Of a stretch of DNA of 64,000 bases, positions 1 through 64,000 are shown piece by piece (within the stretch, counting starts at the first letter, position 1; each line of letters begins with the position of its first letter). Source of the DNA: Streptomyces sp. V3I7 (GTDB lineage: Bacteria > Actinomycetota > Actinomycetes > Streptomycetales > Streptomycetaceae); contig NZ_JAUSZK010000001.1 in assembly GCF_030817495.1 (NCBI RefSeq), positions 5,914,001-5,978,000 of the forward strand, given 5' to 3'. The notes under the pieces were generated by a model. It was not told the origin of the DNA. It ran no database searches and saw only the letters and a list, made by a program, of their open reading frames with translations. A program made the translations under genes and the position numbers.

Positions 1-324
1 CATGGAGTGGCCGATCAGGACGACGGGCAGGCCCGGGTGCGCGGCGCGGGCCAGGTCGGCGACGGCGTGTACGTCGGTGACGACGTCCTCGAAGTCCTCG
101 ATCAGCACGCGTTCGCCGGAGGACGTCCCGTGGCCGATGTGATCGGGTGCGAACACCGCGGCGCCGTGGCGGTGCAGGACGTCGGCGGCCTCCTCGTACC
201 GGCCCGCGTGTTCGCCGTACCCGTGCACGAGGAGGGCGATGTAGCGGGGTTCGGGATGCGGCCACTCGTGGGCGGTGATCTTGCCCCGCGTCCCGGTGAG
301 GACGTGTTCACGGACGGGCGCCAT
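1..324 (-). CDS. alpha/beta hydrolase (monoacylglycerol lipase-like), 3' part outside window
   Basis: Serine hydrolase of the monoacylglycerol lipase/lysophospholipase type; only the first 108 residues are inside the window. The oxyanion motif HGYGEHAGRY lies near residue 45, followed by APDHIGHG. The last visible residues, GHSM, are the start of the nucleophile elbow GxSxG, so the catalytic Asp and His lie beyond the edge. The ATG at 324 was chosen because the family N-terminus (a short strand, then a WP-rich segment) begins there. It is divergent from the thiolase at 472 and shares the 147-bp promoter region that carries a palindrome at 400-410. The family assignment is good; the substrate is unknown. 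Confidence 0.8.
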   Translation of the reverse strand, partial: MAPVREHVLTGTRGKITAHEWPHPEPRYIALLVHGYGEHAGRYEEAADVLHRHGAAVFAPDHIGHGTSSGERVLIEDFEDVVTDVHAVADLARAAHPGLPVVLIGHSM

Positions 325-399
325 GTCTCCTCCAGTTGCCTCGGCGAAGGTACCGGGGGATCTTCCCAGGGGAGCGGTCGGAGGTCTATAGTCCAAAAC

Positions 400-410
400 T
401 AGCAGTGCTA
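400..410. promoter_or_regulatory. palindromic operator candidate TAGCAGTGCTA
   Basis: A perfect 5-1-5 inverted repeat in an unusually A/T-rich stretch of the 147-bp divergent region between the lipase-like gene and the thiolase. Size and symmetry suit a TetR- or MarR-type repressor. No regulator gene lies beside it in the window, so the cognate protein is unknown. Confidence 0.4.
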
Positions 411-471
411 ATTAAGTTGCGTCGAGTCCCGATGTGTCCCCGGTGAAGCGTCGTCGGTCAGGAGTCCTCCG

Positions 472-1659
<1,188 letters not shown>

Positions 1660-1737
1660 GCCTCTCGGGGGCGCCGGACCGGCGAGCGAGGCCCCCCGCG
1701 ATCAGCGAAGATGCGTGGCCATAGCATCTGTTCCCTC

Positions 1738-2514
1738 ATGAACACGATGACGCTCTGGCACATCACCGGCTGGGAGTTCGCGGCGCTCGCCCTCGCCGCG
1801 CTCCTCGTCGGCTTCTCCAAAACCGCCGTCAGCGGGGCCAACACGGTCAGCCTCGCCGTCTTCGCGGCCGTCCTGCCCGCTCGCGCCTCCACCGGCGTCC
1901 TGCTCCCGGTACTGATCGTCGGCGACCTGCTCGCCGTGGCCAGCTACCGCCGGCACGCCCACTGGCCGACGCTCTTGCGGCTGTTCCCGGCGGTGGTGGT
2001 CGGCGTGGTGGGCGGCACGCTGTATCTGATGTGGGCCGACGGGACCGTACGGATCTCGATCGGCGCGATCCTGCTGCTGATGGCCGGCGTCACGCTGTGG
2101 CGGCGGCGCCGCACCGAGACCGGCACGGCGGAGGAGCCGGAGCCGGAGACCACCGGGGTCGGCAGGCTGAAAGCCCCCTCGTACGGCGTCCTCGGCGGCT
2201 TCACCACCATGGTCGCCAACGCGGGCGGCCCGGTGATGTCGATGTACCTGCTCTCGGCGGGCTTCCGGAAGCTGGGCTTCCTGGGGACGGCGGCGTTCTT
2301 CTTCCTGATCGTCAACGTCGGCAAGCTGCCCTTCAGCGTGGCCCTCGGCCTGATCGACGGCCGCTCGCTGATCCTCGACGCCGCGCTCGCGGTGTTCGTC
2401 GTGCCCGGCGCGTTCCTCGGCAAGTGGGCCGTGAAGCACATCAACCAGCGGCTGTTCGAGCAGCTCGTGATCGCGGCGACGATCGTCGGCGGGCTCCAGC
2501 TGCTACTGCGCTAG
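1738..2514 (+). CDS. TauE/SafE family sulfite/organosulfonate exporter-like membrane protein
   Basis: Polytopic inner-membrane protein (258 aa) of the TauE/SafE (DUF81) family, members of which are thought to export sulfite or sulfonates. The signature GFSKTAVSGAN lies in the first transmembrane segment, and six to seven further hydrophobic segments follow, with the second family repeat near GGFTTMVANAGGPVMSMYL. An ATG at 1711 would add nine residues but has no good ribosome site. The ATG at 1738 fits the family start, and a TAGCAT box ending 10 bases upstream would make the message leaderless. Its stop overlaps the stop of the convergent HAD gene. Substrate not determinable. Confidence 0.82.
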   Translation: MNTMTLWHITGWEFAALALAALLVGFSKTAVSGANTVSLAVFAAVLPARASTGVLLPVLIVGDLLAVASYRRHAHWPTLLRLFPAVVVGVVGGTLYLMWADGTVRISIGAILLLMAGVTLWRRRRTETGTAEEPEPETTGVGRLKAPSYGVLGGFTTMVANAGGPVMSMYLLSAGFRKLGFLGTAAFFFLIVNVGKLPFSVALGLIDGRSLILDAALAVFVVPGAFLGKWAVKHINQRLFEQLVIAATIVGGLQLLLR

Positions 2515-3296
2515 CCCTGCCGGCCGAGCAGGGCGGGCAGCTCCGCGATCGAGTCGATCACATGGTCGGGACTGCCGCTCGCCCGCTCCACCGTCTCGGG
2601 GAGATACTTGCCCGTCCTGACCAACACCCCCGTGATCCCGGCGCGTTGGGCGGCGAGGACGTCCGACTCGACGTCGTCACCGACCATCAGCGCCTGGCCG
2701 GGACCGACGCCCAGCCGGGCCAGCGCCGCCGCGAAGAACGCCGGTGACGGCTTTCCGGTGACCTCCGCCTCGACGTGCGCCGCCCGCTCCAGGCCGAGCA
2801 GGAACGCACCCGTGTCCAGTTGCAGCCCGGCGTCCGTACGCCAGTACAGGCTGCGGTGCATGGCCACCAGCCGCGCACCCCGCTGGAGGTTCCCGAAGGC
2901 CCGGTCGAGCGCCTCGTAGCCGAACTCGGGACCGGCGCCACCGATGATGACCACATCGGGGTCGGCGTCGTCGGGGACCAGGGTCAGGGCGTCCAGGTCC
3001 GCTGCGATGTCCCCGGCGTTGAGCAGGGAGCAGCGGGCGCCCGGACAGTGCTCGGCGAGGTAGGAGGCGGTGGCCGCGGGCGCGGTGAGCACGTCCTCGG
3101 CGGACACCGGGAAACCGGCCCCCGACAGGGTGTCGGCGATCGACGCCCGCGTCCGGGACGTCGTGTTGGTCACCAGCGCGACCCCGAGACCGGCCGACCG
3201 GATCTCCCGCAGCGCTTCCACGGCCCCGGGCAGCGGCTCCCAGGAGACCGTCAGCACCCCGTCGATGTCGATCAGCACGCCCCGCACGGATTCCAT
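2511..3296 (-). CDS. HAD-IIA family sugar-phosphatase-like hydrolase
   Basis: HAD superfamily phosphatase (261 aa) of the NagD/pyridoxal-phosphatase-like IIA subgroup. The nucleophile motif is DIDGV (D10, D12), motif II is VTNTTS, the conserved lysine is in TGKPSP, and motif III is GDDVESDV. The C2-type cap lies between motifs II and III, as in NagD. The ATG at 3296 places the DxD motif at the normal distance from the N-terminus; a TTG at 3314 is possible but neither start has a clear ribosome site. It is convergent with the TauE/SafE gene and its stop codon interleaves with that gene's. The substrate is unknown. Confidence 0.82.
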   Translation of the reverse strand: MESVRGVLIDIDGVLTVSWEPLPGAVEALREIRSAGLGVALVTNTTSRTRASIADTLSGAGFPVSAEDVLTAPAATASYLAEHCPGARCSLLNAGDIAADLDALTLVPDDADPDVVIIGGAGPEFGYEALDRAFGNLQRGARLVAMHRSLYWRTDAGLQLDTGAFLLGLERAAHVEAEVTGKPSPAFFAAALARLGVGPGQALMVGDDVESDVLAAQRAGITGVLVRTGKYLPETVERASGSPDHVIDSIAELPALLGRQG

Positions 3297-3381
3297 GCCG
3301 GGGACGATAGGCAACCGGCGCGCGGAACGGGACGTACGACACCGGAACCGCGCCGGAGAACCGACCCCGTACGCTCACCCC

Positions 3382-4179
3382 ATGTCCCCCCACGTCCTCG
3401 TCCTCGGCGGCACCACCGAGGCCCGCCGCCTCGCCGCCGAACTGGCCGCGCGTCCCGGAGTCCGGGTCACCACCTCGCTGGCGGGGCGGGTGACACGGCC
3501 GGGAGCCGTCGACGGAGAGGTACGGATCGGCGGGTTCGGCGGCGCCGAGGGGCTGGCCTGCTGGCTGCGCGAGCGGCAGGTGCACGCCGTCGTCGACGCC
3601 ACGCACCCCTTCGCCGCCGGCATCACCGCGGGCGCGGTCAGGGCGGCGGCGGAGACCGGCCTGCCCCTGGTCGTGCTGCGCCGCCCCGGCTGGCACGCCG
3701 GCCCGGGCGACCACTGGCATCCGGTCCCGTCCCTGGACGCGGCCGCGCGGGCGCTGCCGGGCCTGGGCCGGCGGGTGTTCCTCAGCACCGGGCGCCTGGG
3801 CCTCGCCGCCTTCGCCCACCTGAGGGAGCTGCACTTCGTCGTACGGTCCGTGGAGCCCCCCGAGCCACCGATGCCGCCGGACGCCCAAGTGATCCTGGCG
3901 CGCGGCCCGTTCACCGTGGCCGACGAGTCGGCGCTGCTGCGTGAGCACCGCATCGACGTGATCGTGACCAAGGACAGCGGGGGAGAGGCGACGGCCGCGA
4001 AACTCACGGCGGCACGCCGGCTCGGCCTGCCCGTGGTCGTCGTACGACGGCCGCCGCTGCCGGACGGGGTGACGGCAGTGGCCGACGTGGCCGGTGCTCT
4101 GGAGCGGCTCGGGGCCGGCCTTCCGGGGATGCCGGTCAGCCGTCCTTCGGACTCCGCCGCAGCAGATAGGTGTCCATGA
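3382..4179 (+). CDS. cobK: precorrin-6A reductase (cobK)
   Basis: NADPH-dependent reduction of precorrin-6A to dihydro-precorrin-6A (precorrin-6B) in aerobic cobalamin synthesis. The 265-aa protein opens with a Rossmann-type VLVLGGTTEARRLA, then GRVTRPG, the family-typical DATHPFAA near residue 75, and a late TKDSGGEAT segment that closes the precorrin site. The ATG at 3382 is chosen over a long in-frame upstream extension because the glycine-rich loop must sit at the N-terminus. The last 44 bp overlap tail to tail with cobF on the other strand, which acts earlier in the same pathway. Confidence 0.93.
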   Translation: MSPHVLVLGGTTEARRLAAELAARPGVRVTTSLAGRVTRPGAVDGEVRIGGFGGAEGLACWLRERQVHAVVDATHPFAAGITAGAVRAAAETGLPLVVLRRPGWHAGPGDHWHPVPSLDAAARALPGLGRRVFLSTGRLGLAAFAHLRELHFVVRSVEPPEPPMPPDAQVILARGPFTVADESALLREHRIDVIVTKDSGGEATAAKLTAARRLGLPVVVVRRPPLPDGVTAVADVAGALERLGAGLPGMPVSRPSDSAAADRCP

Positions 4180-4927
4180 TCCAGCCCTTGCGCTCGCGGG
4201 CCTCCGCGCGCAGCCGCTCGATACGGGGAGCGGCCTGAGCGATCGGGCCGGAGGCGAGGATCTCGTCCGGGGTGCCTATGTACGCGCCCCAGTAGATGTC
4301 GATGTCCTCCTCGGCGTACTGCCGGAAGGTCTGCTGGGCGTCGAGCATCACCACCACGTCGTCCACCCCCTCGGGGAAACCCTCGGCCAGGCGCCGGCCG
4401 GTGGTGATCTGCACGGGCCGGGCCACCCGGTTCAGCCCCGTACGGTGCCGCGCGACGAGCGCCGAGACGCTGCTGATGCCCGGAACGACGTCGTACTCGA
4501 AGGACACCGCGCCGCGACCGAGCACCTCCTGAAGGATGCCGAGCGTGCTGTCGTACAGCGCCGGGTCGCCCCACACCAGGAACGCGCCGCTCTCGTCCTC
4601 GCCGAGCTCCTCGGCGATCAGACGCTCGTAGATGCCGGCGCGGGCGCTGCGCCAGTCCCCGACGGCCGGGGAGTACGCCGCGCCGCCGGCCGAGCGGTCC
4701 CGCTCCGGATCGCGCGCCTCCACCAGCCGGTACGAGCCCTCGGGCACATGCGCGTCCAGCATGCCTCGGCGCAGCCCCGTCAGGTCGCTCTTCGCCTCGC
4801 CCTTGTCGAGCAGGAAGAACACGTCCGTGCTCCGCAGCGCCCTGACCGCCTGGAGGGTCAGCTGGTCGGGGTCGCCCGCGCCGATGCCGATGACATGAAT
4901 CTTTCGCACGCCCCGAGTCTGCCCCAT
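4136..4927 (-). CDS. cobF: precorrin-6A synthase, deacetylating (cobF)
   Basis: SAM-dependent C1 methyltransferase with deacetylation of precorrin-5, giving precorrin-6A in aerobic B12 synthesis. Class III methyltransferase fold: N-terminal HVIGIGAGDPDQLT, then FLVWGDPALYDS near residue 135, and VVPGISSVSAL further on. The CobF-specific beginning FLLDKGEAKSDL separates it from CobM and CobJ. The ATG at 4927 gives 263 aa; a GTG at 4909 directly before RKIHVIGIG matches the usual family start and may be the true one. It converges on cobK with a 44-bp overlap of coding 3' ends. Confidence 0.92.
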   Translation of the reverse strand: MGQTRGVRKIHVIGIGAGDPDQLTLQAVRALRSTDVFFLLDKGEAKSDLTGLRRGMLDAHVPEGSYRLVEARDPERDRSAGGAAYSPAVGDWRSARAGIYERLIAEELGEDESGAFLVWGDPALYDSTLGILQEVLGRGAVSFEYDVVPGISSVSALVARHRTGLNRVARPVQITTGRRLAEGFPEGVDDVVVMLDAQQTFRQYAEEDIDIYWGAYIGTPDEILASGPIAQAAPRIERLRAEARERKGWIMDTYLLRRSPKDG

Positions 4928-4964
4928 GCCACTGACAGCGAGTCCACCGCCTCCCTGCGCGCGG

Positions 4965-5192
4965 CTAGGGTCTGTCGTTTGGATCAGGCTGGCTGTGAGG
5001 TGCGGTACTTCTCGACCGACCCGAGCGGGGTCTGGTGCGTGCAGCTGCAAGGCGGAGGAGGGCGTCGACGCGATGGGGTCCCCCCCCCGCGCGAGCGGAG
5101 CCGAGCGTGGGGGAGTTGGCAACCGACGACAACGCGGCAGATGTGCGTGCCAGGCCCCGCGACGCCGGGATGATCCAAACGACAGGCCCTAG
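4965..5192. mobile_element. MITE-like element, 228 bp, with 22-bp terminal inverted repeats
   Basis: The ends 4965-4986 and 5171-5192 are inverted repeats identical at 21 of 22 positions, both beginning CTAG at the outer edge and including TGTCGTTTGGATCA. The interior holds no plausible gene. It carries a GC-rich hairpin region built on a run of nine or more C and its complement around 5080-5115. Size, terminal repeats and lack of coding capacity fit a non-autonomous miniature element mobilised by an unknown transposase. The right end supplies the TAG stop codon of the DUF309 gene on the minus strand. Confidence 0.8.
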
Positions 5193-5716
5193 GCGGCCCC
5201 GCGCAGCCGGGGCGCCTGATCCGCGGCGTCGACGGCTTCGGCATGGCGCTCCACCCCGCCCGCGAGCTCCCCGGCCCAGGCGACGAGCCCGGGCAGATCG
5301 ATCCCGTACGGCCGCTCATCGTCGCTTTCCACGGCCCACTCCTGAACCGCCTCCGCACCGCGCCGCAGCAGCCGTGCGCCGCCCCCGGTGTTGCCGCGGG
5401 CCGCGTGGGTGAGACCGACGGCGAGCTGGGCGAGCCCGCGCCACAGGGTGCGTTCGCCCTCCGGCCCGGACTTCCAGGCGTCCTCGAAGACCTCGTGGGC
5501 GTGGAACGGCTTCCCCTCGTCCAGCAGCGCCTGCGCCGCCGCGACCGTCTCCTCCGGGGTCCGTACGACGCCCTCGGGCTGCCGCTCCACCCCGTCGGTG
5601 CCGTACGGCAGTGGGCGCCCCAGCCCGTCCCGGGGCCGCGCGTTGCGCGCCCGCCCCTCGCTGTCCCGGTCCCGCGGCTGAGCCGCCCGCCCTGACGAAG
5701 CCCCTGTGCTGCCCAT
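5189..5716 (-). CDS. DUF309 domain-containing protein
   Basis: Protein of unknown function (175 aa) in the DUF309 family, a small helical-bundle domain. The diagnostic segment FHAHEVFEDAWKS lies near residue 70, followed by WRGLAQLAVGLTHAARGN. The N-terminal 45 residues are charged (RDRDSEGRARNARPRDGLGR) and look disordered but keep Streptomyces codon bias. The ATG at 5716 was picked over an upstream in-frame start because the conserved sequence begins shortly after it. Its stop codon is the CTAG end of the MITE, so the extreme C-terminus may have been altered by that insertion. A tRNA gene lies divergently upstream. Confidence 0.78.
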   Translation of the reverse strand: MGSTGASSGRAAQPRDRDSEGRARNARPRDGLGRPLPYGTDGVERQPEGVVRTPEETVAAAQALLDEGKPFHAHEVFEDAWKSGPEGERTLWRGLAQLAVGLTHAARGNTGGGARLLRRGAEAVQEWAVESDDERPYGIDLPGLVAWAGELAGGVERHAEAVDAADQAPRLRGAA

Positions 5717-5843
5717 ACGACCGATTGTCCCGCGCCTCCCGATGCCGTGCGCGGAGGCCGGTACGGGGGCCATTCGGTGCAACCCGGGACGTGCGGTAAA
5801 GTTCTGTTCGCACGATCACGCGGGTCACCGCGAGTGAGCGCAT

Positions 5844-5917
<74 letters not shown>

Positions 5918-5944
5918 CAGTGATGTCGGAGTTTTCCGTGGATG

Positions 5945-5967
5945 AGGGGCCCTTCCTTGGGGCCCCT
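5945..5967 (+). terminator. intrinsic terminator of tRNA-Pro copy 1
   Basis: The inverted repeat AGGGGCCC-TTCCTTG-GGGCCCCT forms an 8-bp G/C-rich stem followed by TATTT. It lies just after the tRNA, with no gene between. Confidence 0.75.
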
Positions 5968-6110
5968 TATTTCATGGGGCGGTTGTCGTTCGAGGTCCGT
6001 TTCGAGGACCGAGCGGGCGGCGTAGCGCCGTGCATGACCGCCGCCGCGGCGGGTACGACCCCTCCCGTACGAAGCGCCGTGGAGGCGGCCGAGAGCGAGG
6101 GGTGTCGGAA

Positions 6111-6485
6111 GTGATTCGAAAGCTGCAGGCGGTCGCGCTGGACTGTGCCGATCCGGTACGGCTCGCGGAGTTCTACGCGGAGCTGCTCGGTGGCCGGGTG
6201 GTCGCGGATCCGGAGGACTCCGACTGGATCGAGGTGCACGGCTTCGAGGGGACGCCGCTGGCCTGCCAGCGGGTGGACGGCTACCGACCGCCCGCATGGC
6301 CCGGCCAGGAGCGCCCGCAGCAACTCCATCTCGACTTCGACGTGGACGACCTCGACGGCGAGGAGAAGCGGGCGCTCGCCCTCGGCGCGACCGTGCTGGA
6401 GCGGACGGACCAGATCCGCCCGGAGGCCAACTGGCGGGTCTACACGGACCCGGCCGGCCATCCGTTCTGCCTCTGCCTCCACTGA
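6111..6485 (+). CDS. VOC (glyoxalase/bleomycin-resistance) family protein
   Basis: A 124-aa vicinal-oxygen-chelate protein with two beta-alpha-beta-beta-beta halves: KLQAVALDCADPVRLAEFYAELL at the start and QLHLDFDVDDLDGEEKRALALG in the middle, closing with YTDPAGHPFCL. The GTG at 6111 has GAGGGG eight bases upstream; a GTG at 6102 is too close to that site. This subgroup (Glyoxalase_6-like) rarely has a proven substrate, and the metal ligands of true glyoxalase I are not all evident, so it is better read as a binding or modifying protein. It stands alone, convergent with the lacI operon. Confidence 0.8.
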   Translation: MIRKLQAVALDCADPVRLAEFYAELLGGRVVADPEDSDWIEVHGFEGTPLACQRVDGYRPPAWPGQERPQQLHLDFDVDDLDGEEKRALALGATVLERTDQIRPEANWRVYTDPAGHPFCLCLH

Positions 6486-6581
6486 GTCCACCGCGGGCCC
6501 ACCGGCCCACCGCAGCCATGAGGCGCGGGGCGCGGCCTCGGATGCGCCGTCCGGACCGGATCGGCGCGCTCGGCCTGGTCC

Positions 6582-7652
6582 TCAACGCTCTGGTGCCGGG
6601 AAACCCGCCACCATCGTCGGCGGCGCGGCCGAGCGGCCGCAGCCGCACGACTCGCGGTGCATGAAGGCCGGGTTGATGGTCAGGCGGCGGGGTGGCAGGG
6701 ACGGGGTCGTGATGCGGGACAGGGCCATCGACACGGCCTGTTCGCCAATGGACAGGGCCGGTTGGGCCATCGCGGTGAGGCGGGGGTGGAAGAGGTCGGC
6801 CCACTCGAAGTCGTCGAAGCAGACCAGGGCCATGTCCTCAGGGACGGCGAGACCGGCGTCGCGCAGGGCGCGCAGGGCGCCGATGGTCATGCGGTTGTTG
6901 CCGACGACCAGGGCCGTCGGCCGGTCCGGCAGGGACAGCAGGCGGCCGACCGCCGCCTTTGCGCCCAGCTCGGTGGAGTCACCCTCGGACGCGTAGCGCG
7001 GGTCGGCGTCGATGCCGTTGCGGCGCAGGCCCAGGAGGTAGCCGTCCCGGCGTTCGTCCGTGGTGCTGAGACCGGCGCGGCCCGTGATCATGGCGATGCG
7101 GGTGTGGCCGAGGGAGGCCAGATGGTCGACCAGGGCGGCGGTCGGCTCGATGTTGTCGACGGCCACCTGGTCGACGGCGGCCGGTATGAAGCGGTCGATG
7201 ACGATCACGGGGACGTCGACCTTGCTCGCGTAGCTCAGGGACTGGGCCCCGTCGCCCGCCGGGGCGAGGAGCACCGCGCTGACCCGGCGGCGCAGCAGTT
7301 CGCCGACGGCCTTGATCTCCTGGTCGCGCTCGTCATGGGTGTCCGCCAGCACCAGCGAGTACCCCGCCGCCGAGGCGTGCCGGTCGATGCCGTGCACGAC
7401 GTTGCTGAAGTACGGGTTGGACAGGGCGGACATGGCCAGGCCGATGGTCCCGTACCCGGTGTTCTCCAGGGCGCGCGCGACCGGATCGGGGACGTAGCCC
7501 GTCTCGGCGACCGCGTCGAGGACCCGGCGTACCGTCGAAGTCGCCACGGGACGCGTCTTGTTGAGCACATGGGAGACCGTGGACACGGACACGCCCGCCC
7601 GGAGTGCCACATCCGTCATGGTCGGTCTCTGTCGGGGTGCTCTGCCTGGCAT
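6582..7652 (-). CDS. LacI family transcriptional regulator of the frc-like operon
   Basis: A 356-aa LacI/GalR repressor. The N-terminal helix-turn-helix TMTDVALRAGVSVSTVSHVL is followed by a hinge near residue 60 and a periplasmic-binding-protein-like effector domain (GTIGLAMSALSNPYF, DVPVIVIDRF, TALVVGNNRMTIGALRALRDAG). It lies nine bases after the kinase gene as the last gene of the minus-strand operon 11282-6582, so it is probably autoregulated together with the transporter. The perfect palindrome CGCAAAGCTTTGCG (11382-11395) upstream of the first gene is the obvious candidate operator. The effector is likely the transported sugar or its phosphate (inference). Confidence 0.9.
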   Translation of the reverse strand: MPGRAPRQRPTMTDVALRAGVSVSTVSHVLNKTRPVATSTVRRVLDAVAETGYVPDPVARALENTGYGTIGLAMSALSNPYFSNVVHGIDRHASAAGYSLVLADTHDERDQEIKAVGELLRRRVSAVLLAPAGDGAQSLSYASKVDVPVIVIDRFIPAAVDQVAVDNIEPTAALVDHLASLGHTRIAMITGRAGLSTTDERRDGYLLGLRRNGIDADPRYASEGDSTELGAKAAVGRLLSLPDRPTALVVGNNRMTIGALRALRDAGLAVPEDMALVCFDDFEWADLFHPRLTAMAQPALSIGEQAVSMALSRITTPSLPPRRLTINPAFMHRESCGCGRSAAPPTMVAGFPAPER

Positions 7653-7661
7653 GTCCGGAGC

Positions 7662-8360
7662 CTATCCGACCTCGCTGAGCACGAGATCGGCTCGTGAGGC
7701 GGTGCCGCGGATGAGCGCGCTGGTGTCCTCGTCGACGCCGTACGCCTTCGTCCGGGCGGCCTCGGCGGTGAAGCCGTACCGGACGTAGCGGCGGGTGAGC
7801 CGGTCGCGCCGGGCCCGCGGATCGGCGTCCAGGAACCAGGTCTCGTCCAGCTCGTCCTTCACCTCGTGCCATGGACTGCGCGTCGACAGGAGGAAGTTGC
7901 CGTCGACGATGACCAGCCGGTGGTGCGCGGCGACCTCGATCGAGCCGGCGACGGGCTCCTCCAGGTCGCGGGTGAACTCCGGCCACCACACGGAGGAGTT
8001 GGTCTCCGCGCGCGTGCGGCGAAGCAGTGCGAGGAAGCCGCCGGCGTCGAAGGTGTCGATGGTGCCCTTCGTGGCCGCCTGCCCCCGGGCGTCGATGACC
8101 TTCTGCGCCAGGTGGAATCCGTCCATGGAGACCGCGACGGCGAGAGAGGGCCGCTCGCGTTCCATACCCGCCCACAGCTGTTCGGCGAGCGTGGACTTGC
8201 CGGAGCCCGGCTCCCCGGCGATGCCGAGCAGCGCTCGCCGGGTGCCGGACGCCAGACGCAGCGCGCGCTCGACGAGGGCGCTCAGGGGCGGACTCCCGTA
8301 CAGGGGCGGGTCGTACGAATCACCCGTCGCTGTACGGCCGTTGCCGCCCGTCACCGTCAT
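7662..8360 (-). CDS. P-loop nucleoside/nucleotide-type kinase, FrcK-like
   Basis: A small kinase (232 aa) of the uridine kinase/pantothenate kinase-like P-loop group. Walker A is GEPGSGKST near residue 45, the Asp-containing loop is SMDGFHLA, then IVDGNFLL, and a lid segment RRDRLTRRYV precedes the C-terminus. The ATG overlaps the stop of the ABC ATPase gene (ATGA), implying coupled translation. In rhizobial frcBCAK, FrcK occupies the same place after the fructose ABC genes, and this protein has the same size and class. Phosphorylation of the imported sugar or of a derivative is the inferred role; the family has few biochemical proofs. Confidence 0.78.
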   Translation of the reverse strand: MTVTGGNGRTATGDSYDPPLYGSPPLSALVERALRLASGTRRALLGIAGEPGSGKSTLAEQLWAGMERERPSLAVAVSMDGFHLAQKVIDARGQAATKGTIDTFDAGGFLALLRRTRAETNSSVWWPEFTRDLEEPVAGSIEVAAHHRLVIVDGNFLLSTRSPWHEVKDELDETWFLDADPRARRDRLTRRYVRYGFTAEAARTKAYGVDEDTSALIRGTASRADLVLSEVG

Positions 8361-9253
8361 TCGGCGGTCTCCGGGAGGTGACGGGGCGAGGCCCCCTCGG
8401 TGGGCATGGGCTGCGTACTGCTCTCCAGGAGGCTGCCGTCGGACCCCATCTGGAGCGCGCCGGTCATCAGGCCCACCACGTCGGTCATCGTGCACGCCCC
8501 GGGCTCGACCACGGCCGTGCGCCGGCCGAGGCGGTGCACATGGATCCGGTCGGCGATCTCGAAGACCTGCGGCATGTCATGGCTGATGAGGACGACGGGA
8601 ACGCCCCGGTCGCGGATGCGGCCGATCAGGTTCAGCACCTGCCGCGACTCCCGTACGCCGAGCGCCGCGGTCGGCTCGTCCAGGATGATCAGTCGCGTGC
8701 CGAACATCGCGGCACGCGCCACCGCCACCGCCTGGCGCTGGCCGCCGGACAGGGTGCCGACGAGCTGGGTGATGTCCTGGATGGTCGCGATGCCGAGCCG
8801 GTCGAGCTGTTCGGCGGCGAGGGTGCGCATCTTCTTGTGGTCGAGCATGCGCAGCTTCGAGCCGAGGAACCCCTCGCGCCGCAGCGGACGCCCGAGGAAC
8901 AGGTTGGTGGCGATGTCCATCTGCGGGGCCACCGCGAGCGTCTGGTACACCGTCTCGATGCCCGCGGCCCGTGCGTCGCGCGGACCGTGGAAGTGGACGG
9001 TGCGGCCGTTCAGTTCGATGGTCCCCGCGTCCGGGATCAGCGCTCCGGTGAGGGCCTTGATCAGGCTGGACTTGCCCGCGCCGTTGTCGCCGACGACGGC
9101 GAGGACCTCACCGGCGCGGATCTCGAAGTCGGACTCGCGGATGGCCACGACATTGCCGTACCGCTTCACGAGTCCTCTCGCGCGCATCACCACCTCGGAG
9201 GAGGCATCGGCATCCGCCGTGGCGGCCGGCGCGGAGAGTTGCGGCTCGTTCAT
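8357..9253 (-). CDS. sugar ABC transporter ATP-binding protein, single-domain (FrcA-like)
   Basis: Single-cassette ATPase (298 aa) powering the CUT2-type sugar importer. Walker [10 protein letters not shown] lies near residue 60, the signature is LSGGQRQAVAVARA, Walker B is [11 protein letters not shown], and the switch histidine is in LISHDM. Most CUT2 ATPases (RbsA type) have two cassettes, while the fructose FrcA type has one, as here. The first 20 residues (PQLSAPAATADADAS) are an acidic/alanine tail. ATGA overlaps join it to the permease before it and the kinase after it. Confidence 0.88.
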   Translation of the reverse strand: MNEPQLSAPAATADADASSEVVMRARGLVKRYGNVVAIRESDFEIRAGEVLAVVGDNGAGKSSLIKALTGALIPDAGTIELNGRTVHFHGPRDARAAGIETVYQTLAVAPQMDIATNLFLGRPLRREGFLGSKLRMLDHKKMRTLAAEQLDRLGIATIQDITQLVGTLSGGQRQAVAVARAAMFGTRLIILDEPTAALGVRESRQVLNLIGRIRDRGVPVVLISHDMPQVFEIADRIHVHRLGRRTAVVEPGACTMTDVVGLMTGALQMGSDGSLLESSTQPMPTEGASPRHLPETAE

Positions 9254-10269
9254 GCGGCCCTCCTGCGGACGACGCGGTCGACGGCGACGGCGGTGATGAC
9301 CAGAATGCCGGTGGCGACCTGCTGGTAGAGGCTGTCGATACCGGCCTGCGTCAGGCCGTTGGACAGCACCGTGACGACCAGCGCGCCCAGCACCGTGCCG
9401 GGGATGCCGCCGCGCCCGCCGAACAGGCTCGTGCCGCCGATCACCACGGCCGTGATGCTGTCCAGGTTGCCGGTCTGGAAGGCGTTCGGGTCGGCGTTGG
9501 GGATGCGGCCGAGCGCCTGCCAGGCGCCGATGGCGTAGACGAACCCCGCCAGCACGTACACGCTCAGCAGCGTGCGCCGGGTGTTGATGCCGGTCAGCCG
9601 GGCGGCCTCCTCGTCGTCGCCGACGGCGTAGACGCTGCGACCCCAGGAGGTCTGGGTGAGCAGGAACCACAGCCCGAGGCCCAGGACGAGCATCACGCCC
9701 ATGCCGTACGTGACCTCGATCCGGCCGAACAGATACGAGCGTTCGCCCAGGAAGGTCAGCAGGCCCGGCGGCACGGAGAAGCTCTCGCCGCCAGCGAACA
9801 GCTGGCTGACGGCGGTCAGTACGCTCAGGACGCCGAGCGTCACGATGAACGGAGGCAGCCGCAGCCGGGTCACGAAGGCGCCGGCCAGCCCGCCGATCGC
9901 GGTGCACAGCAGGATGCCGACGACCAGCGCGACGCCCGCGGGCAGCGTGTGCTGCCCCAGACGCGCGATGACCAGGGTGCCCAGCACCATGATGGCCGCG
10001 TTGGCCAGGTCGATGCCGGCCGTCAGGATGATGAGCGTCTGGCCCAGCGCGAGGGTGCCGACGACCAGGAACTGCTGGACGATCAGCGACCCGTTGTCGA
10101 TGGTGAAGAACGTGTCGGTGCTCAGCGCGAACACGGCGATGGCGATGGCCAGTGCGGCCAGCGGGCCCGCCGCCGAGTTCCCGAGGGCCCGCACGGCGGC
10201 GGACTTCAGCGGGGACCCGGCGGCGGTCGTCTCCGGCGCCGGCGCGGGGGGCGTCTGCGTCGCGGTCAC
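9250..10269 (-). CDS. sugar ABC transporter permease, CUT2 type (FrcC-like)
   Basis: Inner-membrane permease (339 aa) with eight to ten hydrophobic segments, of the RbsC/FrcC family. The characteristic loop AQFLxxG-like region and the late GGTSLFGGRGGIPGTVLGAL motif (near residue 265), which contacts the ATPase, are both present. The start is the GTG at 10269, two bases from the stop of the binding protein, giving the N-terminus TATQTPPAPAPETT, which is cytoplasmic and disordered. The gene ends with a TGA that overlaps the ATPase start. Confidence 0.87.
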   Translation of the reverse strand: MTATQTPPAPAPETTAAGSPLKSAAVRALGNSAAGPLAALAIAIAVFALSTDTFFTIDNGSLIVQQFLVVGTLALGQTLIILTAGIDLANAAIMVLGTLVIARLGQHTLPAGVALVVGILLCTAIGGLAGAFVTRLRLPPFIVTLGVLSVLTAVSQLFAGGESFSVPPGLLTFLGERSYLFGRIEVTYGMGVMLVLGLGLWFLLTQTSWGRSVYAVGDDEEAARLTGINTRRTLLSVYVLAGFVYAIGAWQALGRIPNADPNAFQTGNLDSITAVVIGGTSLFGGRGGIPGTVLGALVVTVLSNGLTQAGIDSLYQQVATGILVITAVAVDRVVRRRAA

Positions 10270-10271
10270 GA

Positions 10272-11282
10272 TCAGCCCCAGCAGTTCTTCAGGCCCCAGG
10301 CGGTGTCCTTGGACTCCAGCCCCGGCTGCGGCTTGTCGGTGATGAGCTGCGATCCGGTGTCGATGAACCCGGACGGCTTCTTCTTGTCCTTGGCGTAGTC
10401 GATGACCGCGTCGACGCCCAACTGCGCCATCTTCTTCGGGAACTGCATGACGGTCGCCGCGAACTTCCCGCTGCGCACGTTGCGTACGCCCGCGCAGGAG
10501 CCGTCGATCGAACCGATGACGACGCTCTTCTTGCCGCCCAGCGCCTCCGAGGCACCGGCCGCGGCGGGCTCGTTGAGCGTGTAGACGGAGTTCACGTCCC
10601 GGTCGCGCTGGTAGAGGTTCTCCATCGCCGTCTGGGCCTTGGTCTGGTCGCCGTTGGTGACCGCCGTGCCCTTGATCCCGGGCGACCCGTCCTTGAGCCC
10701 GAAGCCCTTCAAAAAGCCCGAGTGGCGCTGGGTGTTGACGGTCGAGCCGGGGGTGCCGTCCAGCATGACGAGCGCGGGCTTCCGCTTGCCCAGGGCCGCC
10801 TTGACGTACTTGCCCTGCGAGACACCCGCCGCCGTGTTGTCGGTGGCGATCGTCGCGTCCACGGCGTCCGCCGGTTCGGTCGCGGTGTCCAGGGCGATCA
10901 CGACGATGCCCTTGGCCCGCGCGGCCTTGATGGCCCCGAGGACGCCGCTGGAGTTGCTCGGGGTGATCAGGATGCCGGCGACGTTCTGTGCGACCAGGTT
11001 GTTGATCGCGTCGACCTGCCCCTGGTTGTCGCCGTCGAACTTGCCCGCGAGCGGGATGAGTTTGGCGCCGCGCTTGTCCGCCTCGGCCTTCGCCGAGTCG
11101 CGCAGCTTGACGAAGTAGGGGTTGCTGTTGGTCTTGGTGACCAGTCCGACGGTGACCTTGCCCCCGGACTGCGAACCACCCCCCGACCCGCCGCTCTTGG
11201 TCGACGTGCACCCCGTCACCAGCAGGGTCAGCCCTGTCACGGTGACGACGGATGCTCTGGCAGGGAAACGCAGACGGCCCAC
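10272..11282 (-). CDS. sugar ABC transporter substrate-binding lipoprotein (FrcB-like)
   Basis: Secreted lipoprotein (336 aa) that captures the sugar outside the membrane. The N-terminal signal contains the lipobox LVTGC (cysteine near residue 25), then a G/S-rich tether. The Peripla_BP_4 fold follows, with VTKTNSNPYFVKLRDSA, LITPSNSSG and VIALDTATEPADA. The GTG at 11282 is chosen because GAAAGGGG lies six bases upstream and gives a compact signal peptide; a GTG at 11315 is also open. It is the first gene of the operon, behind the LacI-type palindrome 11382-11395. Fructose is suggested only by the operon layout. Confidence 0.86.
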   Translation of the reverse strand: MGRLRFPARASVVTVTGLTLLVTGCTSTKSGGSGGGSQSGGKVTVGLVTKTNSNPYFVKLRDSAKAEADKRGAKLIPLAGKFDGDNQGQVDAINNLVAQNVAGILITPSNSSGVLGAIKAARAKGIVVIALDTATEPADAVDATIATDNTAAGVSQGKYVKAALGKRKPALVMLDGTPGSTVNTQRHSGFLKGFGLKDGSPGIKGTAVTNGDQTKAQTAMENLYQRDRDVNSVYTLNEPAAAGASEALGGKKSVVIGSIDGSCAGVRNVRSGKFAATVMQFPKKMAQLGVDAVIDYAKDKKKPSGFIDTGSQLITDKPQPGLESKDTAWGLKNCWG

Positions 11283-11381
11283 GATCTGCCCCTTTCCTCG
11301 GCTCTTCCTCGGCACAGGTCGTCCTCGACCTGCTCGGGTGCCAACAAGCTAGCGGGCCAAGCCCCGTTGGCATAGCCATTG

Positions 11382-11395
11382 CGCAAAGCTTTGCG
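11382..11395. promoter_or_regulatory. LacI-family operator CGCAAAGCTTTGCG
   Basis: A perfect 14-bp palindrome with the central CG-free AGCT typical of LacI/GalR sites. It lies 100 bp upstream of the frc-like operon and within 70 bp of the 3' end of the MalEFG-type operon. The operon itself ends with a lacI gene, so autoregulation is the simplest reading. Confidence 0.65.
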
Positions 11396-11460
11396 GACGA
11401 GCTGAGATGGCGGAGGCCGTGATCGGGTGGGTCGTGGACGGATGTCCGAGTACGCCCGCC

Positions 11461-12348
11461 TCAGCCCTTGTTGGACCCGAGCGTCAACCCGCTCACGAAC
11501 TGCCGCTGCAGCACGAAGTACACGACGAGCGTCGGGATCGCCGTGAGCAGTGCGCCCGCGGCGACCAGGTTGGGGTCGGTGAAGTACTGGCCGGAGAGGT
11601 TGTTGAGCGCCGAGGTGATCGGCATGTTCTCGCCGGTCGAGACGAGGACGACGGCCCAGAAGAAGTCGTTGTAGACCCAGATCGACAGCAGGGTCGCCAG
11701 GGCAGCCATCGCGGGCTTGCACAGGGGGAGGGTGATCTGCCAGTACAGGCGCCACACCGAGGCGCCGTCGACGAGGGCCGCCTCGGTCAGTTCATGGGGC
11801 AGGGAGCGCATGTAATTGCTCAGCACGAAGGCGCAGAAGCCCGACTGGAAGGCCACATGGATGAGGACCAGGCCGAGCGCGGAGTCGTAGAGCTTGCCGC
11901 TGACCGTGACGCCGGGGAGGTCGACCAGCAGGTACAGGCGGTAGAGCGGGGTGATGACGACCTGCTGCGGCAGCAGGTTGCCGGCCGTGAAGACAAGCAG
12001 GAGGGCAAGGTTGAGACGGAAGTCGAAGCGGCTGACGTAGAAGGCGACGCAGGAGGAGAAGAACAGCGTCAGGAGGACGGCCGGTACGGCGATGAGCAGC
12101 GTGTTGCCGAAGTAGTGCGGCATGTCCGACTGGGTGAACGCCTGGGTGAAGTTGGTGAGGCTCAACCGGTCCGGCCAGGACACGTAGCCCTTGGCGCTGG
12201 TCTCGCCGTACGGGCGCAGGGCGGCGAAGACCGCCCACAGCAGCGGGGCGAGCCAGGCCAGGGCCGTACCCGCGAGGAACAGGTGCAGCAGGATCCGGGC
12301 GGGGCGCAGAGGGGTGCGCCGCTTGCCGGGCGCGGCCGGGGTGCTCAC
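11461..12348 (-). CDS. carbohydrate ABC transporter permease, MalG type
   Basis: CUT1 permease (295 aa) with six transmembrane segments. The EAA loop that docks to the ATPase reads ELTEAALVDGASVWRLYWQI around residue 195, and the C-terminus QRQFVSGLTLGSNKG is the classic MalG ending. The GTG start overlaps the stop of the MalF-type gene. It is the last gene of the minus-strand operon 14593-11461. No ATPase gene accompanies it; Streptomyces CUT1 systems commonly share the multitasking MsiK ATPase, which would be encoded elsewhere (known for the genus, inferred here). Confidence 0.9.
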   Translation of the reverse strand: MSTPAAPGKRRTPLRPARILLHLFLAGTALAWLAPLLWAVFAALRPYGETSAKGYVSWPDRLSLTNFTQAFTQSDMPHYFGNTLLIAVPAVLLTLFFSSCVAFYVSRFDFRLNLALLLVFTAGNLLPQQVVITPLYRLYLLVDLPGVTVSGKLYDSALGLVLIHVAFQSGFCAFVLSNYMRSLPHELTEAALVDGASVWRLYWQITLPLCKPAMAALATLLSIWVYNDFFWAVVLVSTGENMPITSALNNLSGQYFTDPNLVAAGALLTAIPTLVVYFVLQRQFVSGLTLGSNKG

Positions 12349-13286
12349 GCGCGTCGCTCCTTCCGGAAGGTGGCCACCAGGTAAGGGATGATGACCGCGA
12401 GCGAGATGGTGAGCAGGACGACGGCGATGGCCGATCCGTAGCCGATGCGGCTCGACTCGCCGATGATGTTGTTGGTGACCAGGATCGACAGCAACTCGGT
12501 GCCCCGGGCGCCCTTGTTGAAGACGAAGACCAGGTCGAAGGCGCGCAGGGCCTCGATGATCGTGACGACCAGGACGACGGTGTTGGTGGGGCGCAGCGCC
12601 TGGAAGACGACGTGCCGGAAGGCCTGCCACTCGCCCGCGCCGTCCAGGGCCGCGGCCTCGCGCAGGGACGGGTCGACGCTCTTCAGTCCGGCCAGGTAGA
12701 GGATCATCATGTAGCCGGTGTGCCGCCAGGACGCGGCGACGAGGATCGCCCACAGGTTGAGCTTCGGGTCGCCGATCCAGTCGATGTAGTGGCCGGGCCG
12801 GTTGGTCCCGGTGAGGCTGTTGATCAGGCCCGTGTCCGGGTTGTAGACGAGCTGCCACACGAAGCCGGTGACGGCCATCGACACGACGACGGGAAGGAAG
12901 TACGCCGTCTGGTAGACGCGGCTGAAGCGGATCCGCTTGTCCAACTGGACGGCCAGGAACAGGCCGAGCGGCGTCGGGATCACGATGAGCACGACGAACC
13001 ACACGACGTTGTGCTGCAGGGCGGGCCAGAACTGCGGGTTGTCGGTGAACAGTTGGCGGAAGTTGTCCAGGCCCACCCATTCGATCGCGTCGAACCCGAT
13101 GCCGTCCCAGGTGGTGAACGCGAGCGCGATCGAGGCGAGCGCGGTGACCCAGACGAGGACCACGTGCAGGACCGTCGGCACGCCCGCCATGAGCGCGAGC
13201 GTGAACCGGTCGCGGCGCGTGAGGAGGCGGCGGTGGCCGCGCGAGGCAGAGGCAGACCGCCGCTCGCCGGGCGTCGCGCCGCTCAT
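12345..13286 (-). CDS. carbohydrate ABC transporter permease, MalF type
   Basis: CUT1 permease (313 aa) with six predicted membrane spans after a basic N-terminus (RRLLTRRDRF). The EAA motif is SLREAAALDGAGEWQAFRHV around residue 205. The ATG overlaps the binding-protein stop and its own stop overlaps the malG-type start, so the three proteins are translationally coupled. It forms the heterodimeric channel with the 11461-12348 product. Confidence 0.9.
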   Translation of the reverse strand: MSGATPGERRSASASRGHRRLLTRRDRFTLALMAGVPTVLHVVLVWVTALASIALAFTTWDGIGFDAIEWVGLDNFRQLFTDNPQFWPALQHNVVWFVVLIVIPTPLGLFLAVQLDKRIRFSRVYQTAYFLPVVVSMAVTGFVWQLVYNPDTGLINSLTGTNRPGHYIDWIGDPKLNLWAILVAASWRHTGYMMILYLAGLKSVDPSLREAAALDGAGEWQAFRHVVFQALRPTNTVVLVVTIIEALRAFDLVFVFNKGARGTELLSILVTNNIIGESSRIGYGSAIAVVLLTISLAVIIPYLVATFRKERRA

Positions 13287-14593
13287 GAGGACGCGAAGAT
13301 GGTCTTCTTCTGCCGCTCGATCGAGGTCAGCAGGCCGTCGACGCTCTTCGGGTTCTGGACGAACCGCTGGAACGCGGGCTGCGTCACCGTGGCGGCGAAG
13401 TCGGGCCGGGTGTCCCGGTCCATGAACTGGGTGAGGTTCTTCGCCCCGGTGATCATCGCGTACGCCTTCTTCTGGAGCGGGCTGTACGCGGAGGTGTCGG
13501 CCTTGGTGGAGGCGGCGACGAAGCTCGGGTCGGCCTTGAGATAGCGCGTCTCGGCCTCCGGAGTGCCCAGGTACTCCAGGAGCTTGAGGGCGCCGCTCCT
13601 GTTCTTCGGGGAGCGGCTGATCATGAAGCCGTCGGTGGGCGCCTCGACGGTGTCCAGGCCGTGAGCCGGGTCGATCTCGGGGAAGGGGAAGAAGTCGAGG
13701 TCGTCCAGGTCGGTCTTGTTCGTGAACTGCTGGGCCACGAAGGTGCCGAAGACGTACAGGCCCGCCTTCTTGGCTACCAGCGTCTGCGCGGCGTCCTGCC
13801 AGGTCCGGCCGAGGGCGCCGTCCTGGTGGTAGGGGAGTATCTCGCGCCACCGGTCGAAGACTGCGCGCACCCTGCGGTCGGTCCAGGAGGCCTTGCCCGC
13901 CATCAACTCCATGTGGAAGTCGTATCCGTTGAGGCGGACGTTGATCTGGTCGAAGGTGCCGGTCGCGGGCCAGCCGTCCTTGTCGCCGAACGCGAACGGA
14001 ACCAGGCCGTCCTTCTTCATCCGCTTACACAGCGCCATCAACTCGTCCCAGGTGGCGGGGGCTTCGTAGCCGTGCCGCGCGAAGACGCTTCTTCGGTAGA
14101 ACACCGCCCACGGGTACGTGTACAGCGGCACGAAGTAGTACGTGCCGTCCGTGCCCCTGCTGAGCGCCTTCATCGCCTCGGGGAAGTCGCCGCCGATCTT
14201 CTCCCACACCTCGTCGACCGGCGTGGCGAGGTGCTTGGCGGCGAAGAACTGCATGCGGTAGCCCGCGAACCAGTGGAACACGTCGTCCGGCGTGCCCTGG
14301 AGATAGGAGTTGATCTGTTCCTGAAAGGTGTTGTGGTCCTTGGTGTTCACGTCGACGGTGATGCCGGACTGCTTCGTGAAGGCCGCGTAGAGGTCGGCGA
14401 ACGCCTTCTTCGGCACCGCGTCCGAGGCGTTGGAGCCGACGGTGACGGCATTTGTGCCGGCCGACGTGCCGCTGCCGCCGCAGGCGCTCAGCAGGGGCAG
14501 GCCGGCACCGGCCAGGGCCGCGCCCCCGGCGGTGCGGAGCAGGGAGCGGCGGCTGGGGCGCGGTGCGGTGGGACCGGAGAGCGACAGACGCAT
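13283..14593 (-). CDS. extracellular solute-binding lipoprotein (SBP_bac_1), Tat signal
   Basis: Sugar-binding lipoprotein (436 aa) of family 1 (MalE-like). The signal holds a twin-arginine stretch SRRSLLRTAGG near residue 15, followed by the lipobox LLSAC, so export by Tat and lipid anchoring are likely, as is common in Streptomyces. The mature protein shows the family pattern: FTKQSGITVDV, then DDVFHWFAGYRMQFF, and later FPEIDPAHG and LKLLEYLGTPEAETRY. First gene of the operon; upstream lies the 351-bp divergent region shared with the second transporter. An oligosaccharide substrate is probable but not readable. Confidence 0.9.
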   Translation of the reverse strand: MRLSLSGPTAPRPSRRSLLRTAGGAALAGAGLPLLSACGGSGTSAGTNAVTVGSNASDAVPKKAFADLYAAFTKQSGITVDVNTKDHNTFQEQINSYLQGTPDDVFHWFAGYRMQFFAAKHLATPVDEVWEKIGGDFPEAMKALSRGTDGTYYFVPLYTYPWAVFYRRSVFARHGYEAPATWDELMALCKRMKKDGLVPFAFGDKDGWPATGTFDQINVRLNGYDFHMELMAGKASWTDRRVRAVFDRWREILPYHQDGALGRTWQDAAQTLVAKKAGLYVFGTFVAQQFTNKTDLDDLDFFPFPEIDPAHGLDTVEAPTDGFMISRSPKNRSGALKLLEYLGTPEAETRYLKADPSFVAASTKADTSAYSPLQKKAYAMITGAKNLTQFMDRDTRPDFAATVTQPAFQRFVQNPKSVDGLLTSIERQKKTIFASS

Positions 14594-14780
14594 GGCGGCT
14601 CCTGGAGGCAGGGTTCGGCCAGGGGCGAGCGGATCCCGATCGCCTTTCCGAACCGATCAGAAACCAACTCGACCGAACAGGGTGGCGCTATCACAGCCGC
14701 GCGTCGTGACACACGTCAAGAGACGCGTCCCCCTTGCCCGAAACGTAACCGGCGGGCGCAGAAGGGCTTTTGGGGCTCTG

Positions 14781-14839
14781 ACGTTTGCGAACGTGCCCGC
14801 GGGAAGATGATTGACAGCGAGCGCGCCAGGCACTTGGAT
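14781..14839 (+). promoter_or_regulatory. sigma70-type promoter with upstream inverted repeat for the 14945 operon
   Basis: TTGACA (14811-14816), a 17-bp spacer and TTGGAT (14834-14839) form a good housekeeping promoter about 105 bp before the ATG at 14945. Just upstream, ACGTT-TGCG-AACGT (14781-14794) is an inverted repeat suited to a LacI/ROK-type regulator. The rest of the 351-bp gap 14594-14944 shows no gene; its left part must hold the promoter of the divergent MalEFG-type operon. Confidence 0.55.
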
Positions 14840-14944
14840 CCCCATGACCCGGACCGCCCGGCCGGTCCGGGGCGCCGGATCCCCCGATCCTTTCCTTTCG
14901 CCCGGAAGACCAGTTCGCCCGGAGACCAGTGAGGTGCAGGAAAG

Positions 14945-15967
14945 ATGGACCGCTCGTCGCACGACCGCTCCCGCAGACTGGCCCGTGTCGTGGCCGTCGC
15001 CGCCGCGGCAGCCCTGACCCTCGCCGGCTGCTCGAGCGGCTCCGGCGGAAAGAAGTCCGACGAGTCGGGAGCCCCGGGCGCGTCCGCGGGCAAGGCCGCC
15101 ACGCCCCGTATGACGGTCGCCCTGGTGACCCACCAGGCGGCGGGCGACACCTTCTGGGACATCGTCCGCAAGGGCGCCGAGGCCGCCGCCGCCAAGGACA
15201 ACGTCAAGCTCGTCTACTCCCACGACCCGAACGCCGGCAACCAGGCCAGCCTGGTCCAGAACGCCGTGGACCAGAAGGTCGACGGCATCGCGATCACCCT
15301 CGCCAAGCCCGACGCCATGAAGGACGTCGTCACCAAGGCGACGGCCGCGAACATACCCGTGGTCGGCCTCAACTCCGGTGTGAGCGACTGGAAGAAGCTC
15401 GGCCTGATGGAGTTCTTCGGCCAGGACGAGACCGTCGCCGGCGAGGCGCTCGGCAAGCGGCTCAACGAGGCCGGCGCCAAGAAGGCCGTCTGCGTGATCC
15501 AGGAGCAGGGCAACATCGGCCTCACCCAGCGCTGCGACGGGGTGAAGAAGACCTTCTCCGGCAAGACCGACGTCCTCTACGTCAACGGCACCGACATGCC
15601 GTCCGTGCAGTCCACCATCACCGCCAAGCTCAAGAAGGACAGCGCGATCGACTACGTCGTCACGCTCGGCGCGCCCTTCGCGCTGGCCGCCGTGCAGTCG
15701 GCCGGCGAGGCGGGCAGCAAGGCCAAGATCGCGACCTTCGACCTGAACAAGGAGCTGACCGGCGCGATCTCCAAGGGCACCATCCAGTTCGCGGTGGATC
15801 AGCAGCCCTACCTCCAGGGCTACTTGGCGATCGACTCCCTGTGGCTCTACAAGAACAACGGCAACTACAGCGGCGGCGGTGAGCAGCCCGTGCTGACCGG
15901 GCCGGCCTTCGTCGACAAGTCCAACGTCGAGCGCGTCTCGGCGTTCGCGTCGAAGGGCACTCGGTGA
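14945..15967 (+). CDS. sugar ABC transporter substrate-binding lipoprotein (Peripla_BP_4)
   Basis: Lipoprotein (340 aa) with a basic N-terminus, hydrophobic core and lipobox LAGC (cysteine near residue 28). The periplasmic-binding domain follows with VTHQAAGDTFWDIVRKGA, GIAITLAKPDAMK, and the C-terminal half FGQDETVAGEALG. This pattern is seen in myo-inositol/rhizopine and ribose binding proteins of CUT2 systems. AGGAAAG lies just before the ATG. First gene of an operon with permease 15964 and ATPase 17054. The two downstream Gfo/Idh/MocA dehydrogenases make an inositol-like cyclitol a reasonable, unproven substrate. Confidence 0.88.
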   Translation: MDRSSHDRSRRLARVVAVAAAAALTLAGCSSGSGGKKSDESGAPGASAGKAATPRMTVALVTHQAAGDTFWDIVRKGAEAAAAKDNVKLVYSHDPNAGNQASLVQNAVDQKVDGIAITLAKPDAMKDVVTKATAANIPVVGLNSGVSDWKKLGLMEFFGQDETVAGEALGKRLNEAGAKKAVCVIQEQGNIGLTQRCDGVKKTFSGKTDVLYVNGTDMPSVQSTITAKLKKDSAIDYVVTLGAPFALAAVQSAGEAGSKAKIATFDLNKELTGAISKGTIQFAVDQQPYLQGYLAIDSLWLYKNNGNYSGGGEQPVLTGPAFVDKSNVERVSAFASKGTR

Positions 15968-17049
15968 CCGGGACGTCCGGTCACGCCGGGCCGGCGGTGG
16001 GCACACCGCCGGCCCCCGGCGGCACGGCGACCGACGGGCGCACCGCCGAACGCCCGCTGGTGCTGCGGCTGCTGGCCCGGCCCGAAGTAGGCGTCCTGCT
16101 GGGCGCGTTGGCCGTCCTCGTCTTCTTCCTCGTCGTGGCGCCCTCGGTCCGCCAGGGCAGCTCGATGGCCACGGTGCTCTACCAGTCGTCCACCATCGGC
16201 ATCATGGCGCTGCCCGTCGCCCTGCTGATGATCGGCGGCGAGTTCGACCTGTCCTCCGGTGTCGCCGTCATCACCTCGGCGCTCACCGCGAGCATGCTCA
16301 GCTACCAACTGACCATGAACGTCTGGACGGGCGTGATCGTCGCCCTCGTCGTGTCGCTCGGGGTCGGCGCCTTCAACGGCTGGCTGCTGGTCAGGACCGG
16401 GCTGCCGAGCTTCCTGGTCACCCTCGGCACCTTCCTGATCCTCCAGGGCGTCAACCTCGCCGTGACCAAGCTGGTCACCGGCAACGTCGCCACCGACGAC
16501 ATCAGCGACATGGACGGCTTCGAGCAGGCGAAGGCCGTCTTCGCGTCGTCGTTCGACGTCGGCGGCGTCCAGGTGAAGATCACCGTGGTGTGGTGGCTGG
16601 TCTTCGCCGCGCTCGCCACCTGGGTGCTGCTGCGCACCAAGTACGGCAACTGGATCTTCGCCGTCGGCGGCAACCAGGACAGCGCCCGCGCGGTCGGTGT
16701 CCCGGTGACCTTCACCAAGGTCACCCTGTTCATGACCGTCGGCTTCGGCGCCTGGTTCGTCGGCATGCACCAGCTCTTCGCCTTCAACACCGTGCAGTCC
16801 GGCGAGGGCGTCGGCCAGGAGCTGATCTACATCGCGGCCGCGGTGATCGGCGGCTGCCTGCTCACCGGCGGACAGGGCTCCGCGATCGGCCCGGTCTTCG
16901 GCGCCTTCATGTTCGGCATGGTGAACCAGGGCATCGTGTACGCCGGTTGGAACCCCGACTGGTTCAAGGCCTTCCTCGGCGTGATGCTGCTCGGCGCCGT
17001 CCTCATCAATCTGTGGGTCCGGCGCACGGCGACGGCGACCCGGAGGTGA
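15964..17049 (+). CDS. sugar ABC transporter permease, CUT2 type
   Basis: Membrane permease (361 aa) with about ten hydrophobic segments. The CUT2 hallmarks are present: [13 protein letters not shown] near residue 85, [17 protein letters not shown], and [19 protein letters not shown] in the last third. The GTG start overlaps the stop of the binding protein (GTGA). The N-terminal 30 residues are proline/glycine-rich and cytoplasmic. Confidence 0.9.
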
Positions 17050-17053
17050 CCCG

Positions 17054-17917
17054 ATGACCAGCAACACCCCGATCGTCGAACTCCGCGGCACGGGCAAGTC
17101 GTACGGCAACGTCCGCGCCCTGCACGGCGTCGACCTCGCGGTCCACTCCGGCCGGGTCACCTGCGTCCTCGGCGACAACGGCGCCGGCAAGTCCACCCTC
17201 ATCAAGATCATCTCGGGGCTGCACCGGCACACCGAGGGCGAGGTTCTCGTCGACGGCGCACCGGTGCGCTTCGGCACCCCGCGTGAGGCGCTCGACAAGG
17301 GCATCGCCGCCGTCTACCAGGACCTGGCCACCGTGCCGCTGATGCCGGTGTGGCGGAACTTCTTCCTGGGCTCCGAGCTGACCCGGGGCCCCTGGCCGGT
17401 CCGCCGTCTGGACATCCCCCGCATGAAGGAGACCGCGGACCGCGAGCTGCGCGACATGGGCATCGTCCTGGACGACCCGGAGCAGCCCATCGGCACGCTC
17501 TCCGGCGGCCAGCGCCAGTGCGTCGCCATCGCCCGTGCCGTCCACTTCGGCGCCCGCGTCCTCATCCTGGACGAGCCGACCGCCGCGCTCGGGGTGAAGC
17601 AGTCCGGGGTGGTGCTGAAGTACATCGCCGCCGCCCGCGACCGCGGTCTCGGCGTCATCTTCATCACCCACAACCCGCACCACGCCTACATGGTCGGCGA
17701 CCACTTCAGCGTCCTGCGCCTCGGCACCCTCGAACTCAGCGCCGAACGCCGGGAGATCACCCTGGAGGAGCTGACGAACCACATGGCGGGCGGCTCCGAA
17801 CTCGCGGCACTCAAGCACGAGCTGGCGACGGTTCGGGGCGTGGACGTGGAGGAGCTGCCCGAGGAGGGGGAGCTCGGCGGGGGCGGTGGCGCGTCGGCGG
17901 CGGGCGAGGACGACTGA
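17054..17917 (+). CDS. sugar ABC transporter ATP-binding protein, single-domain
   Basis: Single-cassette CUT2 ATPase (287 aa) like the one at 8357. Walker A is GDNGAGKST (near residue 38), the signature is [14 protein letters not shown], Walker B is [11 protein letters not shown], and the switch is FITHN, where the usual aspartate after His is replaced by asparagine. The last 25 residues are acidic and glycine-rich ([14 protein letters not shown]). Four bases separate it from the permease. It is followed by a 248-bp gap (17918-18165) in which only a weak CACGAGG/CCTCGTG hairpin at 18002-18024 stands out. Confidence 0.9.
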
Positions 17918-18165
17918 CCGGTGTCCTGGGCCCGCTGCCGTACCGCTTCGTGGTCGGACCACTGCGGGATGTGAGGGGGCGGCGCTCCCGACAGGCGATG
18001 ACACGAGGGGGCTCCTATCCTCGTGATATCAGGGCCGTCCGGTCGCCCGCGAGGGCAGGACGTACGCCGGACGCACCTGCCGGCCGGTCCCGTTCCGCCG
18101 ACTTCACCGACAGCCGCGGGACCGGCCTCCTCCCTGTTCCGCAGCGTTCTCACGGGGGAGCAAGC

Positions 18166-19431
18166 ATGGCGCACGCGAGAAGACGACGACTGCGCGACGG
18201 AGCCGTCGCAGCCCTCGCGGTCGGAATGCTCGCGGTCCCGGCCGCGGGCGGATCCGCCGCGGCCCTGCCGCCCTCGACCACCGCTCCCTCGACCACCGCC
18301 CCCACGGCCGGACAGCCCTCGCCCTCCCCCTCCGGCGACGACGTCCGCGCCCTCACGCCCGCCGTGCAACGGCAGCTCGACGGGGCCGTACGGCAGGTCA
18401 TGCGCGAGGCGCGCGTCCCCGGCGTGACCGTCGGGATCTGGACCCCCGACAAGGGACAGTACGTCCAGTCCTTCGGCGTCGCCGACAAGAGCACCCGCCA
18501 GCCGATGTCCCCCGACCTGTACACGCGGATCGGCAGCGAGACCAAGACGTTCACCGTGACGGCGCTGCTCGAACTCGTCGACAGCGGCAAGGCCGGCCTG
18601 GACGACCCGATCGGCAAGTACATCAGCGGCGTACCGAACGGCGACCGGATCACGCTGCGCCAGCTGGCCGGGATGCGCAGCGGGCTCTTCAACTACAGCG
18701 AGGACGACGACTTCTTCAAGGCGCTGACCTCGGACCCGGAGCGGCCGTTCACGCCGCGCCAGCTGCTCGACTACTCCTTCGGGCACCCCGTGCTCTTCCC
18801 GCCCGGCGCGAAGTTCGACTACTCCAACACCAACCTGATCCTCCTCGGCCTGGTCATCGAGAAGGTCAGCGGCCGCCCGCTGGGGGAGTACATCCGGCAG
18901 ACCATCCTCGAACCGGCCGGTCTGCGGCACACGCTCTTTCCGCAGGGCAACGAGTTCCCGACGCCCCACGCGCAGGGCTACACCGACCAGACCGCGACCG
19001 GCCGCGTCGAGAACGCCACCGACTGGAACCCTTCCTGGGGCTGGGCGGCCGGCGCGATGATCTCCGATCTGGAGGACCTGCGCGTCTGGGCGCGCACCGT
19101 GGCCACCGGTGAACTGCCCGACGGCAGCACCCTGATCAGCCCCGCCACGCAGAAGCAGCGCCTCACCACACCGGCGACGCCGATCCCCGGCGCCGGGTAC
19201 GGCCTCGGCATCTTCGACGTCCAGGGCTGGATCGGGCACAACGGCTCCCTGCCGGGCTACGAGACGCTCACCATCTACCTCCCCTCCGCCCGGGCGACCG
19301 TCGTCGTGCTGCTCAACACCGACATCAACGCCAAGGGGGAGGAGCCCAGCACCCTGTTCGGCGACGCGATCACGAAGATCATCTCGCCGGACCACGTGTT
19401 CAACCTCCCCGCCCAGCCAACGGCCAAGTGA
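18166..19431 (+). CDS. secreted serine hydrolase, class C beta-lactamase/D-Ala-D-Ala carboxypeptidase family
   Basis: Exported penicillin-binding-type hydrolase (421 aa). The signal peptide RRRRLRDGAVAALAVGMLAV is followed by a proline/threonine-rich linker to residue 60. The catalytic triad motifs are SETK (SxxK) near residue 125, YSN (YxN) near 222, and HNGSLPG (HxG) near 362. The ATG has GGGGGAG eight bases upstream. It resembles Streptomyces R61-type carboxypeptidases and esterases; antibiotic hydrolysis cannot be claimed from sequence. Convergent with the dehydrogenase at 19443, with only 11 bp between. Confidence 0.88.
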   Translation: MAHARRRRLRDGAVAALAVGMLAVPAAGGSAAALPPSTTAPSTTAPTAGQPSPSPSGDDVRALTPAVQRQLDGAVRQVMREARVPGVTVGIWTPDKGQYVQSFGVADKSTRQPMSPDLYTRIGSETKTFTVTALLELVDSGKAGLDDPIGKYISGVPNGDRITLRQLAGMRSGLFNYSEDDDFFKALTSDPERPFTPRQLLDYSFGHPVLFPPGAKFDYSNTNLILLGLVIEKVSGRPLGEYIRQTILEPAGLRHTLFPQGNEFPTPHAQGYTDQTATGRVENATDWNPSWGWAAGAMISDLEDLRVWARTVATGELPDGSTLISPATQKQRLTTPATPIPGAGYGLGIFDVQGWIGHNGSLPGYETLTIYLPSARATVVVLLNTDINAKGEEPSTLFGDAITKIISPDHVFNLPAQPTAK

Positions 19432-19442
19432 GCGGGGGAGGT

Positions 19443-20447
19443 TCAGTCGGCGCGGACCTCCGCGACGGTCACCGGCCGGTGCTCGCGCAGCGACAGCGTG
19501 CACGCCTCCGCGATCCAGCCCGACTCCAGCGCGTCCGCCACCGTGCACGGAGACGGCCGGGTGCCGGCCACCACCTCGGTGAACGCGGCGAGTTCGGCAC
19601 GGTAGGCGTCGGCGAAGCGGTGCAGGAAGGAGTCGTACGGGGTGCCCGCGGGGAAGGTGACCCCGGGTTCGGCGGAACGCAGGGGGAGTTGGTCGTCCAG
19701 GCCCACGGCGAGGGAGTCGGCGAAGCCGTGCAGCTCCAGGCGTACGTCGTGACCCCGGGCGTTGTGGCGGCTGTTGGAGACCAGGGCGACGGTGCCGTCG
19801 TCCAGGGTGAGGAGCGAGCCGGTGGTGTCGGCGTCGCCCGCCGCCCGGATGTAGTCGGCACCCCGGTTGCCGCCGACGGCGTACACCTCGGTCACCTCGC
19901 GGCCGGTCACCCAGCGGATGATGTCGAAGTCGTGCACGGAACAGTCCCGGAAGATGCCCCCGGACGCGGCGACGTACCCGGCCGGCGGGGGCGCCTGGTC
20001 GAAGGTCGTCGCGCGGACGGTGTGCAGCTTGCCCAGCTCACCGGAGCGCACGGCCGCGCGCGCCGCGCCGAAGCCCGCGTCGAAGCGCCGGTTGAACCCG
20101 ATCTGCACGGGCACCCCGCTGCCCTCGACGGTCCTGAGCACGTCCACACCCTCCCGCATGGTGCGGGCCACGGGCTTCTCGCAGAACACCGGGACCCCGG
20201 CCTCGACCCCGGCCAGCACCAGGGCCGGGTGGGCGTCGGTGGCCGCCGCCACGACGATGCCGTCCACCCCGGCGGCCAGCACCTCCTCCGGCGAGTCCGC
20301 GACCTCGGCCCCGAACCGGTCGGCGGCCGCCTTGGCCGCGTCCGCGACCGGATCGGCGACGACGAGCGACTCGACGGCGTCCAGCGCGGACAGGGTCTCG
20401 GCGTGCAGGGTGCCGATACGGCCGAGGCCGAGGATTCCGATACGCAT
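19443..20447 (-). CDS. Gfo/Idh/MocA family oxidoreductase, myo-inositol 2-dehydrogenase-like
   Basis: NAD(P)-dependent dehydrogenase (334 aa). Rossmann motif GLGRIGTLHAE at the N-terminus; the EKP motif in FCEKPVA near residue 97 carries the catalytic lysine; GIFRDCSVHDFDIIRW near 170 supplies the conserved Asp/His pair. The beginning and size match IolG (inositol to scyllo-inosose), though other cyclitols or sugars are possible. AGGAG sits nine bases before the ATG. It follows the second Gfo/Idh gene (20499) on the same strand with a 51-bp gap, so both are probably one transcript starting near 21659. Confidence 0.87.
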   Translation of the reverse strand: MRIGILGLGRIGTLHAETLSALDAVESLVVADPVADAAKAAADRFGAEVADSPEEVLAAGVDGIVVAAATDAHPALVLAGVEAGVPVFCEKPVARTMREGVDVLRTVEGSGVPVQIGFNRRFDAGFGAARAAVRSGELGKLHTVRATTFDQAPPPAGYVAASGGIFRDCSVHDFDIIRWVTGREVTEVYAVGGNRGADYIRAAGDADTTGSLLTLDDGTVALVSNSRHNARGHDVRLELHGFADSLAVGLDDQLPLRSAEPGVTFPAGTPYDSFLHRFADAYRAELAAFTEVVAGTRPSPCTVADALESGWIAEACTLSLREHRPVTVAEVRAD

Positions 20448-20498
20448 GACGGAGCTGCTCCTTGAGGGGTCGGGAAGGTGGGCAGGCAGTCAACGGCG

Positions 20499-21659
20499 TT
20501 ACGAGGAAGGCACCTTGACCCATGTGCCGCTCTCGCTGGACCGCGCCATCGCGTCCAGTACGGCGGCACTGTGCACGGCGTCGGCGAGGGTGGTGCCGTA
20601 CGGGGTCGCCTCGGCGATCGAGCGCAGGAAGCGGGCGGCCTCGATGACCTTGAGGTCGTCGTAGCCCATGGCGTTGGCCGCGCCAGGCTGGAACGCGCCG
20701 AACTCGCCGTCCCCCAGCCCGACATACACCGTGCTGACCGGCTGGTCCTGGTAGGTGGTGCCGCGGCTGACCGCGAGCTCGTTCATCCTGCGGAAGTCCC
20801 AGAACACCGCGCCCCTGGTGCCGTGCACCTCGAAGCCGTAGTTGTTCTGCTCGCCGACCGAGACCCGGCAGGCCTCCAGGACACCGCGGGCGCCGGAGGC
20901 GAACCGCAGCAGACAGTTGACGTAGTCCTCGTTCTCGACCGGGCCGCGCTCGCCGCCCGGGGCGCGTGCATGGCCCGCAGTGCTGCCCGTCGGACGCGCC
21001 CGCTCGGGAACGAACACCGCCGTGTCGGCGACCAGGGAGACGATGTCGCCGAGCAGGAAGCGGGCCAGGTCGGCGCCGTGCGAGGCGAGGTCGCCGAGCA
21101 CCCCGCTGCCGCCGCGCTCACGCTCGTACCGCCAGGTCAGCGCGCCGTCGGGGTGGGCCGCGTAGTCACTGAACAGCCGGATCCGGACGTGGGTGACGGA
21201 GCCGAGCTCGCCGGAGGCGATCAGCTCACGGGCCGCCTCCACGGCGGGCGCGTTGCGGTAGTTGAAGCCGACGGTGCCCTGGACGCCCGCCTTGGCGACC
21301 GCGTCCGCGACCACGCGCGCGTCGTCGGCCGTCAGCCCGACCGGTTTCTCGATCCAGATGTGCTTGCCGGCCTCGGCCATCGCGACGCCGATCTCGCGGT
21401 GCAGGAAGTTCGGCGCGGTGATGCTCACCGCCCGGACCTGAGGATCGGCGGCCACCTCGCGCCAGTCACGGGTGGCCGAGGCGAACCCGAACCGCGCCGC
21501 GGCCTCCTCCGCCCGCCCCGGTACGTCGTCGGCGACCGCCAGCAGCCGCGGCCGTACGGGCAGCTGCGGATAGTGGTGCGGGACACGGGCGTACGCCTGC
21601 GTGTGCACCCGCCCCATCCAGCCGAACCCGATGACGGCGACCCCGAGCGCATCCACCAT
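20499..21659 (-). CDS. Gfo/Idh/MocA family oxidoreductase
   Basis: NAD(P)-dependent dehydrogenase (386 aa). It contains GFGWMGRVHTQAY, IEKPVGLTADDA (catalytic Lys), GFNYRNAP, and GDLASHGADLARFLLG. It is longer than IolG and carries an insertion with ARPTGSTAGHARAPGGERG near residue 235 that looks like a surface loop. Expressed ahead of the 19443 gene; two successive dehydrogenases of this type are typical of inositol or inosose interconversion in Streptomyces iol regions. Substrate inferred only. A tRNA-Pro gene lies divergently upstream. Confidence 0.87.
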   Translation of the reverse strand: MVDALGVAVIGFGWMGRVHTQAYARVPHHYPQLPVRPRLLAVADDVPGRAEEAAARFGFASATRDWREVAADPQVRAVSITAPNFLHREIGVAMAEAGKHIWIEKPVGLTADDARVVADAVAKAGVQGTVGFNYRNAPAVEAARELIASGELGSVTHVRIRLFSDYAAHPDGALTWRYERERGGSGVLGDLASHGADLARFLLGDIVSLVADTAVFVPERARPTGSTAGHARAPGGERGPVENEDYVNCLLRFASGARGVLEACRVSVGEQNNYGFEVHGTRGAVFWDFRRMNELAVSRGTTYQDQPVSTVYVGLGDGEFGAFQPGAANAMGYDDLKVIEAARFLRSIAEATPYGTTLADAVHSAAVLDAMARSSESGTWVKVPSS

Positions 21660-21841
21660 GGCAGCCCTTCTCCGGACCAGGTCCCTTGTCTGTCCAGCCA
21701 CCCTGAGCGGACGGACCGCGCCTGTCAATCGAACGGAAGCGGCGGCTCCGGCCCCGCGCACGGAACGCCGGACAGAACCACCCGTACGCGTACGGTAAGG
21801 TTGACCTGCGCGATCACGCGGAACACCGCGTGGCGACGCCT

Positions 21842-21915
<74 letters not shown>

Positions 21916-21932
21916 CTCGGAAGAGTCGTAGA

Positions 21933-21970
21933 TCAGGGGCTGTCTCGGAGAAATCCGAGACAGCCCCTGA
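21933..21970 (+). terminator. intrinsic terminator of tRNA-Pro copy 2
   Basis: A 17-bp perfect stem (21933-21949 with 21954-21970) and a GAAA tetraloop, followed by CCCGTTTT. It separates the tRNA from the methyltransferase gene. A perfect stem of this length with a stable tetraloop is unusual but fully consistent with termination. Confidence 0.85.
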
Positions 21971-22049
21971 CCCGTTTTCGGGGAGCAGTTGTGGACCAGT
22001 CGTGGCCCAGGCCGGGACCTGAAGGACTGCTTTGTGTCATGCTTCGGTC

Positions 22050-22853
22050 ATGACTGACCGAGACGACTGGGGCAGCAGACTGCGGACCGATCGACCTCAC
22101 TCAGCGCGTGTGTGGGACTACCTGCTCGGCGGGAAGAACCACTACCCGGTGGACAGTCAGGCCGGCGAGCTGATCCTCAAGACCTTCCCCGAGTTCGCGG
22201 CCATCGCCCGGGTGCAACGGCGCTTCCTGGAGCGAGTGGTGCGGTTCCTGGCGCGCGACGCCGGGATCCGCCAGTTCCTCGACATCGGTACCGGGTTGCC
22301 CACCACCTGTAACACCCACGAGGTCGCCCAGGGCATCGCGCCCGAAAGCAGGATCGTGTACGTGGACAACGACCCCATCGTTCTCGCCCACGCCGATGCG
22401 CTGTTGGTCAGTGCGCCAGAAGGAAAATGCGCCTACCTCGACGCCGATGTGCGCGATCCGCAGAAGATCCTCACCCAGGCGGCTCACACACTGGACTTCG
22501 ACCAGCCCGTCGGCCTGATGCTGCTCAACATCATGGGCCAGGTCTCGGACGAGGAGGAGCCCGAGCGGATCGTGGCCGAACTCATCGACGCGCTGCCGCG
22601 CGGCAGTTACGTGGCCTTGAGCGACGGCACGGCCACCAACGACCAACTCCAGGCGGCCGTCGAAGCGTACAACGCACAGTCCGTCAACACGTACCACCTG
22701 CGCTCACCCGAGCACATCGGGAGCTTTCTGCGGGGGACGCGTCTGGTCGAACCAGGCTTGGTCAGGTCTGCCGACTGGCGCCCGGACCCTGACTCTGCGG
22801 GGACCCCGCAGGAGCAAGGGCACGCGGTCGGGGCGGTAGGCCTGAAAGAGTAA
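22050..22853 (+). CDS. SAM-dependent methyltransferase, SAV2177/DUF574 family
   Basis: A 267-aa member of a family greatly expanded in Streptomyces. The opening DWGSRLRTDRPHSARVWDYLLGGKNHYP is the family hallmark. The SAM motif is FLDIGTGLPTTCNTHEVAQ near residue 80, then VYVDNDPIVLAHADALL, and a late PGLVRSADWRPDP. The ATG at 22050 is preferred to an in-frame start at 22032 because the conserved sequence begins here. The physiological acceptor is unknown for the family; many members sit beside Streptomyces regulators. It stands alone between the tRNA and the amidohydrolase. Confidence 0.88.
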   Translation: MTDRDDWGSRLRTDRPHSARVWDYLLGGKNHYPVDSQAGELILKTFPEFAAIARVQRRFLERVVRFLARDAGIRQFLDIGTGLPTTCNTHEVAQGIAPESRIVYVDNDPIVLAHADALLVSAPEGKCAYLDADVRDPQKILTQAAHTLDFDQPVGLMLLNIMGQVSDEEEPERIVAELIDALPRGSYVALSDGTATNDQLQAAVEAYNAQSVNTYHLRSPEHIGSFLRGTRLVEPGLVRSADWRPDPDSAGTPQEQGHAVGAVGLKE

Positions 22854-22908
22854 GAGCTCCTTCGAGGTTGAACTAACAGCCGTGGGTACCGAGTTGACGT
22901 GGGGCGGC

Positions 22909-23730
22909 CTAGAGAGATGAGGCCGGAGGGTGGGCGCCGGCGCCGTCGACGAGGGTGGCCAGGGCGGTCGCCAGGCGGGACAGTCCGGGGCCCGCCGGGC
23001 CGCCGGGCTCGGTCATGTAGGTGTCCCGGCGGATCTCCACCATGAGCGCGCCGACACGCGGCTCCCTCCCGTGGAACTCCAGCGGGACGTACGCCCCGCC
23101 GAAGGGACTGTCGAGCCCCGTCTCCCCGCACCCGGCGAACGCCTCGCGGGCCAGCTTCGTCAGCGCGTCGGGCGTGTGGAAGGCGTCGGTGCCGATGCAG
23201 ACGGGTGGGCGCGGGCCGGTGCCGTGCAGTTCGTAGGGGAGCGGTTCGGCCGGGTAGGAGTGGACGTCGACGACGATGGCCCGTCCGGTGGCGGCGAGCC
23301 GGTCGCGTACCGCCTCCGTCATCGCCCGCGCGTACGGCCGGAAGTAGCCGGCGAGGAGCGGTTCGGGGTCGGTGTGTTCGGGGCGCAGCGGGGCGCCGTG
23401 CGTGGTACGCGTGTACACGGCGCCCATGCCGGCCGTCAGCATCTCCTCCCGCTCGTCCGGAAACCGTTCCGGATCGACGACCAGCCGCGACAGCCGGTTG
23501 ACGAACTGCCAGGGCGTGACCCTCGCCAACTGGGCCGCAGCCTCGGCGATTTCCGCCGTGTGGGCGTCGGTGATGTGGTCCAGCTCCCGCTCCAGCGCTA
23601 CGTCGTCCAGCATGATGTCCGACCGCACGGAGGGCGGTATCTCCCGTGCGGAGTGCGGCACATGGAGGATCACGGGGGAGTCCTCGGCGCCGGGCAGGAG
23701 TTCGAAGGAGGGCGGCGCGGCAGGGGTCAT
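22909..23730 (-). CDS. N-formylglutamate amidohydrolase family protein
   Basis: A 273-aa metal-dependent hydrolase of the FGase/HutG family, which releases formate and glutamate from N-formylglutamate. Visible motifs: VILHVPHSAREIPPS near residue 20, ELDHITDAHTAEI, VDVHSYPAEPLPYE near 150, and VGALMVEIRRDTYM near 240. The Asp/His pairs in HITDAHT and DVHS are probable metal or catalytic ligands. If active on formyl compounds it would release formate, which is of interest given the formate dehydrogenase 20 kb away, but no histidine-utilisation genes adjoin it and the substrate is unproven. Confidence 0.83.
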   Translation of the reverse strand: MTPAAPPSFELLPGAEDSPVILHVPHSAREIPPSVRSDIMLDDVALERELDHITDAHTAEIAEAAAQLARVTPWQFVNRLSRLVVDPERFPDEREEMLTAGMGAVYTRTTHGAPLRPEHTDPEPLLAGYFRPYARAMTEAVRDRLAATGRAIVVDVHSYPAEPLPYELHGTGPRPPVCIGTDAFHTPDALTKLAREAFAGCGETGLDSPFGGAYVPLEFHGREPRVGALMVEIRRDTYMTEPGGPAGPGLSRLATALATLVDGAGAHPPASSL

Positions 23731-23863
23731 GGGGCTGCTCCCGGGGCGTTGTCCGTGGCGTGGTGCACGATCAGGAGTGTTCCGGACACACCTCCGCCCC
23801 GGCCGGGCGGTGCCGGACGGGGCGGAGGCTACGAGCGGGCGGGCCGGCCGGAGGCCGGGGGCG

Positions 23864-27290
<3,427 letters not shown>

Positions 27291-27515
27291 CGGTCACCTC
27301 CACCAGGGCGTGCTGCGGCGCCCGAGAACGGCGCCGTCGGCCGGATGTGAAGTTGTGTCACGTTGTCACCTGCTCGCTGTCCGGGATGTGCGAACGTGCC
27401 GACCGTACGAAGGTTCGATGGTGGGCGCGTGTGCTCATCCTGCCGCATCCCGTAAGGCAGTTCGTACCGGACGAGGGTGCGCGGACACCCCCGCCCGGCG
27501 GGCCGAACGGACGGA

Positions 27516-29036
27516 TCAGGCGATGTCGTCGGTGAGTTGGGCCGCGTCGTGGCCGGTGCCGTCGGCAGCCGTGGCGGGCGTCGCGTACGTCCGGCGGGCG
27601 ACGTACCACCACACGCTGGCCAGGACCAGTACGACGACGAGGGCCACCGAGGCGTAGTTCATCGTGTCGACGGTGACCGGTGAGGACTGCGGCAGACAGA
27701 ACAGCACCGTGACTCCCGTCACCCACACGACCGCGATCCACCCGACCGGCCTGCTCCACCGGCCCAGGCTCCACGGACCCGGCCGGAAGCGGCTACCGGC
27801 GCGCAGGCGCAGCAGCACCGGGATGGCGTACGCGGGCGTGATGCCGATGACGTTGATGGCGGTGACCGCGCCGTACGCCGTCGCCGAGTACAGCGACGGC
27901 AGCGCAAGCAGCCCGGCGACCACCACCGACAGCCACACCGCCGCGACAGGCGTGCGCGTACGGGCGCTCACCCGGCGCCAGAGCGCCGAGCCGGGCAGCG
28001 CGTTGTCCCGGCTGAACGCGAACACCATGCGGCTGGCGGCGGCCACTTCGGCGTTGCCGCAGAACAACTGGGCGACGATCACGACGAGCAGCAGGGCGCA
28101 GGCCCCGTTCGTGCCGAGCGCGTCGAGCAGAATCTGCGCGGGCGGCACCCCCGTGGCGCTCGCGCGGGTGGCGTCGTAGTCCTGGATGGCGAAGGTCAGC
28201 CCGGCCAGCAGCACGAAGCCCGCGATCCAGGAGACCCAGATGGAGCGCACGATGCCGCGCGCCGCCTGGACGGAGGCCCCGGCGGTCTCCTCCGACAGAT
28301 GCGCGGAGGCGTCGTAACCGGAGAACGTGTACTGCGCGAGCAGCAGGCCGATCGCCGTCACGTACAAGGGGCTGGACCAGCCGGTGTCGTTGACGAACGT
28401 CGTGAACACGAAGGACGGGGAGCGGTGGTGGTCGGGCAAGATCGCCAGCGCACCGACGATGAGGGCGACACCGGCCAGATGCCACCAGACCGAGACGGAG
28501 TTGAGCAGGCTGACCAGGCGGACGCCGAACAGGTTCAGCACGGCGTGCAGGAGCAGGATCGCGACGAAGATCAGCATCGTGCGGCCGGGAGTCGGCTCGA
28601 AGCCCCACCGGAGGTTGGCGAAGGCGCCCGTGAACAGCGCGGCGCCGTAGTCGATCCCGGCGATCGCGCCGAGCAGGCCCAGCAGGTTCAGCCAGCCCGT
28701 GTACCAGCCCCAGCGGCGGCCGCCGAGCCGGTCCGCCATGTAGTAGAGCGCGCCCGACGTCGGATACGCGCTGGTGACCTCGGCGAGCGCGAGCCCCACG
28801 CACAGCACGAACAGACCGACGCCCGCCCAGCCCCACAGCATCACGGCGGGCCCGCCGGCGCCCAAGCCGAAGCCGTACAGGGTCATGCAGCCGGACAGGA
28901 TCGAGATCACCGAGAAGCTGATCGCGAAGTTTCCGAAACCGCCCATGCGGCGGGCGAGTTCGGGGCGGTAGCCGAGCTCCCGGAGCCGCTCTTCCTCATC
29001 GGGGTGCGGTGGTGAGGGTTCGGAGACGGGGGACAT
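27516..29036 (-). CDS. APC family amino acid permease
   Basis: A 506-aa twelve-helix permease of the amino acid-polyamine-organocation superfamily. Starting features: EEERLRELGYRPELARRMGGFGNFAISFSVISILSG, which is typical of the GabP/BAT1-like actinobacterial subgroup. Then ALAEVTSAYPTSGALYYM in helix 3 and the SGYDASAHLSEETAGA segment near residue 240. The ATG at 29036 is preceded by GGAGG at good spacing; an upstream open frame is not used. Divergent from the glycerol-kinase-like operon with 178 bp between. Substrate could be an amino acid, GABA or an amine; not determinable. Confidence 0.9.
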   Translation of the reverse strand: MSPVSEPSPPHPDEEERLRELGYRPELARRMGGFGNFAISFSVISILSGCMTLYGFGLGAGGPAVMLWGWAGVGLFVLCVGLALAEVTSAYPTSGALYYMADRLGGRRWGWYTGWLNLLGLLGAIAGIDYGAALFTGAFANLRWGFEPTPGRTMLIFVAILLLHAVLNLFGVRLVSLLNSVSVWWHLAGVALIVGALAILPDHHRSPSFVFTTFVNDTGWSSPLYVTAIGLLLAQYTFSGYDASAHLSEETAGASVQAARGIVRSIWVSWIAGFVLLAGLTFAIQDYDATRASATGVPPAQILLDALGTNGACALLLVVIVAQLFCGNAEVAAASRMVFAFSRDNALPGSALWRRVSARTRTPVAAVWLSVVVAGLLALPSLYSATAYGAVTAINVIGITPAYAIPVLLRLRAGSRFRPGPWSLGRWSRPVGWIAVVWVTGVTVLFCLPQSSPVTVDTMNYASVALVVVLVLASVWWYVARRTYATPATAADGTGHDAAQLTDDIA

Positions 29037-29122
29037 GAGGGACAACCTCCAACGGGTCGACGGCAATCGGTCGCGCGAACGGGAGGATGCCCTGTGCAAC
29101 CCGAACTCAAGTTTGTTCAAAG

Positions 29123-29140
29123 TGATTTGACGATAAATCA
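29123..29140. promoter_or_regulatory. inverted repeat TGATTT-N6-AAATCA upstream of the kinase operon
   Basis: A perfect 6-6-6 inverted repeat in an A/T-rich patch of the 178-bp divergent region between the APC permease and the FGGY kinase. It may be an operator for either gene. No regulator gene lies adjacent, so the partner is unknown. Confidence 0.4.
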
Positions 29141-29214
29141 GGTGTGCTTGACGTGCCTGGGGCGCGGCGGCAGGCTGTCGCGCGGTGATCCACGAGGGAA
29201 GGGAAGGGGCCGGA

Positions 29215-30654
29215 ATGACAGGTGCGGTGCTCGCCGTGGACCAGGGCACATCCGGCACCAAGGCCCTGGTCGTCTGTCCCGAACGCGGCGTCCTGGGTGT
29301 GGGATTCGCTCCGGTACGCCCCCGCCAACTGTCCGGCGGGCGGGCCGAGGTCGACCCCTTCGAGCTGTACGACTCCGTCGTGGACGCCGGGCGGCAGGCT
29401 CTGGCCGGGGCGGACGAGCCCGTCGTGGCGATGGGGCTCGCCAACCAGGGCGAGACGGTCCTCGCCTGGGACCCGGACACGGGCCGCCCGCTCACCGACG
29501 CACTCGTCTGGCACGACCGGCGCGCGGAGAGCGTCTGCGCCGACCTCACCGAACACGCGGATGAATTACGGCAGTTGACCGGACTGCCCCTCGACCCCTA
29601 CTTCGCCGCCCCCAAGATGGCGTGGATCCGCGGCCATCTCACCCGCGAGGGGGTGGTCACCACCTCGGACGCCTGGCTGATCCACCGGCTCACCGGGGGG
29701 TTCGTCACCGACGCCGCCACCGCCGGCCGTACGCAACTACTGGACCTCGACAGCGCGACCTGGTCCGCACGCGCCCTCGACCTGTACGGGCTGTCCGACG
29801 AACGGCTCCCGGACGTCGTCGACACCGCGGGTCCCGTCGGCACGACCACCGCCTTCGGCCCCGAGCACCCCGAGATCCCGCTCACCGGCCTGGTCGTCGA
29901 CCAGCAGGGCGCCCTGCTCGCCCACCGCATCACCGGACCCGGAGGCGTCAAGTGCACCTACGGAACAGGCGCGTTCCTGCTCGCGCACACCGGTGACACG
30001 CCCCGGCGCGGTCCGTCCGGGCTGGTCGGCTGTGTCGCCTGGCGGCTCGACGGACGGACCAGCTACTGCCTCGACGGGCAGGTCTACACGGCGGCCTCGG
30101 CCGTCCGCTGGCTCACCGAGCTCGGCGTCATCAACGGGGCCGCCGACCTCGACCGCGTGGGCGGGGCCGTACCCGACGCCGGAGGCGTGACCTTCGTGCC
30201 GGCGCTGGCCGGGCTCGCCGCCCCCTGGTGGCGCGGCGACCTGCGCGGCTCGCTCACCGGCCTCGGCCTCGACACCACCCCCGGGCACGTGGTGCGCGCC
30301 CTGTGCGAGGGCCTCGCCGCCCAGGTCGTCGCCCTCTGCGAGACCGCAGCCACCGACCTCGGTGTGCCCTTGACCGCGCTGCGCGTCGACGGCGGCCTCA
30401 CCCGCTCGTCCCTGCTCATGCAGACCCAGGCCGACCTGCTGCAACGCCCCGTCGAGGTGTCCGCGCTCCCTGAGGCGACCTCGCTCGGCGTCGGCGCCCT
30501 GGCCCGGCTCGGCGCCGACACGACGCTCAGCGTCGAGGACGTGCTGCCGGACGGCAGACCGGCCGCCGTGTACGAGCCGCGCATCGGCGCCGACGAGGCC
30601 GCCGAACGCCTCGGCCGCTTCCGCGCCGCCGTCACCACCCTGCTCGCCTCATGA
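29215..30654 (+). CDS. FGGY family carbohydrate kinase, glycerol kinase-like
   Basis: A 479-aa ATP-dependent kinase with the two actin-like FGGY domains. The N-terminal phosphate loop reads VDQGTSGTKALV, the substrate region NQGETVLAWD resembles the TNQRETT of GlpK, and KCTYGTGAFLLAHTG (near 245) plus LRVDGGLTRSSLLMQ (near 395) are the family signatures. Hence glycerol or a small polyol is the most probable substrate, though identity with GlpK is clearly not close. AGGGAAGGGG precedes the ATG. It overlaps by ATGA with the GlpA-like gene and heads a three-gene operon. Confidence 0.85.
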   Translation: MTGAVLAVDQGTSGTKALVVCPERGVLGVGFAPVRPRQLSGGRAEVDPFELYDSVVDAGRQALAGADEPVVAMGLANQGETVLAWDPDTGRPLTDALVWHDRRAESVCADLTEHADELRQLTGLPLDPYFAAPKMAWIRGHLTREGVVTTSDAWLIHRLTGGFVTDAATAGRTQLLDLDSATWSARALDLYGLSDERLPDVVDTAGPVGTTTAFGPEHPEIPLTGLVVDQQGALLAHRITGPGGVKCTYGTGAFLLAHTGDTPRRGPSGLVGCVAWRLDGRTSYCLDGQVYTAASAVRWLTELGVINGAADLDRVGGAVPDAGGVTFVPALAGLAAPWWRGDLRGSLTGLGLDTTPGHVVRALCEGLAAQVVALCETAATDLGVPLTALRVDGGLTRSSLLMQTQADLLQRPVEVSALPEATSLGVGALARLGADTTLSVEDVLPDGRPAAVYEPRIGADEAAERLGRFRAAVTTLLAS

Positions 30655-32054
30655 CGGTCACCGCCCGCGGGGCGCTGCCCTCGACGCCGTACGACGTGAC
30701 CGTCGTCGGCGCCGGCGTCGTCGGCTGCGCGATCGCCCGCGAACTGGCCCGCCACCCGCGGCTGCGCGTCGCGCTCGTCGAGGCCCAGGACGACGTCGGC
30801 CAGGGCACGTCGAAGGCCAACACCGCCATCCTGCACACCGGTTTCGACGCCACGCCCGGCTCCCTGGAGGCCCGGCTGGTCCGGGAGGGCTCCCGCCGGC
30901 TCGCCGCGTTCGCGGCCGAGTCCGGCATCCCCGTCGAACCGGTCGGCGCGCTGCTCGTGGCCTGGGACGAGGAGCAACGCGCCGCGCTGCCCCGCCTGGC
31001 CGAGAAGGCCGAGCGCAACGGGTACCGCGCGGCCCAACTCCTCGACGCCGCTCAGCTCTACGCACGCGAACCGCACCTCGGCGCCGGTGCGCTGGGCGCC
31101 CTCCACGTGCCCGGCGAGAGCATCATCTGCCCGTGGACGACGACCCTGGCGTACGCGACGCAGGCGGTCCTCCATGGCGTGGACCTGCACCTCAACTCGG
31201 CGGTACAGCAGGTGAATCGGCCGGAAGGCGCCCACCTGCTCACCACCGATCGGGGCACCCTGCGCACCCGCTGCCTGATCAACGCGGCGGGACTGCACGC
31301 CGACACCCTCGACCGCGACCTGGGCCACCACGACTTCACGGTCACCCCGCGCCGCGGACAGCTCCTCGTCTTCGACAAGTTCGCCCGCTCGCTGGTTCGC
31401 CACATCCTGCTGCCCGTCCCGACGGCCCTCGGCAAGGGCGTCCTGGTCACCCCGACCGTGTACGGCAACGTCCTGCTCGGCCCCACCGCCGAGGACCTCG
31501 ACGACAAGCGGGCCACCGCTTCCACGGCCGACGGCGTGGCCCTGCTGCGCGAGAAGGGCCGCCGCATCCTGCCAGCGCTGCTCGACGAGGAGGTCACCGC
31601 CGTCTACGCCGGGCTGCGCGCGGCCACCGAGCACGACGACTACCGCATCACGGCCCACCCCAGCCAGGCGTACGTCACCGTCGGCGGCATCCGCTCCACC
31701 GGCCTGACCGCGTCCCTGGCCATCGCCGCGCACGTGACCGAGCTGCTGGCGGACACCGGCCTCGCTCTCGGCCCCGAGCGGGAGCTGGAGCCGGTGCGGA
31801 TGCCCAACCTCGGCGAGGCCTTCCCGCGCCCGTACCAGCTCGCCGAACTCATCGACGCCGACCCGGAGTACGGCACGCTGGTCTGCCACTGCGAGCGGGT
31901 GTCCCGCGGCGAGATCCGCGACGCCCTGGCCGCGGTGATCCCGCCGAACAGCCTCGACGGACTGCGCCGCCGGACGCGGGCCAGGTCAGGCCGATGCCAG
32001 GGATTCCACTGCGGCGCTGCGGTGCGGGCGTTGTTCGAGGAGGGCCAGCGGTGA
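30651..32054 (+). CDS. FAD-dependent oxidoreductase with C-terminal BFD [2Fe-2S] domain (GlpA-like)
   Basis: A 467-aa flavoprotein of the glycerol-3-phosphate dehydrogenase/DAO fold. The FAD-binding GAGVVGCAIARELA lies near residue 20, then GQGTSKANTAILHTGFD, and GIRSTGLTASLAIAAHV near 350. The last 70 residues form a BFD-like iron-sulfur domain with VCHCERVSRGEI and GRCQGFHC supplying four cysteines. This architecture matches the A subunit of anaerobic-type GlpABC, and clostridial operons pair it with a second FAD protein exactly as here. It probably oxidises glycerol 3-phosphate or a related polyol phosphate made by the preceding kinase. Confidence 0.85.
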   Translation: MTVTARGALPSTPYDVTVVGAGVVGCAIARELARHPRLRVALVEAQDDVGQGTSKANTAILHTGFDATPGSLEARLVREGSRRLAAFAAESGIPVEPVGALLVAWDEEQRAALPRLAEKAERNGYRAAQLLDAAQLYAREPHLGAGALGALHVPGESIICPWTTTLAYATQAVLHGVDLHLNSAVQQVNRPEGAHLLTTDRGTLRTRCLINAAGLHADTLDRDLGHHDFTVTPRRGQLLVFDKFARSLVRHILLPVPTALGKGVLVTPTVYGNVLLGPTAEDLDDKRATASTADGVALLREKGRRILPALLDEEVTAVYAGLRAATEHDDYRITAHPSQAYVTVGGIRSTGLTASLAIAAHVTELLADTGLALGPERELEPVRMPNLGEAFPRPYQLAELIDADPEYGTLVCHCERVSRGEIRDALAAVIPPNSLDGLRRRTRARSGRCQGFHCGAAVRALFEEGQR

Positions 32055-33292
32055 GCGGACTTCGTGAAGTCGCGGGCGCCGTACGCCACGTCGACGTCCT
32101 CGTCGTCGGCGCGGGCCCCGCCGGACTCGCGGCCGCCGCCCGCCTGGCCGCCGCCGGTACGCGCCGTGTCGAGGTGTTGGACCGGGAGCAGCAGGCCGGG
32201 GGAGTGCCCCGGCACTGCGCCCACGGCGGATTCGGCCCCTGGCTCCACCCCTTGACCGGCCCGGCGTACGCCCGCCTGCTCACCCGGGCGGCGGTGCGCG
32301 CGGGGGCGGTCGTACGGACCGGGGTGACCGCCCTCGACTGGGCGGGCCCGTCCACGCTGACCGCGGTCGGTCGGGGCGGGCCGGAGACGATCGAGGCCCG
32401 GGCGGTGGTCCTGGCCACCGGCGCCCGCGAACGCCCCCGCACGGCAAGGCTGGTGCCGGGCACCCGGCCTGCCGGGGTGTACACGACGGGCGAGTTGCAG
32501 CAGGCGGTGCACCTGTACGGGCAGCGCATCGGCAGCCGGGCGGTGGTGATCGGCGCAGAAGAGGTCTCCTACGCCGCCGCCGACACCGTACGCGCGGCGG
32601 GCGCGGAGGTCGTCGCCATGGTGACGGACCTCCCGCAGGCCCAGGTGAGCCCGGGTCGCGCCCTCAACGCCCGCCTGCGGCAGGGGATTCCGCTGCTGAC
32701 CGACGCGATGGTCGATGAACTCGTCGGCCGTGGACGGCTGTCGGCCGTCCGCCTGCGCCACCACGACGGCCGTACGACCGTACTTCGTTGCGACATCGCC
32801 GTGTTCACCGGCGACTTCGTGCCCGAGCGCGAGCTGGCACGGCGTGGTGACCTCGTCCTTGACGCGGGCACGCGCGGCCCCGCCGTCGACGGTGGCCTGC
32901 ACACCTCCCGGCCGGGTGTCTTCGCCGTCGGCAGCGTGCTGCACCCCGCCGAGAGCGCGGCGACGGCGGCCCGCGAGGGCGCGCACGCGGCCGACGCCGT
33001 ACGGCGACGGCTCACGGGCGACGCCTGGCCGACCGGCGTTCCGCTCACCGTGGCCGCGCCCCTGCGCTGGATCGCCCCGAACCGCGTCACCCCGGCCGAC
33101 GAGCTGCCGTACGTCCTGCGCACCACGATCTCGCTGCACCGCCCCGTACTTCAGGTGACCCAGGACGACCGCCTGCTGCACCGCTCACGCAGCCTGCGCA
33201 CGGCACTCCCGAACCGCACCGTGACGCTGACGGCGAGCTGGACGCACCGCGTCGACGCGGGGGGCGGTCCGGTGCGGGTGACCGTTGCCTGA
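32051..33292 (+). CDS. FAD/NAD(P)-dependent oxidoreductase, GlpB/HcnB-like partner subunit
   Basis: A 413-aa pyridine-nucleotide-disulfide-type flavoprotein. FAD motif VLVVGAGPAGLAAAARLAAAG near residue 15, GGVPRHCAHGGFG, the ATGARERP strand near 130, and FAVGSVLHPAESAATAAREGAHAAD near 300. The GTG start overlaps the stop of the GlpA-like gene. In bacteria that use this version of the glp operon, the protein receives electrons from the GlpA-like subunit and passes them to NAD or a quinone (family knowledge). No third small DUF1667-type gene follows; the next gene is unrelated. Confidence 0.82.
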   Translation: MSGLREVAGAVRHVDVLVVGAGPAGLAAAARLAAAGTRRVEVLDREQQAGGVPRHCAHGGFGPWLHPLTGPAYARLLTRAAVRAGAVVRTGVTALDWAGPSTLTAVGRGGPETIEARAVVLATGARERPRTARLVPGTRPAGVYTTGELQQAVHLYGQRIGSRAVVIGAEEVSYAAADTVRAAGAEVVAMVTDLPQAQVSPGRALNARLRQGIPLLTDAMVDELVGRGRLSAVRLRHHDGRTTVLRCDIAVFTGDFVPERELARRGDLVLDAGTRGPAVDGGLHTSRPGVFAVGSVLHPAESAATAAREGAHAADAVRRRLTGDAWPTGVPLTVAAPLRWIAPNRVTPADELPYVLRTTISLHRPVLQVTQDDRLLHRSRSLRTALPNRTVTLTASWTHRVDAGGGPVRVTVA

Positions 33293-33361
33293 CTGACCGG
33301 CCGCCGGCGGAACAAACCGCTCAGACACTCGACGCGGCGGTCCCCTTTCCCCGAGTTGTCG

Positions 33362-33805
33362 TCCTTTACACTTTCGCCGTCACTCAGCGTGAGGATCCAT
33401 ATGAGAAACGTGATGGGAGCGCTGCGAAGTCCGCGGCGTCCTTTTGTACTCGGCGCGGCACTGACCGTCGCGCTCGTCGCGCAGTCGGCCGTACTCGTCG
33501 AACAGCACATGCAGATCCAGAGTCTGCAGACGCAACCCGTCGACTTCGATGAGCACCTCAAGGCCGGACCTCCCGGCCCGTCCGGTCCTCCCGGACCTGT
33601 CGGCCCGGCGGGACCCATCGGCCCTCCCGGCAAGGACGGGGCGGACGGGACGGACGGCAAGGACGGCACCAACGGCAAGGACGGCAAGGACGGCACCAAC
33701 GGGAAGGACGCTGTCGCGCCGCCGGCGAGCTAGAGCCCCGGCCGCAGTCACCCCCGTGAACCGTCGCCCTTTGCACTTTCGCCGTCAGGCAGCGTGAGGA
33801 TCAAT
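33362..33805 (+). repeat. duplicated promoter-proximal segment in front of both collagen-like genes
   Basis: The roughly 39 bp before the first gene (33362-33400) and before the second (33767-33805) share CACTTTCGCCGTCA, CAGCGTGAGGATC and a preceding CCTTT, differing at only a few positions. The duplication therefore includes the ribosome-binding region and probably the promoter, and each gene may be expressed independently. Confidence 0.7.
33401..33733 (+). CDS. collagen-like membrane-anchored small protein 1
   Basis: A 110-aa protein. A basic N-terminus (RSPRRP) leads into one membrane helix at about residues 15-33 (FVLGAALTVALVAQSAVLV). A short stalk to residue 55 is followed by 16 uninterrupted Gly-X-Y triplets (residues 56-103): the first seven are proline-rich (GPP, GPS, GPV, GPA, GPI) and the last nine are GKD/GAD/GTD/GTN. 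The ATG has GAGG six bases upstream. It should form an extracellular collagen triple helix tethered to the membrane. Function unknown; its tandem partner at 33806 has the same number of triplets. Confidence 0.8.
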   Translation: MRNVMGALRSPRRPFVLGAALTVALVAQSAVLVEQHMQIQSLQTQPVDFDEHLKAGPPGPSGPPGPVGPAGPIGPPGKDGADGTDGKDGTNGKDGKDGTNGKDAVAPPAS

Positions 33806-34147
33806 GTGAGAAGCGTGAAAGAGGCGTGGCGCAGCCCGCGCCGCCGCCATGTGCTCGGCGCGGTGCTGACCATCGCGCTCGTCGCGGAGACAGCCGTGCT
33901 CGTCGCCCACCAACAGGAGCTCGACGACATGCAGATGCAGCGCGTCAGTCTCCAGGACGGCGGCGTCGGGCAGGGACCGCCCGGCCCGCCGGGCCCCTCC
34001 GGCCCGTCCGGCAAGCCCGGCCCCACCGGCCCGACCGGCGTGCCGGGGGAGGACGGTGACGACGGTGACGACGGCAGGAGGGGCCATAACGGAAGGCGAG
34101 GACGTGACGGCAGGGACGGAAGGGTCATCCCTGCCCCCAAGAAGTGA
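33806..34147 (+). CDS. collagen-like membrane-anchored small protein 2
   Basis: A 113-aa paralogue of the preceding gene. It has the same order: basic stretch WRSPRRRHV, membrane helix LGAVLTIALVAETAVLV, stalk with DDMQMQ, and 16 Gly-X-Y triplets. Here the triplets end in acidic (GED, GDD) and then arginine-rich (GRR, GRD) units instead of GKD/GTN. The GTG at 33806 aligns exactly with the ATG of the first gene. The opposite tail charges suggest that the two chains could pair in a mixed trimer (inference). Convergent with the crotonase gene, eight bases apart. Confidence 0.78.
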   Translation: MRSVKEAWRSPRRRHVLGAVLTIALVAETAVLVAHQQELDDMQMQRVSLQDGGVGQGPPGPPGPSGPSGKPGPTGPTGVPGEDGDDGDDGRRGHNGRRGRDGRDGRVIPAPKK

Positions 34148-34155
34148 CAGCCCGT

Positions 34156-34920
34156 TCACACCTCCCCGAACGACCCGTGCCGCCCCGCACCCCCGGCGAA
34201 CCGAGCCGCCCCCTCCATCGCCTCCGCCAACACACCCATCCCGTAGCGGAGTTCACTCCGCATCGCCGCCTCCTCGTCCTGGCCCTCCTGCTCCAGGACC
34301 GAGGCCCGGTCGCCCCGCAGGCACGCCTGCGGGAAGCGGGCGATGGAGGCCGCCAGTTGCTCCGCCTCGACGCGGGAGCGGCCGGTCGGGACCACGCGGT
34401 TGGCCAGGCCGATCTCATGCGCCTCGGCGGCGGCGACCGGGCGGCCGGTGAGGATCATGTCCATCGCCCGGCTGGTGCCGATCAGGCGGGGGAGGCGGAC
34501 CGTACCGCCGTCGATCAGGGGGACGCCCCAGCGGCGGCAGAACACGCCGAAGACGGCGTCCTCCTCGGCGACCCTGAGGTCGCACCACAGGGCCAGTTCC
34601 AGGCCGCCGGCGACGGCGTGGCCCGCGACCGCGGCGATCACCGGCTTGGACAGGCGCAACCTCGTCGGGCCCATCGGGCCGTCACTGTCCGTGGCGACGC
34701 GGTTGCTCCGCTCGGTGCCCATCGCCTTCAGGTCCGCGCCCGCGCAGAACGTGCCGCCCTCGCCCCACAGCACCGCCACCCGCGCCTCGGGATCCGCCTC
34801 GAACGCGCGGAAGGCGTCGGCGAGTTCGGTCGCCGTCGGCCCGTCCACCGCGTTGCGCACCTCCGGGCGCGAGATCACCACCGTCGTGACCGGGCCCTGG
34901 CGTTCGATCCTGACCGGCAT
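34156..34920 (-). CDS. enoyl-CoA hydratase/isomerase (crotonase) family protein
   Basis: A 254-aa crotonase-fold protein acting on acyl-CoA thioesters. The N-terminal VTTVVISRPEVRNAVDGPT is followed by the first oxyanion-hole segment TFCAGADLKAM near residue 60 and the second, AVAGHAVAGGLELALWCDLRVAEEDAVFG, near 100-125. The glutamate typical of hydratases in the second segment is present as GLELA, but the second catalytic glutamate is not obvious, as GVPLIDGGTVRLPRLIG carries Asp there. Other crotonase reactions (isomerase, hydrolase) are therefore possible. Single gene. Confidence 0.88.
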   Translation of the reverse strand: MPVRIERQGPVTTVVISRPEVRNAVDGPTATELADAFRAFEADPEARVAVLWGEGGTFCAGADLKAMGTERSNRVATDSDGPMGPTRLRLSKPVIAAVAGHAVAGGLELALWCDLRVAEEDAVFGVFCRRWGVPLIDGGTVRLPRLIGTSRAMDMILTGRPVAAAEAHEIGLANRVVPTGRSRVEAEQLAASIARFPQACLRGDRASVLEQEGQDEEAAMRSELRYGMGVLAEAMEGAARFAGGAGRHGSFGEV

Positions 34921-35053
34921 GTGTCCCTACCCCACTCCCCGTCGCGCTTGTGTGCGGGCGGCAGGCTACAGGGCGGGAGCGCTCAGATGACCTGGCGTAC
35001 GCCGGGCCGCCGGCTTGTCGGGAGGGGGAGGAGGGGGTGCGCCGGAATCTCGG

Positions 35054-35084
35054 TTGACCTCAAGGACGCTCGAGGTTCTACCGT
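35054..35084 (+). promoter_or_regulatory. MerR/SoxR-type promoter of the ABC exporter
   Basis: TTGACC (35054-35059) and TACCGT (35079-35084) are separated by 19 bp, the overlong spacer typical of MerR-family activated promoters. The spacer holds the near-perfect palindrome ACCTCAAG-GACG-CTCGAGGT (35057-35076), which resembles the CCTCAAG...CTTGAGG SoxR box. The inferred transcription start falls at the ATG (35092), so the message would be nearly leaderless. Confidence 0.75.
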
Positions 35085-35091
35085 TCTTTCC

Positions 35092-36975
35092 ATGAGCATG
35101 GAAACCACCGCCTGGATGCAGCTGCACAGCGTGATGACCGCGCAGGAGGAGCGGCGCCCCTTCGCCCGCGCCACCCTGCGCCGCATCGGCGCCTTCGCCC
35201 GTCCGCACCGCCGCCGCATCGTGCAGTTCGTGCTGCTCGGGGTGGTGACCGCGCTGCTCGCCGTGGCGACGCCGGTCCTCGCCGGGCGCGTCGTGGACGC
35301 GATCGTGTCGCACGGCGACGCGGGCCGGGTCGTCCGGCTCGCCCTGCTGATCGCCCTCATCGCGGTCGCGGAGGCGGGGCTCGGCATCCTCGCGAGACGC
35401 CTCTCGGCGACGCTCGGCGAGGCGCTCATCCTCGACCTGAGGACCGCCGTCTTCGACCACGTGCAGCGCATGCCGGTCGCCTTCTTCACCCGCACCCGCA
35501 CCGGGGCCCTCGTCAGCCGCCTGAACAACGACGTCATCGGCGCACAGCGCGCCTTCAGCAACACGCTCTCCGGGGTCGTCAGCAACTTCGTCACCCTGAT
35601 CCTCACCCTCGCCGTGATGCTCACCCTGTCCTGGCAGATCACCCTGCTCGCGCTGGTGCTGCTCCCGGTGTTCGTGCTGCCCGCGCGGCGCATGGGCAGC
35701 CGGATGGCGCGTATGCAGCGCGAGGCGGCCGCGCTCAACGCGGCGATGGGCACCCGTATGACCGAGCGCTTCTCGGCGCCCGGCGCCACCCTGATCAAGC
35801 TGTTCGGCCGTCCGGACGAGGAGTCGACCGAGTTCACCGCGCGCGCCGCCCGGGTGCGCGACATCGGCGTCCGCACCGCGACCGCCCAGTCGGCGTTCAT
35901 CACCGCGCTGACCCTCGTGTCCTCCCTCGCCCTCGCCCTGGTCTACGGCCTCGGCGGCTGGTTCGCGCTGCGCGGCACCCTCGAAGCGGGCGCCGTCGTC
36001 TCCCTGGCCCTGCTGCTGACCCGCCTGTACGCCCCGCTCACGGCGCTCGCCGGAGCCCGCGTCGAGGTCATGAGCGCCCTGGTCAGCTTCGAGCGGGTCT
36101 TCGAGGTGCTCGACCTCGACCCGCTGATCAAGGAGAAGCCCGTGGCGCGCGAGGTGCCCGAGGGTCCGGTCGCCGTCGAGTTCGCGGACGTCCGCTTCGG
36201 CTACCCCGCCGCCGACAAGGTCTCCCTCGCCTCCCTGGAGGAGGTCGCCACCCTCGACACCCGCGGCGGCGACGAGGTCCTGCACGGCATCTCCTTCCGC
36301 GCCGAACCGGGCCAGACCGTGGCCCTCGTCGGCTCCTCCGGCGCCGGCAAGTCGACCATCGCGCAACTGCTGCCGCGGCTGTACGACGTCGACGAGGGCG
36401 CCGTACGCATCGGCGGCACCGACGTCCGCGACCTCAGCGCCGCCTCCCTGCGCGCCACCCTCGGCATGGTCACCCAGGACGGCCACCTGTTCCACGACAC
36501 CGTCCGCGCCAACCTGCTGCTCGCCCGGCCCGGGGCGAGCGACGACGAGCTGTGGGACGTCCTGACCCGCGCCCGCCTGGAGGAGGTCGTACGCGCCCTG
36601 CCCGACGGGCTGGACACGGTGGTCGGCGAACGCGGCTACCGGCTCTCCGGCGGCGAGCGCCAGCGCATGACCATCGCCCGGCTGCTGCTCGCCCGCCAGC
36701 GGGTCGTCATCCTCGACGAGGCCACCGCCCACCTGGACAACACCTCGGAGGCGGCCGTCCAGGAGGCGCTGACCGAGGCCCTGGAGGGCCGTACGGCCGT
36801 GGTGATCGCGCACCGGCTGTCGACCGTACGGGCCGCCGACGTGATCCTCGTGGTCGAGGGCGGCCGCATCGTGGAGCGCGGCACGCACGAGGAACTCCTC
36901 GTCGCCGACGGCCGGTACGCGGAACTGCACCGCACCCAGTTCGCCAAGCAGGACGCCGAGGTGGCGGCGAGCTGA
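35092..36975 (+). CDS. ABC multidrug/lipid exporter, fused TMD-NBD
   Basis: A 627-aa half-transporter of the MsbA/LmrA class, expected to work as a homodimer. Six membrane helices lie within residues 45-340. The nucleotide-binding domain has Walker A GSSGAGKST near residue 422, signature LSGGERQR near 523, Walker B VVILDEATAHLD, and the switch VIAHRLST. An ATG at 35098 is an alternative start two codons in. The SoxR-type promoter immediately upstream suggests induction by redox-active compounds, as known for SoxR target exporters in Streptomyces. Substrate unknown. Confidence 0.92.
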   Translation: MSMETTAWMQLHSVMTAQEERRPFARATLRRIGAFARPHRRRIVQFVLLGVVTALLAVATPVLAGRVVDAIVSHGDAGRVVRLALLIALIAVAEAGLGILARRLSATLGEALILDLRTAVFDHVQRMPVAFFTRTRTGALVSRLNNDVIGAQRAFSNTLSGVVSNFVTLILTLAVMLTLSWQITLLALVLLPVFVLPARRMGSRMARMQREAAALNAAMGTRMTERFSAPGATLIKLFGRPDEESTEFTARAARVRDIGVRTATAQSAFITALTLVSSLALALVYGLGGWFALRGTLEAGAVVSLALLLTRLYAPLTALAGARVEVMSALVSFERVFEVLDLDPLIKEKPVAREVPEGPVAVEFADVRFGYPAADKVSLASLEEVATLDTRGGDEVLHGISFRAEPGQTVALVGSSGAGKSTIAQLLPRLYDVDEGAVRIGGTDVRDLSAASLRATLGMVTQDGHLFHDTVRANLLLARPGASDDELWDVLTRARLEEVVRALPDGLDTVVGERGYRLSGGERQRMTIARLLLARQRVVILDEATAHLDNTSEAAVQEALTEALEGRTAVVIAHRLSTVRAADVILVVEGGRIVERGTHEELLVADGRYAELHRTQFAKQDAEVAAS

Positions 36976-37012
36976 GCGCCCGCCGCCCCGAGTGACTCGC
37001 CCTGCCCCTTGA

Positions 37013-37990
37013 TCAGTTCGGCCCTGCGGCGAACACCCGGCTGGCGAGGAAGTCCTCCGGCTCCAGCCGCATGAGGTCGTCCTTGCCCAGCGCCCCCGCG
37101 TCACCGTCCACCAGCCGGTTGGCCTGCCGCAGCCGGGCGCGCTCCACGGCGTTGCGGACACTGCGGGCGTTGGCGAACCGCGGCTGCTCGCGGCGCCGTT
37201 CCAGATAGTCCCGGACGGTGGAACGGGCCGCCGGGGACAGCTCGTATCCCTGCTCGCGCACGATGAGTTCGCTGATCTGCTCCAGCTCCTCCAGCGAGTA
37301 GTCGGGAAAGTCGATGTGGTGGGCGATGCGTGAACTCATCCCGGGGTTGGACTGGAAGAAGGTGTCCATCCGGTCCTTGTAGCCGGCCAGGACGACCACG
37401 AGGTCGTCGCGCTGGTTCTCCATCACCTGCAGCAGGATCTCGATGGACTCCTGCCCGTAGTCGCGCTCGTTCTCCGCGCGGTACAGGTAGTAGGCCTCGT
37501 CGATGAACAGCACGCCGCCCATGGCGCGTTTGAGGACCTCCTTCGTCTTCGGCGCGGTGTGCCCGACGTACTCGCCGACCAGGTCGTCCCGGGTGACGGT
37601 GACCAGATGGCCGCGCTCCAGATAGCCGAGCTGCTTGAGCAGCGCGGCCATCCGCAGGGCCACCGTCGTCTTGCCCGTGCCGGGACTGCCGGTGAACGAC
37701 ATGTGCAGGTTGGGCCGGTTGGACGAGAGGCCGAACCGCGCCCGCTGCCGGTCGACGAGCAGCAGCGCCGCGATCTGCCGGATGCGGGTCTTCACCGGGC
37801 GCAGGCCGACCAGTTCACGGTCCAGCGCGTCCAGTACGTCGTCCACGCCCGACTTGCGCCGCTCCGCGTCCAGGTCCACCGTCGCGTCGTCCGGCAGGAG
37901 TTGCTCCACCGGGTCGTCGGCGGCCGCCTCGGTGCCGGGTGCGGAGGGGCGCATACCGAAGGCCGGACGCCCCTGGTCGCCGCCGGTCAT
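37013..37990 (-). CDS. cbbX: red-type RuBisCO activase CbbX
   Basis: AAA+ chaperone (325 aa) that pulls the C-terminus of red-type RuBisCO large subunit to eject inhibitory sugar phosphates. Walker A is GSPGTGKTT near residue 100, Walker B is [14 protein letters not shown] near 155, followed by [25 protein letters not shown] and the sensor/arginine region [15 protein letters not shown]. The first 45 residues are an extra low-complexity segment. The ATG overlaps the stop of cbbS (ATGA), so activase and RuBisCO are co-translated. Presence of CbbX fits the form IC enzyme beside it. Confidence 0.95.
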
Positions 37991-38421
37991 CGGGGGCGGC
38001 CCGGCGCGTAACGCTCGCCGGAGGGGCGGTCGGTGGCGTACGCCTGCGTCGTGTACTGGATGCGGCGGTCGCTCACCTCGGTCCGCTGGAGCCGGAAACC
38101 GGGCTCGTCGTCGGGGCGGTTGACGATGAACGACAGCGCGGTGGTCTGCCGGCCGAGGCGCGCGTCGTAGGCGTTGACGCGGACGTAGTGCTGGGGGTAC
38201 GCCCGGCGGCACTCGTCGACCTCGAACATCACGCCCGCGGCGTCGCGCAGGTCGAACATCGGCAGGCCCCACATCTCCCAGTAGGTGTTGCGGGGGTGCG
38301 GGTCGTCGGTGAACTCCACCGACAGTGGCCAGTCGTTGTCCAGCGCGTACTGGATCTGCCGCTGGATCTCCTCGTCGGTCAGGTCGGGCAGGTAGGAGAA
38401 GGTGCCCTGGGTGATGCGCAT
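37987..38421 (-). CDS. cbbS: ribulose-bisphosphate carboxylase small subunit, red type
   Basis: A 144-aa RuBisCO small subunit. It starts [19 protein letters not shown] and contains the family core [28 protein letters not shown]. The extended C-terminus ([16 protein letters not shown]) is the beta-hairpin extension that distinguishes red-type subunits from green-type ones. GGAGG nine bases upstream of the ATG supports the start. It lies 21 bp after cbbL and overlaps cbbX, forming cbbLSX. It caps the L8 core in the L8S8 holoenzyme. Confidence 0.96.
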
Positions 38422-38442
38422 GTTCTTCGTTCCTCCCGGTCG

Positions 38443-41078
<2,636 letters not shown>

Positions 41079-41081
41079 ATC

Positions 41082-41139
41082 CTGGTTATGACCAGATTCG
41101 CAAAGAAAGTTTGACCTGGGTCACACACGCCCTTAATTT
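41082..41139 (+). promoter_or_regulatory. promoter and inverted repeat of the OFA transporter-formate dehydrogenase operon
   Basis: CTGGT-TATG-ACCAG (41082-41095), a perfect dyad flanked by AAT and ATT, starts four bases after the LysR stop codon. Then TTGACC (41111-41116), a 17-bp spacer and TAATTT (41134-41139) make a good vegetative promoter about 132 bp before the GTG at 41271. The A/T content here is far above the surroundings. The dyad could be a regulator site or the lysR terminator. Confidence 0.6.
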
Positions 41140-41270
41140 TTCAGCGCACCACCGCTGAGGCGACCGAGCTTGTACGTCGCCGTCGCCCGTGTCGGACGTC
41201 ACCCGCTGCGAGCGCATGCACCAGCCACCACCTCAGCCACTCACAGGATACTCGCACAAGGAGGTGGACA

Positions 41271-42674
41271 GTGGCTGCACTGTCCTTCCTGGACCGCGAG
41301 CACACGGTTGCCCGGCCCGGCTACAGTCGTTGGCTGATACCACCCGCTGCGCTCGCCATCCATCTCTGCATCGGCCAGGTCTACGCCACCAGCGTCTACA
41401 AGACCGCGCTGGTCCAGGACTTCGGCACGACGCTCACCTCGATCGGTGTCATCTTCTCCATCGCCATCGTCATGCTCGGCGTCTCGGCGGCGGTCATGGG
41501 CACCTGGGTCGACAAGGTCGGCCCGCGCAAGGCGATGTTCACCGCCGCCTGCTGCTGGTCCGCCGGATTCCTCATCGGCGCCCTCGGCATCGCCACCGAC
41601 CAACTGTGGCTCGTCTACGTCGGCTACGGCTTCATCGGCGGCATCGGACTCGGCATCGGCTACATCTCCCCGGTCTCCACGCTCATCAAGTGGTTCCCCG
41701 ACCGGCCGGGCCTGGCCACCGGCATGGCCATCATGGGCTTCGGCGGCGGCGCCCTCGTCGCCTCCCCGCTCTCCCGTGAGCTGCTCGCCTTCTACGACGG
41801 CCACGGCGACACGGCGGCGGTCGCCTCCGGCGGCGCGGTCGCCAAGCTGTTCGTGACCCTGGGAGTCGTCTACTTCCTGGTCATGATGCTGGGCGTCTTC
41901 ACCGTCCGCGTCCCGGCCCCCGGCTGGCGGCCGGACGGTTTCGACCCGGCGCAGCTGAAGGCCAAGCCGATGGTGACCACCGCGCACGTCTCCGCCGCCA
42001 ACGCCATCAGGACACCGCAGTTCTGGCTGCTGTGGACGGCGCTGTTCTGCAACGTCACCGCGGGCATCGGCATCCTGGAGCAGGCCGCCCCGATGATCCA
42101 GGACTTCTTCCGCAAGGGGGAGACGTCGAGCGTGACCGTGGCCGCCGCGGCCGGGTTCGTGGGCCTGCTGTCGATCTTCAACATGACCGGCCGCTTCGCC
42201 TGGTCCTCCGCCTCGGACTTCATCGGCCGCAAGCCGATCTACGTGGTCTACCTCGGTGTCGGCATGGTCCTCTACACCCTGCTCGCCCTGGTCGGGTCCA
42301 CGTCCACGGCCCTGTTCGTCCTCCTGGCCGCCGTCATCATCTCCTTCTACGGCGGCGGTTTCGCGACGGCTCCCGCCTATCTGCGGGACCTGTTCGGGAC
42401 GTACCAGGTCGGTGCCATCCACGGCCGGCTGCTCACCGCGTGGTCCATGGCGGGCGTCGTCGGACCGCTGATCATCAACGGCATCCTCGACGCGCGGGGC
42501 ACCCCCGGCGAGCTGACCGCGAGCGACTACCGGCCGGCGCTGTTCACCATGGTCGGTGTCCTGGCGGTCGGCTTCGTCGCGAACCTGCTCGTCCGGCCCG
42601 TCGCCGCCCGCTGGCACGAACCGGCCGGGACGCCGCAGACCAGCGCGGCCGCGCAGGCCGCCGCCCCCAACTGA
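41271..42674 (+). CDS. OFA family MFS transporter (oxalate/formate antiporter-like)
   Basis: A 467-aa twelve-helix major facilitator of the oxalate:formate antiporter family. Typical features: YSRWLIPPAALAIHLCIGQVYATSVYK in helix 1, GTWVDKVGPRKAMF in the loop 2-3 motif, and GYISPVSTLIKWFPDRPGLATGMAIMGFGGGALV in helices 4-5. ASDFIGRKPIY lies in loop 8-9 and GTYQVGAIHGRLLTAWSMAGVVGP near 400. The GTG start has a perfect AAGGAGG at six bases. Next to it are its small subunit gene and formate dehydrogenase, so formate or oxalate import is the likely task (inference; oxalate-degrading genes are absent here). Confidence 0.9.
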   Translation: MAALSFLDREHTVARPGYSRWLIPPAALAIHLCIGQVYATSVYKTALVQDFGTTLTSIGVIFSIAIVMLGVSAAVMGTWVDKVGPRKAMFTAACCWSAGFLIGALGIATDQLWLVYVGYGFIGGIGLGIGYISPVSTLIKWFPDRPGLATGMAIMGFGGGALVASPLSRELLAFYDGHGDTAAVASGGAVAKLFVTLGVVYFLVMMLGVFTVRVPAPGWRPDGFDPAQLKAKPMVTTAHVSAANAIRTPQFWLLWTALFCNVTAGIGILEQAAPMIQDFFRKGETSSVTVAAAAGFVGLLSIFNMTGRFAWSSASDFIGRKPIYVVYLGVGMVLYTLLALVGSTSTALFVLLAAVIISFYGGGFATAPAYLRDLFGTYQVGAIHGRLLTAWSMAGVVGPLIINGILDARGTPGELTASDYRPALFTMVGVLAVGFVANLLVRPVAARWHEPAGTPQTSAAAQAAAPN

Positions 42675-42745
42675 GCGGCAAGCCACAACTGGCCACCACC
42701 CGCAACTCGCGACCGCCCGCAAAAGGGAGGGAAGGAGCGACCGTC

Positions 42746-42880
42746 ATGTCGCAGAGCGCCACCAAGGCATCCGGCGGCCACACCGCGAGGATCGCCATCT
42801 CGTGGCTGATCGTCGGAGTACCGCTGGTGTACGGCGTCGTGCAGGCCGTCAACTCCAGCCTGCCGCTGTTCACCCGCTGA
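42746..42880 (+). CDS. MFS transporter small subunit (OFA-associated)
   Basis: A 44-residue single-pass membrane protein: HTARIAISWLIVGVPLVYGVVQAVNSS forms the one hydrophobic helix. It matches the small subunits annotated beside OFA-family carriers in many bacteria. GAAGGAG precedes the ATG at 42746. It lies 71 bp after the carrier gene and before fdsG on the same strand. Its exact job (stability or gating of the carrier) is not established. Confidence 0.8.
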   Translation: MSQSATKASGGHTARIAISWLIVGVPLVYGVVQAVNSSLPLFTR

Positions 42881-42976
42881 AACCGGCCCGCCCGTCCCCC
42901 GTCCCCTTCAGGCGCGGGGCGGGCCCGCTGCCATTTCCGGAAGTACGAGCAACAAGCAACCCCTGCGGAGCGGCTC

Positions 42977-43450
42977 ATGAACCGAACGGAAATGAATCTG
43001 CCCGAACTCGTCCGGTGCGTCGTCGACGCCCACCGGCAGGAACCGGGACCCCTCCTGGTGGTTCTCCAGGACATCCAGGACCGGCTCGGTTACATCGATC
43101 CCGACGTCGTCCCGCTCGTGGCCGCGGAGTTGAACCTGTCCCGCGCCGACGTGCACGGCGTCGTCACCTTCTACCGGGACTTCCGCTCCAGGCCGCCGGG
43201 CAGGACGACCGTACGGGTGTGCCGCGCGGAGGCCTGCAGGTCGGTCGGCGCGGAGGACCTGCTCGCCGGTCTGGAGCAGACCCTCGGCGTCCGGGCCGGA
43301 CAGACCACGCCCGACGGCTCGGTGACCCTTGACCAGGTGTTCTGCCTGGGCAACTGCGCGCTGGGACCCGCGGCCCAGGTCAACGGCCGGCTGTACGGGC
43401 GTCTCGACCGGGACCGGCTGGCCGGCATGGTGCAGCGGGAGGCGTCATGA
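42977..43450 (+). CDS. fdsG: NAD-dependent formate dehydrogenase gamma subunit, NuoE-like
   Basis: A 157-aa thioredoxin-like [2Fe-2S] subunit. The N-terminal helices QEPGPLLVVLQDIQDRLGYI precede the cluster ligands CRAEACRS (near residue 82) and FCLGNCALGP (near 122), the four cysteines of NuoE/HoxE/FdsG. It passes electrons within the diaphorase module with FdsB. GGAG precedes the ATG and the gene overlaps fdsB by ATGA. Placed with fdsB, fdsA and fdsD, so assignment to formate dehydrogenase rather than to complex I is firm. Confidence 0.94.
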   Translation: MNRTEMNLPELVRCVVDAHRQEPGPLLVVLQDIQDRLGYIDPDVVPLVAAELNLSRADVHGVVTFYRDFRSRPPGRTTVRVCRAEACRSVGAEDLLAGLEQTLGVRAGQTTPDGSVTLDQVFCLGNCALGPAAQVNGRLYGRLDRDRLAGMVQREAS

Positions 43451-45000
43451 CCACGGTCTACGTGCCGCGGGACTCCGCGGCGACATCCGTCGGCGCCGAC
43501 GAGGTCGCCGAGGCCCTGCTGCGCGAGGCGCCGGCCACCGGCCGGGAGATCGAGGTGGTGCGCAACGGATCGCGCGGCATGCTCTGGCTGGAGCCCCTGG
43601 TGGAGGTCGTCACCGAGCGCGGCAGGATCGGCTACGGGCCCGTGTCGCCCGACGACGTCGCCGGCCTCGTCGCCGCCGGCATGCTCGAGGGCGAGCCCGA
43701 ACACGCCCTGTACCAGGGTCCGGTGGACGAACTGCCCTGGATGCGCGACCAGCAGCGGCTGTGCCTCGCCCGCGTCGGCCTCACCGACCCGCTGTCCCCC
43801 GAGGACTACCTCGCCCACGGCGGCCTCGCGGGCCTGCGCCGGGCCCTCGCACTCGACCCGTCCGACGTGGTCACCGAGGTCATGGACTCAGGACTGCGCG
43901 GCCGCGGCGGCGCCGGGTTCCCGGCCGGTATCAAGTGGCGCACCGTCGCCGGCACCGACGAGGACGTGAAGTACGTCTGCTGCAACGCCGACGAGGGCGA
44001 CAGCGGCACCTTCGCCGACCGGATGGTCATGGAGGGCGACCCGTTCGTCCTCATCGAGGGCATGACCATCGCCGCGTACGCCGTCGGCGCCCACGAGGGC
44101 TACCTCTACCTCCGCTCCGAATACCCCGACGCCGCCCAGGTGTTGCACCAGGCGATCGGCATCGCACGCGAGCGCGGCTGGCTCGGCGAGGACGTCCTCG
44201 GCTCCGGCTTCCGCTTCGACCTCCATCTGCGGATCGGCGCCGGGGCGTACATCTGCGGCGAGGAGACCTCCATGCTGGAGAGCCTGGAGGGCAAGCGCGG
44301 CATGGTGCGCGCCAAGCCGCCGATCCCGGCCCTCACCGGTCTGTTCGGCAAACCGACCGTCGTCAACAACGTCCTGACCCTCGCCAGCGTGCCGGCCATC
44401 CTCACCGACGGCGGCAAGGCGTACGCCGACCTGGGCGTCGACCGCTCGCGCGGCACCCAGGTGTTCCAGCTCGCCGGGAACATCGCGCGCGGCGGCGTCT
44501 TCGAGACCGCGTTCGGCATCAGCCTGGCCGACCTGGTCCACGGCTACGGTGGCGGCACCCGCTCGGGCAGGCCCCTGCGCGCCGTCCAGGTCGGCGGCCC
44601 GCTGGGCCCGTACCTGCCGGCCTCCCAGCTCGAACTGCCCACCGACTACGAGGCGTTCGACGCGGCCGGGGCGATGCTGGGGCACGGCGGGATCGTCGTC
44701 TTCGACGACACCGTGGACATGGCCGGCATGGCGCGCTACGCGATGGCGTTCTGCGCCGAGGAGTCCTGCGGCAAGTGCACTCCCTGCCGGATCGGCTCCG
44801 TCCGCGGGGTCGAGGCGATCGACCGCATCACCGCCGGGGAGGACCCCGAGGCCAACCTCGGCCTGCTGAACGACCTGTGCGAGCTGATGACCGACGGCTC
44901 GCTGTGCGCGATGGGAGGACTGACGCCCAACCCGGTGCGGAGCGCGCTGCTGCACTTCCCGGAGGACTTCACCGCTCGACGCGAGGAGGCGGCACAATGA
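43447..45000 (+). CDS. fdsB: NAD-dependent formate dehydrogenase beta subunit, NuoF-like
   Basis: A 517-aa FMN- and NAD-binding diaphorase subunit. An N-terminal thioredoxin-like domain of about 110 residues is fused ahead, as in FdsB/HoxF. The NADH site GLRGRGGAGFPAGIKW is near residue 145, and FMN contacts are CNADEGDSGTFADRMVMEGDP near 180. The C-terminal [4Fe-4S] motif is ESCGKCTPCRIG near 440. It reduces NAD+ with electrons from formate. ATGA junctions on both sides indicate tight translational coupling. Confidence 0.95.
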   Translation: MTTVYVPRDSAATSVGADEVAEALLREAPATGREIEVVRNGSRGMLWLEPLVEVVTERGRIGYGPVSPDDVAGLVAAGMLEGEPEHALYQGPVDELPWMRDQQRLCLARVGLTDPLSPEDYLAHGGLAGLRRALALDPSDVVTEVMDSGLRGRGGAGFPAGIKWRTVAGTDEDVKYVCCNADEGDSGTFADRMVMEGDPFVLIEGMTIAAYAVGAHEGYLYLRSEYPDAAQVLHQAIGIARERGWLGEDVLGSGFRFDLHLRIGAGAYICGEETSMLESLEGKRGMVRAKPPIPALTGLFGKPTVVNNVLTLASVPAILTDGGKAYADLGVDRSRGTQVFQLAGNIARGGVFETAFGISLADLVHGYGGGTRSGRPLRAVQVGGPLGPYLPASQLELPTDYEAFDAAGAMLGHGGIVVFDDTVDMAGMARYAMAFCAEESCGKCTPCRIGSVRGVEAIDRITAGEDPEANLGLLNDLCELMTDGSLCAMGGLTPNPVRSALLHFPEDFTARREEAAQ

Positions 45001-47798
45001 CCCGGTTCAAGGAACCCGACCTCGGCACGCCCGGCCTGCCCGGTGCGGCTACCGTCACGGTGGAGATCGACGGGCAGCCGGTGGCGGTGCCGGAAGGCAC
45101 CTCGGTGATGCGCGCCGCCGCCCTGTCCGGCACCGACATCCCGAAACTGTGCGCCACCGACAGCCTTGAGGCGTTCGGCTCCTGCCGGCTCTGCCTGGTG
45201 GAGATCGACGGCCGCAAGGGCACCCCGGCCTCCTGCACCACCCCGGTGACCGAGGGGATGAAGGTCCGCACCCAGACACCGCGCCTCCACAAGCTGCGCC
45301 AGGGCGTCATGGAGCTGTACATCTCCGACCACCCTCTGGACTGCCTGACCTGCCCCGCCAACGGCGACTGCGAACTCCAGGACATGGCGGGCGTCGTCGG
45401 ACTGCGTCAGGTGCGCTACGGCTACGAGGGCGAGAACCACCTCGACCTGGAGACCGATCACAGCAACCCCTACTTCGACTTCGACGCGTCCAAGTGCATC
45501 GCCTGCTCCCGGTGCGTGCGCGCCTGCGGCGAGATCCAGGGCACCTTCGCGCTCACCATCGAGGGCCGCGGCTTCGAGTCCAAGGTCTCCGCCGGGGCGG
45601 GCGAGTCGTTCCTGGACTCCGAGTGCGTCTCCTGCGGTGCCTGCGTCCAGGCCTGCCCGACCTCCACCCTCCAGGAGAAGTCGGTGGTGCAGCTGGGCAT
45701 GCCGACCCGCAGCGTCCAGACCACGTGCGCGTACTGCGGCGTGGGCTGCACCTTCAACGCCGAACTGCGCGGCGACGAACTGGTCCGCATGGTGCCCGCC
45801 AAGGACGGCGGCGCCAACGAGGGCCACTCGTGCGTCAAGGGGCGCTTCGCGTTCGGCTACGCCACCCACCCCGATCGCGTCCTCAAGCCCATGGTGCGGG
45901 AGAACATCACCGACCCGTGGCGCGAGGTCGAGTGGGACGAGGCGATCCGCACCGTCGCCACGCGCATGCGCGACATCCAGCAGCGGTACGGCGCGGGCTC
46001 GATCGGCGCCATCTCCTCCTCGCGCTGCACCAACGAGGAGGTCTTCGTCGTCCAGAAGATGGTGCGCGCGGCCTTCGGCAACAACAACGTCGACACCTGC
46101 GCCCGCGTCTGCCACTCACCCACGGGCTACGGGCTCAAGCAGACCTTCGGTGAGTCCGCCGGCACCCAGGACTTCCGCTCGGTCGCGGACGCCGACGTGA
46201 TCGTGCTCATCGGCGCCAACCCCACCGACGGACACCCCGTGTTCGCCTCCCGGATGAAGCGCCGGCTGCGCGAGGGCGCCCAGCTGGTCGTCATCGACCC
46301 GCGCCGCATCGACCTCGTCCGCTCACCCCACGTCGAGGCCGCCCACCACCTCCAGCTGCGCCCGAGCACCAACGTGGCCGTCATCAACGCCATGGCCCAC
46401 GTGGTGGTCACCGAGGGCATGGTCGACAAGGCCTTCGTCGCCTCCCGCTGCGAAGGGTTCGACGAATGGGCCGAGTTCGTCGCCCGCCCCGAGAACAGCC
46501 CCGAGGCCACCGAACCGGTCACGGGCGTCCCCGCGGGCCAACTCCGGGCCGCGGCACGGCTGTACGCGCAGGCACCCAACGGCGCCATCTACTACGGCCT
46601 CGGCGTCACCGAGCACAGCCAGGGCTCCACCATGGTCATGGGGATGGCCAACCTCGCGATGGCCTGCGGCAACCTCGGCCGCGAGGGCGTCGGCGTCAAC
46701 CCGCTGCGCGGCCAGAACAACGTCCAGGGGTCGTGCGACATGGGCTCCTTCCCGCACGAGTTCAGCGGCTACCGCCATGTCACCGACGACGCCGTACGCA
46801 CCGTCTTCGAGGAGCTGTGGGGCCGGGCCCTCCTCCCCGAACCCGGACTGCGCATCCCCAACATGTTCGACGCCGCGATCGACGGCACCTTCCGCGGGCT
46901 GTTCGTGCACGGCGAGGACATCGCCCAGTCCGACCCCAACCTCCGGCACGTCGCCGCCGCGCTCGGCGCGATGGAACTCGTCGTCGTGCAGGACCTGTTC
47001 CTCAACGAGACGGCCGAGTTCGCGCAGGTCTTCCTGCCCGGCGCCTCCTTCCTGGAGAAGGACGGCACCTTCACCAACGCCGAACGCCGGATCAACCGGG
47101 TGCGCATGCTGATGCCGCCGAAGTCGGGCAGGCACGAGTGGGAGATCGTCTGCGACATCGCCACCGCCATGGGCTACCCGATGGCGTACGACCACCCGAG
47201 CCAGATCATGGAAGAGATCGCCCGGACCACACCGACCTTCAGCGGCGTGACGTACGAACTGCTCGACAAGCTCGGCAGCGTCCAGTGGCCCTGCAACGAA
47301 CAGGCACCCACCGGCACGCCGACCATGCACGTCGACGAATTCGTGCGCGGCAAGGGCAGGTTCATGGTCACCGCATACGTCCCCACCGACGAGCGGACCA
47401 CCTCCCGCTTCCCGCTGATCCTGACCACGGGACGCATCCTCACCCAGTACAACGTCGGCGCGCAGACCCGCCGTACGGACAACGTGGCCTGGCACGCCGA
47501 GGACGTGCTCGAGCTGCACCCGCACGACGCCGAGGTCCGCGGCATCCACGACGGCGACCTCGTGACACTGGCCAGCCGCGTCGGGAGCACCAGCCTGCAC
47601 GCCCGCGTCTCCGACCGCATGCCGCCGGGCGTCGTCTACACCACGTTCCACCATCCGGTGACCGGCGCCAACGTGGTGACCACCGAGAACTCGGACTGGG
47701 CGACCAACTGCCCGGAGTACAAGGTGACGGCTGTACAGGTCGCGCTCGCCCACCCGCTTCAGTCCCCTCAGGGCGACCGGCTCGCGGCGGTGGACTGA
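44997..47798 (+). CDS. fdsA: NAD-dependent formate dehydrogenase alpha subunit, Mo/W-bis-MGD type
   Basis: Catalytic subunit (933 aa): formate to CO2. Domains in order: a [2Fe-2S] ferredoxin-like domain (GSCRLCLVEIDG near residue 62), then a His/Cys cluster site (DHPLDCLTCPANGDC). Two [4Fe-4S] sites follow (CIACSRCVRAC and CVSCGACVQAC), then the molybdopterin domain cluster CAYCGVGC near 244. The metal-ligand cysteine is C372 in ARVCHSP, so this is a cysteine, not selenocysteine, enzyme. NPLRGQNNVQGSCDMG is diagnostic of formate dehydrogenases. The C-terminal molybdopterin-dinucleotide domain ends the protein. Oxygen-tolerant cytosolic FdsABG/FdhAB enzymes share this build. Confidence 0.96.
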   Translation: MTRFKEPDLGTPGLPGAATVTVEIDGQPVAVPEGTSVMRAAALSGTDIPKLCATDSLEAFGSCRLCLVEIDGRKGTPASCTTPVTEGMKVRTQTPRLHKLRQGVMELYISDHPLDCLTCPANGDCELQDMAGVVGLRQVRYGYEGENHLDLETDHSNPYFDFDASKCIACSRCVRACGEIQGTFALTIEGRGFESKVSAGAGESFLDSECVSCGACVQACPTSTLQEKSVVQLGMPTRSVQTTCAYCGVGCTFNAELRGDELVRMVPAKDGGANEGHSCVKGRFAFGYATHPDRVLKPMVRENITDPWREVEWDEAIRTVATRMRDIQQRYGAGSIGAISSSRCTNEEVFVVQKMVRAAFGNNNVDTCARVCHSPTGYGLKQTFGESAGTQDFRSVADADVIVLIGANPTDGHPVFASRMKRRLREGAQLVVIDPRRIDLVRSPHVEAAHHLQLRPSTNVAVINAMAHVVVTEGMVDKAFVASRCEGFDEWAEFVARPENSPEATEPVTGVPAGQLRAAARLYAQAPNGAIYYGLGVTEHSQGSTMVMGMANLAMACGNLGREGVGVNPLRGQNNVQGSCDMGSFPHEFSGYRHVTDDAVRTVFEELWGRALLPEPGLRIPNMFDAAIDGTFRGLFVHGEDIAQSDPNLRHVAAALGAMELVVVQDLFLNETAEFAQVFLPGASFLEKDGTFTNAERRINRVRMLMPPKSGRHEWEIVCDIATAMGYPMAYDHPSQIMEEIARTTPTFSGVTYELLDKLGSVQWPCNEQAPTGTPTMHVDEFVRGKGRFMVTAYVPTDERTTSRFPLILTTGRILTQYNVGAQTRRTDNVAWHAEDVLELHPHDAEVRGIHDGDLVTLASRVGSTSLHARVSDRMPPGVVYTTFHHPVTGANVVTTENSDWATNCPEYKVTAVQVALAHPLQSPQGDRLAAVD

Positions 47799-47799
47799 C

Positions 47800-48018
47800 A
47801 TGGCCGCCACGGGCGTCCCGGCCCAGTACCGGATGGCGAACGACATCGCGAACAACCTCGGTCATCTCCCCGCCGGCGAGATCGCCGAGGCGGTGGCGGG
47901 TCACATCCGCAGGTTCTGGGACCCGCGGATGCAGGCACAGCTGATCGAGCAGGTCGGACAGGCCGGCGCCGACGGCAACCCCGTCGTCGCGGCGGCCGCC
48001 GCGCTGCTGAGGAACTGA
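47800..48018 (+). CDS. fdsD: formate dehydrogenase delta subunit
   Basis: A 72-residue helical protein with RMANDIANNLGHLPAGEIAEAVAGHIRRFWDPRM, matching the FdsD family (PF11390-type), which is needed for assembly or stability of the NAD-dependent enzyme. It starts one base after the fdsA stop. The third accessory gene often found with these operons, fdsC/fdhD (sulfurtransferase), is not present in the window. Confidence 0.92.
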   Translation: MAATGVPAQYRMANDIANNLGHLPAGEIAEAVAGHIRRFWDPRMQAQLIEQVGQAGADGNPVVAAAAALLRN

Positions 48019-48027
48019 GCGAGCGAA

Positions 48028-48071
48028 GGCCCGCGCCGCCCCGCCCGGACAGGGGCGGGGCGGCGCGGGCC
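48028..48071. terminator. bidirectional terminator between fds and prk operons
   Basis: A perfect 19-bp G/C stem (48028-48046 with 48053-48071) and a 6-nt loop, exactly between the convergent fdsD and prk genes. There is no long U tract on either side, as is common in Streptomyces. Confidence 0.75.
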
Positions 48072-48085
48072 TGGTGGCGCGGCCG

Positions 48086-49036
48086 TCAGCGGGTGGCCTC
48101 CAACAGGTGATACATCAGCAGCAGTTGGGTGATGGCCAGCGGCTCGCTGCGCTCGCCGCCGTCGAGCCTGCCCAGGGTGTCCGGCGGACCGCCCGCCTCC
48201 ACGCCCAGCTGGGACCAGATCGCCTTCTCCACCACCTGGCTCTCCTCGCGCGGCGCGTAGCCGTGGACGTGCAGCGCGTCGACCGGCCGGCCGTCCTCGT
48301 CCCGGGACAGTTTCAGGTGGATCGCCCGCCGGTCGCCCTTGGACAGCACCCCGTTCAGCTCCGGATGCGGCACGGTCGGCCGCAGCAGCAGCTCCGCCGA
48401 CAGCGGTGTGCCGGGCGGATCGTCGCGGCCCGCGATGGGCGCGAACCGCACGACGAGATCGGCCGCCGCCCGCTGCGGCCGGATGAACTCCTCCGACTCC
48501 GGCTCCCGGCGGGCGAGTTCGCCCCGCACCTGGTCGGCGGTGTACCCACGCTTCCGCGTGTCCCGCCTGATCTTCCACTCCCGGCGGATCTCCTCCGGCG
48601 GGTTGAGATAGACGGTGACGTCGAAGCACGCCCGCATCAGCTTCGTGTGCAGCGGCAGCAGACCCTCGACGATCACGAAGTCACGGGGCTCGATGAGCTC
48701 CGGCCGGGTGAGCTGCCCGGTGTCATGGTCGTACACCGGCTTGAGGATCGGCTGCCCGATGGCGAGCAGCTGCAGATGCTGCTCCATGACCCCGACGTAG
48801 TTGCAGTCCGGGTGCAGCGCGGTGAACGGCAGCCCCTTGCGCTCCTGCCGGTCGTAGCGGTGGTAGTCGTCCACGCAGACCGAGGTGCTGCGCTCCGGCC
48901 CGAGCGCCTCCACCAGCCCCTTGGTGAGGGTGGTCTTGCCCGCCGCGCTGTCGCCCGCGATGGCGAGCATGACCGGCCGCCGTCCCGCCGCCCGCCCCGC
49001 GTCCGCCCGCTGCATCCGCATCATCTTGTACGGCAT
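48086..49036 (-). CDS. prk: phosphoribulokinase
   Basis: ATP + ribulose 5-phosphate to RuBP, the step that commits the cell to the Calvin cycle. The 316-aa protein has Walker A GDSAAGKTT near residue 29, then VCVDDYHRYDRQERK and PVYDHDTG. VIVEGLLPLH follows near 120, and then the segment LNPPEEIRREWKIRRDTRKRGY. These are the phosphoribulokinase signatures and separate it from uridine kinase. GGGGAGGAG precedes the ATG. It is last in the rpe-tkt-prk operon, 28 bp after transketolase. No regulatory cysteine pair of the plant type is obvious. Confidence 0.94.
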   Translation of the reverse strand: MPYKMMRMQRADAGRAAGRRPVMLAIAGDSAAGKTTLTKGLVEALGPERSTSVCVDDYHRYDRQERKGLPFTALHPDCNYVGVMEQHLQLLAIGQPILKPVYDHDTGQLTRPELIEPRDFVIVEGLLPLHTKLMRACFDVTVYLNPPEEIRREWKIRRDTRKRGYTADQVRGELARREPESEEFIRPQRAAADLVVRFAPIAGRDDPPGTPLSAELLLRPTVPHPELNGVLSKGDRRAIHLKLSRDEDGRPVDALHVHGYAPREESQVVEKAIWSQLGVEAGGPPDTLGRLDGGERSEPLAITQLLLMYHLLEATR

Positions 49037-49064
49037 CTCGCTCCTCCCCGGCGCCTCGACGCCG

Positions 49065-51326
49065 TCATGCCTTGCCGGTGATGCCGGTCAGTGCGGCCTC
49101 CACGACCGCCGGCACCGTGAAACCGAGGGCGCGGTACACGACCGGCCCGGGCGCACTCGCGCCGAACCGGTCCAGCCCGATGACCTGATCGCCGGGCCGG
49201 GCCAGGGCCCGCCACCCGTGCGGCACCCCCGCCTCCACCCACACCGCCGGACAGTGCGGCAGCAGCCCCGGGTCGGCCGCCAGCGCCTCCTCGAACCGCT
49301 CGCGCCAGGGCACGGAGACGACCCGGACCGCGACACCGCGCGCGTCCAGCTCCTCGGCGGCGGCGCACGCCAGCGCCACCTCCGACCCGGTCGCGAGCAG
49401 GACCGTCTCCGGGGCGTCGGCGCTCTCGCGGACGACCTGGCAGCCGTACCGGGCCAGCGTGCTCGCGGACACCGGGGCGAGCACCGGCAGGTCCTGGCGG
49501 CTGAGCACCAGTGCCGTCGGCCCGTCACTCCGCTCCAGTGCCAGCTGCCAGCAGGCGGCCGTCTCGTTGGCGTCGCCCGGGCGCAGCACCGCCAGCCCGG
49601 GGACGAGCCGCAGCGACTCCAGCTGCTCCACCGGCTGATGCGTCGGCCCGTCCTCGCCGACCGCGATCGAGTCATGGGTGAAGACGAACACCACCGGCAG
49701 CTTCATCAGCGCCGCCAGCCGCAGCGTGGGCCGCAGGTAGTCGGAGAACACCAGGAAGGTACTGCCGTACGGCCTGAACTCCCCGTGCAGGGCCATCCCG
49801 TTGAGCACCGCGCCCATGGCATGCTCACGGATCCCGAAGTGCAGGGTGCGCCCGTCGTACGCCCCCGGCCCGACGTCCCCCACGCCCGGGATCGTCGTGT
49901 TGGTCGAGGCCGCCAGATCCGCCGAACCCCCGACCAGCGCCGGGTAGGCCGGGCCGACCGCGGCCAGCACGGCACCGGACGCCTTGCGGGTGGCCATGGA
50001 TGTTCCGGGCTCGAACTCCGGGAGCAGCGATTCGAGTTCGGGCGGAGAGGCCGAGGGGCTCCACTGCGCGGCGAGGTCGGGGCGGTCCTCGGCCCAGCGC
50101 GCCCGGTCGAACTCCCAGGAGACGCGGTCCGTACGTCCCTTGTCGGCCAGCCGGCGGCAGTACTCCGCGACGGCGGCGGGGACGTGGAACACCTCGTCCG
50201 GCCGGCCGAATCGTCGCCGCGTGGCCGCCAGTTGTGCCTCACCGAGCGGCGCCCCGTGCGCCGCGCTCGTTCCGGCCACGGTGGGTGCGCCGTACCCGAT
50301 CGTCGTCCGTACGGCGACGAGGCTCGGCCGGGTCTCGTCGGCGACCGCGGCGGCCAGGGCTGCCGTCACCGCGTCGGCGTCGTTGCCGTCGGCCACCCGC
50401 AGTGTCTGCCAGCCGTAGGCGGCGAAGCGCGCCAGCACGTCGTCCCGGCAGGACCCGGTGGCCGCTCCGTCGATGGTGATGTCGTTGTCGTCGTAGAGGA
50501 CGATGAGCCGGCCGAGCTCCAAGTGCCCGGCGAGGGAGGCCGCTTCGTGGCTGATGCCCTCCATCAGGTCGCCGTCGCCCGCGAGCACCCATGTGCGGTG
50601 CCCGACGACCGTGTGCTCGGCGGTGTTGCACCGGGTGGCCAGCATCCGCTCCGCGAGCGCCATGCCCACCGCGTTGCCCAGTCCCTGGCCCAGCGGGCCG
50701 GTGGTGGTCTCCACACCGGGGGTGTGACCGTACTCGGGATGTCCCGGCGTCGCCGAGCCCCACTGGCGGAACCGGCGCAGCTCGTCGAGCGGGAGGTCGT
50801 AGCCGAACAGATGCAGCAGCGCGTACAGCAGCATCGAGCCGTGGCCGGCGGACAGTACGAACCGGTCGCGGTCCGGCCAGGCTGGGTCGCTCGGGTCGTG
50901 GCGCAGGAAGCGCGACCACAGCACCCACGCCGGGACCGCGGCGCCCATCGGCAGCCCGGGGTGCCCGCTGCCCGCCGCCTCCACGGCGTCGGCGGCGAGC
51001 AGCCGGATCGTCGCCGCCGCCTGGGCGTCGAGGTCGTCGGGGGCGGGCGCGAGATCGGCTGGCGCCGGGCCGGGTGGGGCGGTGTGTGACTCGTCCGTGG
51101 GCGTGGGTCCGGGCGGGGTGGTGTGCGGCCTGTCCGTGGGCACTGGGCCGGGCGGGGCGGCCGGCCGGCTGTTCGTGGGTGTGAGGCGGGGCGGGGCGGT
51201 GTGTGACTGGTCTGAGGGCGTGGGTCCGGGTGGGGCGGTCGGCCGGCTGTCCGTGGACGCCGGGCTGGGCGGGGCGGCGTGGGACCTGGGCGGGACGGTG
51301 TGCGGCCTGTCCGTGGACGCGCTCAT
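49065..51326 (-). CDS. tkt: transketolase with repetitive N-terminal extension
   Basis: Thiamine-diphosphate enzyme (753 aa) moving two-carbon units among C3-C7 sugar phosphates for RuBP regeneration. The catalytic body begins at about residue 97 ([20 protein letters not shown]). It has [24 protein letters not shown], the diphosphate motif [27 protein letters not shown]-like MATRKASG, and FGIREHAMG. The first 96 residues are a Pro/Thr-rich extension with five 13-residue repeats, absent from ordinary transketolases. AAGGAGG stands five bases before the ATG and the start overlaps rpe, so the extension really is translated. It may be a linker or interaction region; function unknown. Confidence 0.93.
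51060..51254. repeat. 39-bp minisatellite, five units, inside tkt
   Basis: Five in-frame 39-bp units encode residues 25-89 of transketolase; unit sequences run like [13 protein letters not shown] and [14 protein letters not shown] degenerate extra unit lies in residues 4-24. Units are similar but not identical at the DNA level, so the array is not brand-new. Confidence 0.85.
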
Positions 51327-52048
51327 GCTGCCTCCTTGGTGTCCTTGTCGTGGGAAGCCGGGCCCGGTGCCGCCTGCGCGGCCAGCGCGCGCAGGGCCGT
51401 CACCTCCTCGGCGAGATGGGCCCGTTCGCGGAACAGCGCGCTGCCCGCGCAGAACGTCGTGGCACCGGCCCGCGCGGCGCCGGCGATGGTGCCCCGGCCG
51501 ATGCCGCCGTCGACCTCCAGCTCGATGTCCCGCCCGGACCGGGCGATGAGGTCACGGGCGGCGGAGATCTTCGCCTCCATGGAGGCGAGGTAACGCTGGC
51601 CGCCCCAGCCCGGGTTGACCGTCATGACGAGCAACAGGTCGATGCCGTCGAGGACATGCTCTACCGCGCTCAGCGGGGTGGCAGGATTGAGCGCCACTCC
51701 GGCCCGCGCCCCCAACTCCCTTACGGCGTCGAGGGTGCGGTGCAGATGGCGCGTCGCCTCGGCGTGGACGATGATGATCTCGCAGCCCGCGTCCACCCAG
51801 TGCCGCAGCATCCGGTCCGGCTCCTCGACCATCAGATGGGCCTCGAACCCGAGGTCCACCAGCGGGCGCACCGACGCGATGACGTCCGGTCCCATGGTCA
51901 TGTTGGGCACGAACACCCCGTCCATGACGTCCCACTGGATGCGGTCCACCCCGGCCCGCTCCAGCAGCCGGCACTCGTCCCCCAGCCGTGAGAAGTCGGC
52001 CGGGAGGACGGATGGGACGATGCGCGGGGGCGATGCGGTCGAGTTCAT
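51323..52048 (-). CDS. rpe: ribulose-phosphate 3-epimerase
   Basis: Interconverts xylulose 5-phosphate and ribulose 5-phosphate. The 241-aa TIM barrel shows [16 protein letters not shown], the metal/active-site strand [19 protein letters not shown] (near residue 40), and [30 protein letters not shown] lies near 145, followed by [13 protein letters not shown] near 180. AGGAGG precedes the ATG at 52048. First gene of the rpe-tkt-prk operon, divergent from the response regulator gene across 121 bp. Confidence 0.96.
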
Positions 52049-52157
52049 CAGGGCCTCCTGTCCTGGGGGTTGCGGACGACGGTAGGCACGCGCGGACGCG
52101 CGCGGTTCCCCCCGGTGGGGGATGACGCTGGGGATTCCCGTGATCACAGGCCGCGGT

Positions 52158-52163
52158 TAGGGT
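52158..52163 (+). promoter_or_regulatory. -10 box TAGGGT of the two-component operon (leaderless)
   Basis: TAGGGT ends six bases before the ATG at 52170, so transcription would begin at or next to the start codon. No ribosome site precedes the ATG, which agrees with a leaderless message. The matching -35 (around 52135) is weak, suggesting an activator. The rest of the 121-bp divergent gap with rpe holds a CCCCCC-CGGT-GGGGG dyad near 52107-52122. Confidence 0.45.
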
Positions 52164-52169
52164 GACCGC

Positions 52170-52832
52170 ATGGAAGACCGACCGCTGCGGGTCGTGCTCG
52201 TCGACGACCACGAGATGGTGCTCGAGGGACTGAAGACGCTGCTGGCGCGGTTCGCGCGCCGCGTACGCGTGGTGGGCCAGGCCGCGGACGCTGCCGACGG
52301 CGCGCGTGTCGTCGCGGCGTTCGACCCCGACATCGTCGTCTCCGACGTACGCCTGCGCGGCCCCGCCAGCGGCCTCGACCTGTGCCGGCGGCTCGTCGAG
52401 ACAGAACCCGAGCGGAAGGTCGTCCTGCTGAGCGCGTACGACGACGAGCAGTATCTCTACCAGGCGCTGCGGGCCGGAGCGGTCGGCTATCTGCTCAAGT
52501 GGATGGGCGGCGAGGAGCTGGTACGGCACATCGAGCGGGCGGCGTCGGGTGAGGTCGTCGTGGACCCGACCATGGCCGGCCGGGCCGCCGTGTCCGCGGC
52601 GCGGCTCCAGGCCGGGGAGTTCTGGCCCGGCGCAGCGCTCGGCCTCACCCAGCGGGAGAGCGAGGTCCTCTCGCTGCTCGTCGCCGGGCTGTCCAACCGT
52701 GCCATCGCCGGCCGGCTCGTCCTCGGCGGGGAGACGGTCAAGAGCCATGTGGCCTCGCTCTACCGCAAGTTGGAGGTCAACGACCGGGCGGGCGCGGTGG
52801 CGGCCGCGCTGAGGGAGGGGATCTTCCGGTGA
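52170..52832 (+). CDS. NarL/LuxR-family response regulator
   Basis: A 220-aa two-component regulator. The receiver domain has acidic pair D12/D13 in LVDDHEM, phosphoacceptor D59 in VVSDVRL, a conserved Ser/Thr position in VLLSAYDDEQ, and Lys in YLLKWMGG. The DNA-binding domain is LTQRESEVLSLLVAGLSNRAIAGRL then TVKSHVASLYRKL (residues 153-205). Its stop overlaps the histidine kinase start (GTGA). It lies between the two halves of the cbb gene set and divergent from rpe, so cbb genes are candidate targets. Confidence 0.93.
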   Translation: MEDRPLRVVLVDDHEMVLEGLKTLLARFARRVRVVGQAADAADGARVVAAFDPDIVVSDVRLRGPASGLDLCRRLVETEPERKVVLLSAYDDEQYLYQALRAGAVGYLLKWMGGEELVRHIERAASGEVVVDPTMAGRAAVSAARLQAGEFWPGAALGLTQRESEVLSLLVAGLSNRAIAGRLVLGGETVKSHVASLYRKLEVNDRAGAVAAALREGIFR

Positions 52833-54154
52833 GGGTGGGGAGCGGCAGCGAGGGTGCTGGTGGAGGTGGCATGGCTGACGAGGGCGACGGGGCCGGTGAG
52901 GCCGACGCGGCGACCGGCGGGCACGATCACGGCCTCGGTCTCGCCGACCCCGAGCGCGAGAACGCGCTGCTGGTCGGCATCATCGAGGCGATCTCCGCCG
53001 GCCCGGACCTCGGACCGCTCGCCGCCAACGTCGCCGGGCTCATCTCGGAGGCCACCGCCACCGACGTGTGCTTCGTGCACGTCCTCGACGACACCGGTGA
53101 GTCCCTCACGCTCACGGGCGCGACCCCGCCCTTCGACCGCGAAGTCGGCCGTGTCCGGCTGCCGATCGGCGAGGGCGTGAGCGGCTGGGTGGCCAGCCAC
53201 CAGGAGCCCGTGGTCATCACGGACCACAAGGAGGACGACCCCAGGTACCGCTACTTCCCCCAACTCCGCGGCCAGGACTACACGTCCATGCTCTCGGTGC
53301 CCATGGCGAGCCGCCCCGGCGGGTTCGTCGGCATCCTCAACGTCCATACGCGCGACCGCCGCGAGTTCACCGACCGGGACGTCCGCCTGCTCACCTCGAT
53401 CGGCAGCCTCGTCGCCGGAGCGATGCACCAGGCCCGGCTGCACCGCAGGCTGGCCGCCCGCGAGCGCGCGCTGGAGCGGTTCGCCGAGCAGATCATCGAC
53501 GCGCAGGAGGGGGAGCGGCGCCGGCTGGCGTCCGACATACACGACGGCATCGCCCAGCGGCTGTTCAGCCTCCGCTTCCATCTCGACGCGGCGGCCGACG
53601 CCCTCGCCGACGCGCCCGACTTCACCGCCGAGCAGCTCGTCCACGCCCGCCGCCTCACCGGCCTCACCCTGGACGAGGCCCGCGCGGCGGTCAACGACCT
53701 GCGCCCGCCCGTCCTGGACGACCTCGGTCTCGCCGACGCCCTGACCAGTCTGGCCCGTTCGGTCCCGACCGTCGACGTGACCGTGGACGTCGAGGAGTGC
53801 CGCCTGCCCGAGCACGTGGAGATCGCCCTCTACCGCATCGCGCAGGAGGCCCTCCAGAACGTCGTCAAACACGCCGAGGCCACCCAGGTCCGCCTCGAAC
53901 TGCACGGCGACGCCGATGAGATGTCGCTGCGCGTCTTCGACGACGGCCGTGGCTTCGACCTCGCCGCCCCCGCTGCTTCTCCCGCGCCCGCGTCCGAGCA
54001 GCCGAACGGCAGCGGATACGGCATGGGCAGCATGGCCGAACGCGCCGAACTCGTCGGCGGCCGCCTTCAGGTGTGGTCCCACCCCGACCACGGCACGACG
54101 GTCATCGCCAAGGTGCCGACTGCCGCAACAGGGCCGCGGCATCAGGATCGTTGA
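52829..54154 (+). CDS. soluble GAF-domain sensor histidine kinase (NarX/DesK-like)
   Basis: A 441-aa kinase without membrane segments. An acidic/glycine-rich tail of about 40 residues is followed by a GAF domain (residues 45-195, with VRLPIGEGVSGWVASHQEPVVI and SMLSVPMASRPGGFVGILNVHT). Next comes a HisKA_3 domain with the phospho-accepting His at about residue 238 in LASDIHDGIAQRLF, and an HATPase with ALYRIAQEALQNVVKHA and DDGRGFD. It should phosphorylate the preceding regulator. GAF suggests a small cytosolic ligand or redox cue, unidentified. Its last 53 bp overlap the convergent cbbY gene. Confidence 0.93.
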   Translation: MRVGSGSEGAGGGGMADEGDGAGEADAATGGHDHGLGLADPERENALLVGIIEAISAGPDLGPLAANVAGLISEATATDVCFVHVLDDTGESLTLTGATPPFDREVGRVRLPIGEGVSGWVASHQEPVVITDHKEDDPRYRYFPQLRGQDYTSMLSVPMASRPGGFVGILNVHTRDRREFTDRDVRLLTSIGSLVAGAMHQARLHRRLAARERALERFAEQIIDAQEGERRRLASDIHDGIAQRLFSLRFHLDAAADALADAPDFTAEQLVHARRLTGLTLDEARAAVNDLRPPVLDDLGLADALTSLARSVPTVDVTVDVEECRLPEHVEIALYRIAQEALQNVVKHAEATQVRLELHGDADEMSLRVFDDGRGFDLAAPAASPAPASEQPNGSGYGMGSMAERAELVGGRLQVWSHPDHGTTVIAKVPTAATGPRHQDR

Positions 54155-54815
54155 AGCCGTCGAAGACCGCCAGGGCACCGGTGAAGTCCTGCCCGCGGGT
54201 GTAGTCGTTCGTCACGACGACACAGGGCAGCCCCGCGTCCAGCGCCGCGGTGAGGCCGTTGGCCGAGTCCTCGACGGCGAGGGCCTGTTCGGGTCCTACG
54301 CCGAGGCGTGCCAGCACCTCGCGGTAGACCGCCGGGTCCGGTTTGAGCGTCCGTACGTCGGTGCCGGTGACCACCTCCGCGAACGTGTCCGCCCCGAACA
54401 GCCGCTCCAGCAGCGGCTCGACCCACGCCAGGGTGCCGGTCGTGGCGACGGCGAGGGTGACGCCCGCCTTCTGGAGATCGGCGATCAGCTCGGGTACGCC
54501 GGGACGCGCCGGGACGCGACCCTGCGCGACCAACTCCCGGAACCGGGCCGTCTTGTCCGCGTGCAGCGCCGCCGCGAGCACCGACGCCTCCTCTGGTTCG
54601 TACTCCTGCTCCTCCAGGAACACGGCGATGCGCCTGCGTCCGCCGGTGACGTCCAGCAGACGGCCGTACGCCTCGACGCTCCACCGGTACGGCAGCCCCG
54701 CCGCTGCGAACGCCGCGTCGAAGGCGACCCGGTGGCCGTCCCGCTCGCTGTCGACGAGCGTGCCGTCGACGTCGAAGACGACCACGGTCCGGCCGGCGTC
54801 GTCAGGCCGGCGCAT
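54102..54815 (-). CDS. cbbY: CbbY-type HAD phosphatase (xylulose-1,5-bisphosphate phosphatase)
   Basis: A 237-aa HAD-IA phosphatase. Nucleophile motif FDVDGTLVDSERDGHRVAF, cap segment YGRLLDVTGGRRRIAVFL, motif II VATTGT, lysine in TLKPDPAVY, motif III EDSANGLTAA. The ERDGHRVAF and TGGRRRI stretches are those of CbbY rather than of plain phosphoglycolate phosphatase (Gph). CbbY removes xylulose 1,5-bisphosphate, a misfire product that blocks RuBisCO after CbbX releases it. It starts 14 bp inside the aldolase gene end, and its 3' end overlaps the kinase gene on the other strand by 53 bp. Confidence 0.87.
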   Translation of the reverse strand: MRRPDDAGRTVVVFDVDGTLVDSERDGHRVAFDAAFAAAGLPYRWSVEAYGRLLDVTGGRRRIAVFLEEQEYEPEEASVLAAALHADKTARFRELVAQGRVPARPGVPELIADLQKAGVTLAVATTGTLAWVEPLLERLFGADTFAEVVTGTDVRTLKPDPAVYREVLARLGVGPEQALAVEDSANGLTAALDAGLPCVVVTNDYTRGQDFTGALAVFDGFNDPDAAALLRQSAPWR

Positions 54816-55839
54816 GCGCGTCTTCCAGGGCGTCGGTGTAAGTCCCCTGGAGCGCGGCCGTGTTGCACGCCACCCGGTGCGCGAGGGCCCGCTGCCCGGC
54901 GCTCACCCGCCCGGGCTCGCCGTGCCAGGCGGCCAGCGCCGGGTCGACGAGGCCCCGGCCGAAGGAGAAGGTGAGCGGCCACGGCGTCTCCAGCCGTTGC
55001 ATCGCGGCGAGGTGGGCGGTGGCCCGCGCGGCGCTCTGCCCGCCCGACAGGAACGCGATCCCCGCGACGCGCTCGTCCACGGCGGCACGCAGCACCGTGA
55101 CCGTGGCCCGGGCGACCTCGTCCGGCGTGACGACTTCGAAGGAGTCCCGCCCCGGCACCACCATGTTCGGCTTGAGCACGATGCCCTCCAGGTCCACCCC
55201 CGCCGCCTCCAGCTCGGCGAACACCGCGCGCAGCACCTCGGACGTGACCGCCGCGCACCGGGCGGTGCCGTGCGCGCCCTCCATCAGGACCTCGGGCTCC
55301 ACGATCGGCACGATCCCGGCCTCCTGGCACAGCGCCGCGTACCGGGCGAGCGCGTGGGCGTCCGCCCGCACCTTCCACGGGGACGGCTGCCCGGCCCCGG
55401 TGCCGGTCCCCGCCCCGATGCCGACGACCGCCCGCCACTTGGCGAAACGGGCGCCCAGAGCGGCGTACTCGGCGAGCCGTTCCCGCAGACCGTCCAGCCC
55501 CTCGGTCACCGTCTCGCCCGGGGCGCCCGCCAGGTGCCTGGCGCCGGTGTCCACCTTGATGCCGGGCAGCAGCCCGAGCTGTGCCATGGCCTCGGGGAAC
55601 GTGCGTCCGTCGGCCAGGGACTGGCGGAAGGTCTCGTCGCACAGGATCACCCCGCTGATGCCGCTGGCGAGCCGGGGCGTGGTGACGAGCAGTTCGCGGT
55701 AGGCCCGGCGGTTCTCCTCGGTCGGCGCGACGCCGGTCTTCTCCAGCCGGGCGGACATCGTGGCGATGCTCTCGTCGGCGGCGAGGATTCCCTTTCCGGG
55801 AGCCACCATCTGGGCGGCGGTGCGGGCGAGTTCGGTCAT
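54802..55839 (-). CDS. fba: fructose-bisphosphate aldolase class I
   Basis: Schiff-base aldolase (345 aa) forming fructose 1,6-bisphosphate and sedoheptulose 1,7-bisphosphate. Shown by VAPGKGILAADES at the N-terminus, GVILCDETFRQS near 65, KWRAVV near 135, VEPEVLMEG near 180, and IVLKPNMVVPG near 220 with the Schiff-base lysine. Streptomyces usually rely on a class II zinc enzyme, so a class I gene inside this cluster looks dedicated. The ATG at 55839 has GGAAGGAG 10 bases upstream; a GTG at 55848 is too close to that site. Confidence 0.93.
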   Translation of the reverse strand: MTELARTAAQMVAPGKGILAADESIATMSARLEKTGVAPTEENRRAYRELLVTTPRLASGISGVILCDETFRQSLADGRTFPEAMAQLGLLPGIKVDTGARHLAGAPGETVTEGLDGLRERLAEYAALGARFAKWRAVVGIGAGTGTGAGQPSPWKVRADAHALARYAALCQEAGIVPIVEPEVLMEGAHGTARCAAVTSEVLRAVFAELEAAGVDLEGIVLKPNMVVPGRDSFEVVTPDEVARATVTVLRAAVDERVAGIAFLSGGQSAARATAHLAAMQRLETPWPLTFSFGRGLVDPALAAWHGEPGRVSAGQRALAHRVACNTAALQGTYTDALEDAHAPA

Positions 55840-55844
55840 CGCGG

Positions 55845-56924
55845 TCACGCTCCTTCCTGAGCGGCGGGTCGGGAAGAGGGGGCGGGGTCGTGCAGGTGGT
55901 AGTCGACGACGCCGTACGCGCCGAGCCGGGCGAGGCTGTGCTCGCTGCGGAGGAAGCGGACGGTGCCGCTGCGGGCCCGCATGACCAGCGACTCGGTCGA
56001 GGCCCGGCCGGGGCCGTAGCGCACGCCGCGCAGCAGCTCGCCGTCGGTGACGCCCGTCGCGACGAAGAAGGCGTCGTCGCCGGTGACGAGATCGTCGGTC
56101 GTGAGGACGCGGTCGAGGTCGTGCCCGGCGTCCAGGGCCCGGCGCCGCTCCGCCTCGTCACGCGGCGCCAGCCTGCCCTGGAGCACCCCGCCGAGACACT
56201 TGACGGCACAGGCGGTGATGATCCCCTCCGGCGTGCCGCCGACACCGAGGAGCAGGTCGACGCCCGTATCGTCGCGGGCCGCCATCACCGCACCCGCCAC
56301 GTCGCCGTCGGAGATGAACTTGATCCGCGCCCCCGCCCGGCGCACCTGCTCGGCCAGGCCGGTGTGGCGCGGCCGGTCGAGGATGCAGACGGTGATGTCC
56401 TCGGGGGCGCAGCCCTTGGCCCTCGCGACCGCGCGCACGTTGTCGGCGACGGGCGCCTCGATGTCGACGGCACCGGCGGCCACCGGCCCGGTCACGAGCT
56501 TGTCCATGTAATACACGGCGGACGGGTCGAACATCGACCCGCGCGGGCTCACCGCGAGCACCGACAGCGCGTTGCCCATGCCCTTCGCCGTCAGGGTCGT
56601 CCCGTCGATCGGGTCCACGGCCACGTCGCAGCCGGCCCCGGTGCCGTCGCCGACGCGCTCACCGTTGTAGAGCATCGGCGCCGCGTCCTTCTCGCCCTCG
56701 CCGATGACCACGACGCCGCGGACGGGCACGGTGCCGATCATCGCGCGCATGGCGTCGACGGCGGCCTGGTCGGCGCCGTTCTTGTCGCCGCGCCCCACCC
56801 ACCGCCCGGCCGCCATCGCCGCGGCCTCGGTGACGCGCACCAGGTCGAGGGCGAGGTTGCGGTCGGGGCGGGGGCGGACCGCCCTGGTGCTGCGTGTACC
56901 GACGTCGGCCGGTGTCGTCGTCAT
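55845..56924 (-). CDS. glpX: fructose-1,6-bisphosphatase class II (GlpX)
   Basis: A 359-aa lithium-sensitive-fold phosphatase. The metal site runs [17 protein letters not shown] near residue 42, [15 protein letters not shown] near 78, and [12 protein letters not shown] near 107, followed by [20 protein letters not shown] near 230. In bacterial Calvin cycles, GlpX-type enzymes often hydrolyse both fructose 1,6- and sedoheptulose 1,7-bisphosphate; no separate SBPase is present here, so a dual role is inferred. It lies 87 bp after cbbR and nearly abuts the aldolase gene. Confidence 0.95.
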
Positions 56925-57011
56925 GTCACTCTCCCTCCTGGGCAGAACGACCGCCCCGCACGCGGTCGGGGTGGTGCGGAGGGTGTACGGGGCGGCGTTC
57001 CGGAAGCGACG

Positions 57012-58004
57012 TTAGGCGTGCGGGGTGGCCGGCTTCGCCCCCCGCCGGGTGGAAAGCGCGGGGGAGACGGGGGAGTTGGGGGAGCGGGTCGGGCTGGTGG
57101 AGCGAGGGGCACGCCAGCCGCCCGCAGCGCCATCGCCGTCGTCACCGCCCCCGTCGTAAAGAAGGTGGTCGAGGAGCAGGGTGGTGGTCGCGGACGTCCG
57201 GGTGTGGGTCACGGCATGCCAGGGCCTGCGCAGGGGCGTGTCCGGGACCGCGACCTCGACCAACTCGCCGGCGGCCAGGTGCGGGGCGACCGCGTCACGG
57301 GAGACGAGGGTCGCGCCGAGCCCGGTCACGGCTCCGGCGACCACGGCCCCGTTGGAGCCCAACGTCAGCCGGGGCGGGTCGAGTTGGCGACCGGCAAGCA
57401 GGGCCTCGCAGGTGACACGGGTGCCCGAGCCGGCCTCGCGCAGCAGCCAGGTGGTGCGGCCCGGATCGAAGTCCTCGGCGAGCCCGGGGGCGACGACGGC
57501 CACCAGTTCGTTGGCCCGAACGGCCCGCGTGACGACGTCGTCGAGCCCGTGGGGCGGCCGTCCGGCGACGACGAGATCGGCCTGATGGGCGGCCAGCAGC
57601 CCCCACACCCGCTCGCTCGTGCCGACTTCGAGCCGCAGATCCACCGCGGGGTACCGGGTCAGGAACCCCGCGATCACGGCGGGCATGACGTGCTCCCCGG
57701 CGGTCGTCACCGCGGCGACCCGCACCCGCCCGCGCTCCGGATCGACGTCGCCCCGCGCGGCGGTGAGCGCCTCGTCGTGCAGCCCGAGGATGGTGCGGGC
57801 GTATCCGGCGTACGTCTGCCCGGACGGCGTCAGGCACACGCCTCGGCCCACCCGCTCCACCAGTGGTACGCCGACCTCCCGGGTGAGCGCGGCGACGGCC
57901 GCCGACACGGCCGACTCCGTCACGACGAGACGCTGCGCCGCCACCTTCACCGACCCGGTCTCGGCTAGAGCGACGAAGGCGCGCAGCCGGGCAGTGGTCG
58001 TCAT
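57012..58004 (-). CDS. cbbR: CbbR-type LysR regulator
   Basis: A 330-aa LysR regulator. Winged helix ARLRAFVALAETGSVKVAAQRLVVTESAVSAAVAALTREVG; effector domain with ADLVVAGRPP, TWLLREAGSGTRVTCEALL and LTLGSNGAVVAGAVTGLGATLVSRDAV, all typical of CbbR/CysL proteins that sense Calvin-cycle metabolites. GAGGAGGGG precedes the ATG at 58004. It is the first gene of the cbbR-glpX-fba-cbbY run on the same strand, so it may regulate its own operon. The C-terminal 30 residues are Gly/Asp-rich and poorly conserved. Confidence 0.85.
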   Translation of the reverse strand: MTTTARLRAFVALAETGSVKVAAQRLVVTESAVSAAVAALTREVGVPLVERVGRGVCLTPSGQTYAGYARTILGLHDEALTAARGDVDPERGRVRVAAVTTAGEHVMPAVIAGFLTRYPAVDLRLEVGTSERVWGLLAAHQADLVVAGRPPHGLDDVVTRAVRANELVAVVAPGLAEDFDPGRTTWLLREAGSGTRVTCEALLAGRQLDPPRLTLGSNGAVVAGAVTGLGATLVSRDAVAPHLAAGELVEVAVPDTPLRRPWHAVTHTRTSATTTLLLDHLLYDGGGDDGDGAAGGWRAPRSTSPTRSPNSPVSPALSTRRGAKPATPHA

Positions 58005-58012
58005 GCGCCCCT

Positions 58013-58054
58013 CCTCAGGCCTGCTTCCAGGGGCTTGGAGGATAAGGCCTGAGG
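58013..58054 (-). promoter_or_regulatory. 10-bp inverted repeat over the cbbR ribosome site
   Basis: CCTCAGGCCT (58013-58022) and AGGCCTGAGG (58045-58054) are perfect inverted repeats 22 bp apart, starting nine bases upstream of the cbbR ATG. Read as RNA, the proximal arm includes part of the GAGGAGG ribosome site. Either a CbbR operator with two half-sites or a 5'-leader hairpin masking translation would fit. The 103-bp gap to the next gene holds nothing else. Confidence 0.5.
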
Positions 58055-58107
58055 CGAGAGGACGACCCACGAGGGAACCGACGCGGGCCGTGGCCTCCCT
58101 GCCGGTC

Positions 58108-59391
58108 TCACATCCGCGTGTACCGTTCCATGTCCTCGTGGAACTCGCTGATCATCTGGTCCGTGAGGGTGGGCCGGATCTCGCTGATCGCGGTGAGGTA
58201 GTCCTCGGTGGCGGCGGGTTCCCCGCGCCGGTGCGCCACCTCGCGTTCGAAGGCGGCCTGTGAACCCTTGCGGGCGGCGTACTCGATGTCGGCGGGTGTG
58301 AACAGCTCGGAGGCCTCGACGAGTCGGGCGAGATCGACCGAGTCGGCGGCCCGGCCGAGGTAGCGCTGCCAGATCGCGGCGCGTGCGGTGGCGTCCGGCG
58401 GGCCGATGGGGAGCAGGTAGTCGAACCGGCCCGGCCGCAGGAACGCCGGGTCGAGCGAGCGTACGGAATTGGTCGCGCAGACCATCAGGTGCTCGTCGTG
58501 CGCGCGGAAGCCGGGGATCAGCTTGAGCAGCTCGTTGGTCACCATGTGCCCGGGGTCCGCGGCCACCCCGGACCGCTCGCTGGCGATCTCCTCGACCTCG
58601 TCGATGAACAGCACCACCGACTCCAGGGCGCCGATGTCGGCGAACGCCTCCCGGAGAGCCGCGGCGAGCCCGGCCGGTCCGCCGGCGGCGGCGAGCCGGG
58701 AGGGGAAGAGCTCGACGAACGGCCAGCCCAGCCGGGACGCGACCGCCTTGGCGAAGCTGGTCTTGCCGGTGCCGGGCGGCCCGAAGAGGATCACCGCCTT
58801 GGGCGGGACGACGCCGTACTGCTCGACCAGCTCGGTCTCCTTCAGCGGCAGCACGATCCGCCGCTCGACGATCTCCTTCTCCCGCTCCATCCCGGCCACC
58901 GAGCCCCACAGCCCGCCCGGCAGCACCCGTCCGCCGAGGGCGTCGAGAAGCCCCGCGTCGGCGGCGGGGAGGTGGTCCAGCGTCTCGAAGTAGACCAGCC
59001 CGTCCCGGGGCCGGTACCCGTAGTTGCGCAGTGCGGCCGTGCCGGTGGCCTCGGCCGGGAGCAGCGCGCTGATACGCCGTACCCCCGACGCGCGCAGCCG
59101 CCGCTCCAGCTCGGCGAGGAGATCACTGCCGATCCCGCGCTGCCGCCACCCGGCGGCCAGCGCCAGCACCAGCACCCAGGCCCGCTCACCGTCGGCCCGC
59201 GCCACCGCCATCCCCACGAGCTCGTCCCCGACGGCCGCCACCACCGCGGGCTCCCCCGTACGGACGGCGGCGATCACCTCGGAGAGCGGAAACACGGGCA
59301 CGGCCCGGCCGTCCATCCCGTTCTGGTCCCAGAGCTGAATGGCCTGATCCAGGTCATCGTCATGGAAGTCCCTCATCCGCCACGCGGGCAT
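58108..59391 (-). CDS. GNAT-AAA+ ATPase fusion protein
   Basis: A 427-aa two-domain protein. Residues 1-140 form a GNAT acyltransferase domain (acetyl-CoA loop GWRQRGIGSDLLAELERRL, then FYE-like YGYRPRDGLVYFE). Residues 150-400 are a classical AAA+ module: Walker A GPPGTGKT at 204-211, Walker B VVLFIDEVEEI near 256, and the second-region-of-homology LRPGRFDYLLPIGPP. AGGAGG precedes the ATG at 59391. The partner and substrate are unknown. It sits beside cbbR, but similar fusions are, to my knowledge, widespread in Streptomyces, so a link to RuBisCO is not assumed. Confidence 0.85.
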   Translation of the reverse strand: MPAWRMRDFHDDDLDQAIQLWDQNGMDGRAVPVFPLSEVIAAVRTGEPAVVAAVGDELVGMAVARADGERAWVLVLALAAGWRQRGIGSDLLAELERRLRASGVRRISALLPAEATGTAALRNYGYRPRDGLVYFETLDHLPAADAGLLDALGGRVLPGGLWGSVAGMEREKEIVERRIVLPLKETELVEQYGVVPPKAVILFGPPGTGKTSFAKAVASRLGWPFVELFPSRLAAAGGPAGLAAALREAFADIGALESVVLFIDEVEEIASERSGVAADPGHMVTNELLKLIPGFRAHDEHLMVCATNSVRSLDPAFLRPGRFDYLLPIGPPDATARAAIWQRYLGRAADSVDLARLVEASELFTPADIEYAARKGSQAAFEREVAHRRGEPAATEDYLTAISEIRPTLTDQMISEFHEDMERYTRM

Positions 59392-59532
59392 CCCTACGCC
59401 ACCTCCTCGCTGCCGCTCCCACCAGGGTGTGGGGGAGCGGGACGGGGCGCACGCCGGAAGCACGCTGCGCGGTGATCTTGGGACCGTTACGGAACAGTCG
59501 ACAGCGGGGGACGGGAGTGATGCGGCCCCGGG

Positions 59533-59733
59533 TCAGCGGGAGACGAAATTGATACGGCCGGGGCCGGGGGCGCCGCGTGGCTGGTGGGGCCGTTTGTACG
59601 GGCGTCCCTGCGGGGCCATGGCCTGCCGCCACACCGGCCCGGGACCCAGGATCACCACAGAAACGATCAGCCAATTGCCCCGGATGGCGGGGGCCGGTGA
59701 GCGCTCCGCCACCGCCCCCCGACCCCAGGTCAC
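59533..59733 (-). CDS. possible small protein, 66 aa
   Basis: The only open frame with Streptomyces-like codon use in the 500-bp gap 59392-59891. A short hydrophobic stretch NWLIVSVVILGPGPVW lies near residues 20-35. It is followed by a conserved-looking basic, proline-rich tail YKRPHQPRGAPGPGR ending INFVSR. GTG start; no clear ribosome site. The remainder of the gap contains a weak promoter-like A/T patch (CTTTCTTTACTC) around 59766-59777 and no other gene. Function unknown; it may be a false positive. Confidence 0.38.
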   Translation of the reverse strand: MTWGRGAVAERSPAPAIRGNWLIVSVVILGPGPVWRQAMAPQGRPYKRPHQPRGAPGPGRINFVSR

Positions 59734-59891
59734 CGGGTGTTTTTCATGTCACGCGCGCGCCCCGCTTTCTTTACTCGGCCTTTCCCCGAGCGAGGGGGCC
59801 GTGGCCGCATGCTGGACCACCGCCATCGCACCGGGCACCGGGCATCGATGGCGGCCGAATCCCCCCCATGTCACGAAGGAACCGAAGCCCT

Positions 59892-60587
59892 GTGCCCGCA
59901 TCCGTCTTCCTCACTGGTCGCAAGACCTGGCTGGAGCCCCTCGCTCCCCACCACGCCGAGGCCCTGGCCCAGGCCGGCGCCGAGGACCGTACGACCTACG
60001 CCTTCACCCCCGTCCCGCACGGCCTCGACGCCGCCCAGCGCTACATCGACCGTGCTCTCGCCGAGCAGGCCGAGGGCCGGATCCTGCCCTTCGCGGTGAT
60101 CAGCGCCGAGGACGGGCGGGTCGTGGGTTCCACCCGCTTCCTGGAGCTCGACTACTGGCAGGGCCCGCTGATCTGGCCGCCCGCCCCGGGCGTCCCGTAC
60201 GGCGACCCGGCCACCGCCGTGCCCGACGCCGCCGAGATCGGCAACACCTGGCTCGCGCCGCGCGCTCAGGGCACCGGCATCAACACCGACGCCAAGCTGC
60301 TGATGCTGCGCCACGCCTTCGAGACCTGGGGCGTACGACGCGTCTCCTTCCGCGCCGACGCCCGCAATCTGCGCTCGCGCGCCGCGATCGAGCGGCTCGG
60401 GGCCACCTGCGAGGGCATCCGCCGGGCCCACTCGCGCGGACTGGACGGCGTCGTCCGCAGCACCGCGTTCTACTCGATCCTCGACGACGAGTGGCCCACC
60501 GTCCGCGACATCATCGAGCTCCGCATGGCCGGCACGGTCTCGCCCGCCGTCCTCGACCGGGCGGCGCCGGACCGCGCCTGCGCCTGA
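59892..60587 (+). CDS. GNAT family N-acetyltransferase (RimJ/RimL-like)
   Basis: A 231-aa acetyltransferase of the Acetyltransf_3 type. Family pattern: KTWLEPLAPHHAEALAQAG at the start, GSTRFLELDYW in the middle, EIGNTWLAPRAQGTGINTDAKLLMLRHAFE carrying the acetyl-CoA loop (normally Q/RxxGxG/A), and SFRADARNLRSRAAIERLGATCEGIRR near 170. The GTG at 59892 has AAGGAA ten bases upstream; an ATG at 59868 adds eight residues without a ribosome site. The substrate, probably a small amine or an N-terminus, is unknown. Single gene. Confidence 0.87.
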   Translation: MPASVFLTGRKTWLEPLAPHHAEALAQAGAEDRTTYAFTPVPHGLDAAQRYIDRALAEQAEGRILPFAVISAEDGRVVGSTRFLELDYWQGPLIWPPAPGVPYGDPATAVPDAAEIGNTWLAPRAQGTGINTDAKLLMLRHAFETWGVRRVSFRADARNLRSRAAIERLGATCEGIRRAHSRGLDGVVRSTAFYSILDDEWPTVRDIIELRMAGTVSPAVLDRAAPDRACA

Positions 60588-60599
60588 CCGATCCGTACG

Positions 60600-60736
60600 G
60601 GCGGCGTCGCGTCACGCCGCCTCCTGCCCGGTCTCGCGTCCCTGATTCGGGACCGAGTCCAGTGACGGGACGGATGCCGTCGAGGGTCCGGTCCGCCCGG
60701 CCCCGGGCACGCCGCCGGCGGGCGCCCGCCGGCGGC
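60600..60736. terminator. hairpins between convergent GNAT and SpoIIE-phosphatase genes
   Basis: GGCGGCGT-N6-ACGCCGCC (60600-60621) lies just after the GNAT stop, and a perfect 26-bp palindrome at 60711-60736 (GCCGCCGGCGGGC and its complement) lies just after the phosphatase stop in its own direction. Neither has a U tract; both are suitable Streptomyces-type terminators. Confidence 0.5.
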
Positions 60737-60747
60737 CCGCGACCGGA

Positions 60748-63006
60748 TCAACTCCCGTTCAGATGAGGGGAGTTTGCCGACTCGCGGTCGGAGTGCGCGG
60801 TCGTACGGGCGGAAGCCGCGGTCGGGCGCTCGGCGGGGAGGAGCTGCTCCGCCCAGATGACCTTGCCCTCGCGGCCGTGCCGGGTGCCCCAGTGCTCGGC
60901 GAGCTGGGCGACCAGCAGCAGGCCGCGGCCGCCCTCGTCGAAGGTGCGGGCGCGTCGAAGGTGCGGGGCGGTGCTGCTCGCGTCGGACACCTCGCAGGTC
61001 AGCGTGTCCTGGAGGATCAGGCGCAGCTGGATGGGGCTCTTGCCGTAGCGGATCGCGTTCGTCACCAGCTCGCTGACGATGAGTTCGGTGGTGAAGGACA
61101 GCTCCTCGAGCCCCCAGGCGGCCAGCCGGTCCGTCACGAAGTCGCGGGCCCCGGCGACGGCGGCGGGGTCGGCCGGGAGGTCCAGCGTGGCGACGTGGTC
61201 GGGGTCGAGCGCCCGGGTCCGCGCCACCAGGAGGGCGACGTCGTCGGCGGTGCGCGTGGGCAGGAGCGCGTCCAGCAGCCGGTCGCAGATCTCGTCCGGT
61301 GACCGCGGCGCCCGGGCGAGGACGTCGCCGAGCACCGCGCGCGCGGCGTCCACGTCACGGGTGCGGCTCTTGATGAGTCCGTCGGTGTACAGGGTGAGCA
61401 TGCTGCCCTGCGGCAGCTCGAACTGGGCGGTCTCGAAAGGCAGTCCGCCCAGGCCGAGCGGCGGGCCGATCGGCAGGTCCGGGAAGTCGACCGCGTACGA
61501 GTCCGGGGCGCCGTAGCCGTAGCCGTCGCCTTCGTCGGCGGGCATGGGAGTCGCCACCGCCGGCAGGAGGTGTCCGGCGCTGGCCAGGGAGACGACGCGG
61601 GAGACGGGATCGTAGACCGCGTACAGGCAGGTCGCGCTGATCTCGCCCACGCCCTCGTCCGGCTCCTCCTCGCGCTGGAGGCGGATGACCACGTCGTCCA
61701 GGTGCGTGAGCAGTTCGTCGGGCATCAGGTCGATGTCCGCGAAGGCGCGCACGGCCGTGCGCAGGCGGCCCATCGTGGTCGAGGCGTGCAGGCCGCGGCC
61801 GACGACGTCCCCCACGACCAGGGCGACGCGCGCCCCGGACAGCGGGATCACGTCGTACCAGTCACCGCCCACGCCCGCCCGCGAACCGCCGGGCAGATAG
61901 CGGGAGGCCGCCTCGATGGCGCCGTGCGAGGGGGCGCGCTGCGGAAGCAGGCTGCGCTGGAGGGTGAGCGCGACGGAGTGCTCGTGGGTGTAACGGCGGG
62001 CGTTGTCGATGTGCACCGCGGCGCGGGCCGAGATGTCCCGGGCCAGAAGGAGGTCGTCGTCGTTGAACGGCTCGCCGGTGCGGTGGCGGAGGAACTGGGC
62101 GAGGCCGAGGATGTTGCCGCGGGCCTGGAGCGGTACCAGCAGCACCGAGTGGAAGCCGAGTCCGCCGGGGGCGGGTCCGGGCGGCAGCCACGTCGGGAGG
62201 ACGTCGGTGGCCGTGATCCGGTGCAGCAGGGCCTGCCCCGTGGCCAGCGCGCGAGCGGGTTCCGACCCGGCGGGGTAGGTGTGCGTACGCCCCGTGGCGG
62301 AGGCGTCCGGGAAACCGTCCGGTACCGGCCGCTGGGCGATGCGGCGCAGCACGGGTGTCTCCTGCGGCGGATAGGTGTCCTCCTCGCGGAGAACGGAGTC
62401 GAGGAGGTCGACGGTGACGAGGTCGGCGAAGCCGTCGCTGCCGGCGTCGGCCAGCTCCTGCGCGGTGCGCGCCGTGTCGAGCGTGGTCCCGATCCGCCGG
62501 CTCGCCTCGTTGGTCACCAGGAGCCGCCGCTGCACCAGCCGATCGCGCTCGCCCTCGTACGCGGCGACGACGTCCTCCGCGCCACGGTCGACGTACTCGA
62601 AGGCCCGTGCGATCAGGGAGCTGGTGACGGCGTGGAGCAGCTCCCAGTCGTCGGTGAGACGGGCGGCCTCCGTCTGGAGCTCCTGGAGCAGGCCGACGTG
62701 GGCGAGCCGGTAGGCACGCAGGAGCCTGCTGATCGGCACGCCGCTCCGGGCGAACCCGCGGGCGACCTCCAGGGCGTCGGCGGGTGCCTCGAAGTCGGCC
62801 GCGTCGAGGTCGTACTCGAGGGCGTCCAGGAAGGCGCTGATGTGCCCGGCGGTGTCCTCCAACGCCAGAGCGGCGATGTCGTCGCACTCCCACAGCTCGG
62901 GAAGCTCGTCGCGCATGCGCCGCAGCACCACGTCGACCGATTCGCTCGCCCGCGGCCTGAACTCCTGAGCCAGACGACGGAGGAACGCACCGGCATCGTT
63001 CCCCAT
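60748..63006 (-). CDS. SpoIIE-family PP2C phosphatase with GAF and ATPase domains
   Basis: A 752-aa signalling protein. Residues 1-165 are a helical RsbRD/RsbT-coantagonist-like domain (VPISRLLRAYRLAHVGLLQEL). Residues 170-365 form a GAF domain. Residues 385-580 are the SpoIIE phosphatase (LQRSLLPQ, GVGGDWYDVIPL, VVGDVVGRG, LTLYTDGLI). Residues 615-735 are an anti-sigma-type HATPase (ELIVSELVTNAIRYG, DEGGRGLLLV). The build is that of Streptomyces regulators which dephosphorylate anti-anti-sigma factors and bind sigma partners. A TACATT box six bases before the ATG and the lack of a ribosome site suggest a leaderless transcript. Confidence 0.92.
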   Translation of the reverse strand: MGNDAGAFLRRLAQEFRPRASESVDVVLRRMRDELPELWECDDIAALALEDTAGHISAFLDALEYDLDAADFEAPADALEVARGFARSGVPISRLLRAYRLAHVGLLQELQTEAARLTDDWELLHAVTSSLIARAFEYVDRGAEDVVAAYEGERDRLVQRRLLVTNEASRRIGTTLDTARTAQELADAGSDGFADLVTVDLLDSVLREEDTYPPQETPVLRRIAQRPVPDGFPDASATGRTHTYPAGSEPARALATGQALLHRITATDVLPTWLPPGPAPGGLGFHSVLLVPLQARGNILGLAQFLRHRTGEPFNDDDLLLARDISARAAVHIDNARRYTHEHSVALTLQRSLLPQRAPSHGAIEAASRYLPGGSRAGVGGDWYDVIPLSGARVALVVGDVVGRGLHASTTMGRLRTAVRAFADIDLMPDELLTHLDDVVIRLQREEEPDEGVGEISATCLYAVYDPVSRVVSLASAGHLLPAVATPMPADEGDGYGYGAPDSYAVDFPDLPIGPPLGLGGLPFETAQFELPQGSMLTLYTDGLIKSRTRDVDAARAVLGDVLARAPRSPDEICDRLLDALLPTRTADDVALLVARTRALDPDHVATLDLPADPAAVAGARDFVTDRLAAWGLEELSFTTELIVSELVTNAIRYGKSPIQLRLILQDTLTCEVSDASSTAPHLRRARTFDEGGRGLLLVAQLAEHWGTRHGREGKVIWAEQLLPAERPTAASARTTAHSDRESANSPHLNGS

Positions 63007-63034
63007 GAAAAAAATGTACGGAAGGACCTGGACC

Positions 63035-63073
63035 GGCGCCTCTCGGGACCGGACGGGCGCCTCTCGGGACCGG
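63035..63073. repeat. tandem repeat, 18 bp identical at 21-bp period
   Basis: GGCGCCTCTCGGGACCGG occurs at 63035-63052 and again at 63056-63073. It lies 30-70 bp upstream of the SpoIIE-phosphatase start, across the expected promoter. Nothing else is visible in the gap between that gene and the pseudogene. Confidence 0.75.
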
Positions 63074-63229
63074 GCCGAGCGCCGTCGTGTGGGCCGGTGC
63101 CGGCTCGGTCTCCCTCTCGCTGGCCGTGCGGTGAGCCAGGCGGCTCGGCCACCGCAGGGCGGGGTCGATGTCCCGGATGCCGGAGCCCGGCGGACCGGAG
63201 TCAGAGGCGCCCTGTCGGTCACTGCGGGC

Positions 63230-63899
63230 TGGCGCCGCTCACCCCACTGACGCCGCCCACCCGCGAGATCACCAAGCGGTGGGGCGTCGCGATGGCGACC
63301 GCGACCAAGGTGCTCACCGAGCTGCGCCGTGAGGGCGTGGTCCGCGCGGTCCCGGGTATCGGGACGATCGTCGAGTCGCGCGCGGCGGCAGGGGGTCGTG
63401 CGGTGCGCGGCAGCCGCTCCCCATCGGGACAGGCTGCTCTCACGCTCGAACGGATCGTCGACGCCGCCGTCACGGTCGCCGACACCGAGGGGCTGGCCGC
63501 GGTCTCGATGCGCCGGGTGGCGGCCGAACTGGGGGTGGCGACCATGTCGCTCTACCGGCACGTGACCGACAAGGACGACCTGCTGACGCGGATGATGGAC
63601 ACGGTCATGGCGGTCCGCCTTCACCGCGCACCTCATGCTGCTCAACTACGCCCGCGGGATCGCCGTCAATCTGGAGACGGAACGGGAGGCCGAGGCGCAC
63701 AGCGGGCTCGACAGCGTGGATGGACACCCAGGAGCCGGCATTCCTGGCGCTCCTGGCCACCGGCCGGTTCCCGGAACTCTCCCGCCTCGCGAGGGCCGGT
63801 TACGACCTCGACCTCGACGCCCTCTTCGAGTTCGGCCTCCAACGACTCCTCGATGGCCTGGCCCCACTTCTGGACGAGGGCTCCGTCGGCCGAGCGTGA
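63230..63899 (+). pseudogene. remnant of a GntR-TetR hybrid transcriptional regulator
   Basis: A partial GntR winged helix (PPTREITKRWGVAMATATKVL then GVVRAVPGIGTIV) lacking its first 25 or so residues and a start codon is followed in frame by an intact TetR helix-turn-helix (LERIVDAAVTVADTEGLAAVSMRRVAAELGVATMSLYRHV) to about 63610. The expected 60-80 residues of the ligand domain are then missing. The sequence resumes in a second frame (NYARGIAVNLETEREAEAHSGL, 63645-63710) and in a third (WMDTQEPAFLALLATGRFPEL to LLDEGSVGRA, ending 63899). One deletion and at least two frameshifts make it non-functional. The final 100 bp of the window show no gene. Confidence 0.75.
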
Positions 63900-64000
63900 A
63901 GAGGAGTGAGCTGACGGGCAGTGTCGCCCTGAGCAAAAGCGATTGCATCGAGGGGAGCGCTCACGTTGGCTGGGCGACGTGACTGAGCTGCGGACCGGTC

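Follow-up and report, generated by a model that had tools for sequence, protein, structure and literature searches.

A predicted form IE Calvin-cycle cluster holding a formate dehydrogenase module in a Streptomyces chromosome

In a 64,000-nucleotide stretch of the chromosome of Streptomyces sp. V3I7 (the window), an MFS carrier and an fdsGBAD formate dehydrogenase were found to lie inside a Calvin-cycle cluster, between cbbL and prk. The cluster is of the red-type RuBisCO kind (cbbLSX, prk, tkt, rpe, cbbY, fba, glpX, and cbbR) and spans positions 37013-58004, and its gene content, gene order, and conserved promoter element are read directly from the DNA (Table 1). Its most probable predicted role is CO2 fixation supported by formate. 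We give about an even chance to the reading that this is a form IE Calvin cluster holding a self-contained formate module, which consists of an FdsR-like LysR regulator, the carrier, and FdsGBAD, with formate feeding CO2 fixation.

All the genes named by a first-pass annotation of the sequence were located, each with an open frame and on the basis given in Table 1. The active-site motifs of CbbL, FdsA, and PRK, the residues of which we take to be catalytic, were also found, those of RuBisCO and formate dehydrogenase as claimed there. The start of cbbL was moved from 39831 to 39873 (476 aa), giving the N-terminus of the family together with an AGGAG ribosome site, and for tkt an alternative start at the in-frame ATG at 51326 would extend the protein by an N-terminal part rich in repeats. 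The Calvin-cycle set is near-complete with respect to the genes of the cluster, pgk, gap, tpi, and rpi elsewhere in the genome lying outside the search. The G+C content of the cluster was 71.7% and that of the window was 71.5%.

Table 1. Positions of the cluster features in the window and the basis of their assignment
Feature	Positions	Strand	Basis
cbbX, red-type RuBisCO activase	37013..37990	-	TIGR02880, 494 vs cut-off 459 bits
cbbS, RuBisCO small subunit	37987..38421	-	PF00101, 139 bits
cbbL, RuBisCO large subunit, predicted form IE type	38443..39873	-	761 vs cut-off 438 bits; N-terminus, tree, motifs
Conserved dyad, presumed CbbR operator, cbbL promoter	39936..39964	-	22/22 positions, spacer 6
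LysR, fds type (FdsR-like)	40077..41078	+	orthologues directly before fdsG
OFA-type MFS carrier (formate, lactate, or other monocarboxylate)	41271..42674	+	profile scores; 6G9X and 8HPJ matches
44-aa ORF, possible carrier small subunit (putative)	42746..42880	+	after carrier; no Pfam match
fdsG, formate dehydrogenase gamma	42977..43450	+	189 vs cut-off 198 bits (just below)
fdsB, formate dehydrogenase beta, NAD side	43447..45000	+	NuoF-like models only, 438 vs cut-off 559
fdsA, formate dehydrogenase alpha, Mo-site cysteine motif	44997..47798	+	TIGR01591, 910 vs 666 bits
fdsD, formate dehydrogenase delta	47800..48018	+	PF11390, 64 vs cut-off 27 bits
Perfect 20-bp inverted repeat	48027..48072	.	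between converging fdsD and prk; z -5.7
prk, phosphoribulokinase	48086..49036	-	386 vs cut-off 236 bits
tkt, transketolase	49065..51143	-	769 vs cut-off 682 bits
rpe, ribulose-phosphate 3-epimerase	51323..52048	-	242 vs cut-off 213 bits
NarL-type response regulator	52170..52832	+	counterpart in 40/80 relatives' loci
GAF histidine kinase	52871..54154	+	counterpart in 39/80 relatives' loci
cbbY, xylulose-1,5-bisphosphate phosphatase type	54102..54815	-	best match solved CbbY structures (4UAR, 168 bits)
fba, class I fructose-bisphosphate aldolase	54802..55848	-	460 vs cut-off 250 bits
glpX, class II fructose-bisphosphatase	55845..56924	-	368 vs cut-off 259 bits
cbbR, LysR regulator of cbb genes	57012..58004	-	synteny; among solved structures closest to 5Y2V, a regulator of a RuBisCO operon

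The RuBisCO is predicted to be a form IE carboxylase, both the catalytic motifs and the CbbS and CbbX partners that serve as criteria of this form being present. A quick tree placed CbbL in an actinobacterial/Chloroflexota clade of 73 rows (SH-aLRT 97), apart from the seven proteobacterial form IC rows (SH-aLRT 100); the tree was built without a form ID row, and the name IE is borrowed from PMC9561532. Pseudonocardia ammonioxydans, cited in that paper, falls in the CbbL clade of the window, and Pseudonocardia RuBisCO enzymes are termed IC in PMC4269115. The RuBisCO-like matches of eight other Streptomyces were considered as the same enzyme and were ruled out at 29-33% identity.

The formate dehydrogenase, described earlier as intact, proved to be so in that its four subunits stand in order, the Mo-site cysteine is present, and the solved FdsABG enzymes 6TG9 and 9WXB match FdsA across its full length. 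Among the best 120 of 6952 matches to FdsB, the nearest was an FdsB-type protein (87% identity) from Streptomyces sp. NPDC046805, which is also the source of the nearest carrier relative (best 120 of 5802 matches). Neither fdsC nor fdhD is present in the cluster itself; for FdhD, an accessory protein for such enzymes, two PF02634 genes were located about 386 and 411 kb off the cluster. The fds genes run opposite to cbbLSX and prk-tkt-rpe, and because of this opposed orientation and the hairpin between fdsD and prk, fds is predicted not to be co-transcribed with cbb, which speaks against a single transcription unit. No convincing flanking repeats that would mark an insertion were found.

The carrier had been annotated as an OFA oxalate/formate carrier with a small subunit. 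The presence of an MFS carrier was confirmed, but its score failed the cut-off for the oxalate:formate antiporter (TIGR04259, 128 vs 335 bits), and it reached 310 bits against a cut-off of 320 bits for the lactate carrier, which it thus resembles more closely; this counts against the formate reading. Oxalyl-CoA decarboxylase was not over the cut-off in the genome (best 177 vs 739 bits), in a search that left oxalate decarboxylase aside. The link to oxalate, and with it the suggestion that oxalate-derived formate is the feed, is therefore weak.

Both CbbR and a second LysR had been listed, and both are present, with their roles now refined. CbbR (57012-58004) had an orthologue of at least 40% in 57 of 80 cbb loci of relatives, divergent from cbbL in 40 of them. 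Its label is given by synteny because the curated NCBIfam CbbR model, with a cut-off of 450 bits that neither regulator passed (122 bits for this gene and 69 bits for the LysR at 40077), is by its name built on rhodobacterial CbbR. The LysR at 40077, next to cbbL, had no orthologue at 40% in the same 80 loci, and its orthologues (59-64%) were found directly before fdsG in four of 23 fds loci; a LysR of 40-42% was placed elsewhere near fds in seven of 13 Streptomyces fds loci. To take this gene for CbbR on account of its divergence from cbbL was thus rejected, as the positions of the orthologues point to the fds type. The dyad in the cbbL promoter matched at 22 of 22 positions, compared with 16 for the next distinct place in the window and 14-15 in eight shuffled windows, and the element is also present in relatives, having been kept although its surroundings changed. 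A sigma-70 promoter scan gave 0 sites vs 0.5 expected. The kinase/regulator pair at 52170-54154, which had not been listed earlier, is part of the cluster.

The comparison covered the cbb loci of the best 80 of at least 592 confirmed relatives, 43 of the 80 having 10 kb on both sides, and fds lay inside the cbb cluster in none of the 80 in the locus sequence examined. The nearest cluster found was that of Carbonactinospora thermoautotrophica (G392), where the order cbbXSL, slot, prk-tkt-rpe, regulator-kinase, and cbbY-fba-glpX is identical. The identities were 91% for CbbL, 79% for CbbS, 76% for CbbX, 74% for CbbR, and 72-85% for the eight genes from prk to glpX (PRK, 82%), with 86.7% for an rpoB fragment; in the CbbL tree, the window had no supported sister. 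The two clusters differ in the cbbL-prk slot, which contains cbbR and hypF in Carbonactinospora and the fds module in the window, and no fds was found in 40 kb around the Carbonactinospora cluster. In Kineosporia sp. R_H_3 (L059) and in L060 and G411, cbbR adjoins glpX as in the window, with cbbL divergent from cbbR; therefore, it may be that cbbLSX moved and cbbR stayed by glpX in the window, rather than cbbR having moved.

Autotrophic or formatotrophic growth had been called unusual for Streptomyces, and both gene sets are uncommon in the genus samples. A form I RuBisCO of the window kind was found in one of 392 sampled Streptomyces, namely its own genome, and in one of 393 in a second sample, the samples overlapping in part and each covering a portion of a larger group. 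Other named Streptomyces have PRKs of 86-89% (best 120 of 2327 matches), which shows that the genus samples miss carriers; Streptomyces sp. NPDC005202 and S. bottropensis are among the PRK-bearing strains. The fds genes were present in 30 of the 392, its own included, with FdsA at 81-88% in the other 29; because these 29 of 391 other Streptomyces have fds without the window-type RuBisCO, fds probably has a use of its own. In 13 of 13 other Streptomyces fds loci, there was neither such a carrier nor cbb genes, whereas two of the 13 resemble the window in having a LysR of 63-64% directly before fdsG. FdsA was 87% identical to that of a Streptomyces with an rpoB identity of 96% and 83% to that of an Amycolatopsis with 82%. 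The plasmid match lists comprise the best 40 of 365 and the best 30 of 80 matches.

As to the carrier substrate, regulation, flux, and growth, we infer from these genes the following working of the cluster. Formate would be taken up and oxidized by FdsGBAD to CO2 and NADH, and the NADH would serve respiration and the reduction of 3-phosphoglycerate. The CO2 would be fixed by CbbLS, which CbbX and CbbY would keep active, and RuBP would be regenerated via fba, glpX, tkt, rpe, and prk. CbbR, parted from cbbL, may act in trans on the conserved cbbL promoter element, the LysR at 40077 may serve the carrier-fds genes, and the kinase/regulator pair may adjust the cluster in response to redox or carbon cues, with hydrogen as a probable second electron source. 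The earlier proposal that the gene order lets formate supply both NADH and CO2 gains from the physical joining of fds with a near-complete Calvin set, but is weakened in its parts on an oxalate source, a sole energy source, and a single unit.

The statement that no hydrogenase or CO dehydrogenase is nearby holds within the window, but a [NiFe] hydrogenase cluster of the actinobacterial HofG type, which we take to be group 1h, lies beyond it, 44-47 kb left of cbbX, and this weakens the idea of formate as the only energy source. The large subunit matched HofG 5AA5 over its full length with 1017 bits (next match, 164 bits), and hypA, B, C, D, E, and F and a protease stood over their cut-offs beside it, so that the enzyme is predicted to be actinobacterial-type (1h-like). 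CO dehydrogenase as an electron donor was rejected, the form I motif AYxCSFR being absent at the four coxL-like PF20256 places of the genome, in a search confined to this coxL family. The hydrogenase raises the alternative that hydrogen is the main electron source, with the cluster serving trace-gas chemosynthesis or persistence and fds burning formate separately for energy or detoxification. In line with this, most form IE genomes also carry a high-affinity hydrogenase or CO dehydrogenase according to PMC9561532. In 14 of the 80 relatives' loci, 13 of them mycobacterial, the neighbourhood of cbbL also contained a distantly related hydrogenase large subunit (25-27% identity). However, fds is part of the cluster whereas the hydrogenase is separated from it by 44 kb, and many Streptomyces carry such hydrogenases without RuBisCO; we consider this alternative unlikely.

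It is also conceivable, but improbable, that the RuBisCO pathway is an electron or carbon-salvage sink in mixotrophic growth, without autotrophy, and that excess NADH and CO2 come from formate oxidation among other sources. The facultative, accessory distribution (a single genome in either Streptomyces sample) and the conservation of the sensor kinase and response regulator in such clusters would fit a sink, whereas the repair and activation genes and the dedicated regeneration enzymes are those seen in autotrophs. That the cluster is a recent acquisition, silent or only partly working in the strain, would agree with its rarity in the genus and with the parting of cbbL from cbbR, but we regard it as very improbable, given that every frame is open, the promoter element was kept amid changed surroundings, and the G+C content is like that of the window. 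Returning to formate feeding the cluster, a bolder form of this reading, which we hold as tentative and rather doubtful, is that electron-donor genes are swapped in and out at one place of actinobacterial form IE clusters, with cbbR and hypF in Carbonactinospora, a hydrogenase near cbb in mycobacteria, and FdsR-carrier-FdsGBAD here. The strain would then be a genuine facultative formatotroph in which such a swap joined formate oxidation to CO2 fixation, CbbR control being kept in trans via the conserved promoter element.

The fds (FdsGBACD) and cbb genes of Cupriavidus necator are separate loci, whereas the window has one cluster, without fdsC or fdhD in it and with FdhD elsewhere in the genome. 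What the two share is an NAD-dependent Mo formate dehydrogenase together with a Calvin cycle based on red-type RuBisCO; in C. necator the former supplies the latter, which allows growth on formate (abstract of PMC11540253). Atmospheric chemosynthesis, as presented in the excerpt of PMC9561532, involves the same RuBisCO clade and a HofG-type hydrogenase, which here share a chromosome region; formate has 0 occurrences in that excerpt, whereas the window has fds inside the cluster. Streptomycetales are named there among the isolates with form IE RuBisCO and group 1h hydrogenase, and the sediment isolates include one for which the Streptomyces nanshensis description (reference 86) is cited. This combination is already published, whereas fds inside a cbb cluster looks new.

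Taken together, the sequence suggests that formate, and perhaps hydrogen as well, may help this bacterium to build its own carbon compounds. The comparison with Carbonactinospora provides a defined contrast, in which the same carbon-fixing backbone is combined with other donor genes. Because fds was found elsewhere in the genome in nine of 36 named form IE genomes (the search covered these 36 among the 80 relatives), the formate question is wider than one strain. If formate feeds the cluster, it would join H2 and CO as a candidate energy source in form IE bacteria, and a genetically tractable, antibiotic-producing genus would have a natural route from cheap C1 to biomass.

All of the genes that the first-pass annotation had named in the Calvin cycle cluster were found, with open reading frames. 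The start of cbbL was reassigned (table), the HAD phosphatase of the cluster is CbbY, and two genes absent from that annotation, one for a response regulator and one for a GAF histidine kinase, were also found inside, with counterparts in 40 and 39, respectively, of 80 RuBisCO loci within the available sequence. These loci are the best 80 of at least 592 confirmed relatives from a scan of GTDB species genomes, with 10 kb on both sides available for 43. The transketolase gene has an upstream in-frame ATG; a start there would overlap the rpe 3' end and lengthen the protein by about 60 residues, as degenerate 13-aa proline-rich repeats; no such extension was evident in the Carbonactinospora counterpart. 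The gene adjoining cbbR encodes a protein that joins a GNAT domain (N-terminal) to an AAA ATPase domain (C-terminal), and no similar gene was present in the 80 loci. Elsewhere in the window, two identical, co-oriented tRNA-Pro(GGG) genes are separated by 16 kb that includes sugar-type ABC transporter genes; their identity extends only 1 and 0 bases beyond the gene edges.

Positions in the window (bases 5914001-5978000 of the 6.49-Mb contig; whole genome 6.55 Mb, two contigs) or, where marked, on the contig
Feature	Position	Strand
Whole cluster	37013-58004	
cbbL start, reassigned	39873	
Dyad, ACTCAAGTAT-N6-AAAGACTTGATGG	39936-39964	
End of similarity upstream of cbbL	near 39997	
LysR gene before the carrier	40077-41078	+
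Transketolase gene, from the upstream ATG	49065-51326	
39-nt repeats	51029-51278	
cbbR	57012-58004	
GNAT-AAA ATPase gene	58108-59391	
tRNA-Pro(GGG)	5844-5918; 21842-21916	
HypX-like gene (putative)	contig 5893760	
HofG-type NiFe hydrogenase, hyp genes, protease	contig 5895511-5908335	
Hydrogenase large subunit	contig 5903878-5905623	
FdhD gene	contig 6336917-6337657	-
FdhD gene	contig 6362303-6363043	+

The closest cluster found was that of a Carbonactinospora thermoautotrophica genome (G392), whose PRK is identical to a protein named from that species. Its gene order is cbbX-S-L (-), cbbR (+), hypF (-; 786 bits against a cut-off of 466 in the family search), prk-tkt-rpe (-), regulator-kinase (+), and cbbY-fba-glpX (-), which is the same as in the window outside the slot between cbbL and prk and the position of cbbR. 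The slot holds cbbR and hypF in Carbonactinospora, whereas in the window it holds the LysR gene, the carrier, a small ORF, and fdsGBAD (+), and cbbR follows glpX. The identity between the two clusters was 91% for CbbL, 79% for CbbS, 76% for CbbX, 74% for CbbR, and 72-85% for the eight genes from prk to glpX. The slot is bounded on one side by the point where the similarity upstream of cbbL ends and on the other by the fdsD-prk interval, in which a perfect 20-bp inverted repeat parts two converging operons. In Kineosporia sp. R_H_3 and two other relatives (L060 and G411), cbbR adjoins glpX as in the window, but cbbL is divergent from cbbR. Given this order, either cbbR or cbbLSX is a candidate for the piece that changed place. 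Matches to fdsA (at 50%), fdsD (40%), and the carrier (50%) were found in 0/80 of the nearest RuBisCO loci, 43 of them with 10 kb on both sides.

FdsA of 72-83% identity was present in 9 of 36 relatives' genomes searched whole (ten copies), and the 16-19 kb stretches around these copies gave no match to cbb genes. Among the plasmid matches listed, the Azoarcus KH32C plasmid carries RuBisCO and fds at a distance of about 47 kb, whereas in Azospirillum lipoferum 4B hundreds of kb lie between the two on a single replicon. Therefore, the presence of RuBisCO and fds together in a genome has precedents; as a single cluster, they were found only in the window among the 80 loci and the plasmid matches listed. 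A RuBisCO-large match occurred in 9 of 392 Streptomyces genomes, the eight others being 29-33% identical to the window CbbL. Three Streptomyces loci (L082, L083, and L084) encode RuBisCO-like proteins (423-428 bits to the RuBisCO-large model; about 33% identity to the window CbbL) with no other cbb match within the stretches examined; the genome of L084 (G278) also has fds. PRKs of 86-89% identity (best 120 of 2327 matches) carry the names of Streptomyces sp. NPDC005202 and S. bottropensis, with one further multispecies entry. The nearest named PRK, carrier, and FdsB proteins all come from Streptomyces, which points to this genus for the window. PMC9561532 names Streptomycetales isolates with form IE and a group 1h hydrogenase, and PMC4585250 and PMC10173188 cite older reports of autotrophy in Streptomyces, for strain G26 and for S. 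thermoautotrophicus (now Carbonactinospora). Calvin genes in Streptomyces are rare, not unique. No description of a cbb-fds cluster in Streptomyces was met in the literature covered, mostly titles and abstracts with few subscription journals.

A quick tree built from 97 rows placed the window CbbL, with no supported sister, in a 73-row clade (SH-aLRT 97) of Actinomycetota, Chloroflexota, and Acidobacteriota that leaves out seven proteobacterial rows (support 100) and two smaller actinobacterial groups. Because the clade contains Pseudonocardia ammonioxydans, cited among form IE isolates in PMC9561532, we call the window enzyme a predicted form IE RuBisCO, following that usage; PMC4269115 terms the Pseudonocardia RuBisCO form IC.

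Orthologues (at least 40%) of the LysR regulator after glpX were found in 57 of the 80 loci: in 40 the gene is transcribed divergently from cbbL, in 15 it follows cbbX, and in 2 the order differs again. Its best solved relative is 5Y2V, a RuBisCO operon regulator, and its score is under the NCBIfam CbbR cut-off (122 vs 450 bits). For the LysR before the carrier, the 80 loci gave no orthologue at that level; its orthologues (59-64%) directly precede fdsG in 2 of the 13 fds loci from other Streptomyces and in 2 of the 10 from elsewhere, and its best solved relative is OxyR. The cbb-side and fds-side orthologies argue that the predicted CbbR is the regulator after glpX, parted from cbbL in the window. 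Despite this separation, the dyad of the cbbL promoter is kept. With spacers of 5-8 it scores 22/22, against 16 for the next distinct window site and 14-15 in eight shuffled windows; the high scores of the window and Carbonactinospora are so by construction, because the seed was built from their sequences. The test was the upstream regions of other relatives, in which at least 15/23 was reached at a fixed spacer of 7 in 34/80, vs 7/1620 shuffled; the window dyad, its spacer one base shorter, scored only 14 in this setting. CbbR may bind at this dyad.

FdsA matches solved FdsABG enzymes along its length and occurs at 81-88% identity in 30 of the 392 Streptomyces genomes, its own included, one in two pieces. 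No such carrier was found beside fds in the 13 other Streptomyces fds loci or the 10 elsewhere. The best public matches of the carrier (91%) and FdsB (87%) both come from Streptomyces sp. NPDC046805, where the two are probably in company, because both contigs are of 221,897 bases; this strain is missing from the best 120 of 2327 PRK matches. The predicted carrier may take formate, lactate, or another monocarboxylate, and no oxalyl-CoA decarboxylase exceeded the cut-off in the family search. Two FdhD genes lie about 386 and 411 kb from the cluster; of equal score, opposite in direction, and 25 kb apart, they may have arisen by inverted duplication or through the assembly.

Alternatively, hydrogen could be the real electron donor. 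Left of the window (loci L166 and L167), a hydrogenase large subunit gives a full-length match to HofG (1017 bits; next 164) with the small subunit adjoining, HypA, B, C, D, E, and F and a maturation protease all exceed their cut-offs, and 44-47 kb separate the subunit genes from cbbX; the formate dehydrogenase genes are within the cluster itself. A HypX-like gene, putatively named from its translation, was also observed. A hydrogenase-like subunit (25-27% identity) was near cbbL in 14 of the 80 loci, 13 of them mycobacterial. The cluster might also serve as an electron sink or be silent; its open frames and the kept dyad speak against silence.

Taken together, the gene order is best read as a Calvin cluster of form IE in which a putative formate module occupies the slot that, in the nearest relative, holds cbbR and a gene for hydrogenase maturation. 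The cluster could run on formate, and perhaps on hydrogen, by predicted steps from substrate to growth.
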